28,656 nt of DNA from a virus: positions 1-28,656 of IMG/VR virus record IMGVR_UViG_3300023179_000394. The stretch is one strand, 5' to 3'. Position 1 is the stretch's first letter. Each line of letters begins with the position of its first letter. Positions 1 through 28,656 of this stretch are shown here, in pieces. The notes below the pieces were generated by a model. That model was not told where the DNA came from. It ran no database searches and saw nothing but the letters and a program-made list of their open reading frames with translations. Made by a program: the position numbers and the translations under genes.

Positions 1-87
1 AAAGTTATACATTTTCCAAAATGCTTTTTCAAATTCCTTATATAGTTTAACATACTGTTTTTGGTTTTGTTCTGCTTTATTTAACAT
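1..87 (-). CDS. Hypothetical protein, N-terminal part (cut by window edge)
   Basis: An open frame begins with ATG at 87-85 and runs off the left edge, giving 29 residues (MLNKAEQNQKQ... WKMYNF) rich in Lys, Gln and aromatics. I do not recognise it. The start is supported by a sigma70-like promoter whose -10 box lies exactly 6 bp upstream, the arrangement seen at many genes here. There is no Shine-Dalgarno sequence. Length and function cannot be judged from this fragment. Confidence 0.6.
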   Translation of the reverse strand, partial: MLNKAEQNQKQYVKLYKEFEKAFWKMYNF

Positions 88-93
88 ACCTAT

Positions 94-121
94 ATTATAT
101 TAGAATTTGGCATAAACACAA
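94..121 (-). promoter_or_regulatory. Sigma70-like promoter, leaderless type
   Basis: On the minus strand TTGTGT (121-116), a 16-bp spacer and TATAAT (99-94) are followed by 6 bp and then the ATG at 87. Predicted +1 is the A of the start codon. Confidence 0.6.
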
Positions 122-293
122 CTCCAAAATTGTTATTGACCAAATCCTATATTCCATTATACTATATGTACCACCTTAAGTTACGGCAGGAGGGGGGAGG
201 ACTGAACCTTTATAAAAAAAAGAGAGAAGTGGATGTGGTATTATAGGCAAAAATTAGGAAAGGGTCAAGCTTATTTATACTGAAATTGTTAGG
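122..293 (-). promoter_or_regulatory. Non-coding stretch with an orphan strong promoter and a polypyrimidine tract
   Basis: A near-consensus promoter reads leftwards: TTGACC (268-263), 17 bp, TATAAT (245-240), predicted +1 near 233. No start codon sits at +1, unlike its sister promoters. The predicted transcript starts with TCCACTT, has a U-run (about 218-211) and a C-rich tract (200-188), then AAGGTGG (about 180-174), which can pair with the 5-prime end with one bulge. No terminator is evident before the next promoter. A 20-codon frame from an ATG near 157 is too short to call. Confidence 0.4.
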
Positions 294-443
294 TTATTTC
301 CAAATCTTTTTGGTGATTAGGAAAATGGCCAAAAAAGCAACTACAATAAACCCTAATACTCCAAACTTACAAATTAGTAAGGGTTGATCATTTCCACTAA
401 TATGGTAAAGGGCATGTTCGAATAAGCAGATAGCACTTAACAT
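294..443 (-). CDS. Small membrane protein (49 aa)
   Basis: ATG at 443, TAA at 296-294. The product has a short N-terminal part (MLSAICLFEHALYHISG) and then one strong hydrophobic helix, about residues 27-43 (GVLGFIVVAFLAIFLIT), ending KKIWK. That pattern fits a single-pass inner-membrane peptide with a positive C-terminus. Function is unknown. A promoter with -10 TATAAT 6 bp upstream of the ATG, lying in the 3-prime end of the neighbouring gene, supports the start. There is no Shine-Dalgarno sequence. Confidence 0.6.
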   Translation of the reverse strand: MLSAICLFEHALYHISGNDQPLLICKFGVLGFIVVAFLAIFLITKKIWK

Positions 444-449
444 AAGTTT

Positions 450-477
450 ATTATATATTAAGCGTATTGTTTGGCAA
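450..477 (-). promoter_or_regulatory. Sigma70-like promoter, leaderless type
   Basis: TTGCCA (477-472), 16 bp, TATAAT (455-450), 6 bp, then ATG at 443. It overlaps the last codons of the upstream gene (stop at 458). Confidence 0.65.
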
Positions 478-787
478 GCTCTAAATCTATATTCTTTTGT
501 AGATACCTAGTAACAGAGGCAATCCTATCCCCGCCCGAATACACGTAAGTGGGGAAGCGGGGGTCAGGCCTCATCTCCGTCATATACATTAGGTATTCGT
601 GGATAAGGGTAAGATCATCTACCTTCAAACCATTAACAAAATCGACTATCGAAACCCGGGCAAACTCGATAACCTTAGATTCTCCGGATTCCCGGATTGT
701 ATAGAACTCACACTGTTCAGATACGTATTCGGTCAAGTTAGAGATTAACTTGTTATATATCTCTTGACCTTTCTTCCATCTAGCCAT
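458..787 (-). CDS. Hypothetical protein (109 aa)
   Basis: Starts MARWKKGQEIYNKLISN and ends ELAKQYA. It appears soluble and mostly helical, with no motif I recognise. It lies in a stretch (about 460-1210) visibly richer in G and C than the rest of the window, which may mark recent acquisition. The start is supported by a promoter with TATAAT exactly 6 bp upstream of the ATG. The promoter of the next gene is embedded in its 3-prime end. Function unknown. Confidence 0.7.
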   Translation of the reverse strand: MARWKKGQEIYNKLISNLTEYVSEQCEFYTIRESGESKVIEFARVSIVDFVNGLKVDDLTLIHEYLMYMTEMRPDPRFPTYVYSGGDRIASVTRYLQKNIDLELAKQYA

Positions 788-793
788 CAGTAT

Positions 794-821
794 ATTATAG
801 AGGGGATTAAGGATAATACAA
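794..821 (-). promoter_or_regulatory. Sigma70-like promoter, leaderless type
   Basis: TTGTAT (821-816), 16 bp, TATAAT (799-794), 6 bp, ATG at 787. Confidence 0.6.
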
Positions 822-825
822 GTCT

Positions 826-902
826 ATTATTCCCAAACGGGGATAATCGTTGTTTAAGTTCGTGTAGAAACTAGACGGGGATAATCGTTGTTTGGGGATA
901 AT
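826..902. repeat. Short repeat cluster upstream of a promoter
   Basis: A 19-bp direct repeat (ACGGGGATAATCGTTGTTT) occurs at 837-855 and 875-893. The core GGGGATAAT occurs three times (839-847, 877-885, 894-902), with a near-inverted copy ATTATTCCC at 826-834. The cluster fills the gap between two early genes just upstream of the promoter for the gene at 787. It could be an operator or small iteron array. TTATCCCC on the minus strand resembles part of a DnaA box but does not match its consensus. Confidence 0.6.
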
Positions 903-905
903 AGA

Positions 906-1175
906 TTAATAAGGGTCTTTATAGTATTCCCAGGGTTCACTACTCATACCATTCCACCGAATAGCGGGGTCGTGGTTAAAGTATTCGATTAAGATATCAC
1001 GGTCCGCCCCTTCCAGTTTACTGATCGAGGTGCGAAAGGCGTGGAGTCTCTTATACTGAGGGTCTGGGCTATAGGTACAGTAATCGTAGATCGTGGTATA
1101 CAGGTATCGTGCTTCCTGAGATAGCTTACTGTATTTCTCTACCGGGATTCCTATCTTTTCAATTTCACTTATCAT
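906..1175 (-). CDS. Hypothetical protein (89 aa)
   Basis: Starts MISEIEKIGIPVEKYSKL and ends EPWEYYKDPY. It is small, soluble and rich in Tyr and acidic residues, and I do not recognise the family. Like its neighbour at 458-787 it is more GC-rich than the rest of the window. The start has no Shine-Dalgarno sequence but sits 6 bp after the -10 box of a well-formed promoter. Confidence 0.65.
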   Translation of the reverse strand: MISEIEKIGIPVEKYSKLSQEARYLYTTIYDYCTYSPDPQYKRLHAFRTSISKLEGADRDILIEYFNHDPAIRWNGMSSEPWEYYKDPY

Positions 1176-1181
1176 TCTCGT

Positions 1182-1210
1182 ATTATGAAGGCCGCCGAAT
1201 TATTAGTCAA
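1182..1210 (-). promoter_or_regulatory. Sigma70-like promoter, leaderless type
   Basis: TTGACT (1210-1205) inside the recurrent context GCTTGACT, 17 bp, CATAAT (1187-1182), 6 bp, ATG at 1175. Confidence 0.65.
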
Positions 1211-1266
1211 GCATTTCCCTGTATTACCCACTATTTTTGTATTTCGCACTCTAACTACTTGTAGCT

Positions 1267-1425
1267 TCAGAATCCCGGGCTGATAGGCCAGTGCAAATTA
1301 TTACATTTTTCCTTAATTTTCCCCCAAATATCCTGTATTTTCCATATAATTTGTGTTAAAATCTCCAGGATTCCTACTAGTAAACACCCCCCTATAATAA
1401 GAAGAAAGCTTAATATCCTATACAT
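1267..1425 (-). CDS. Small membrane protein (52 aa)
   Basis: ATG at 1425, TGA at 1269-1267. Residues 4-23 (ILSFLLIIGGCLLVGILEIL) form one hydrophobic helix, followed by an amphipathic Lys-rich segment (IWGKIKEKC) and a short tail. It is probably a single-pass membrane peptide, perhaps acting at the envelope; function unknown. A late-type CTAAATA motif lies at 1453-1447, so this gene would have a leader of roughly 15 bases, unlike most genes here. Confidence 0.55.
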   Translation of the reverse strand: MYRILSFLLIIGGCLLVGILEILTQIIWKIQDIWGKIKEKCNNLHWPISPGF

Positions 1426-1446
1426 TTAGACAATAATAAAGGCCAG

Positions 1447-1453
1447 TATTTAG
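1447..1453 (-). promoter_or_regulatory. Late-type promoter motif CTAAATA
   Basis: CTAAATA follows the stop codon of the fibre gene ending at 1455 and precedes the small membrane gene starting at 1425. By T4 late-promoter geometry +1 would be near 1441. Confidence 0.4.
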
Positions 1454-1454
1454 C

Positions 1455-2066
1455 CTATCCAGCTATTTCCCACAAAGTAATGGAAGAAGTAAACCCACTA
1501 TTATTATCAGCTGATCTATTAAACCTCCATACATTATTAGAAAATGTTGTACCTACTTGAACTTTATATGTTATGGAAGAAGAGAGATTACCTATAGTCG
1601 GAGAATCAAGAAACTCTATAACTGAAGATTCTCCCCCATATTGAGATCCAAATCCGAATCCTCCAGCAAATCCGTTAAGCTGGCTTCCAGAAGTTGAATT
1701 GCCTACGGGAGTGCTTTCCCTTAAAAGTCTAAACAAAGGAAGAGCTCCATATCTATCCCAATTAATAATTGCTTTAACAATAATTTTACTGGTCAATGTT
1801 TTAGGTACTATGCTACAGCTCAAAGATCCAGAGCCTTGTCCTTCTGTTGTAAGAGTAGTAATATCTGACCATGAATTAGGATAAAGCTGAATATCATTAT
1901 ATTCTGTAAGATAGGTTTGTTTAACTTGAAGTAAGCATCCTGGACTTGCTGCTACTATACCCGAGGGACTGGTTTTATACGTTGTTGTTCCGTCTGAGTA
2001 TGGGATTATAGCTGACCCTTTATTAGGAATACCTGTGTTTAATTGATTTATCGTAACGTCAGACAT
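1455..2066 (-). CDS. Tail-fibre/appendage protein with shared MADVTI-type N-terminus (203 aa)
   Basis: It starts MSDVTINQLNTGIPNKGSAI. Residues 1-50 closely match the paralog at 2160-2780, both continuing PYSDG.TTYKTSPSGIVAASPGC. After about residue 55 the two diverge, although both end in EIAG. The rest is Ser/Thr/Gly/Asn-rich with a beta-strand pattern typical of phage fibre tips. The conserved head probably docks to a common virion base and the variable C-terminal part would contact host or other fibres; this is inferred from the paralog pattern. There is no Shine-Dalgarno sequence; TTAAATA lies 6 bp before the ATG. Confidence 0.75.
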   Translation of the reverse strand: MSDVTINQLNTGIPNKGSAIIPYSDGTTTYKTSPSGIVAASPGCLLQVKQTYLTEYNDIQLYPNSWSDITTLTTEGQGSGSLSCSIVPKTLTSKIIVKAIINWDRYGALPLFRLLRESTPVGNSTSGSQLNGFAGGFGFGSQYGGESSVIEFLDSPTIGNLSSSITYKVQVGTTFSNNVWRFNRSADNNSGFTSSITLWEIAG

Positions 2067-2072
2067 ATAGAT

Positions 2073-2079
2073 TATTTAA
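2073..2079 (-). promoter_or_regulatory. Late-type promoter motif TTAAATA
   Basis: TTAAATA then 6 bp (ATCTAT) then ATG at 2066. The rest of the gap up to 2159 holds no convincing gene. It has a perfect palindrome (CTAAAGCTTTAG, 2117-2128) flanked by GCG/CGC, and short Arg/Lys-rich frames that could be a relic of a gene end. Confidence 0.5.
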
Positions 2080-2159
2080 TTGACAAGGCTGGTAAATCTC
2101 AAACTGAACCGTGCGCTAAAGCTTTAGGATTACGCTTTCTTTTTTTAAGACAAAATAAA

Positions 2160-2780
2160 TTAACCAGCTATTTCTTGAACAGTTAGGAAGGTTGGAACAC
2201 TAGAAGAATATGATAGATTTGAATTAAAAGACCCTCCCAATACAGAGTTATAGGCAGAAGAATCTTCAGCCCACATCTGAAGTTTATAGCATATCTCATT
2301 AAGATTGGTTAGACTAGGTGAATCTAGATACATTCCAGAATGAGTTGCTGCTATTTGATTACCTGGTACATAGGTTGTAGTACCCGCTCTTAAAGCACTT
2401 CCTCGGCTATCTCCTAGAATTGTATCAGAAGATATTCCATTTATTACCCTTACCACCTTTAATGCTGAGACTTGTGTTCCTGTTCCGTAATTATAAGATA
2501 CAGAGCAAGAACCTGACCAATTAATTAAGAACTTACTGCTAGTAGAAGAGGGAGTTATGTAGGCTGAAAGTGTAGGAACGTCTACCCATATTTGACCAAA
2601 ATTATGGGTAAATATAGATGTTCTCACTACCTGCTTTACTTGTAAAATACACCCCGGACTAGCCGCCACTATACCCGAAGGACTGGTTTTGTACGTTGTA
2701 GAACCATCAGAATAAGGGATAACGGCTGTATTCTTATTCGGTATGCCTTGGTTTAATTGTCCTATTGTTACATCAGCCAT
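2160..2780 (-). CDS. Tail-fibre/appendage protein with MADVTI N-terminus (206 aa)
   Basis: It starts MADVTIGQLNQGIPNKNTAV and shares its first ~55 residues with the gene at 1455-2066, including SPSGIVAASPGCILQVKQ. The C-terminal two thirds are different, being Ser/Tyr/Asn-rich and beta-like, ending TVQEIAG. The pair looks like an ancient duplication with divergent distal domains. It is expected to be a virion appendage protein expressed late. There is no Shine-Dalgarno sequence; TTAAATA lies 5 bp before the ATG. Confidence 0.75.
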   Translation of the reverse strand: MADVTIGQLNQGIPNKNTAVIPYSDGSTTYKTSPSGIVAASPGCILQVKQVVRTSIFTHNFGQIWVDVPTLSAYITPSSTSSKFLINWSGSCSVSYNYGTGTQVSALKVVRVINGISSDTILGDSRGSALRAGTTTYVPGNQIAATHSGMYLDSPSLTNLNEICYKLQMWAEDSSAYNSVLGGSFNSNLSYSSSVPTFLTVQEIAG

Positions 2781-2785
2781 ATGAT

Positions 2786-2792
2786 TATTTAA
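2786..2792 (-). promoter_or_regulatory. Late-type promoter motif TTAAATA
   Basis: TTAAATA, 5 bp (ATCAT), ATG at 2780. It lies in the 31-bp gap after the preceding fibre gene. Confidence 0.5.
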
Positions 2793-2811
2793 TGACTAAG
2801 TAGGATATTAA

Positions 2812-3225
2812 TTAAATCTGTATCACGAGTACATTTATATCAGAGGGTTGAGCGTTACCTCCGGAATTTAGAACATATATCTTTACATATGTGGTAGCAC
2901 GCTCATAAACCATAACACCTCCCATAAGGCCGTTATAGTCGGTTGTAGCAAACACCAAATAGTTTGAATTAGGCAATGCATTGGTAAAAGTTATTGTATG
3001 AATGCCCCCCGAATAGGAATTAGACTGTACGTTATATGCATTTGAAATTGTATTGTTTGAATTAGCTTTGCAAAATGCTTTAATAAAATTAGGAATTATA
3101 CTTAGAGCGTTAGCTGTTAGGCTTGATACAAGAGTTTTATTTGTGGCCAGACCTGTAGAAAAAGGAATAAAATGGCTTCCAGAGGGAATACCTGAGTCTA
3201 ATTGTCCTATTGTTACGTCAGCCAT
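2812..3225 (-). CDS. Short tail-fibre protein with MADVTI N-terminus (137 aa)
   Basis: It begins MADVTIGQLDSGIPSGSHFIPFSTG, the same head module as the other fibre paralogs (hydrophobic VTI..L, then a P(F/Y)S.G turn). The distal part (about residues 55-137) is a short beta-rich domain containing ALPNSNYLVFATTDYNG and ending INVLVIQI. It has the look of a small tip domain. The start is 5 bp after CTAAATA and no Shine-Dalgarno sequence is present. Confidence 0.75.
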   Translation of the reverse strand: MADVTIGQLDSGIPSGSHFIPFSTGLATNKTLVSSLTANALSIIPNFIKAFCKANSNNTISNAYNVQSNSYSGGIHTITFTNALPNSNYLVFATTDYNGLMGGVMVYERATTYVKIYVLNSGGNAQPSDINVLVIQI

Positions 3226-3230
3226 ACCAA

Positions 3231-3237
3231 TATTTAG
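3231..3237 (-). promoter_or_regulatory. Late-type promoter motif CTAAATA
   Basis: CTAAATA, 5 bp (TTGGT), ATG at 3225. Confidence 0.5.
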
Positions 3238-3251
3238 GCTTTTTTAGTAAC

Positions 3252-4460
3252 TTATGTTAGTACGTCTATACAGGGAAAATACTTTAAAAACAAATCATTA
3301 GAACTATCTCTAAGCCTTTTTATCTTCCCATATATTTCATCATAAAAATTCCATGCCAAAGGAATAAACAGTATTTTGTCTGATTTTTCTTCTAGTAAAG
3401 ATGAAGTACTTTTTATTAAGATGTTAGATCCAGGAGTATAAAGACCTTGCTTCAAGGGATTGTCGTCCAATATATAATCTAAAGTTGCCTTTGAAAAGTT
3501 AAGTAATGTATTTCCTTTTGCAGCTGCTCCATATCCTATAATCTTAAAGCCTTTATTCCTATGGGTGTCTATAGTAGACTTAAAATCATATGCTATTTTT
3601 TCTGCATTTTCTGCGAATTTCTCGTATGTAGAAAGGTTATATAACCCCATTTCTTTTTCAAAAGTATTATTTAATAAGTCCTTATCATTATGTTTTGTTT
3701 TTGAGGCTTCAAATACATAGCTTAATCCGTGAATTTTATAAACACTAACATTGTTTAGAAAAAATTTACATTTTTCTAAAATCGTCTTCATTGACTTTGT
3801 ACTAAAGAAAGATACGTGCTCATGATAAATGGTATCAAATTCATTATTACCAATCATTGCAGCCTGAGAAGTTTGAATAAAGAGAAGCCCTTCCTCATCT
3901 AGCAAATCATAACACTGATTGAGAAAAGATGTTATATCATGGGTATGAGCAAAAACATTTTGAGCAATTATTAAGCTATATTTTCCGCTTATCTTATTTG
4001 AAGGGAAGAAATCACAAATAATATTATGATTCTTACTACTCCTTTCATATAAATTTTCTGCAGGATCTATTCCAAATGTTTCTACTCCTAGCTTTTTATA
4101 ATAGTCAAGCTGAGTACCATCATTGCATGCTATATCGAGTACAGATTTTGGCTTCTTGTTAAAAAGCTTTTCATATCTCTGTACTGTTTCATGGGCAAAA
4201 AAATTAAAATACTCATGTAGTGTGTTAGTTGTTCCGCTCACATAAAGATAATTCTTAAACATAAGTTCAGGATTTACAGCTACACTTAATTGCATATGAA
4301 AGCACTTGTGGCATAAATTAAGCTTTAAAGGATATTCCTCTAGGTACTCTTCTTCTTTATGATATAAATTTGCCAAAGGCTGTTCATTAAGGTCAAGCAA
4401 TTCATCTACAGGATTACCACAACACCTACATTCTAAAATTGTCTTAAAACTTTCACTCAT
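3252..4460 (-). CDS. Sugar C-methyltransferase, TylCIII/Methyltransf_13-14 type (402 aa)
   Basis: The domain order is that of NDP-hexose C-methyltransferases. An N-terminal zinc-binding region has cysteines at 11, 14, 50 and 53 (CRCC... CHKC). A class I SAM fold has motif I VLDIACNDG at 107-115. The family-typical IYHEHVSFF (211-219) is expected to hold the catalytic His/Tyr region. A C-terminal Rossmann-like domain carries GYGAAAKGNTLL (309-320). Length is normal for the family. It probably adds a methyl group to a carbon of a nucleotide-linked keto-sugar, which fits the epimerase gene just upstream (8-bp overlap, 4453-4460). It is the last gene of the glycan operon starting near 7766. The exact sugar cannot be inferred. 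Confidence 0.88.
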   Translation of the reverse strand: MSESFKTILECRCCGNPVDELLDLNEQPLANLYHKEEEYLEEYPLKLNLCHKCFHMQLSVAVNPELMFKNYLYVSGTTNTLHEYFNFFAHETVQRYEKLFNKKPKSVLDIACNDGTQLDYYKKLGVETFGIDPAENLYERSSKNHNIICDFFPSNKISGKYSLIIAQNVFAHTHDITSFLNQCYDLLDEEGLLFIQTSQAAMIGNNEFDTIYHEHVSFFSTKSMKTILEKCKFFLNNVSVYKIHGLSYVFEASKTKHNDKDLLNNTFEKEMGLYNLSTYEKFAENAEKIAYDFKSTIDTHRNKGFKIIGYGAAAKGNTLLNFSKATLDYILDDNPLKQGLYTPGSNILIKSTSSLLEEKSDKILFIPLAWNFYDEIYGKIKRLRDSSNDLFLKYFPCIDVLT

Positions 4461-5379
4461 AATTACGGTAGCTACTCCTTACTGTCTTCACGCATTTATC
4501 GAGATTATTTTTTAACGAATCGACAATAGATACCATAGTATCTTCGAACTGAAATTGAAATGTGTCAATAAATTTTTTAGTTTGAATAGAGAAGTTATAT
4601 GCTTTTGTCTGAAGCTTAACATTTGTTATTTTTTCTATTTGATCAACATCATATTCTTGAACAGGTACTTGAAGGGTGGTTCCCACCTCTTGTGCAATTT
4701 GACCGCTTGTGCTATTAAATGAGGCAAGATTGTAGATGCCTCTATTATCCTTATTAGATACTAAAATTTTATCTATAGCTCTACTTAAATCATTTATTCC
4801 TAAGATAGGGCGCATTATATCTTTTACATAAAGCTTTATATGATTATCTGATAATGCAGAATTGACCATAGAATTTATCATTAAATCAACTCTAAGATGC
4901 GGCGACCACCCGTTGACGGTGCCCAATCTTAAGCCATAATATTGTTTACCAGATTGTGAGGCATAAAGATCGATTACCTGCTTACTTAAATCGTACGGGT
5001 TATTAGGTATGAATTCACTATACTCTTCATTTACACTACTGGCTTGAGTATTACCATAAACACTAGAACTACTTGCATATATAAATTTTTGATTAAAAGT
5101 AATTTTATTTAAAAGATTTACAAAATTTCGAACGTTATTATTAAATGATGAATTTATATTACCGTCACACATCTTAACTGAACTATGACCCGCTAGAAGA
5201 ATAATAGAATCAAATTGTTGTATAAAACTTTCTTCTAGTTGATTAAAATCAAGCGAAGAGTCATTAGATGGGGTAAACCAATTTAAATCTACATTTTCTA
5301 TTGAATATTTTTCCGATAATTTATGACGAAGAAAGCTACCTACATATCCATTTCCGCCTAATAATAATATTTTGTTCAT
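4453..5379 (-). CDS. NAD-dependent epimerase/dehydratase, extended SDR (308 aa)
   Basis: The N-terminal dinucleotide-binding motif GGNGYVG is at 8-14. The active-site region has SSSSVYG at 103-109 and the Tyr-x3-Lys pair at Y129/K133 (PYDLSKQ). These mark a nucleotide-sugar epimerase, dehydratase or reductase. It is a little shorter than many family members. The start overlaps the end of the upstream glycosyltransferase (ATGA at 5376-5379), and its end overlaps the methyltransferase, so all are translationally coupled. It probably supplies the sugar intermediate that the methyltransferase acts on. Substrate unknown. Confidence 0.88.
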   Translation of the reverse strand: MNKILLLGGNGYVGSFLRHKLSEKYSIENVDLNWFTPSNDSSLDFNQLEESFIQQFDSIILLAGHSSVKMCDGNINSSFNNNVRNFVNLLNKITFNQKFIYASSSSVYGNTQASSVNEEYSEFIPNNPYDLSKQVIDLYASQSGKQYYGLRLGTVNGWSPHLRVDLMINSMVNSALSDNHIKLYVKDIMRPILGINDLSRAIDKILVSNKDNRGIYNLASFNSTSGQIAQEVGTTLQVPVQEYDVDQIEKITNVKLQTKAYNFSIQTKKFIDTFQFQFEDTMVSIVDSLKNNLDKCVKTVRSSYRNYE

Positions 5380-6032
5380 GATATTTGATGTCTTTTTACT
5401 CCATTATAATCAAGAGTATTTAATATTTTATATTTTAAATCATTTAATCCAGATATCATACAAGTTTGTGCTTGAACAAGCTCTCTAACAAATGCAGTAT
5501 TTTCAATAAGAAGACATTGATCATGAAGCAAGGAATTGGGAAGAAGCTCTTTATAATTATTTGTAACTGTATCAAATTGAATATTTTGAAGCTCCCATCT
5601 CTTAAACATTTCATCATCCTCTTGCCCCCATCCCCAGATTTTATTTGAAAAACCGTTTACCTGTTTATATACAGAAACAGGGAACCCTACAGCTTTATAA
5701 TAAAATTCGTGATATGTCTTGCTGCAAAATTTTGTAGTTTTGTTTATCTTATAATCGGTGTCCAAAGGAATAATGTCTACAGGATGAAAGATAAAGATGT
5801 CGTCATCTTTCATATCTTTAGAAAAAATATCAAACCCTATATTAATATTTCTTCCTAAATTGAAAAGCGTTTTTCCATTACGTGTAGGGCCTGTCATTTG
5901 TTCTACAATTATAATTTCATAGTTTTCTAAATTTTTATTTAAATATTCTCTAAAAGGATCTAAAAAAGCTTCTAGAGCGTGTTTGTAACAGATATCTTCT
6001 TCTTTATAAGGCAATACAAAATGTGTTTTCAT
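5376..6032 (-). CDS. Glycosyltransferase resembling the GT7 beta-1,4-galactosyltransferase fold (218 aa)
   Basis: Several blocks align by eye with beta-4-galactosyltransferase-like enzymes: FNLGRNINIGF (57-67), FHPVDIIPLD (82-91, where animal enzymes have a DVD metal site), and NGFSNKIWGWGQEDDE (126-141), which matches the hallmark GWGxEDD acceptor/metal loop. No signal or membrane anchor is present, so it would act in the host cytoplasm. The first Asp of the DVD motif is replaced by Pro, which may alter metal use. It overlaps both neighbours by 4 bp. Acceptor and donor sugars are unknown; the GT7 assignment is by motif only. Confidence 0.78.
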   Translation of the reverse strand: MKTHFVLPYKEEDICYKHALEAFLDPFREYLNKNLENYEIIIVEQMTGPTRNGKTLFNLGRNINIGFDIFSKDMKDDDIFIFHPVDIIPLDTDYKINKTTKFCSKTYHEFYYKAVGFPVSVYKQVNGFSNKIWGWGQEDDEMFKRWELQNIQFDTVTNNYKELLPNSLLHDQCLLIENTAFVRELVQAQTCMISGLNDLKYKILNTLDYNGVKRHQIS

Positions 6033-6667
6033 AAAATTTTTCTATAAAAAGCATCCCCCCAATTACAATGGTCAACCCATTTAGTTTCTTCTCTTTTAAA
6101 ATTAAATGCTAAAAGAAAATCATCAATCTCGCTTACTAGTGCGCAATTTTCATAAAGATAATCACTATTAACTTCAAGATATATCCAATTAATATGGCTT
6201 AGCGTTTCTCTAGCTCCCTTTAATACCTCTAGCTCATACCCCTGAACATCAATATTCATAAAATCACAATCTTGAATTTTAAATGAATCAAGAGTTTTTA
6301 TCTCTACCTGCTCTTTTCTAGGAAATGAAACCCATGAATGCTTTTCTAAATGAAGCAAGGGCTTTAACAGAGAGCTGCTTTCTCCGTTAGAAGCTAGATA
6401 AAGCTCTTTATCCTCTTCGCTTGATCCAAGTCCAAAATTATATGATAATATTGTCTCTAGGTGCATCGGCTTACTTTTCATAAAGTTATCTAAATTTACT
6501 TTAAGCTCAGAATATATAGAAGGGCTTACTTCAAAAAATATTATTTTTTTAATATCTGTATCTCTAGAGTATACGTGAAGCTCTTGGCCGACATGAGCCC
6601 CCACGTGAATGACTCCCTTAGGATGTATGTTCCAAGCATTCTTTAAATAATAATAATCTATAAGCAT
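6029..6667 (-). CDS. FkbM-family methyltransferase (212 aa)
   Basis: Motif I GVIHVGAHVGQE (18-29) and the FkbM signature DFMNIDVQGYELEVLKGA (135-152) are clear. Family members O-methylate sugars or other hydroxyl groups using SAM. The length fits a single-domain FkbM enzyme. The start ATG (6667) follows the GT17-like gene's TAA by 1 bp, and the stop overlaps the next start by 4 bp, so it is part of the same coupled operon. It probably caps a glycan; acceptor unknown. A second, unrelated FkbM gene is at 27292. Confidence 0.88.
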   Translation of the reverse strand: MLIDYYYLKNAWNIHPKGVIHVGAHVGQELHVYSRDTDIKKIIFFEVSPSIYSELKVNLDNFMKSKPMHLETILSYNFGLGSSEEDKELYLASNGESSSLLKPLLHLEKHSWVSFPRKEQVEIKTLDSFKIQDCDFMNIDVQGYELEVLKGARETLSHINWIYLEVNSDYLYENCALVSEIDDFLLAFNFKREETKWVDHCNWGDAFYRKIL

Positions 6668-6668
6668 A

Positions 6669-7436
6669 TTACTGAATTAGAAGATGAACGTTTTTAGGGT
6701 AATATGTTTCATTTGTAACAATTCTAAACATCTCATTTCTTATTCCTGAGGTATAATATAAGTCTAGTCCTTGCTCTATACAGTACTTTAAATGATCACT
6801 ATTGTAATAGTTGTAGTTATTAAATTCTGAATGTGCAAAACTTTTTATTTTTTCTTCAATTTGTTTGTAGTCTCCAAAATAAGAAAAATGCCACCCCCCT
6901 GAAATTACTTTTAAATTGGGAGCATATCTAGATTCGCGCAAATTATTAAAACAATTAAATGTTTCTTTAAAATTTTTATAATTAGTAAAAACTAGACCTC
7001 TAAAGTTTCTAGTAATGTTTCTCGTTTTTATATTATAATAATAAAAATGATGATCAAATACATAGCCTACCTCATTATTATAGTTTTTTATTGTCTCTCT
7101 CAACAAATCAACATCCGGTATTTCATCTAGATCTCCGTGAAGTATAATATCATTATCCTCTAGCTGAATGTCTTTCAATCCATTGATCAAATGGTTTCTT
7201 GAAGCTGCTTCATTTACCCAAGTATTTTCATTACAGGATGAATTAACATTATAGATAATTTTATCTTTAAATTTTTCAAAATTTTTAATATTAAAATTTA
7301 ATTCTTTTTTATTTCCCTGATGTGTATACTCTCCTTCAACTATATTAAAATAATCTACAATATCATTTAATTCATGAAGTCTAAAATTAAGCATTTTATC
7401 TTCATTTAAGTAAGGAATGTTATCTATAACTTTCAT
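6669..7436 (-). CDS. GT17-family-like glycosyltransferase (255 aa)
   Basis: The order of motifs matches glycosyltransferase family 17 (named after animal beta-1,4-GlcNAc transferase III and also found in microbes and viruses): LNFRLHELNDIVDYFNIVEG (16-35), THQGNKK (38-44), and the acidic GDLDEIP loop (101-107), which would bind the metal and nucleotide sugar. I choose ATG 7436 because it overlaps the upstream stop as ATGA; the frame is open to 7463 (nine more residues). No membrane segment is seen. It lies inside the glycan operon. Confidence 0.82.
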   Translation of the reverse strand: MKVIDNIPYLNEDKMLNFRLHELNDIVDYFNIVEGEYTHQGNKKELNFNIKNFEKFKDKIIYNVNSSCNENTWVNEAASRNHLINGLKDIQLEDNDIILHGDLDEIPDVDLLRETIKNYNNEVGYVFDHHFYYYNIKTRNITRNFRGLVFTNYKNFKETFNCFNNLRESRYAPNLKVISGGWHFSYFGDYKQIEEKIKSFAHSEFNNYNYYNSDHLKYCIEQGLDLYYTSGIRNEMFRIVTNETYYPKNVHLLIQ

Positions 7437-7531
7437 TTTGTTAGATGATCTAAAATTATCCAAATAACTCCAACACTAAGCCAATATATTAGTGTATAAA
7501 AAGTAATCTTAATCCAATCACTTTTTTCCAT
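7433..7531 (-). CDS. Small membrane protein (32 aa)
   Basis: ATG at 7531, TGA at 7435-7433. The sequence MEKSDWIKITFYTLIYWLS continues as VGVIWIILDHLTK, a single hydrophobic helix with charged ends. It overlaps the upstream gene by 14 bp and the downstream glycosyltransferase start by 4 bp (ATGA), which supports real translation. It might anchor or regulate a neighbouring enzyme; no function is known. The frame extends upstream to 7621 but that part is the shadow of the neighbouring gene. Confidence 0.5.
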   Translation of the reverse strand: MEKSDWIKITFYTLIYWLSVGVIWIILDHLTK

Positions 7532-7766
7532 TGCGCTTCTTAAATGTTTTAATGTCTGGGGTAGGAATAACCTTCTCTTTCTTGACTTGAAGCGTCTTTG
7601 CTTTCTTAACAGCCTTGACATACTCTTCTTTAATCTTATGTCTATTTATATAAGCAGCTTTAGAATAGAGCTTATCCAATTCAATGTTAAAAACTACATC
7701 AGGGTAGATGTGTGCATTATTATAAAATGATAAGAACTCTCCTACAAATTTTTCGGCTTTATTCAT
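7518..7766 (-). CDS. Hypothetical basic protein, first gene of the glycan operon (82 aa)
   Basis: It reads MNKAEKFVGEFLSFYNNAH... and ends in a Lys/Arg-rich tail (KTFKKRNGKK). I do not recognise it. An in-frame TTG at 7799 would add 11 residues, but ATG 7766 lies 5 bp after CTAAATA, the same geometry as the fibre genes, so I prefer it. It begins the minus-strand run of overlapping genes ending at 3252, all probably transcribed from this late-type motif. Confidence 0.65.
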   Translation of the reverse strand: MNKAEKFVGEFLSFYNNAHIYPDVVFNIELDKLYSKAAYINRHKIKEEYVKAVKKAKTLQVKKEKVIPTPDIKTFKKRNGKK

Positions 7767-7771
7767 AATTT

Positions 7772-7778
7772 TATTTAG
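7772..7778 (-). promoter_or_regulatory. Late-type promoter motif CTAAATA (glycan operon)
   Basis: CTAAATA, 5 bp (AAATT), ATG at 7766. No sigma70-like promoter is evident here. It would drive the seven genes down to 3252. Confidence 0.5.
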
Positions 7779-7800
7779 TTCACTATTTATTTTTTTCAAT

Positions 7801-7808
7801 AAATAATA
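7801..7808 (+). promoter_or_regulatory. Late-type promoter motif AATAAATA
   Basis: AATAAATA lies 2 bp before the GTG start at 7811, closer than the usual 5-6 bp. Its spacing makes it the outlier of the set. Confidence 0.35.
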
Positions 7809-7810
7809 AT

Positions 7811-8500
7811 GTGCTCACATATTGTTTAACATACTGCCCTCTGGATATAAACTATGTTGTACCGCAATTAAAGCATCTGGAAAAACAAACTATGGCCCCA
7901 GAAAGGGTGTTAATATCATGTAGTAATATTTCGTCAGCTATACTAGATACTATACCTAATACTATAACTATAAAAGACAAGGAGGTGCCTGTTGACTATA
8001 TAAACAATAGAGACTGGCTTCTTCCAGGGGGTGCTAGAAACCAGGCAATGTCAGCTTGTAGGACAAAATTTATAATGTTTTTTGACGGAGGCAATGATTA
8101 TGTTCACCCCCAGAGAATTGAGTTCACTTACAAAGCGTTTCAAATAAAGGGTGTAGATTTGTTTTACACAAACTTCTTTTTTAGTCACATAAAATTTGAA
8201 ATGTTTAAAGATTTAGGAGACATATATCAGATAACAGATTTTCCTCGAGGACATTGTCAGCTTATTTCTAAAGAGCCTATAACTAAGGGGCATGTAGCTA
8301 TTAATGTAGATGAAGTTTTTTGGAAAAGGGGATTAAGATTTTCTGAAGAAATGAGAATGGCTGAAGATTGCAGCTTTGGAATAGAATGTCTTCTAAAAGG
8401 ATGCGGTCTATATGCAACAGAAAAGAAGTTAATGGTATATAAGGCTCATACTTTAAGCGAAAATTTTGAGGAGTGTAAAGAATGCTCACCTATTGCTTAA
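7811..8500 (+). CDS. Glycosyltransferase, GT2/GT-A-like (229 aa), copy 1 of a tandem pair
   Basis: It uses a GTG start; the homologous position in the next gene is ATG, and both proteins begin MLTYCLTYCP. A GT-A-like core is visible: LPGGARN (71-77) and FFDGGNDYVHPQR (90-102), an acidic cluster in the position of the DxD region. An AED motif (184-186) lies in MRMAEDCSFGIECL, typical of the catalytic base region of GT2 enzymes. It is transcribed divergently from the glycan operon. Its 3-prime end overlaps the second copy by 19 bp. Substrate unknown. Confidence 0.75.
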   Translation: MLTYCLTYCPLDINYVVPQLKHLEKQTMAPERVLISCSNISSAILDTIPNTITIKDKEVPVDYINNRDWLLPGGARNQAMSACRTKFIMFFDGGNDYVHPQRIEFTYKAFQIKGVDLFYTNFFFSHIKFEMFKDLGDIYQITDFPRGHCQLISKEPITKGHVAINVDEVFWKRGLRFSEEMRMAEDCSFGIECLLKGCGLYATEKKLMVYKAHTLSENFEECKECSPIA

Positions 8501-9150
8501 CATATTGTCCTTCTGATTTTCAGAGCCATACAATACAATTACTACACTTAAAGCAGCAGACTAAAGCACCCGATAGAATATTAATTGCTAGCAGCGGTCT
8601 GACACAAGAACAGCTTGATACCATACCCAAGGTATTAACATTAAAAGGAAAGGATGTTCCGGTAGACTATGTTAATCATTTTGAATGGACAATGCTTCCT
8701 GGAGGTGTAAGAAACCTTGCGCTTTCAGCTTGTAAGACAGAGTACATAATGTTCTTCGATGGGGGAGATGATTATGTACATCCTCAAAGAATAGAGTTTA
8801 CCTGCAAAGCTTTTGAAGATTTAAACGTAGATGTTTTTTATACTAACTATGAATGGTGTTATGTGAGGTTTGAAGAATTTAAAGAGCTAGGTGAGATTTA
8901 TCCTATAAAAGAGTATGCTCATGGTCATCCTGCAATAAAAGGTAAGTATGTTATAGCGCAAGGACCAGTAGCACTAAATGTTAAAAAGGTATTTTGGGAT
9001 AAAGGTGTAAGGTATCATGAGAATATGAGATGGGCTGAAGATGGAAGCTTTGGAATATGTTGTATTGAAGCCAAATGTAATGTATATGCAACAGAGAAGA
9101 AGCTAATGGTATATAGAGCTAGAAATATGGGCGAAACTTATAGAGATTGA
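8482..9150 (+). CDS. Glycosyltransferase, GT2/GT-A-like (222 aa), copy 2 of a tandem pair
   Basis: It is closely related to the preceding gene along its whole length: MLTYCLTYCPSDF, LPGGVRN, MFFDGGDDYVHPQRIEFT, AEDGSFGI, VYATEKKLMVYRAR. This marks a tandem duplication. Unlike promoter-proximal genes it has a good Shine-Dalgarno sequence (GAGGAG, 8468-8473, 8 bp before ATG), as expected for an internal gene. Copy 2 has DGGDDY where copy 1 has DGGNDY, so metal binding may differ. The two may use different acceptors or form a heteromer; this is inference. Confidence 0.77.
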   Translation: MLTYCLTYCPSDFQSHTIQLLHLKQQTKAPDRILIASSGLTQEQLDTIPKVLTLKGKDVPVDYVNHFEWTMLPGGVRNLALSACKTEYIMFFDGGDDYVHPQRIEFTCKAFEDLNVDVFYTNYEWCYVRFEEFKELGEIYPIKEYAHGHPAIKGKYVIAQGPVALNVKKVFWDKGVRYHENMRWAEDGSFGICCIEAKCNVYATEKKLMVYRARNMGETYRD

Positions 9151-9447
9151 TCACCAGATCTTATTAATATTTTTTTCAGATTCTTGTGAGCAATATTCTG
9201 CTAGCTTAAGAAGATATTTCGAACATATTAAACTCACATCACGCGTACATTCATACATACTTTGCTTTATAATTAAAGATATCATATTTAAATCAGCCAG
9301 AACGTTAGAAGCTATACTATAAGATGTAGTTGTTATAAAGTAAAGTACTTTAGATATTACAATTAAAGATGTAGATAGTAAGCTATAAACACCGGATAAG
9401 GTGAAATAGAGAAATGTTTTAATTAGATCTTCAAGAAAAACTTTCAT
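9151..9447 (-). CDS. Hypothetical protein with hydrophobic N-terminal half (98 aa)
   Basis: It starts MKVFLEDLIKTFLYFTLSGV. Residues ~8-60 are largely hydrophobic and rich in Ser, Thr and Tyr, compatible with one or two membrane helices. The C-terminal third is charged with four Cys (MYECTRDVSLICSKYLL.. AEYCSQES). I do not recognise it. It overlaps the upstream small gene by 17 bp, and its TGA directly abuts the end of the convergent glycosyltransferase. Confidence 0.5.
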   Translation of the reverse strand: MKVFLEDLIKTFLYFTLSGVYSLLSTSLIVISKVLYFITTTSYSIASNVLADLNMISLIIKQSMYECTRDVSLICSKYLLKLAEYCSQESEKNINKIW

Positions 9448-9646
9448 ATAATGAATCTATTTCCTTTATTTTATATTCAATAATCTGAACGAGAGTGTCG
9501 TGATTAATTGCCTTACCGCATTTTAAGATAAGCTTCTCAACAGGAATATCGGGAAAATCTATTGTACATACTTTTTTTTGCTGAGGGTAAAACCAATAAT
9601 GGTATTGTTCTCCGGAAAAGTAAAGGGTAATTTGCTTTTTATCCAT
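9431..9646 (-). CDS. Hypothetical protein (71 aa)
   Basis: It reads MDKKQITLYFSGEQYHYWF and continues with alternating charged and aromatic residues, ending IDSLYESFS. It is probably a small beta-containing soluble protein. The start overlaps the last codons of the RadA-like gene, so the two are probably translated together. No family is recognised. Confidence 0.6.
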   Translation of the reverse strand: MDKKQITLYFSGEQYHYWFYPQQKKVCTIDFPDIPVEKLILKCGKAINHDTLVQIIEYKIKEIDSLYESFS

Positions 9647-10559
9647 TGTTAGAAACTTTAATATCAGGTTTAATATATTTTGCTTCTAACCCTCTACCTT
9701 GCTTGATAAGCTTAAGCTCATTACATAGCTCACGAAGAAGAAATGCCGCTCGAGTAGAATCAATACTTAGAGTCTTGCTAACCTCAGGGAGAGTAATATT
9801 CTTAAGCTTAAGAATTTGATCTCTTTGATCTTTCTTTTTATCAGCTTTAGTGGGCTTATCATCTACACTATCAGAAACTACAACTTCTTTATCAAAGTCA
9901 TAACCCGAATACTCGATAAAACATTCAATGTCTGTCGCCGGACCAAAGCGGTTTTTATCAAAACGAATACAACGAGCGTTTATATCAGCGTCTTTAATCT
10001 GATGAATTGATACATTAACATCTACAGCATGAATAATAAGAGAACTACCCTTAATACCTCCAGCCTTAGTGTTATGACAGATAAGAATAACCGCACATTC
10101 CGTCTCCTTAGCACGAACAACGAGCTTTTCAATACAATACTTCTCTAGCTCTCTACCCCTCTTACTACCCTTAACAAGACCTTGAAAACTATCTACAACA
10201 ATAACGTCAAGATCTTCCATATACTTCGAGATAGTATCTACCTCACTCTCGTTACAGACTTGAATATTATTAACCTGGAGTCTTTTACAAGCCATTGCAA
10301 GCTGGGCTACACTTTCCTCGGAGGAACAATATCCAACCCTATGACCTTGACCGTTCAACAGTTCGAGTAACTGAAGAACGAAAGTTGTCTTACCCATACC
10401 TGCACGAGCAGTTAAAGTGATTGAAGATCCTGGAAGAATACCATCACCAAAAGCCGCATCAAGCTTTTCGTTTCCGCATTTCATCCTACGATAGTAAATA
10501 TCGGGGATAGTTACTTGCGATACATTCTGAAATGTCGTACTGCCTACTTTAATGTTCAT
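9639..10559 (-). CDS. RadA/RecA-like ATPase (DnaB/RadA-type helicase or recombination mediator, 306 aa)
   Basis: The RecA-fold core has Walker A ARAGMGKTT (51-59), Walker B DVIVVDS (118-124) and, diagnostically, KNRFG (202-206), the motif that defines RadA/Sms. The N-terminal zinc finger and C-terminal Lon-like domain of cellular RadA are absent. Instead, after a Lys/Asp-rich linker (~230-250), a putative winged-helix segment (about 252-295, ITLPEVSKTLS..STRAAFLLREL) follows. It probably loads on or moves along DNA during phage replication or recombination. The start is supported by a promoter with TATACT 6 bp upstream of the ATG. Confidence 0.85.
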   Translation of the reverse strand: MNIKVGSTTFQNVSQVTIPDIYYRRMKCGNEKLDAAFGDGILPGSSITLTARAGMGKTTFVLQLLELLNGQGHRVGYCSSEESVAQLAMACKRLQVNNIQVCNESEVDTISKYMEDLDVIVVDSFQGLVKGSKRGRELEKYCIEKLVVRAKETECAVILICHNTKAGGIKGSSLIIHAVDVNVSIHQIKDADINARCIRFDKNRFGPATDIECFIEYSGYDFDKEVVVSDSVDDKPTKADKKKDQRDQILKLKNITLPEVSKTLSIDSTRAAFLLRELCNELKLIKQGRGLEAKYIKPDIKVSNNG

Positions 10560-10565
10560 ACATTT

Positions 10566-10593
10566 AGTATAAGGGAATTTGAATTTTAGTCAA
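10566..10593 (-). promoter_or_regulatory. Sigma70-like promoter, leaderless type (radA-like operon)
   Basis: TTGACT (10593-10588), 16 bp, TATACT (10571-10566), 6 bp, ATG at 10559. Confidence 0.7.
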
Positions 10594-10650
10594 GATAATT
10601 TTTTTTATATGTTTAATATGTTTTGTGGTTCTTGTATTAAAAAGGAAAGT

Positions 10651-10658
10651 TATAAATA
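10651..10658 (+). promoter_or_regulatory. Late-type promoter motif TATAAATA
   Basis: An exact match to the T4 late -10 octamer TATAAATA, then 5 bp (TTCAA), then GTG at 10664. It decides the start of the plus-strand gene. Confidence 0.6.
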
Positions 10659-10663
10659 TTCAA

Positions 10664-11419
10664 GTGAAAATATTGGTTGGAGTTCTATCTTGTTTAGAGG
10701 CAACAGATGGTTTATATGAAATGGTTAAAAGAGAAGGTATTTTAAAGACGTGGGCATCAAAGAGTTATAGTGATGTAGAAATTGTTTATTTTTATGGAGT
10801 TCCTAATAGGGAACCGGAGGAAAGAGATGGTAATATTTTTGTTAACGCAAACGATGATTATGTTAATATTATATATAAAAATATAGAATTTTTTAGGTAT
10901 ATTTTAAAACATAAAGAATTTGATTATTTGTATAGAATTAATGCAAGTTCCTATTTAGATATAGAAAATCTTAAAAACTTTTTAAAAGACAAACCTAAAG
11001 AAAAATTTGTTGCAGGTAATTTGGTTCCTAAGTGGAATTATTTAGACCCTAATAAGAATTGTTTTATAGCTGGGTGTGGGTTTACTCTTTCAAGAGATGT
11101 TATCGAAAGTATTATTAATCTTATAGACTCTAGGCCTCACTTTATACATAAATTAGGAATACCTGGAAATGAAGATGATGTTATTATATCTTTAATGATA
11201 CATGAACTAGGAATTATTTTTCAAAATAATGTTCCTAGACATGATATATGGTTTTCATCTGATACCGGATGCAATGGACTAGAGAATATGAATGAAGAGG
11301 ACTATAAAAATAAATTTCTTATTAGATGTAAGGCTTGGCAATCTTCTCCGAGAGATGATCATTTAATAATGCAGAATGTATTTGAAATAAAGAAAAAAAG
11401 ATCCGGTTTTTTAACGTAG
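10664..11419 (+). CDS. Glycosyltransferase-like protein, GT31/fringe-like layout (251 aa)
   Basis: I place the start at GTG 10664 (MKILVGVLSCLEATDGLY), 5 bp after TATAAATA; the frame stays open to 10625. Layout resembles galactosyltransferase/fringe-type enzymes: a repeating 'fetch' region, YLYRINASSYLDIENL where the metal-binding DDD usually sits, FIAGCGFTLSRDVIESI, and a GNEDDVIISLM acidic loop. The usual DxD is replaced by Asn-Ala-Ser, so metal binding is uncertain. No membrane helix is seen. It stands alone on the plus strand, divergent from the RadA-like operon. Family call is by pattern and moderate. Confidence 0.62.
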   Translation: MKILVGVLSCLEATDGLYEMVKREGILKTWASKSYSDVEIVYFYGVPNREPEERDGNIFVNANDDYVNIIYKNIEFFRYILKHKEFDYLYRINASSYLDIENLKNFLKDKPKEKFVAGNLVPKWNYLDPNKNCFIAGCGFTLSRDVIESIINLIDSRPHFIHKLGIPGNEDDVIISLMIHELGIIFQNNVPRHDIWFSSDTGCNGLENMNEEDYKNKFLIRCKAWQSSPRDDHLIMQNVFEIKKKRSGFLT

Positions 11420-11433
11420 AACCGGAAACTACG
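11393..11433 (-). terminator. Rho-independent terminator able to form an H-type pseudoknot
   Basis: On the minus strand CCGGTT (11425-11420) pairs with AACCGG (11408-11403), followed by ATC and seven T (11399-11393). Interleaved with it, CGTAG (11433-11429) can pair with CTACG (11419-11415). The loops would be 3, 0 and 6 nt, a compact H-type pseudoknot. It overlaps the stop codon of the plus-strand gene. Confidence 0.6.
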
Positions 11434-11540
11434 ATGATGACTAGTTACTTTTGGGGAACTAGCTTACCCTCATGAGCCCGGGAGCGGTCGCGTTGCATGG
11501 AAACCATGACTGCACCGTCTGTACTCAATAACTGTCGGCC
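11393..11540 (-). ncRNA. Putative small structured RNA (about 145 nt)
   Basis: This gene-free stretch is visibly more GC-rich than its surroundings. It folds locally on the minus strand into CATGG/CCATG (11508-11504 with 11500-11496) and CTAGTT/AACTAG (11462-11457 with 11446-11441), then the terminator pseudoknot. A possible -10 GATAAT at 11552-11547 places +1 at 11540, but its -35 is poor. A 24-codon frame crossing it has no supporting start signal. No known RNA family is recognised, and tRNA features (T-loop, CCA) are absent. Confidence 0.5.
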
Positions 11541-11547
11541 TCCGTAA

Positions 11548-11808
11548 TTATCCAACCCGAATTACCAAATAACCAGCGTCAAGAGATTGCGTCTCAACAG
11601 TAATTCCAAGCTGTTTAGCGCTCCTATAAACACATGAAATGGAAGGGTAAGGGTAAACAAAAGCATCTCCAACATTTAGAATACGCATAGTATTCATTAG
11701 TTTAGAGGGCTTTTTTCCTCTGTTAGCTGTGGCGAAGTTGCGAAGAACTCGATACTGTTCGTACGAGCCGTTCTTTTGTATACCTTTGTAATATTCTGTA
11801 ATTGTCAT
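11548..11808 (-). CDS. Hypothetical protein, possible small DNA-binding fold (86 aa)
   Basis: It starts MTITEYYKGIQKNGSYEQYR. The N-terminal half is basic and helical; the C-terminal half (NVGDAFVYPYPSISCVYRSA followed by KQLGITVETQSL) resembles small helix-turn-helix or two-strand domains common in phages, but no family is certain. The start is set by a promoter with TATACT 7 bp upstream of the ATG; there is no Shine-Dalgarno sequence. Confidence 0.65.
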   Translation of the reverse strand: MTITEYYKGIQKNGSYEQYRVLRNFATANRGKKPSKLMNTMRILNVGDAFVYPYPSISCVYRSAKQLGITVETQSLDAGYLVIRVG

Positions 11809-11815
11809 ACGATGA

Positions 11816-11843
11816 AGTATAACGGAATTTAAGATTACGTCAA
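11816..11843 (-). promoter_or_regulatory. Sigma70-like promoter overlapping the upstream stop codon
   Basis: TTGACG (11843-11838), 16 bp, TATACT (11821-11816), 7 bp, ATG at 11808. The TGA stop of the upstream methyltransferase (QKKA-stop) lies within the -35 box. Confidence 0.6.
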
Positions 11844-12532
11844 GCTTTTTTCTGACCTACATAGAGAAGAGTACCGTAATACCAATTAGGAGCTCTACTA
11901 TCTTCCCTAGATAATATTGCATTATAGATATGGTTATAATCTTTTAGCTTCTCCTTAAAGAAGTTATGATTCAGCTTTATAGGATGCCCTACATCTGTTC
12001 TTAAGTCCTCATGTTTGTCAAGATCTTCCTCACATACTAGATCCTCTCCAATAATTAAAATACCATCCTTATTGAGAAGCTTATTTAAATTATCCATACA
12101 TAAATGAGCATCCTTTACGTGAGGAAGAACGTTAATACTTAATACAACATCATACTGAGTAGATGTATCTATATCTTCTAGAGAGGAATAGATCGTCTTT
12201 GCATTCTTCTTGCTAATAACTGACCTAACATTAAAAGGGGGATGGTCGACCGCAATATATTCTTTAAGAAGAGGATCGCTTAAAGTAACTTCTTTAACTT
12301 GAGGAAATAAATGACAAAAATACTCAGTATTTCTAGCATACGGACCACATCCAACTTCTAAATAGGTAGAAAAATTACGACCTTTTAAATATTCAAAACT
12401 TTTAAATTTATTGAACCACCATGAATTCCAATCCTCACAGTTTTTGGGAGATCCCAACCAAGCTCTAAGCTCACAATTTTGGGCTTGTAGCCATCTCTCT
12501 TTAGTACATGTTGTTAAATCTTTTTTTTCCAT
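11840..12532 (-). CDS. Class I SAM-dependent methyltransferase (230 aa)
   Basis: Motif I is STYLEVGCGPYARNTEYF (55-72). A later YDVVLSINVLPHVKD segment matches the motif II/post-II region of Methyltransf_11/12-type enzymes. The N-terminal ~50 residues are Trp-rich (ERWLQAQ.. AWLGSP.. WNSWWFNKF), which may form the acceptor site. Substrate could be a small molecule, sugar or peptide; nothing here decides. The start is 5 bp after TAAATA with no Shine-Dalgarno sequence, so it appears to be expressed with the late set. Confidence 0.8.
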   Translation of the reverse strand: MEKKDLTTCTKERWLQAQNCELRAWLGSPKNCEDWNSWWFNKFKSFEYLKGRNFSTYLEVGCGPYARNTEYFCHLFPQVKEVTLSDPLLKEYIAVDHPPFNVRSVISKKNAKTIYSSLEDIDTSTQYDVVLSINVLPHVKDAHLCMDNLNKLLNKDGILIIGEDLVCEEDLDKHEDLRTDVGHPIKLNHNFFKEKLKDYNHIYNAILSREDSRAPNWYYGTLLYVGQKKA

Positions 12533-12537
12533 TAATT

Positions 12538-12543
12538 TATTTA
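12538..12543 (-). promoter_or_regulatory. Late-type promoter motif TAAATA
   Basis: TAAATA, 5 bp (AATTA), ATG at 12532. It shares the 45-bp divergent spacer with an opposing late motif. Confidence 0.5.
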
Positions 12544-12566
12544 AAATACATTAATACAATAGCAAA

Positions 12567-12572
12567 TAAATA
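12567..12572 (+). promoter_or_regulatory. Late-type promoter motif TAAATA
   Basis: TAAATA, 5 bp (ATTAT), ATG at 12578. Confidence 0.5.
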
Positions 12573-12577
12573 ATTAT

Positions 12578-12781
12578 ATGCCGTTTAACGATATTATAAA
12601 TAGATATCTAATCGAATGCAATGCTAACCCTCTGGACGGTATTTTGTATGAGCAATATAATATAGTAGAGAAAAAAGGATATTTCTATATTCTAGATTTA
12701 AAAGAGAATAGAATTATAGGGTCAGCAAAAACCTTAATAAGCGCAAAACAGAGAGTAGATTCTATTATAAGCGGATGTTAA
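12578..12781 (+). CDS. Hypothetical protein (67 aa)
   Basis: It reads MPFNDIINRYLIECNANPLD and ends LISAKQRVDSIISGC. The C-terminal part (YFYILDLKENRIIGSAKTLI.. A..RVDSI) has the beta-beta-alpha pattern of tiny phage proteins, as do the genes at 13900 and 17746. It is one of few plus-strand genes. The start is supported by TAAATA 5 bp upstream. Its TAA overlaps the TAA of the convergent gene by 4 bp. Confidence 0.6.
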   Translation: MPFNDIINRYLIECNANPLDGILYEQYNIVEKKGYFYILDLKENRIIGSAKTLISAKQRVDSIISGC

Positions 12782-12939
12782 GCAGGCTTAACTTCTGGCT
12801 GTTCCGATGTCTTTTGTTTCAATTGCGGAAGTGCTTGTGATTTTATTTTATTAACAACTTCAAAGACCGCTTCATAGGGGGCCTTTCCTAACGCAGACAA
12901 AATAATATTTACTTCTTCTAGTGATAAGTCAAGATTCAT
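12778..12939 (-). CDS. Small helical phage protein (53 aa)
   Basis: ATG 12939, TAA 12780-12778. MNLDLSLEEVNIILSALGK followed by PYEAVFEVVNKIKSQALPQL resembles a widespread small phage protein with the pattern LxLEEVNxILxALGxxPY, of unknown function; this is from memory of the pattern. Two amphipathic helices are likely. TATAAATT lies 5 bp before the ATG. It converges with the plus-strand gene ending at 12781. Confidence 0.65.
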   Translation of the reverse strand: MNLDLSLEEVNIILSALGKAPYEAVFEVVNKIKSQALPQLKQKTSEQPEVKPA

Positions 12940-12947
12940 AAAATAAT

Positions 12948-13244
12948 TTATATCTTAACTCTCTTTATTCCAGTATTGTCTTCTCCGACAATATTATTCT
13001 CATATATATTACAATAATATGGTTTTACATCTTTCGTAGAATACTTAAAATGTACTCCAGGAAAGCTATGCATTTGTCTGGTACAATAATTTGCTGCGCC
13101 TCGAATAGCAGCATTTTCATTATTAGCTTTAATAATTTTATAATATGAAGAGGTTGGGTTAATATTCCACTTACAATCGGGATCATCTACATCAATACGA
13201 ACCTGCCAAATATTTTCTCTAGAAGCTTTATTAATTTTTGCCAT
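12948..13244 (-). CDS. Hypothetical protein (98 aa)
   Basis: It starts MAKINKASRENIWQVRIDVD. It carries Cys at several points (DPDCKW, NYCTRQM, YYCNIY) and alternating strands, ending GIKRVKI. No family is recognised. The start overlaps the end of the next upstream gene and sits 6 bp after TATACT of a well-formed promoter. Confidence 0.65.
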   Translation of the reverse strand: MAKINKASRENIWQVRIDVDDPDCKWNINPTSSYYKIIKANNENAAIRGAANYCTRQMHSFPGVHFKYSTKDVKPYYCNIYENNIVGEDNTGIKRVKI

Positions 13245-13560
13245 AAGAACAGTATACCACCTCTGGTCTTGTTATGCAAGGAACCCAATCAAAAAACTTA
13301 TTACCTTCTTTATCATAAAAAGTCTGCGAGCCTTTATATACATTAGGAGGGTCCATCTTAAGCATATCAACCTCCAGTGCAGCTAAAGTCTCTTTAATTT
13401 GATAATCCCTGATAATATCTTCGTTGGTTTTCTCTTTTTTAGGAGCATCAAATTGTTTTAGAAGCTCTGCAAAATTATTAGGTCCAACAGAATAAACTCC
13501 TTTATGTGAGCTAACGCTAAAAGGATTTAGAAATGTAAAAAGCTTTGAAAAAATTTGCAT
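13231..13560 (-). CDS. Hypothetical protein (109 aa)
   Basis: I place the start at ATG 13560 (MQIFSKLFTFLNPFSVSS); the frame is open to 13623, where it overlaps another gene, and a GTG at 13575 with AGGAGG close upstream is an alternative. The middle is charged (DAPKKEKTNEDIIRDYQIK), and the end (EGNKFFDWVPCITRPEVVYC) looks beta-rich. Function unknown. Confidence 0.55.
   Translation of the reverse strand: MQIFSKLFTFLNPFSVSSHKGVYSVGPNNFAELLKQFDAPKKEKTNEDIIRDYQIKETLAALEVDMLKMDPPNVYKGSQTFYDKEGNKFFDWVPCITRPEVVYCSYGKN
13251..13279 (-). promoter_or_regulatory. Sigma70-like promoter, leaderless type
   Basis: TTGCAT (13279-13274), 17 bp, TATACT (13256-13251), 6 bp, ATG at 13244. It lies within the 3-prime end of the upstream gene. 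Confidence 0.6.
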
Positions 13561-13676
13561 AATATTGTAAAACACATCCCTCCTAAGAAGCCTAATGATA
13601 TAAGAAATAATCCTAAAGAGCAATCATTAACAAATGTTTTAGTAGCTATAAAGAAAAACTCTTTTATCTTTTTCAC
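13527..13676 (-). CDS. Small membrane protein (49 aa)
   Basis: GTG at 13676 overlaps the upstream TGA as GTGA, and TAA is at 13529-13527. The sequence MKKIKEFFFIATKTFVND is followed by a long hydrophobic stretch (about 19-40: CSLGLFLISLGFLGGMC and on) and an aromatic tail, so a membrane peptide is likely. It overlaps the next gene by 34 bp in another frame, which lowers confidence, but the coupling at its start argues for a real gene. Confidence 0.45.
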   Translation of the reverse strand: MKKIKEFFFIATKTFVNDCSLGLFLISLGFLGGMCFTILCKFFQSFLHF

Positions 13677-13855
13677 ACTAGTGTGATATTTTGTTTAACT
13701 TCTACTTCAACCGTATTAAGAAAAGCTTGAAGTTTTTCTTCATCTACATCAACTTTGAATCGTTTTTTAATGTCAGATACTATTTTTTTAAGAATAGTTT
13801 TGTTATTAACGATAGATGTCAAAACCATATTGACAGTACAATTTGTCATATTCAT
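13673..13855 (-). CDS. Hypothetical protein (60 aa)
   Basis: Start placed at ATG 13855 (MNMTNCTVNMVLTSIVNN), 6 bp after TATATT of a promoter, rather than at an upstream GTG (13918). It is a helical, Lys/Val-rich small protein ending QNITLV, with DIKKRFKVDVDEEKLQAFL in the middle. No family is recognised. Confidence 0.55.
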   Translation of the reverse strand: MNMTNCTVNMVLTSIVNNKTILKKIVSDIKKRFKVDVDEEKLQAFLNTVEVEVKQNITLV

Positions 13856-13861
13856 AAATTT

Positions 13862-13890
13862 AATATAGAGAGTATTTAAATTGTAATCAA
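13862..13890 (-). promoter_or_regulatory. Sigma70-like promoter, leaderless type
   Basis: TTGATT (13890-13885), 17 bp, TATATT (13867-13862), 6 bp, ATG at 13855. Confidence 0.55.
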
Positions 13891-13899
13891 GATTTATTT

Positions 13900-14100
13900 T
13901 TAATCTTGGAAGTAGCACGGATCTTCTTCACCGCAGGGTAAAATATCTTTATCTTCTACTTGCTCTTTGCAGAACTTTTCTGCTTCTTCATATGAGTCAA
14001 ATGATTTAAGAATCGTTTGATTATGATTATGATTTATTTTTATAACTTGATATTCGGGTAACCGCCCATCATACACTTCGACTACCCTATAAACAGACAT
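13900..14100 (-). CDS. Hypothetical protein (66 aa)
   Basis: It reads MSVYRVVEVYDGRLPEYQVI, then ILKSFDSYEEAEKFCKEQ and an acidic end with two Cys (DILPCGEEDPCYFQD). The pattern, strands then a helix with 'S.EEAE.F', is common in small phage proteins of unknown role. The start overlaps the stop of the tiny upstream gene as TAATG, a classic coupling arrangement. Confidence 0.6.
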   Translation of the reverse strand: MSVYRVVEVYDGRLPEYQVIKINHNHNQTILKSFDSYEEAEKFCKEQVEDKDILPCGEEDPCYFQD

Positions 14101-14204
14101 TAGATTCCTGTCCTTAATTCTGTCGACTTAATCATAGTATCAATTACCAATTGCTCTTCTTTTACTTTAATAACTTCATCAACAGATAACCGAGCTTTAG
14201 GCAT
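14100..14204 (-). CDS. Very small protein (34 aa)
   Basis: ATG 14204, TAA 14102-14100. MPKARLSVDEVIKVKEEQLV followed by IDTMIKSTELRTGI suggests one charged helix. Real translation is supported by TAATG coupling to the next gene and by CTAAATA 5 bp before the start. Function unknown. Confidence 0.5.
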   Translation of the reverse strand: MPKARLSVDEVIKVKEEQLVIDTMIKSTELRTGI

Positions 14205-14209
14205 ATTGA

Positions 14210-14216
14210 TATTTAG
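14210..14216 (-). promoter_or_regulatory. Late-type promoter motif CTAAATA
   Basis: CTAAATA, 5 bp (TCAAT), ATG at 14204. Confidence 0.45.
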
Positions 14217-14256
14217 TATCCACATGCACAAAAAAGTGCTAATTGGGTCCCACATT

Positions 14257-14421
14257 TTACAGCTCTTGAGGAACGTAAATCTGCTCGAGCTTTACGTTCT
14301 CAGGAAGATTTGTGCTAGCAACTACAAATGCTTCTTCATTACTAGCAGCTGTAACGTTTTTATATCCGAGAAACACTCTGCCTCGATTACCAAACTCATA
14401 CATTTCAAATGTAAATTTCAT
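14257..14421 (-). CDS. Hypothetical protein (54 aa)
   Basis: ATG 14421, TAA 14259-14257. MKFTFEMYEFGNRGRVFLGY, then NVTAASNEEAFVVASTNLPE and a short end. The alternating beta pattern with 'AASNEEAF' resembles small phage proteins that modify or bind an unknown partner. A promoter with TATACT 6 bp upstream sets the start. A plus-strand frame over it is only a shadow. Confidence 0.6.
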   Translation of the reverse strand: MKFTFEMYEFGNRGRVFLGYKNVTAASNEEAFVVASTNLPENVKLEQIYVPQEL

Positions 14422-14427
14422 TTTACT

Positions 14428-14456
14428 AGTATATTAGCCTCACTTTTTACATGCAA
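14428..14456 (-). promoter_or_regulatory. Sigma70-like promoter, leaderless type
   Basis: TTGCAT (14456-14451), 17 bp, TATACT (14433-14428), 6 bp, ATG at 14421. It overlaps the end of the upstream gene. Confidence 0.6.
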
Positions 14457-14667
14457 GTCTTTTTGTAGTAAGATTCCACTTACCCATCTTGCGTTGAAAG
14501 TCTCTCTCTTCATAGTCAGCACGAGCTTTATAATAAGCTGTAAGAGCTTTTTCTCCTCTTACATCCCTAAAAGTATCTACCCATCCCAAATCACTGCCCA
14601 TCCAAGTAGAGTATTCATACTTACAGCCCTTGAGCCTTTTACCAGTAAACTTCTTCTTTTGATACAT
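14440..14667 (-). CDS. Hypothetical basic protein (75 aa)
   Basis: The start is ATG 14667 (MYQKKKFTGKRLKGCKYEYS), 1 bp after the upstream TAG; an overlapping GTG at 14676 would add three residues. It is rich in Lys and Arg and ends LTTKRLACKK, which suggests nucleic-acid contact, but there is no recognised domain. It is the last gene of the operon from 15871. Confidence 0.6.
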   Translation of the reverse strand: MYQKKKFTGKRLKGCKYEYSTWMGSDLGWVDTFRDVRGEKALTAYYKARADYEERDFQRKMGKWNLTTKRLACKK

Positions 14668-14668
14668 T

Positions 14669-15145
14669 CTAGGCACAGCTAGTCACCTCATCTACAATAT
14701 CTTCCTTAGAAGCAAGAAACGCTTTGTGATATATATTATCGAAAGCCTCATCATTAAAACAAATACGGTTACAATTACCTAACCAAGCATCATCCAAATC
14801 AATAATTTCACCATTTCGTCTTAGCTTATTCCAATTAACTACTTGCCAGCATCCAAAATATTCACCATGATTAAAAGGTTTACTGATACCCCCCTTGCCC
14901 TTGTCCCATCCAAATGTAAGAATAGCATATTCAACCTTTACATTTTTAAAAAGCTCTTTAGTCTTCTTCTCTTCTTTAGATAATTGCTTTTGAAGCTTGC
15001 TATTATCTTCCATATTACTATAAGGCTTATACCAAAACTTTAAGTGATAGACTTTTTTGGTTTCAGCCAGTCCATTCGTCTCAAACTGAATATTCATCCA
15101 AGTAAACTTCTTAGGGCTAATTAACTTATAGATATAAGCGCTCAT
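14669..15145 (-). CDS. Hypothetical protein (158 aa)
   Basis: It starts MSAYIYKLISPKKFTWMNIQ. It has a charged middle (QKQLSKEEKKTKELFKNVKV) followed by a Trp/Gly-rich part (GWDKGKGGISKPFNHGEYFG.. CWQVVNW). It is soluble and I recognise no family. The start overlaps the upstream stop (ATGA-type, 15142-15145), so it is coupled to the coiled-coil gene. Confidence 0.65.
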   Translation of the reverse strand: MSAYIYKLISPKKFTWMNIQFETNGLAETKKVYHLKFWYKPYSNMEDNSKLQKQLSKEEKKTKELFKNVKVEYAILTFGWDKGKGGISKPFNHGEYFGCWQVVNWNKLRRNGEIIDLDDAWLGNCNRICFNDEAFDNIYHKAFLASKEDIVDEVTSCA

Positions 15146-15294
15146 TTCTTCTTCTTACCCCTCTTGCTGTATTCATATTCATTAATAAAAGAATTAATAA
15201 GCTTTTCTAGACTAGCTACCGTCTTTTCAAGCTTATCGTTTTCTTCTCTAAGACTCACAAGAGCCTCCTCATACATTCTATCGCTGTACCCCAT
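15142..15294 (-). CDS. Small coiled-coil protein (50 aa)
   Basis: I choose ATG 15294 (MGYSDRMYEEALVSLREE) because AAGGAG lies 10 bp upstream and the ATG follows the preceding TAA by 1 bp; the open frame reaches 15333. The sequence is one long amphipathic helix (ENDKLEKTVASLEKLINSF) ending in a KRGKKKK tail, probably a dimerising coiled coil. Function unknown. Confidence 0.6.
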   Translation of the reverse strand: MGYSDRMYEEALVSLREENDKLEKTVASLEKLINSFINEYEYSKRGKKKK

Positions 15295-15295
15295 A

Positions 15296-15871
15296 TTATT
15301 CAATCTCCTTGAAATCAACATACATAGCAACATTCTTAATGCTTGGATGTATATTTTTAATCCTAAAGCCTGGAGAGCATTTGCACATTGAACAACCAGC
15401 GTAAGGGCTAAACGTTCTGTTATAAAACCCGCTCTTATTCAACCACTCAGACAGTGTCATATAGAAACCAGGCATATCCCAGGTAGTCTCGCTATCAACA
15501 GTCTTAGCCCTATACTCAATCTCAGAGCTAAGAATATTGAGATACATATTCATAATCTTAACCTCTTTTCGGTTATAGATTTTCCATTCTTTATCCAATT
15601 CTAGATCTTTACCTTGAGGGCCAGGAGCAAGTTTGATATGATAATAGTTATGAGAAGTATCAAGTTCGTGAGGATCGCGCGTTCCTGAAACGAATAGAAA
15701 ATTATTCTTGGTTGAACGGCGATCAGAATACCTGGACCGAAAACTTACATTTGCTTGAAGCTTACCTTTAGGAAACCTAATCAAATTGGCAGTATCGTGT
15801 ACATCAAAAGTAAAGTCTTTATCGTGAATACGATCAAACACGTTATTGTCAATGCTTTGTTCTGTCATCAT
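15296..15871 (-). CDS. Hypothetical protein with Cys-rich motif (191 aa)
   Basis: It starts MMTEQSIDNNVFDRIHDKDF. Near the C-terminus FSPYAGCSMCKCSPGFRI (about 153-170) gives three closely spaced Cys. I recall AGCSMCxCSPGF as a conserved signature of an uncharacterised family in phages and plasmids; metal binding is plausible but unproven. It heads a run of coupled genes down to 14440. The start sits 6 bp after TACAAT of its promoter. Confidence 0.65.
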   Translation of the reverse strand: MMTEQSIDNNVFDRIHDKDFTFDVHDTANLIRFPKGKLQANVSFRSRYSDRRSTKNNFLFVSGTRDPHELDTSHNYYHIKLAPGPQGKDLELDKEWKIYNRKEVKIMNMYLNILSSEIEYRAKTVDSETTWDMPGFYMTLSEWLNKSGFYNRTFSPYAGCSMCKCSPGFRIKNIHPSIKNVAMYVDFKEIE

Positions 15872-15877
15872 ACTAAT

Positions 15878-15905
15878 ATTGTAGAGGAATATATATTTTG
15901 ATCAA
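15878..15905 (-). promoter_or_regulatory. Sigma70-like promoter overlapping the upstream stop codon
   Basis: TTGATC (15905-15900), 16 bp, TACAAT (15883-15878), 6 bp, ATG at 15871. The TGA ending the upstream gene (AAKKA-stop) lies inside the -35 box. Confidence 0.6.
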
Positions 15906-16021
15906 GCTTTTTTTGCTGCTAGTTTTTCTAGTTTTTCTATCTCTTCTTCTGTAAACTGATCGGCTAGATCAGGATTATTGTCTATTCTTTTTAATATGTT
16001 TTTTGCTTCTCTGGTGGTCAT
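15902..16021 (-). CDS. Very small helical protein (39 aa)
   Basis: ATG 16021, TGA 15904-15902. MTTREAKNILKRIDNNPDLA followed by DQFTEEEIEKLEKLAAKKA is a charged two-helix peptide. The start overlaps the upstream stop as ATGA and its own stop forms part of the next promoter, so the gene is embedded in compact architecture. Function unknown. Confidence 0.5.
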   Translation of the reverse strand: MTTREAKNILKRIDNNPDLADQFTEEEIEKLEKLAAKKA

Positions 16022-16131
16022 TTCTTAAGAAGGTGATAAGCTATTGTGCCTCCTCCAATTATAACAATCCAGCTAAAAATTCCTAGAAGGATAGTCCAGA
16101 TAAAGAGTACTTTACGAATACGATCATTCAT
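16018..16131 (-). CDS. Small membrane protein (37 aa)
   Basis: ATG 16131, TGA 16020-16018. MNDRIRKVLFIWTILLGIFS continues WIVIIGGGTIAYHLLKK: one hydrophobic helix, about residues 8-32, with positive ends. It overlaps both neighbours by 4 bp (ATGA), which strongly suggests translation. Function unknown. Confidence 0.6.
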   Translation of the reverse strand: MNDRIRKVLFIWTILLGIFSWIVIIGGGTIAYHLLKK

Positions 16132-16406
16132 GCTAGTAACTGCTCCATTCTTTCACGGCTACTTAGTAACTCCACAATTTCAGCAACAAATTTAGAGAAG
16201 TCTTTACCGCAATCTTTCCATATGCTAAACAGTTCATGATTTATGTCTGAGGAGCTAATACCACAACCCTCGGGAAGCATTCCGCTCTTCGCAATGCTAT
16301 AAGCACCAGCAGACCTGCAGTTAACTCGTATTACAGCAGGCAAACCATTCATCATTTTTGCCCACTCCTCCCAATCTTTAACAAATGTATCTTTCTTTTT
16401 CATCAT
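16128..16406 (-). CDS. Hypothetical protein (92 aa)
   Basis: Start at ATG 16406 (MMKKKDTFVKDWEEWAKMMN), 6 bp after CATAAT of the promoter; a TTG at 16412 is the longer frame. It is soluble and helical with two Cys (VNCRSAG, EGCGISS), ending SSRERMEQLLA. No family is recognised. It heads a three-gene coupled run with two micropeptides. Confidence 0.6.
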   Translation of the reverse strand: MMKKKDTFVKDWEEWAKMMNGLPAVIRVNCRSAGAYSIAKSGMLPEGCGISSSDINHELFSIWKDCGKDFSKFVAEIVELLSSRERMEQLLA

Positions 16407-16412
16407 GCTCAA

Positions 16413-16440
16413 ATTATGAATGAATATAGGCTATAGTCAA
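16413..16440 (-). promoter_or_regulatory. Sigma70-like promoter, leaderless type
   Basis: TTGACT (16440-16435) in AAAAGCTTGACT, 16 bp, CATAAT (16418-16413), 6 bp, ATG at 16406. Confidence 0.6.
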
Positions 16441-16447
16441 GCTTTTC

Positions 16448-16537
16448 TTACCAATGATGTATAGCATTCACTATAAGAACAATATTTGCTATAACACCAA
16501 GTATTACAACAAACAATTCAAACGTCTTATGTTTCAT
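16448..16537 (-). CDS. Very small membrane protein (29 aa)
   Basis: ATG 16537, TAA 16450-16448. MKHKTFELFVVILGVIANIV then LIVNAIHHW: a single hydrophobic helix starting with a basic end. Length alone would not support a gene, but the start sits 6 bp after TATAAT of one of the best promoters in the window. Function unknown. Confidence 0.55.
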   Translation of the reverse strand: MKHKTFELFVVILGVIANIVLIVNAIHHW

Positions 16538-16543
16538 GAAGAT

Positions 16544-16572
16544 ATTATAAAATAAAAATTAAAAAAGGTCAA
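16544..16572 (-). promoter_or_regulatory. Sigma70-like promoter overlapping the upstream stop and a possible terminator
   Basis: TTGACC (16572-16567), 17 bp, TATAAT (16549-16544), 6 bp, ATG at 16537. The upstream gene's TGA (FEKA-stop) is inside the -35 box. AAAAGG/CCTTTT around it plus a T-run could also act as a weak terminator. Confidence 0.65.
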
Positions 16573-16946
16573 GCCTTTTCAAAGAACCCTAAACCATTGT
16601 AACGACATTTACCTACAAAGCTATCCTTACATAATAAAAACTGTTCTGGTTCAATTAGGCTCATGAATTTTTTCCCCTCATAGTCATAGAGAAAATATGT
16701 GTGCCCTGCTACTGGTATAAAATTGTGTTCAAATCCATCAACCATTATATTGTAATGATAAAGATCTTCTAGTTCTTTATATTCTCTTTGTAAATCGCCC
16801 AGCCGGGCTTTAATTTTGTTATTAAGATTATTTTGTGTATCGTTTTTAAATTGATGAATATTTTCTAACTCGAGCTTTGGCGCACCATATTCTGCCAGAT
16901 AGCTTTGAGAAGCTCTATCTTCTATAACGTGATCAGGACGGCTCAT
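16569..16946 (-). CDS. DUF2452-like protein (125 aa)
   Basis: I start at ATG 16946 (MSRPDHVIEDRASQSYLAE) because AGGAG lies 9 bp upstream; the frame is open to 16973. After a helical region (QNNLNNKIKARLGDLQREYK) the C-terminal half HNFIPVAGHTYFLYDYEGKK.. FMSLIEPEQF.. FVGKCRYNGLGFF matches my memory of DUF2452 (V.G.TYFLY....FLSLI.PE.....G..R...D). Function of that family is unknown. It is the last gene of the long operon from 19100. Confidence 0.65.
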   Translation of the reverse strand: MSRPDHVIEDRASQSYLAEYGAPKLELENIHQFKNDTQNNLNNKIKARLGDLQREYKELEDLYHYNIMVDGFEHNFIPVAGHTYFLYDYEGKKFMSLIEPEQFLLCKDSFVGKCRYNGLGFFEKA

Positions 16947-17193
16947 AACATTCAGCTCCTGATTGGTGTTCAAATGTTAAAAATCCAAACCTATAATTGT
17001 TGCGGTTAACACAAATACCCCAGTCTTGTCCTAACTCTCCTTCTAAAGGTCTATAATACTTACAACCCATAGAACAATCTGGATAACTTTTATTAGGATC
17101 TTCCCATCTTTTTACATTTCCATAGGGCTCATAGTCTTTAGGGAGCCTTACTACAACATGCATTAATTCATTATGAAGTTCACTATTAGTCAT
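16933..17193 (-). CDS. Conserved hypothetical protein with four Cys (86 aa)
   Basis: Starts MTNSELHNELMHVVVRLPKD. The core YPDCSMGCKYYRPLEGELG then DWGICVNRNNYRFGFLTFEH is a pattern I recall from a widespread uncharacterised family (PDCSxGCxxFxPLxGxLGxDWGxC). Cys 40, 44, 61 and 82 could bind zinc. It overlaps both neighbours. Confidence 0.65.
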   Translation of the reverse strand: MTNSELHNELMHVVVRLPKDYEPYGNVKRWEDPNKSYPDCSMGCKYYRPLEGELGQDWGICVNRNNYRFGFLTFEHQSGAECYEPS

Positions 17194-17461
17194 TTTTTCT
17201 TTTATAAATTTCTACCTGAATTATTGTAAAGTTCAAGACAATTAAATGAAAATTAAATGTAGGGTTATCTTTAAATTTTATATATTCAAACTTGTCATAT
17301 CTGTCTAAATTAATAATTAATTCGAAGAAAGACATACCATCTCTCCACTCTCTTAGCTTATGAAAAAGAAATATTTCATATTTTAAATTAAGAGGAAGTT
17401 TACCCCAAAACCAAAAAGGGAACTTTACTTTCCAAGCGCTTTCTAATTGCTTATCACTCAT
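17186..17461 (-). CDS. Hypothetical protein (91 aa)
   Basis: It reads MSDKQLESAWKVKFPFWFWG, rich in aromatics, then mixed helix and strand, ending VEIYKRKND. The start overlaps the upstream stop (AATGAGTGA). No family is recognised. Confidence 0.6.
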   Translation of the reverse strand: MSDKQLESAWKVKFPFWFWGKLPLNLKYEIFLFHKLREWRDGMSFFELIINLDRYDKFEYIKFKDNPTFNFHLIVLNFTIIQVEIYKRKND

Positions 17462-17777
17462 TAAACTGTCTTAATTTAAAATTATCATCTGCAACCATCT
17501 CATTGGCCATGTCAATAACCCCATTTATATAAGAATCATACCCCGAACAATACATTCTTAATTGACCAAACTTCTCTTTTATCTGAGTAAATTCAATTTG
17601 TCCTTCAATGCTATCACAATGCTCTTGTATTAAATTACATGCTTTATATATAACATCAAACCATTCATCAGGAGTGTCTATACCCCAACACATACATGTT
17701 TGCATTTTATCCAAGTCTTTCTGACGAAAGAGCTTAGGAAAATCGTTATACAGTTTTTGTTCTAGTTCTTGTTTCAT
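17454..17777 (-). CDS. Conserved hypothetical phage protein (107 aa)
   Basis: Start at ATG 17777 (MKQELEQKLYNDFPKLF). The conserved pattern FPKLF.....CMCWGIDTPDEWFDVIYKAC, then IKEKFGQLRMY, matches a widespread family in phages and bacteria (YPxLF, CMCWGxxxxDGW, KEKFGxLRxY). Its function is unknown to me. It overlaps the upstream gene by 32 bp. Confidence 0.68.
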   Translation of the reverse strand: MKQELEQKLYNDFPKLFRQKDLDKMQTCMCWGIDTPDEWFDVIYKACNLIQEHCDSIEGQIEFTQIKEKFGQLRMYCSGYDSYINGVIDMANEMVADDNFKLRQFNE

Positions 17778-17937
17778 CAATAATGTTACTTAAGTATCTT
17801 TCAGCAGCTTCTTGAGTATAAAATGTATCCATGACCTGAAGACCGTTCTTTAGATCAATAACATTAAAACTAGGTACTTTGTTTATGTATGGATTGTCCA
17901 TATCTGCATCATAAGTTTTAGTTATTGCATATCTCAT
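17746..17937 (-). CDS. Hypothetical protein (63 aa)
   Basis: MRYAITKTYDADMDNPYINK, then FNVIDLKNGLQVMDTFYTQE followed by AAERYLSNI: the two-strand plus helix pattern with 'YT.EAAERYL' common in small phage proteins. It overlaps the upstream stop by 4 bp (ATGA) and ends in a basic RTRTKTV tail. Function unknown. Confidence 0.6.
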   Translation of the reverse strand: MRYAITKTYDADMDNPYINKVPSFNVIDLKNGLQVMDTFYTQEAAERYLSNIIDETRTRTKTV

Positions 17938-18227
17938 ACAGTTTGTTTTCTAGCTCTTGTTTCATCCTTATAACTCCACCCCCACATCAAGTTAAACCAG
18001 CTATATTCTTTCTCACTCAGAGCCTTATTCCAGCCTAAGCGCTTTCTAGCTGTACTAATAAACCACTTCTTAAACTTCTTCTCTTGCTGCACATCCCATT
18101 GTTTCTTTTGAAACCAGGTTTTGTCCAATACAAACTCTGGAGTATATTTCTCTCCAATAGCTTTAAACATTTGTTGTACAGCTTCTAATATAAATTTATC
18201 TATTTTGTTTTTTGGGTTTATGCTCAT
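17934..18227 (-). CDS. Hypothetical protein (97 aa)
   Basis: MSINPKNKIDKFILEAVQQM... a basic, Trp-rich helical protein (WFQKKQWDVQQEKKFKKWF, later WFNLMWGWSYKDE). It may bind nucleic acid or another protein, but no domain is recognised. The start overlaps the upstream stop as ATGA. Confidence 0.62.
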   Translation of the reverse strand: MSINPKNKIDKFILEAVQQMFKAIGEKYTPEFVLDKTWFQKKQWDVQQEKKFKKWFISTARKRLGWNKALSEKEYSWFNLMWGWSYKDETRARKQTV

Positions 18228-18388
18228 TTATAATTATAATGTTTAATAAGATGATCTAAGTGCTCTAAGATAGGTGTAAGCTCTAACTGGGCATCTGAAG
18301 AACAATAATAGTAATATTCTTTTAAAGAAGACCTAATTGTTACCAATTGATCTACAGTAAACCAAGTATCTATAAGAGTATTATTCAC
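18224..18388 (-). CDS. Small helical protein, GTG start (54 aa)
   Basis: GTG at 18388 lies in the last codons of the upstream gene, and TGA 18226-18224 overlaps the next ATG. MNNTLIDTWFTVDQLVTIRS and then SLKEYYYYCSSDAQLELTPI fill the otherwise gene-free gap with no stop. It ends HLIKHYNYK. Both overlaps support it. Function unknown. Confidence 0.55.
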   Translation of the reverse strand: MNNTLIDTWFTVDQLVTIRSSLKEYYYYCSSDAQLELTPILEHLDHLIKHYNYK

Positions 18389-18686
18389 TATTGCCTTTAG
18401 TAGTAGAATGTTTTATATCTTTAGCATGAACAAGAGGTGTGTTGCTACCACCAGAATATGAGCCCCATTTAAGAGATTCTTCTGGATAATTATTAACAAA
18501 CTCCAGATCACCTTCCGGATTATATTGTAATCCTAGCAAGAATGCTTTTATTTGTGGTAAGACTTCATCCAAAGTTTCTGCTGTAAATTCATGAGTAATT
18601 TTACTTTGAACCCAATTATTAGTCTCTGCAGACTGTAATTCACCATAAGGTAAATGCTCACCTGTTAATGTAAATTTAACTGCCAT
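18381..18686 (-). CDS. Hypothetical protein (101 aa)
   Basis: Start chosen at ATG 18686 (MAVKFTLTGEHLPYGELQSA), with AGGAG 7 bp upstream; the frame is open to 18704. The N-terminal half is beta-like, the middle helical (ETLDEVLPQIKAFLLGL), then NPEGDLEFVNN. It may be a small single-domain protein with no known role. Confidence 0.6.
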   Translation of the reverse strand: MAVKFTLTGEHLPYGELQSAETNNWVQSKITHEFTAETLDEVLPQIKAFLLGLQYNPEGDLEFVNNYPEESLKWGSYSGGSNTPLVHAKDIKHSTTKGNSE

Positions 18687-18867
18687 TTTCCTTCTCCTCT
18701 CCAAGTACTCTCATATGCTGTAATGCAAACTTAATATCTTTTTCTGGATACTTTTTTAAACGAAGAAAGTCTTCTATGGATCCGTGGTCTTCCTCAATCC
18801 AGTAATCAGGAAATCCATACATCCACCCCGAAGGTGGATCTATTAAAAGCTTTTTCTTTAATCTCAC
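18676..18867 (-). CDS. Conserved hypothetical phage protein (63 aa)
   Basis: MRLKKKLLIDPPSGWMYGFP continues DYWIEEDHGSIEDFLRLKKY. The pattern DPPSGWxYGFP is a motif I recall from small conserved phage proteins. Function unknown. It overlaps the upstream and downstream genes, so translation is coupled. Confidence 0.62.
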   Translation of the reverse strand: MRLKKKLLIDPPSGWMYGFPDYWIEEDHGSIEDFLRLKKYPEKDIKFALQHMRVLGEEKENGS

Positions 18868-19100
18868 TTCTTCTTTTTCTTCTTCTTATCTACAGAAGTA
18901 AGCTCAAATTGACCATTAACTGCATTAGTAATAACATAGTTAATACCAATGTTAAAAAACTGGTCATTAGTTGCAACCTTACGGCCTAAATCAGTTATTT
19001 GAGCAATATATTCGTCTGGACCTGTAATATCAGCCTCATAATATTTTACAGGTCTAAAATGGCCTACTTTAATCTTTGGCAACGTCTTGGTCTTTTTCAT
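18864..19100 (-). CDS. Hypothetical protein with Lys tail (78 aa)
   Basis: MKKTKTLPKIKVGHFRPVKY, then DITGPDEYIAQITDLGRKVA and a beta-like region, ending in a run of seven Lys. The basic ends suggest nucleic-acid contact; no family is recognised. It is the first gene of an operon of ten overlapping small genes reaching 16569. The start lies 6 bp after TATATT. Confidence 0.65.
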   Translation of the reverse strand: MKKTKTLPKIKVGHFRPVKYYEADITGPDEYIAQITDLGRKVATNDQFFNIGINYVITNAVNGQFELTSVDKKKKKKK

Positions 19101-19106
19101 AGTTTA

Positions 19107-19134
19107 AATATAAATGTAAGTTAAAAAAAATCAA
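19107..19134 (-). promoter_or_regulatory. Sigma70-like promoter, leaderless type (ten-gene operon)
   Basis: TTGATT (19134-19129), 16 bp, TATATT (19112-19107), 6 bp, ATG at 19100. The -35 box lies in the terminator of the upstream small RNA. Confidence 0.55.
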
Positions 19135-19242
19135 GAGAAGAGGAACGATTAGAAACTTAGGTCTTCGCCTTCTATGCTATGTGCCTAGCGCGCAAGAGGT
19201 CTAACCTATTCAGCCAACGCAAATGTTGTCTGCCTCTCTCCT
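19123..19242 (-). ncRNA. Putative small structured RNA (about 120 nt) with intrinsic terminator
   Basis: The minus-strand transcript predicted from the promoter at 19278-19249 would start at 19242. Its first ten bases (AGGAGAGAGG, 19242-19233) pair with CCTCTTCTCTT (19143-19133), with one bulge, closing the whole RNA. The helix is followed by TGA and eight T (19130-19123), an intrinsic terminator. Inside are AGGT/ACCT and GCTA/TAGC hairpins. The stretch is more GC-rich than its neighbours and has no credible ORF. It lacks tRNA features. The family is not recognised. Confidence 0.6.
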
Positions 19243-19248
19243 ATTCTT

Positions 19249-19278
19249 ATTATACTATCTTTTACAATAGGGTGCCAG
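19249..19278 (-). promoter_or_regulatory. Sigma70-like promoter of the small RNA
   Basis: CTGGCA (19278-19273), 18 bp, TATAAT (19254-19249), then 6 bp to the predicted RNA start at 19242. The -35 is imperfect (4 of 6) and the spacer is 18 bp. It overlaps the end of the upstream gene. Confidence 0.5.
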
Positions 19279-19758
19279 CTGCTCTTGAATTTTTTTATAA
19301 CCTTTAGTAGCTACAGTATCTTTCATAGCCCCTTCATTCTTTTCTTGAGCTAGCTCAAAAATTTTATAGAGAATGCTTGATGCAGGGTTAACAAATTTCC
19401 AAAGCTGTTCAGCTGAAATAATTTGATCTTTTTCTAGTAGATAAACCTCTTGAACAATTTCTTGAAGCTTATCAGCAATAACTATAAGCATTTCTCTATC
19501 TGCATTCTGCTCTTCCTTTGTTCGCATCGGCATTAAAGGCTGCTCCTTGGAACGTCCCCATGCATACTCGCTATATTGATTAAAAAGTTCTTTATGCTCG
19601 ATAGAACCATTTTTAACTACACTTTGAATTTCATCAAATTGCTGTTGACCTCTACGCCACACACTTCCATCATCTGAATACTCATAAGTCCAATCATGAT
19701 TGCGAAGCTTCTTCCAAAATTCGTTTAAGGAAGGTAATTTTGTTTCAGTATCTATCAT
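19255..19758 (-). CDS. Hypothetical protein (167 aa)
   Basis: I choose ATG 19758 (MIDTETKLPSLNEFWKKLRN) with a strong AAGGAG 7 bp upstream; the open frame reaches 19821 but that part overlaps another gene. The N-terminal part (HDWTYEYSDDGSVWRRGQQQ) has the 'HDW.Y..SDD' look of a family common on phages and plasmids. The C-terminal part is helical. Function unknown. It follows the upstream TAA by 1 bp. Confidence 0.65.
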   Translation of the reverse strand: MIDTETKLPSLNEFWKKLRNHDWTYEYSDDGSVWRRGQQQFDEIQSVVKNGSIEHKELFNQYSEYAWGRSKEQPLMPMRTKEEQNADREMLIVIADKLQEIVQEVYLLEKDQIISAEQLWKFVNPASSILYKIFELAQEKNEGAMKDTVATKGYKKIQEQLAPYCKR

Positions 19759-19759
19759 A

Positions 19760-19954
19760 TTAAAACTCCTTAAAGCTTGTAAGAAAAATTTGATGAGGCT
19801 GACCCCCAAAACGAGAAGCAAATACTTTGTCTCCTCTAAATGATTCTATTTGTTCGATACGCTCTATCTTACCATGAACCAGGTATACAGCTTCTTGGTC
19901 AAGCTCATCTCTTTCCATAGTGTTTAAAATATCACGAAGTCTGGCGTATGTCAT
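19760..19954 (-). CDS. Hypothetical phage protein (64 aa)
   Basis: MTYARLRDILNTMERDELDQ then EAVYLVHGKIERIEQIESF and GQPHQIFLTSF. The layout (MTYxxLxxxLxxLxxxxLDQ.V.....) is like a common small phage protein family of unknown role. The start overlaps the upstream stop by 4 bp. Confidence 0.62.
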   Translation of the reverse strand: MTYARLRDILNTMERDELDQEAVYLVHGKIERIEQIESFRGDKVFASRFGGQPHQIFLTSFKEF

Positions 19955-20235
19955 TTTACTATTGCAAGACCGTGTTGATCGATATTAACAAGGTCATACT
20001 CCTTTAAAATAATTTGTTTAACTGTGGGGTATGAGAGAAACGTTTTGGCATCTTTCTCAGAGTTGAAATAATACTGTTTATCGCGCTTTCCGGTAGCAAG
20101 ACAAGTACCACCTCCAACCTCCTTACCTCCAAGCTTATCAGCAAGAATACCTAAACGCTCTTCTTGTGTACTATAACGGTACTGCTTTTTAATATATACT
20201 AGCAAACTAACTTTGTTGGCTTTGTTTTTCATCAT
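19951..20235 (-). CDS. Hypothetical protein (94 aa)
   Basis: MMKNKANKVSLLVYIKKQYR... has a Gly-rich turn (LGGKEVGGGTCLATGKRD) followed by KQYYFNSEKDAKTFLSY and a beta end. The C-terminal half has the strand-helix-strand pattern of small phage regulators; no family is certain. The start lies 6 bp after a consensus TATAAT. Confidence 0.65.
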   Translation of the reverse strand: MMKNKANKVSLLVYIKKQYRYSTQEERLGILADKLGGKEVGGGTCLATGKRDKQYYFNSEKDAKTFLSYPTVKQIILKEYDLVNIDQHGLAIVK

Positions 20236-20241
20236 ACCTAT

Positions 20242-20269
20242 ATTATAGAGGAAGCTAAAAATCAGGCAA
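20242..20269 (-). promoter_or_regulatory. Sigma70-like promoter, leaderless type
   Basis: TTGCCT (20269-20264), 16 bp, TATAAT (20247-20242), 6 bp, ATG at 20235. The -35 lies in the last codons of the upstream gene. Confidence 0.65.
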
Positions 20270-20477
20270 CATTATTTTTACGAACAATATCTACTTTACA
20301 ACTCAAAGAGTTACATCCTGTTATATCTTTTACAGCCCTACTAGCCTTGCTATTAAAATTACCAAAACCTACAGGTATCTCATCAAACCATGAAAATTTG
20401 GTTAAATCAACAATTATTTCTGTTGGAAGATCTGTTCTATTGGATTCATACTTAATGTCATATAAACGCCAAAGCAC
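20262..20477 (-). CDS. Hypothetical protein, GTG start (71 aa)
   Basis: GTG 20477 (MLWRLYDIKYESNRTDLPTE) is 5 bp after ATAAATA, the same geometry as other late-type starts, and lies just past the upstream TAA; the frame itself extends to 20531. The protein is mixed strand and helix, with KDITGCNSLSCKVDIVRKN near the end. No family is recognised. Confidence 0.5.
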   Translation of the reverse strand: MLWRLYDIKYESNRTDLPTEIIVDLTKFSWFDEIPVGFGNFNSKASRAVKDITGCNSLSCKVDIVRKNNVA

Positions 20478-20481
20478 ATTA

Positions 20482-20721
20482 TTATTTATCAGATAATTCA
20501 GATTCCTTCTCCTTTGCTTCTTTATAGTCAAGATGTTGTGAGGAGTCTAAAATAAAATCCAAAAACATATCGAACAGCTCATCAAGCTCTTTATTCTTTC
20601 GTATAAGGTCTCTGGTATGAGGAGAAAGCTTTTGAAGAAATGTACTGAACAGATTATTATATTTTGTAATAAAACATCTATCTATTACGTCTGTAACGTC
20701 TTCTTTTGTAATTTTTTTCAA
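20482..20721 (-). CDS. Hypothetical helical protein, TTG start (79 aa)
   Basis: TTG at 20721 (MKKITKEDVTDVIDRCFITK) with AGGA about 9 bp upstream. It is helical and charged (LIRKNKELDELFDMFLDFIL), ending KEKESELSDK. There is no early in-frame ATG, so the TTG start is likely. Its first 44 bp overlap the small membrane frame at 20678-20818. Function unknown. Confidence 0.5.
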   Translation of the reverse strand: MKKITKEDVTDVIDRCFITKYNNLFSTFLQKLSPHTRDLIRKNKELDELFDMFLDFILDSSQHLDYKEAKEKESELSDK

Positions 20722-20818
20722 ACTTATGATCCTGATACTTGTTATATATTTTTAAAATAATTACAGCTACAAATAATAAACAACTTACCAATAGTTCAAT
20801 AAACTTCCTCACCATCAT
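20678..20818 (-). CDS. Possible small membrane protein (46 aa)
   Basis: ATG 20818, TAG 20680-20678. MMVRKFIELLVSCLLFVAVI then ILKIYNKYQDHKFEKNYKRR: one hydrophobic helix and a strongly basic tail. It fills the gap between two better-supported genes, but overlaps both (23 and 44 bp), so it could be a chance frame. Confidence 0.4.
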   Translation of the reverse strand: MMVRKFIELLVSCLLFVAVIILKIYNKYQDHKFEKNYKRRRYRRNR

Positions 20819-21074
20819 TATTTAGTTCAAACCCTTCATCTTCTAAAATTAATTGAGCTCCATCTATTGCAATATTAATAGCGTCTTCGTATTCTCCGCT
20901 ATCAAGACATTCTACAATAGCTTCTATCTCACTAGCAACAGTTACAGTATCAGGAAGGTCATCAATAGAAAGAGGACAGTGTTTATTAATTTCTAGATTT
21001 AATAGCCATCGTGCCACTTCATAGTTGTCATGACCCGCATCGATATATGCTTTTACTTTAGAAGTTGTAATCAT
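20796..21074 (-). CDS. Hypothetical acidic protein (92 aa)
   Basis: Start chosen at ATG 21074 (MITTSKVKAYIDAGHDNYEV), which overlaps the end of the upstream gene; the frame is open to 21146. Helical repeats of the type EIEAIVECLDSGEYEDAINIA, then an acidic tail (LEDEGFELNNDGEEVY). It is probably a small all-helical protein. Function unknown. Confidence 0.6.
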   Translation of the reverse strand: MITTSKVKAYIDAGHDNYEVARWLLNLEINKHCPLSIDDLPDTVTVASEIEAIVECLDSGEYEDAINIAIDGAQLILEDEGFELNNDGEEVY

Positions 21075-21435
21075 AAAAATAAGTGGCTTGTTCGCCTTTC
21101 TGATGAAGACCAAACCGACTATATTGGGTTTGCTGTCCAACCTCACACCACCTCTTGGCTTTATTTCTCCAGCTAAGAACTTTAACTTTGTTATTAGGAT
21201 TAGAAGTTAATTTATATTCTTGATCATGATTATCAGAATAATGCCCGCAAAAGCCTCCGGGATGAAAGTCTTTAGGTTTTCGCGTACATTCAGCATCGAG
21301 CTCGCGAATCTTAATCCTTCGAGGGCTAATAATCTCAACAACTTCCCAAGCATCTCGATCAGTATAATGAAACTCTGTAACATGCTGACCTACAAACGGC
21401 TTCTCTTCTGGTAAGTTTGATGTCTTAACTTTCAT
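21058..21435 (-). CDS. Conserved hypothetical protein (125 aa)
   Basis: MKVKTSNLPEEKPFVGQHVT... A beta-rich small protein with WEVVEIISPRRIKIREL and later KVKVLSWRNKAKRWCEVG. This matches my memory of a family common in phages and bacteria ('VVEI.SPKRI.V... RKNGRW...G'), role unknown. The start lies 6 bp after TATACT of a clear promoter. Confidence 0.65.
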   Translation of the reverse strand: MKVKTSNLPEEKPFVGQHVTEFHYTDRDAWEVVEIISPRRIKIRELDAECTRKPKDFHPGGFCGHYSDNHDQEYKLTSNPNNKVKVLSWRNKAKRWCEVGQQTQYSRFGLHQKGEQATYFYDYNF

Positions 21436-21441
21436 ACATCT

Positions 21442-21469
21442 AGTATATTGGAATTTAGAATTTAGGCAA
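21442..21469 (-). promoter_or_regulatory. Sigma70-like promoter, leaderless type
   Basis: TTGCCT (21469-21464), 16 bp, TATACT (21447-21442), 6 bp, ATG at 21435. It overlaps the stop of the nuclease gene. Confidence 0.65.
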
Positions 21470-22610
21470 CTCTTATTTTAAAAGGTCTGAAATGATTTAT
21501 ACGGCGCTGGAGTGAATGATTACGAATATCAAACATTACATACCGATTATTATTCTTATCAGTCTGAATAAGATCTGGTTTATTTTCTAGATAATTTAAC
21601 ATAGCCTTTCTATCATACTCTACAGCTAATCCTGTATCTGTATCTACATGTATCATACGATGATTTACCTTATCTTTAATTTCATCTGGATATACAAAGA
21701 AGATATAGTTATTCATATTACCTTTTACATCGGCAGTATAACTATACTTCCACGAATCTTTTTTGAATTCAAAATCAATACCTTGTAACTGTTTATCGCG
21801 CCTATCATGAAACCAAGTTACTTCATTATAAGTGCGCTTAAGATATGAATGAACAAGCTCTTCAGCTCTAACACCCTTACGAACATTAGGTTTATCACCA
21901 AACGCGCCGATTACTGACTTAGTCCATTTTGAAGTAACTCTATCGCTCATTTTCTTATTATCGTTGGACGAAGATAATAGTTCAACTTCTTTATGATATT
22001 CTTCTCTTAATTCTTTAAACTTCTCTAGCCAATTCTCTCGCTTATCTTGAAACACTTGAACCTCACCGGTCTCACAAGTAATAAGAATAGTTAAATCTGA
22101 AATAGCAATACCTGTTCGCTCTTCAAACATGTAACTATAAGCTGTAGCCTGCATAAAATAATCCCATATAAACTCTTTCTTCTTAAGCTTTGAGCTAGTC
22201 TTAAAGTCTATAATAGAAGACTTTCCTTCATACTTTCCAATACAATCAACCTGACCGGCAACACGTAACTCATTGGAATATAAATGTTGTTCAAGACAAA
22301 TAATATCAGATATCTTATCTAATAAAGGGGTAAACCTATTAAACATCTCTCCAATACTTTCAGTGATAGGTTCTTTCTTGAGATACTGTTCACAATTATT
22401 ATGAAAGGAGTTACCGCGAATAGTAGCCGCTTTACTAATCTCTTTGGCTACTTCTTCTCCAACCTGTTCGCGCCATCTCTTTAATTGTTCTTTTTTACGT
22501 TTAGATATAACGGTTGTGACTGAAGGGTATTTAGTACCGTCAGGTGTAACGTAATATCTTGTTCCCGATTCCAGAGTTACTTTCTGTAACACCGGCAGTT
22601 GTATGTTCAT
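21462..22610 (-). CDS. PD-(D/E)XK exonuclease (Cas4/RecB-like) with possible second nuclease-like domain (382 aa)
   Basis: Residues ~15-200 carry the set expected of lambda-exo/Cas4/RecB-type nucleases: RGNSFH (His70), CLEQ (Glu107), GQVD (Asp122), IIDFKTS (Asp135, Lys137) and QATAY (Gln154, Tyr158). The Cys cluster of Cas4 is absent. Residues ~223-382 are an extra domain. Its RAEELVHSYL (Glu250/251), GIDFEF (Asp279) and TADVKGN (Asp294, Lys296) also look like a PD-(D/E)XK core, but this second call is weaker. It probably processes DNA ends in phage recombination or degrades host DNA. The start lies 7 bp after TAACAT. Confidence 0.8.
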   Translation of the reverse strand: MNIQLPVLQKVTLESGTRYYVTPDGTKYPSVTTVISKRKKEQLKRWREQVGEEVAKEISKAATIRGNSFHNNCEQYLKKEPITESIGEMFNRFTPLLDKISDIICLEQHLYSNELRVAGQVDCIGKYEGKSSIIDFKTSSKLKKKEFIWDYFMQATAYSYMFEERTGIAISDLTILITCETGEVQVFQDKRENWLEKFKELREEYHKEVELLSSSNDNKKMSDRVTSKWTKSVIGAFGDKPNVRKGVRAEELVHSYLKRTYNEVTWFHDRRDKQLQGIDFEFKKDSWKYSYTADVKGNMNNYIFFVYPDEIKDKVNHRMIHVDTDTGLAVEYDRKAMLNYLENKPDLIQTDKNNNRYVMFDIRNHSLQRRINHFRPFKIRVA

Positions 22611-22617
22611 TTCCTAT

Positions 22618-22646
22618 ATGTTAGGTGACTTTACTAATATAGTCAA
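22618..22646 (-). promoter_or_regulatory. Sigma70-like promoter (nuclease gene)
   Basis: TTGACT (22646-22641) in AAAAAAGCTTGACT, 17 bp, TAACAT (22623-22618), 7 bp, ATG at 22610. Part of it lies in a 31-bp repeat. Confidence 0.6.
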
Positions 22647-22661
22647 GCTTTTTTATGTGTT
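22631..22661 (-). repeat. 31-bp direct repeat, copy 1
   Basis: An exact 31-bp match to 24588-24618. This copy carries the -35 box of the nuclease promoter. Both copies lie just after the end of a fibre gene; the two fibre genes between them (22667-24548) are bracketed. Confidence 0.75.
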
Positions 22662-22666
22662 GTGCT

Positions 22667-23434
22667 TTAATTTCCAAATACAGTTAGCATTACAACAGGT
22701 TCGTCTGAAACACCGTTATATCCGGGGAATGCATTCCATACTTGAATCGAAAAACTAGATGTAGATAACATGTTTCCAGTACTAGGGGTATCAGGTATAG
22801 GTTCTACAAAAGTATCTCTACTAGAAGTTTTGCCAGCAGTTCCGTGCCATACATAATTTGCATCTGACATAGGAGTTGTAAAATAAATTGTATAGTTTCC
22901 ATTTGCTGTCTTTGCTACTCTTGAAACATTATAGCTTGCTCTTATAAGTCTATCTGTATTAGATGTTGTTACAGCTCCGGAAGTATCTCTTATCCCACTG
23001 AAATTTACCCAAGCTTTTGCCACCCCAGGGTGAACTAGCTCGCCTGTTTTCTTTATTTTAAGCAACGTCTGATTTCCTACTCTGAATACAAAATTAGATC
23101 CCCCTCCATTCATATTAAATACCATATTCTCCCAGTATAAATCTGAACTTGTATCAGTATCTTGCCCAAAAAATATACCTGAAGGAGTTCCAGCATTATC
23201 TGATCTAACTATAGAAATACCATCTAGAGAAGTATTCCCTGCAGATCTAATATCTTTTATTCTAACAGTAAGCTTTGCATTATTATCAGGTGTAGTTCCT
23301 ATACCTACATTACCTACATTTTGAAGTATAGCAGAAGCAGGAACTGCTAATGTAGAGCTACCAGTACTAAAAGGAATAGAGCTATTGCCTGTAGGAGTAC
23401 CTTGAGTTAACTGTGATATTGTTACATCAGCCAT
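22667..23434 (-). CDS. Tail-fibre protein with MADVTI N-terminus (255 aa)
   Basis: MADVTISQLTQGTPTGNSSI.. PFSTGSSTLAVP is close to the head of the gene at 24622. It is followed by NVGNVGIGTTPDNNAKLTV, the 'VGIGTT.P..KLTV' motif frequent in phage fibres. The remaining part is beta-rich, ending PVVMLTVFGN. It is likely a virion fibre or adhesin with a variable tip. The start follows the upstream TAA by 1 bp with no promoter motif of its own, so it is probably co-transcribed with the glycine-rich fibre. Confidence 0.75.
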   Translation of the reverse strand: MADVTISQLTQGTPTGNSSIPFSTGSSTLAVPASAILQNVGNVGIGTTPDNNAKLTVRIKDIRSAGNTSLDGISIVRSDNAGTPSGIFFGQDTDTSSDLYWENMVFNMNGGGSNFVFRVGNQTLLKIKKTGELVHPGVAKAWVNFSGIRDTSGAVTTSNTDRLIRASYNVSRVAKTANGNYTIYFTTPMSDANYVWHGTAGKTSSRDTFVEPIPDTPSTGNMLSTSSFSIQVWNAFPGYNGVSDEPVVMLTVFGN

Positions 23435-23435
23435 A

Positions 23436-24548
23436 TTAATTAAAAGTTACAGTATCTGTAATACCTGCTGTCCCAATTGTATATATTTTATACCCTAGTG
23501 AAGGGTAATTTGTCTGCACTATTCCGCTACTAAAAGTAGCTGTAAAATTTTCTGGTACTTTTAAAACAACAACACCCCCGCTTCCCGAACCACCCGTTCT
23601 GTTTCCTGCTAAATCTGTACATGAACCTCCTCCTCCGCTTCCATAGGAACCTCCATTACCACCATTAGTATTAGGAGGAGCGCCTATACCTCCAATACTA
23701 ACACCAGGACAATCAATTCTTCCATTACCGCCTCCTCCGCCCCCTCTTCCTCCACCACCCCCTCCACAGCAATACATAATTCCTGTTATTGATGAAATTC
23801 TTCCAGCTCCTCCGCTTCCTCCTGTTTGCCCGTTAAAATTTTGTCCTGCTCCTCCAGCCCCTCCTCCTCCTCCTGCACCCTGACTTCCAGTATTGTTAGC
23901 ATATGCTCCTCCACTACCACCCGAATTACCTTGACCGGAAGTGCCTGTTCCTCCGCTCCACGAATTATTACCTCCGCCGCCTCCTGATGCACCATTGCCC
24001 GCAGAATTAAAACTATAAACACCCCCTCCGCCTCCTCCAAGTGCAATAACGCCGGCAAATGAGCTATTACCTCCATTACTTCCTGGTACAGTAAAATAAG
24101 TACCACCTGCTCCACCGGCTCCTACAATAATACTATAAGAAGTACCTAGAGTGATAGCTAATTTTGATTCAAGAAAACCGCCTGCTCCTCCTCCACCTCC
24201 AGCTGTATAATTATTACCGGTGCCTCCGCCTCCACCTCCTCCGCCAATAACTAAATACTCTACTAATAAAGAATCAGCTGTTTTTGAATCTAATGCTCTC
24301 CATTCTGTACCATTATAAAATTCTAATAAACTTGTAGTGGAATTAAATCTTATAGAACCTAATGTGAGAGTGGATGGTCTTTGCGCAGTAGTTCCGGTAG
24401 GTAATTTTATAGAATCTGTTCTTGTTCCTATAGTATTAATAGCACCACTTAATGTAGTTTTACCAGTTGTATTACCGCTAGAAAACGGTAGAAACGCCGA
24501 TCCTGAAGGAGATAGATCATCTAATCCAGATATTGTTACATCGGCCAT
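23436..24548 (-). CDS. Glycine-rich tail adhesin with MADVTI N-terminus (370 aa)
   Basis: The MADVTI module (1-~40) is followed by GSIRFNSTTSLLEFYNGTEW (64-83), a fibre motif. Then comes a long polyglycine region (about 101-325), ending in a beta C-terminus (VVVLKVPENFTATF... TDTVTFN). Glycine runs of this kind resemble the polyglycine-II receptor-binding domain of T4-like gp38 adhesins (known for phage S16); the match here is by composition only. It is probably the host-receptor tip. TTAAATA is 5 bp before the ATG. Confidence 0.78.
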   Translation of the reverse strand: MADVTISGLDDLSPSGSAFLPFSSGNTTGKTTLSGAINTIGTRTDSIKLPTGTTAQRPSTLTLGSIRFNSTTSLLEFYNGTEWRALDSKTADSLLVEYLVIGGGGGGGGTGNNYTAGGGGGAGGFLESKLAITLGTSYSIIVGAGGAGGTYFTVPGSNGGNSSFAGVIALGGGGGGVYSFNSAGNGASGGGGGNNSWSGGTGTSGQGNSGGSGGAYANNTGSQGAGGGGGAGGAGQNFNGQTGGSGGAGRISSITGIMYCCGGGGGGRGGGGGGNGRIDCPGVSIGGIGAPPNTNGGNGGSYGSGGGGSCTDLAGNRTGGSGSGGVVVLKVPENFTATFSSGIVQTNYPSLGYKIYTIGTAGITDTVTFN

Positions 24549-24599
24549 AATATTATTTAATTCTTTCTGAAAGCTCTTGAATAGTTTTTACTAATATAG
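24531..24599 (-). repeat. 69-bp relic of the S74 fibre 3-prime end and a fibre 5-prime end
   Basis: 24531-24599 matches 25501-25569 with one mismatch (24585 versus 25555). At 25501-25569 it holds the end of the S74 fibre (..AIQELSERIK-stop), the late motif and the next fibre's MADVTI start. At 24549-24599 no S74 gene precedes it, so an orphan 'LVKTIQELSERIK-stop' peptide remains. Confidence 0.85.
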
Positions 24600-24618
24600 T
24601 CAAGCTTTTTTATGTGTT
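24588..24618 (-). repeat. 31-bp direct repeat, copy 2
   Basis: Exact match to 22631-22661. Its left part, including AAAAAAGCTTGACT, belongs to the nuclease-promoter sequence; its last 12 bp (24588-24599) are shared with the S74-gene relic. It is therefore a junction between two source sequences. TTGACT here has no obvious -10 box. Confidence 0.8.
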
Positions 24619-24621
24619 TAA

Positions 24622-25518
24622 CTAATAATACTCAGTTAAGTTCCAAACAATTGCTTCTCCTAAGTTTCCTTCACCAGAGCCAAAATTAAGCTCTATATAG
24701 CAATATCCTCCAAATACCCCTCCTGGAATTCCCCCATCAGCGCCTTTTATATCTATGAATGCCTCCCATCCACTAAACCCTACATTTATATTTGGAACAT
24801 TACCATTCTGTAAATCTTGTAAAGTTATAACACTACCTATTCCGTTACCTACATAATCATATGAACCAACCCAGCATCTCTCTCCATTTCCAACTTGAGA
24901 AGAATGGCCGCCCATTCGAATATAAACACCCACCCTTGTCCAAAAATTTGTACCTGTTGGATAATTTGTTGTACCGCTAAGATAAGGTCTGAATTGAATT
25001 AATCTTGTATAAGAGCTGTTTGAAACGCCTTTTGTACTATAATGCTTTTTAAATGTAAAATATCTATCCTGCTCATATACGGATGCTGCATCTGCTGCAA
25101 TAGCTCTTTCACTTCCCATAACGGTAATTGTGGATTTGGCATTGGTAGTACCCACTCCAACAGTACCACCATTAGCATTTAAGAGTAATGATTTATTGCC
25201 AACGCCGCTGTGAACCGATTGTATATAGCCACAATCAATACTATTGTCAAATCCTATATTAACTCGCTTTGCTGTATTTTTATATTGTGCACTTATAATA
25301 CCATTATCTAGATTATAATTTGAAACTGTTGATTCTACTGTAAGACCAGTTCCTCCAAATGAGCCGGGATTGGTGACGCCTATAGCTATAGGGGTAGAAG
25401 CGCTTTGAAATATAGCAGATATAGGAGATGCTAAAGTAGAAGAGCCTGTACTATAAGGAATAAGCCCGCTTCCCAGAGGCGTTCCTTGTGTTAATGATGA
25501 TATTGTTACATCGGCCAT
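24622..25518 (-). CDS. Tail-fibre protein with MADVTI N-terminus (298 aa)
   Basis: MADVTISSLTQGTPLGSGLI.. PYSTGSSTLASP is followed by 'IGVTNPGSFGGTGLTVES' and 'GTVGVGTTNAKSTITVMG', two copies of the VG(I/V)GTT-type motif. Later repeats are Gly/Ser/Tyr-rich, ending in ELNFGSGEGNLGEAIVWNL. It is probably a trimeric virion fibre. The start is 5 bp after TTAAATA, in the sequence duplicated at 24531. Confidence 0.75.
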   Translation of the reverse strand: MADVTISSLTQGTPLGSGLIPYSTGSSTLASPISAIFQSASTPIAIGVTNPGSFGGTGLTVESTVSNYNLDNGIISAQYKNTAKRVNIGFDNSIDCGYIQSVHSGVGNKSLLLNANGGTVGVGTTNAKSTITVMGSERAIAADAASVYEQDRYFTFKKHYSTKGVSNSSYTRLIQFRPYLSGTTNYPTGTNFWTRVGVYIRMGGHSSQVGNGERCWVGSYDYVGNGIGSVITLQDLQNGNVPNINVGFSGWEAFIDIKGADGGIPGGVFGGYCYIELNFGSGEGNLGEAIVWNLTEYY

Positions 25519-25522
25519 AATA

Positions 25523-26824
25523 TTATTTAATTCTTTCTGAAAGCTCTTGAATAGCTTTTACTAATATAGGTATTAAAGCACTATATGAGGCTTCTAGCTT
25601 ATCAGGATTTTTATCAGATACTAAATTAGGTACTTTTAATTTATTTTTATTTTCAGCTTCAATAAGATCTTGTGCGATAAATCCAAAATCTTTTATACCT
25701 ATCTTTTGTTTATCTCTTGTATTCCAAGTAAATGATACTGGCTTTAAATCATTTATAAACTTTAAACCGACATTTAAGTCAGTAATATCTGTTTTATCTC
25801 TTGAATCAGATAAAGCTTGTATAGTTTGAACTGCACATCTTAAATTTGTAATTGAACCGTTACCTAAATTAATTGTATTATTATCGTTGTTAGTACTTCC
25901 GTAAGATCCGTTTCCTATAAATGTATTGTTTGATCCAAGATTATTATATCCTGCATTATACCCTAAAGCAGTATTATAATCGCTACTTAAATTATTAAAA
26001 AGTGTACAATATCCTAATGCAGTATTATTGGAACCTGCTCGATTTTTAACAAGCGAATTATTTCCTACGCTAACGTTATTGACTACAACCGGAGCAGCAG
26101 TTCCAGTACCTGTACCTGCATTAGTAGCTCTAAAAGTACTTCCCACGCCTGCCCCTACAGCTGAACCACAGAGAGAAAAATCTGTATTACCTAACGATAT
26201 AATTCTATAAGTTAAATCAGAAATAAAATTACCTGCCGTGACTGCTGCACCCGTATTAATCATTGCCATATATCCTAATGCAGTATTTCCAGTTCCTGCA
26301 ATACAAGAATTCAATGCACTGGATCCTACCGCTACATTATAATAAGAAGTTAAGCTAGCAATTAAAGTACTATCGCCTATAGCTACGTTATTATTACCGT
26401 CTGTTGAAAGCATCATAGAAGAGCTTCCTATAGCTACATTTCTATTACCTACTATATTTTTTGATAAAGAATTACTACCTACTGCTGTATTATAAAACCC
26501 CGAAGTATTATTTTCTAAACTTACATACCCCAGAGCAGTGTTAGAATAGCCCGTAGTGTTCGATTTAAGTGCGCTCGCCCCAACTGCAACTTGCCAAGTT
26601 CCTGTTGTGTTAGAAATAAGTGAATCGGTTCCTAATGCAGTATTAGAAGAAATAGAGTTATTACCTCTACCTATTGTTAAACTATTTACATTAATATCAA
26701 AATTTTTAAACAATGAAGAAAGAGGAGAACTTTTTGTAGATGATGAATTTATATTAGTGTATGGGACTACCCCATCAATAGATGGCTCAACTCTAGTTAA
26801 TTGTGAAATAGTTACATCTGCCAT
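25523..26824 (-). CDS. Tail fibre with NTALG-type repeats and S74 intramolecular chaperone (433 aa)
   Basis: The MADVTI head is followed by a repeat region (about 58-310) of short 'N.A(L/V)G..(A/S)L' units such as NTALGYVSL, NVAIGSSSM and NTALGYNAG, as in trimeric YadA/hep-hag-like stalks and phage fibres. The last 95 residues form a Peptidase_S74 chaperone: SDSRDK at 339-344 places the catalytic Ser and Lys five apart as in endosialidase tails, then FGFIAQDL and KAIQELSERIK. The chaperone would trimerise and then cut itself off. AATAAATA lies 5 bp before the ATG, directly after the terminator of the upstream RNA. Confidence 0.88.
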   Translation of the reverse strand: MADVTISQLTRVEPSIDGVVPYTNINSSSTKSSPLSSLFKNFDINVNSLTIGRGNNSISSNTALGTDSLISNTTGTWQVAVGASALKSNTTGYSNTALGYVSLENNTSGFYNTAVGSNSLSKNIVGNRNVAIGSSSMMLSTDGNNNVAIGDSTLIASLTSYYNVAVGSSALNSCIAGTGNTALGYMAMINTGAAVTAGNFISDLTYRIISLGNTDFSLCGSAVGAGVGSTFRATNAGTGTGTAAPVVVNNVSVGNNSLVKNRAGSNNTALGYCTLFNNLSSDYNTALGYNAGYNNLGSNNTFIGNGSYGSTNNDNNTINLGNGSITNLRCAVQTIQALSDSRDKTDITDLNVGLKFINDLKPVSFTWNTRDKQKIGIKDFGFIAQDLIEAENKNKLKVPNLVSDKNPDKLEASYSALIPILVKAIQELSERIK

Positions 26825-26829
26825 TTAAG

Positions 26830-26837
26830 TATTTATT
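26830..26837 (-). promoter_or_regulatory. Late-type promoter motif AATAAATA
   Basis: AATAAATA, 5 bp (CTTAA), ATG at 26824. It directly abuts the T-run of the upstream terminator. Confidence 0.5.
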
Positions 26838-26870
26838 AAAAAAAGAGCGTATATATTGCTATATACGCTC
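26838..26870 (-). terminator. Strong rho-independent terminator
   Basis: A perfect 11-bp stem (GAGCGTATATA with TATATACGCTC, 26870-26860 with 26855-26845), a 4-nt loop, then seven T (26844-26838) on the minus strand. It ends the putative RNA and insulates the S74 fibre gene. Confidence 0.85.
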
Positions 26871-27244
26871 AATTTTCGCGTCACGGTTCGCGGAAATAAA
26901 CTAGCAATCTGCCAGGTCAACTACACCGTTATCGATATTAATTTAGGTCTAACTTACGACCAAGTTAAGTGTAATTGGTCTATATAATTTGATGCGTTGA
27001 TTATCTCGCATCTAAACCTTAAGACCTGTAATACTAGCCAGGGATTTTATTATGTATGATTTCTAGTTGAGATGGATTTACTGCAAGGTGTCTTTGACGA
27101 CTATTCTTACTACCATCATCATACTCCCATTCATATGCGCCCATATCTGCACGCACTCGCCTGCGGGTCACGGCGTTGGACTATTCAGGATTTACCTTCG
27201 AGGTCCCAACCTCTACTTCCTACAGATTTGCTATCAAAGAACTA
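26838..27244 (-). ncRNA. Putative structured RNA of about 400 nt with own promoter and terminator
   Basis: This 467-bp gene-free stretch is more GC-rich than the flanks. Near the predicted 5-prime end TAGCAAATCTG (27233-27223) pairs with CAGATTGCTA (26911-26902), 10 bp with one bulge. Inside are GAGGT/ACCTC, ATATG/CATAT and a three-way junction closed by AGGTCT/AGACCT (27027-27022 with 26950-26945) with arms GATGCG/CGCATC (27012-26991) and GACCAA/TTGGTC (26980-26958). The terminator at 26870 follows. I see no tRNA-like domain, tmRNA tag, RNase P or SRP signature. A 36-codon frame (27144-27034, MGAYEWEYDDGSKNS..) exists but is unsupported. Confidence 0.65.
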
Positions 27245-27250
27245 AAAATG

Positions 27251-27278
27251 ATTATACGTGCTTTTATATTAGGTGCAA
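27251..27278 (-). promoter_or_regulatory. Sigma70-like promoter of the ~400-nt RNA
   Basis: TTGCAC (27278-27273), 16 bp, TATAAT (27256-27251), predicted +1 at 27244. No start codon lies there, unlike most promoters here. Confidence 0.65.
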
Positions 27279-27291
27279 CTAGTTTTTTAAT

Positions 27292-27912
27292 TTATTTTTG
27301 GACGAAGAAAGAATTTCCTGACGATCTAAAAATAAGAGTATACTCATAAGCACCCATAGTTTCATGAAGGATTTTTTCATCCATACTATGTTCCACTCCT
27401 ATTAGTGTAGGTCTTGTTTTTGTAAAATCATTAGAATTAATTACATCTATATCAGCACCCTCACAATCTATAGAAAGATAGTCAATATGTTCTACGTCCT
27501 TTAGAATAGTACTAAGTTTTAACGTTTGAACATTAACTGTTTTGTTATAATAATTACCATACCTTGACGCCACTCTATGCTTGAATTGTTCGGATATGGT
27601 TGAACTTTGCCCAGAGTCGACATCACCATCGTTATAGATATAAAATGGTAGTGTCGTTTCTACTATAAAAGCGGCATTATTGTAAAGCTTAATATTTTCA
27701 TCATTTTTATATAGCTCTTCTAAATTCTTAAAATATTCAGGATGAGGTTCAACTAGTATACCCTTCCATTTTCTATTTAAAATTAAATGTCTTGAAGCAG
27801 AATGCTTTACTCCATCTGCAGCACCTATATCAACAAGAAAGCCATTCTCTTTACTATTAAAGAATTTTTCTAGAAATGGTTCTTCATCACCATATTGTGC
27901 GAAATTATTCAT
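27292..27912 (-). CDS. FkbM-family methyltransferase (206 aa)
   Basis: Motif I FLVDIGAADGVKHSASR (25-41) and the signature DYLSIDCEGADIDVI (144-158) mark an FkbM methyltransferase. It is a different subfamily from the gene at 6029. It would O-methylate a sugar or other hydroxyl group with SAM. Its ATG follows the TAA of the tiny upstream gene without a gap (TAAATG), so translation is probably coupled. It is placed between fibre genes, so fibre or host-glycan methylation is plausible but unproven. Confidence 0.87.
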   Translation of the reverse strand: MNNFAQYGDEEPFLEKFFNSKENGFLVDIGAADGVKHSASRHLILNRKWKGILVEPHPEYFKNLEELYKNDENIKLYNNAAFIVETTLPFYIYNDGDVDSGQSSTISEQFKHRVASRYGNYYNKTVNVQTLKLSTILKDVEHIDYLSIDCEGADIDVINSNDFTKTRPTLIGVEHSMDEKILHETMGAYEYTLIFRSSGNSFFVQK

Positions 27913-27984
27913 TTAACAACGAAAAAAATCAACAATAAAGCCAAGAGAACATATTACTAGTAAACCAAGAACTGTAATAAGCAT
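27913..27984 (-). CDS. Possible membrane micropeptide (23 aa)
   Basis: ATG 27984, TAA 27915-27913. MLITVLGLLVICSLGFIVDF then FRC: one hydrophobic helix. It lies in the gap after the collar fibre, its stop abuts the next ATG, and a TAAATC variant of the late motif is 5 bp upstream. The size makes the call tentative. Confidence 0.4.
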   Translation of the reverse strand: MLITVLGLLVICSLGFIVDFFRC

Positions 27985-27995
27985 GAAAAGATTTA

Positions 27996-28475
27996 TTATA
28001 GCTTTATTATATATGCAAGAGCGTAATAGGGAGGTCTGTTCTCGTGAGGTTGATCCTCACCGGCAGTATTCATACTTATACTACCTCCAGTTGTAGCAGG
28101 ACCGCCAACAAAAGGCCACGGTCCTTGACCACCACCTCCAGAGGAGTATGTTCTAGAAGATACGTTATGACTATGTGCAGGCATTTGTGCTGTTGTTAAA
28201 GTTACTGATGCTACACCTCCTGTATCATTAGGGTTATAGCTACTTCCCGCTCCTACTATAAATCTGTCCTGTAAATTAGGTGTACCGTTTAATCCATTGC
28301 ACAGCGCCCATCCGCTAGGAACAGAAGCAATAGACCCCGACCACATCATAATTACCCCTGTAGGGATAATTTGATTTAATGTTGCTTGATAAGTAGTTCC
28401 GCCCTCAGAATAAGGAAATAAAGCTGAACTTCCAGGCTGCCTATTGTTTAATCCAGATATGGTTACATCTGCCAT
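27996..28475 (-). CDS. Tail-collar domain fibre protein with MADVTI N-terminus (159 aa)
   Basis: The MADVTI head (1-~38) is joined to a phage tail-collar domain: GVIMMWSGSIASVPSGWALC (40-59), then NG....PNLQDRFIVGAG, TTAQMPAHSHN (94-104) and the terminal ENRPPYYALAYIIKL. This is the classic short-tail-fibre/collar pattern (PxGW.LCDG.., H.H, N.PPY..L.YI.K). It is probably a structural tail protein. TTAAATA is 6 bp before the ATG. Confidence 0.88.
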   Translation of the reverse strand: MADVTISGLNNRQPGSSALFPYSEGGTTYQATLNQIIPTGVIMMWSGSIASVPSGWALCNGLNGTPNLQDRFIVGAGSSYNPNDTGGVASVTLTTAQMPAHSHNVSSRTYSSGGGGQGPWPFVGGPATTGGSISMNTAGEDQPHENRPPYYALAYIIKL

Positions 28476-28481
28476 ATCTAA

Positions 28482-28488
28482 TATTTAA
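28482..28488 (-). promoter_or_regulatory. Late-type promoter motif TTAAATA
   Basis: TTAAATA, 6 bp (TTAGAT), ATG at 28475. Confidence 0.5.
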
Positions 28489-28499
28489 TAGACTAAACC

Positions 28500-28656
28500 T
28501 TACTTCTTTTTCTTTTTAGTCTTTTTCTTTTTCTTCTTAGGAGCAGCTTCTTCTTCCTTATCAAGAAAATCGAAGTTAGGTAGATCTTTCTTAAGAACAT
28601 CATACTTAACGTATTCAACAACGTCAAGTGCTTTATTCTTAGCAGTAAAAACTAGA
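28500..28656 (-). CDS. C-terminal part of a Lys-rich protein (cut by window edge)
   Basis: An open frame enters from the right edge and ends at TAA 28502-28500. The visible 51 residues include KALDVVEYVKYDVLKKDLPN, then FDFLDKEEEAAP and a tail of about fifteen residues nearly all Lys. Neighbouring fibres suggest a structural or assembly protein, but this is not shown by the sequence. Confidence 0.6.
   Translation of the reverse strand, partial: LVFTAKNKALDVVEYVKYDVLKKDLPNFDFLDKEEEAAPKKKKKKTKKKKK

Follow-up and report, generated by a model that had tools for sequence, protein, structure and literature searches.

The DNA analysed here is a 28,656-nucleotide stretch of the virus record IMGVR_UViG_3300023179_000394 (positions 1 to 28,656; hereafter the window), in which sixteen minus-strand genes, named below by the position of their start, are each preceded by a sigma70-like promoter. 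All sixteen promoters lie where an earlier sequence-only reading had placed them and with the spacings it gave: the -35 and -10 boxes are separated by 16 or 17 bp, and 14 genes have 6 bp between the -10 box and the ATG, the exceptions being genes 11808 and 22610 with 7 bp. The exact TTG...TANNNT pattern is found at 14 of the 16, genes 1175 and 16406 having CATAAT instead. A 16-bp spacer with 6 bp to the ATG characterizes the promoters at 88..121 (gene 87), 444..477 (gene 443) and 788..821 (gene 787), the last of which also precedes an MAR... gene in the related record G003, and a 17-bp spacer with the same 6 bp is found at 1176..1210 (gene 1175), 13245..13279 (gene 13244), 13856..13890 (gene 13855) and 14422..14456 (gene 14421). 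The 7-bp gap goes with a 16-bp spacer at 11809..11843 (gene 11808) and with a 17-bp spacer at 22611..22646 (gene 22610, a T4-type PD-(D/E)XK exonuclease). The promoter at 10560..10593 serves gene 10559, a DnaB/RadA-like ATPase whose promoter spacing is conserved, together with the MNIK N-terminus, in the orthologs of G001, G002 and G004, that at 19101..19134 (gene 19100) recurs at the corresponding gene of G001, and another lies at 21436..21469 (gene 21435). Those at 15872..15905 (gene 15871), 16407..16440 (gene 16406) and 20236..20269 (gene 20235) are followed by an ATGATG start. Promoters are thus present at every gene listed earlier, but ORF 87 runs off the window and 16537, preceded by the promoter at 16538..16572, is a weak gene call because its ORF has only 29 codons.

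When the minus strand of the window was searched for TTG-N19/20-TANNNT-N(d)-ATG, the distance d=6 gave 12 matches and d=7 gave 2, with at most 3 at every other distance in the range 0-30. The two distances together account for 14 matches; in dinucleotide shuffles their sum averaged 1.42 and never exceeded 5. Comparison of the 6-bp spacing with shuffled controls had been set beforehand as the test that could refute the leaderless proposal, and the excess was found in the window as well as in nine related virus records with the same early d=6 peak (G001, G002, G003, G004, G006, G007, G020, G021 and G022). The distance from the first T of the -10 box to the start codon is fixed at 12 bp, as in leaderless bacterial genes. 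Shine-Dalgarno (SD) sequences are absent upstream of the promoter-proximal starts, as had been claimed; this absence is however partly forced, because a -10 box at -12..-7 takes up the room of an SD. The operon-internal genes 15294, 16946, 18686, 19758 and 8482, the latter on the plus strand, do all carry the SD sequences attributed to them. Misplaced start codons were rejected as an explanation, since in 14 of the 16 genes no in-frame downstream start with an SD was found within the first 30 codons.

For the relatives, promoters were sought with a -35/-10 profile that contained no ATG and from which the tested genome was left out. An ATG was present at d=6 in 42 of the 52 best profile sites, compared with 1.04 at other distances, and in the records fetched later the same was true of 12 of 21 sites (G020), 13 of 20 (G021) and 5 of 6 (G022). 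Start codons at early promoters were ATG in 74 cases, GTG in 4 and TTG in 1; a strong AUG preference is known for leaderless mRNAs of E. coli (PMC9031893). The base at -1 was T at 41 of 67 early starts and at 84 of 120 late starts, versus 251 of 613, and early promoters without an ATG at the expected place had A (18) or G (5) at +1 among 25. An additional TTCC element is common to the early promoters of the clade. The leaderless rule is not absolute, because some promoters of the same class (G004 36182, G021 12080 and 12436) are followed by a leader with an SD-like AAGGA, and of the crudely called genes in G007 and G020 between about one third and two fifths have the layout, the rest being internal or unexplained. 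A scan of the collection with a promoter motif of the correct length matched 55 contigs, in six of which the first ATG lay at 6 bp; in a seventh, G003, an earlier ATG precedes the one at d=6. Five of those seven (G003, G004, G007, G021 and G022) share the clade promoter set, and in the remaining two, L223 and L233, the frames opened are all very short. Where the other matched contigs have an ATG, its distance is in many cases at least 20 bp, often with an SD. A control scan with a motif one base shorter (15-bp spacer) matched 9 contigs, none with an ATG at 6 bp.

The early promoter of the clade also precedes non-coding RNAs, which serve as an independent ruler for the predicted +1. On the plus strand of the window, an early promoter (-35 to -10, 135..163) with a predicted +1 at 170 is followed by the core of small RNA family 1 (ACCACCTTAAGTTACGGCAGGAGGGGGGAGGACTG, 170..215), homologs of which are found in G003, G004, G007 (two copies), G020 (two copies), G021 and G022; an Rfam search of the window gave no match. 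In small RNA 2, which ends in TTTTTT, a closing helix of 11 bp is predicted to begin exactly at the predicted +1. Predicted duplex energies of small RNA 1 with the 16S tail are only modestly better than those of shuffled sequences, 1-34% of which perform at least equally well, and an anti-SD decoy role, judged by these energies, was set aside as unconvincing. The position of bS21 on the ribosome is by the anti-SD, and bS21 homologs are encoded in G007, G009 and G020; no IF3 homolog was found in 14 clade or related records, nor in HTVC008M. Both the bS21 genes and the conserved family 1 RNA are real. It is quite improbable that they belong to a leaderless programme spanning the whole infection, in which phage bS21 and the early family 1 RNA with its repeated SD-like G-runs would bias host ribosomes in its favour; at a guess, the RNA could then sit on the anti-SD, to the detriment of host messages that depend on an SD.

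An equivalent arrangement was found at late genes. In 11 records, TAAATA-N5-ATG occurs 118 times and TAAATA-N6-ATG 54 times, versus about 4 at other distances, and among 80 capsid-gene relatives the TAAATA-to-ATG distance is 5 bp in 154 cases and 6 bp in 55, with a shoulder at 7-12 bp. On the minus strand of the window, candidate late promoters stand 5 bp before the ATG of MADVTI... genes at 26825..26837 (AATAAATA, gene 26824, tail fibre), 25519..25531 (ATTAAATA, gene 25518) and 24549..24561 (ATTAAATA, gene 24548), and likewise at 3226..3238 (CCTAAATA, gene 3225), 2781..2793 (ATTAAATA, gene 2780), 12533..12545 (TTTAAATA, gene 12532, methyltransferase) and 7767..7779 (ACTAAATA, ATG at 7766, 82 codons). 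The distance is 6 bp at 28476..28489 (gene 28475, tail fibre) and 2067..2080 (gene 2066), both with ATTAAATA. On the plus strand, boxes stand 5 bp before an ATG at 12565..12577 (AATAAATA, gene 12578) and 5 bp before a GTG at 7798..7810 (AATAAATA, gene 7811, glycosyltransferase) and 10651..10663 (TATAAATA, GTG 10664, a galactosyltransferase ORF of 251 codons). Genes for a gp55-like sigma are present in G007, G008, G009, G011, G020 and G021. The T4 late box TATAAATA occupies -13 to -6 relative to +1 (PMC1524935), so that +1 falls 5 bp after the box and d=5 would put it on the start codon; with a fixed +1, sites with d=6 would carry a leader of 1 nt. An early-only rule is consequently ruled out, and although the early layout proposed by the sequence-only reading was confirmed, its description as an early promoter set falls short, late genes being laid out in the same way.

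The window is best read as a piece of an uncultured Far-T4-like phage genome from the T4 superfamily. It has itself no capsid gene and is tied to its relatives by shared early genes; the relative G003 has homologs of the gp23 capsid and gp20 portal proteins, and the clade has the gp55-type late sigma and TATAAATA-like late boxes. Far-T4 phages were described as a divergent, uncultured, freshwater-rich group of the superfamily with capsids about 15% longer (Roux et al. 2015; PMC4360716), and the capsid of G003 agrees with this, being 498 aa long versus 420 aa in HTVC008M and about 33% identical to those of cyanophages, thus divergent from near- and cyano-T4. That paper makes no mention of promoters or leaderless genes, and T4 transcription-control genes were undetected in it, unlike the gp55-like sigma found in this clade. 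At least 600 capsid matches were obtained among metagenome contigs. A scan of bacterial genome contigs for the host gave no close relative.

Comparison with known systems sets the layout apart. It is not a general T4-like feature: the early peak is missing from T4 and five cyanophage-type genomes, and both peaks are absent or almost absent in T4, P-HM2, Syn9, S-PM2, BUCT-ZZ01 and C48C1. In five further isolates of several groups (Campylobacter CP20, SH-Ab 15599, Vibrio K444, CC2 and S-RSM4), and in Mosig and Melnitz, late matches number 1-6 per genome. T4 late promoters share the box and, through its homologs, gp55 with the clade, but in T4 and cyanophages the late ATG lies about 20-28 bp downstream of the box, compared with 5-6 bp here. 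The Pelagibacter phage HTVC008M (Kyanoviridae) resembles the clade in its twelve TAAATA-N5-ATG late starts and its bS21 gene, and differs in having no early peak and SDs at most genes. Leaderless chromosomal genes of Deinococcus-Thermus and Actinobacteria likewise have a -10 box placed some 12 bp ahead of the start codon and no SD, but their -35 box is often absent or optional, whereas a strong TTGAC -35 with a spacer of 16-17 bp is standard at the phage early genes. Predominantly leaderless phage transcripts have a precedent in the Thermus phage phiYS40, in which most middle and late mRNAs are leaderless, with IF2 raised and IF3 lowered (PMC3594737). By its description it is, similarly, a large lytic phage with many leaderless transcripts; its host is known and rich in leaderless genes, in contrast to the present case, in which host-sigma early and gp55-type late promoters are both leaderless by layout in a T4-superfamily clade.

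The fixed spacings, their conservation across the clade and across both promoter classes, and the gp55 homologs are very probably the mark of a clade-wide leaderless design in these Far-T4-like phages, embracing host-sigma and phage-sigma promoters alike. Leaderless transcription, as originally proposed, also appears to be the best account of the spacing peak, the nearly exclusive use of ATG, the T at -1, the purine at +1 and the RNA helix. Early in infection, the host RNA polymerase, through its main sigma, would bind TTGAC-16/17-TATAAT and, assuming its usual start-site preference, initiate 7 bp past the -10 box, at the A of the ATG. Later, polymerase carrying the phage gp55-like sigma would bind the T4-type TAAATA box and initiate 6 bp after it (a 5-bp gap), again on the start codon. 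With +1 at the first base of the start codon, A or G, the mRNA would be leaderless, and the first gene of each unit could be translated by a 70S ribosome binding the 5'-terminal AUG directly, operon-internal genes relying on SD sequences or coupling. Such a design may have been selected for its fit to the ribosome of the host or to the state of infection.

The transcripts could also be leaderless with no invention by the phage, the layout being a habit of the host lineage that was copied. This carries real weight, if somewhat short of an even chance: in Actinobacteria and Deinococcus-Thermus, leaderless genes whose TANNNT lies some 12 bp ahead of the start account for about 20% of all genes or a larger share (PMC3160421; PMC12340547), and phiYS40 has a Thermus host. 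Published host guesses for Far-T4 are however inconsistent (PMC4360716), iPHoP points for marine Far-T4 to Flavobacteriales (PMC13037479), a group in which leaderless genes are rarely detected (PMC3160421), and the internal genes of the phage carry ordinary SDs.

Very short leaders of about 1-5 nt, produced if the choice of start site is shifted by a few bases in the host or with the late sigma, would agree with the 5/6 bp split of the late sites, the 7-12 bp shoulder in the capsid relatives and the two early genes at 7 bp. They are unlikely, since the early peak is sharp at 6, T at -1 with A or G at +1 agrees with initiation precisely on the start codon, and the helix of small RNA 2 begins at the same +1. 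That the boxes are weak or unused, with the real promoters far upstream and the pattern a product of AT-rich spacing near start codons, might be suggested by AT-rich genomes with many tightly packed genes, but is very hard to believe. Shuffles did not reproduce the pattern and T4 and HTVC008M, of equal AT content, have no early peak, which rules out chance or AT-richness, and both the shared TTCC element and the non-coding RNAs behind the same promoters also speak against it.

Leaderless mRNAs in phages are usually treated as rarities. In the clade-wide leaderless design favoured here, two unrelated promoter classes, recognized by different sigma factors, would have converged on the same predicted +1, in a phage clade represented in hundreds of metagenome contigs. 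If this is true, it would become testable how phage messages stay translated without SDs, whether the layout reflects how an abundant host translates its own messages, and whether gene-finding programs place starts wrongly in such phages, and a simple sequence signature would be at hand to find other leaderless phages and narrow down their host.

All 16 of the minus-strand sigma70-like promoters that the sequence-only reading had proposed for leaderless messages were present on extraction, 14 of them with the exact TTG-N19/20-TANNNT pattern and with CATAAT at genes 1175 and 16406 (genes are named by start-codon position). Minus-strand distances from promoter to ATG, counted from 0 to 30 bp, were 6 bp in 12 cases and 7 bp in 2, with at most 3 at any other distance, while dinucleotide shuffles averaged 1.42 and never exceeded 5 when 6 and 7 bp were pooled; this excess confirms that the spacing in the window is real and not due to chance. 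The Shine-Dalgarno sequences noted at the internal genes 8482, 15294, 16946, 18686 and 19758 were also recovered and are good ones. Their absence at promoter-linked starts held as well but, being largely forced by the -10 box that occupies the same position, is not independent evidence. Gene 10559 has a second, weaker promoter of this class (window 10636-10664, minus strand), which lies some 80 bp upstream of the first and is directed into the gene as well.

This 28,656-base IMG/VR virus record comes without a host genome; it carries tail-fibre modules as minus-strand genes at each end and, in gene 22610, a T4-type PD-(D/E)XK exonuclease nearest to those of cyanophages and pelagiphages (about 40-48%). 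Relatives were picked via this exonuclease and a DnaB/RadA-like protein, and one of them, the 97.7 kb contig G003, encodes homologs of gp23 and gp20 that share about 33% identity with their cyanophage counterparts. The G003 capsid protein matches at least 600 IMG/VR contigs, among them the 229.7 kb record G007, which carries the early region too. With their longer, divergent capsid protein and freshwater origin, these phages are consistent with the uncultured Far-T4 group (PMC4360716).

The 6-bp peak, whose presence in relatives was a proposed check, was seen in G001, G002, G003, G004, G006 and G007, and was not found in T4, HTVC008M, P-HM2, Syn9, S-PM2, BUCT-ZZ01 or C48C1. With a weight matrix covering the -35 to -10 region only and trained each time on the other genomes, the ATG lay at 6 bp in 42 of the 52 best sites, against an average of 1.04 at other distances. 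Three later-fetched records (G020, G021 and G022) gave the same result at 30/47 sites, with a small bias since each had been found by one promoter or small-RNA match. Beyond a sigma70 consensus, these promoters have in common a spacer that is 16 bp as a rule and a TTCC element directly upstream of the -10 (-18 to -15; C at -16 in 80%), which could be an operator or a host-sigma feature. Start codons at 6 bp were ATG in 74 cases, GTG in 4 and TTG in 1, and a tandem ATGATG was found in 18/67 early genes (27%) versus 14/463 others (3%; P about 1e-9), including window genes 15871, 16406 and 20235; a transcript begun 3 nt late would then keep an in-frame 5' AUG, possibly as insurance against start-site slippage. 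As exceptions, the early promoters at G004 36182 and G021 12080 and 12436 are followed by a leader with AAGGA ahead of the ATG.

The late genes, unexpectedly, share this start-codon design. Among ORFs of at least 60 codons in 11 clade records, TAAATA preceded ATG by 5 bp in 118 cases and by 6 bp in 54 (about 4 at other distances), and GTG by 5 bp in 38, TTG not being used at 5 bp; 80 capsid relatives (874 kb) gave 154 ATG at 5 bp and 55 at 6 bp. The window has 13 such starts at 5 or 6 bp, including tail-fibre genes with a MADVTI N-terminus. Because the T4 late box TATAAATA covers -13 to -6 from the transcription start (PMC1524935), the 5-bp gap places the late +1 on the start codon, whereas T4 and cyanophages peak at about 20-28 bp from the box. 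HTVC008M, an isolated pelagiphage (L110-L112), has a small late peak, with 12 at the leaderless 5-bp spacing, and thus offers a cultured system for testing such promoters. Genes for gp55-like late sigma factors are encoded by G007, G008, G009, G011, G020 and G021. Two promoter classes with different sigma factors therefore appear to converge on the same +1. By a crude count, leaderless layouts of both classes make up 24/52 genes in the window, 104/298 in G007 and 69/173 in G020, as against 13/180 in HTVC008M and 3/249 in T4.

Three independent features point to the same +1. Early-class promoters lacking an ATG at the expected site have A or G there in 23/25 cases, and T at -1 is enriched at early (61%) and late (70%) starts over elsewhere (41%), as expected for an initiator of the pyrimidine-purine type. 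A strongly folded RNA of 146 nt (plus strand; L022:5490-5635, L250:7141-7286), 98% identical between the distant phages G003 and G020 and without a family in Rfam, has an 11-bp closing helix starting exactly at the predicted +1, its base 1, and ends in a TTTTTT terminator. Another small RNA (window 135-215 including its promoter, plus strand) has the nearly invariant core ACCACCTTAAGTTACGGCAGGAGGGGGGAGGACTG and follows a divergently oriented copy of the same early promoter; indels and ATG loss among its nine copies in seven records argue against coding. A third (window 11364-11535, minus strand), directly after the ORF of gene 11808, has a terminator-like end; homologs occur in G001 and G007, and also in G003, where the RNA has an early promoter to itself.

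Taken together, the sequences show the spacings, with their conservation and specificity, and the gp55 homologs; the exact +1, the translation route and the selective reason are inferred. On the most likely reading, transcription would begin on the start codon in both classes, by host polymerase at early genes and by gp55-loaded polymerase at late ones; the 5' AUG would be bound by 70S ribosomes, and downstream genes would be translated via Shine-Dalgarno sequences or coupling. The layout may follow that of a leaderless-rich host, or the phage may steer the ribosome itself; certain bacteria are well known to have leaderless genes with an adjacent -10 (PMC3160421, PMC12340547). The ribosomal protein bS21 is encoded in the clade (G007:C1:39344-39463, G009:C1:9883-10008, G020:C1:84906-85037), as it is in HTVC008M, and no IF3 homolog was found in 14 clade or related records or in HTVC008M. 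Thermus phage phiYS40 is a precedent for phage-wide leaderless transcription (PMC3594737), and a literature search found no report of such a design in T4-superfamily or Far-T4 phages. What would be new here is a leaderless layout in an abundant phage group, in the early and late transcription classes alike.
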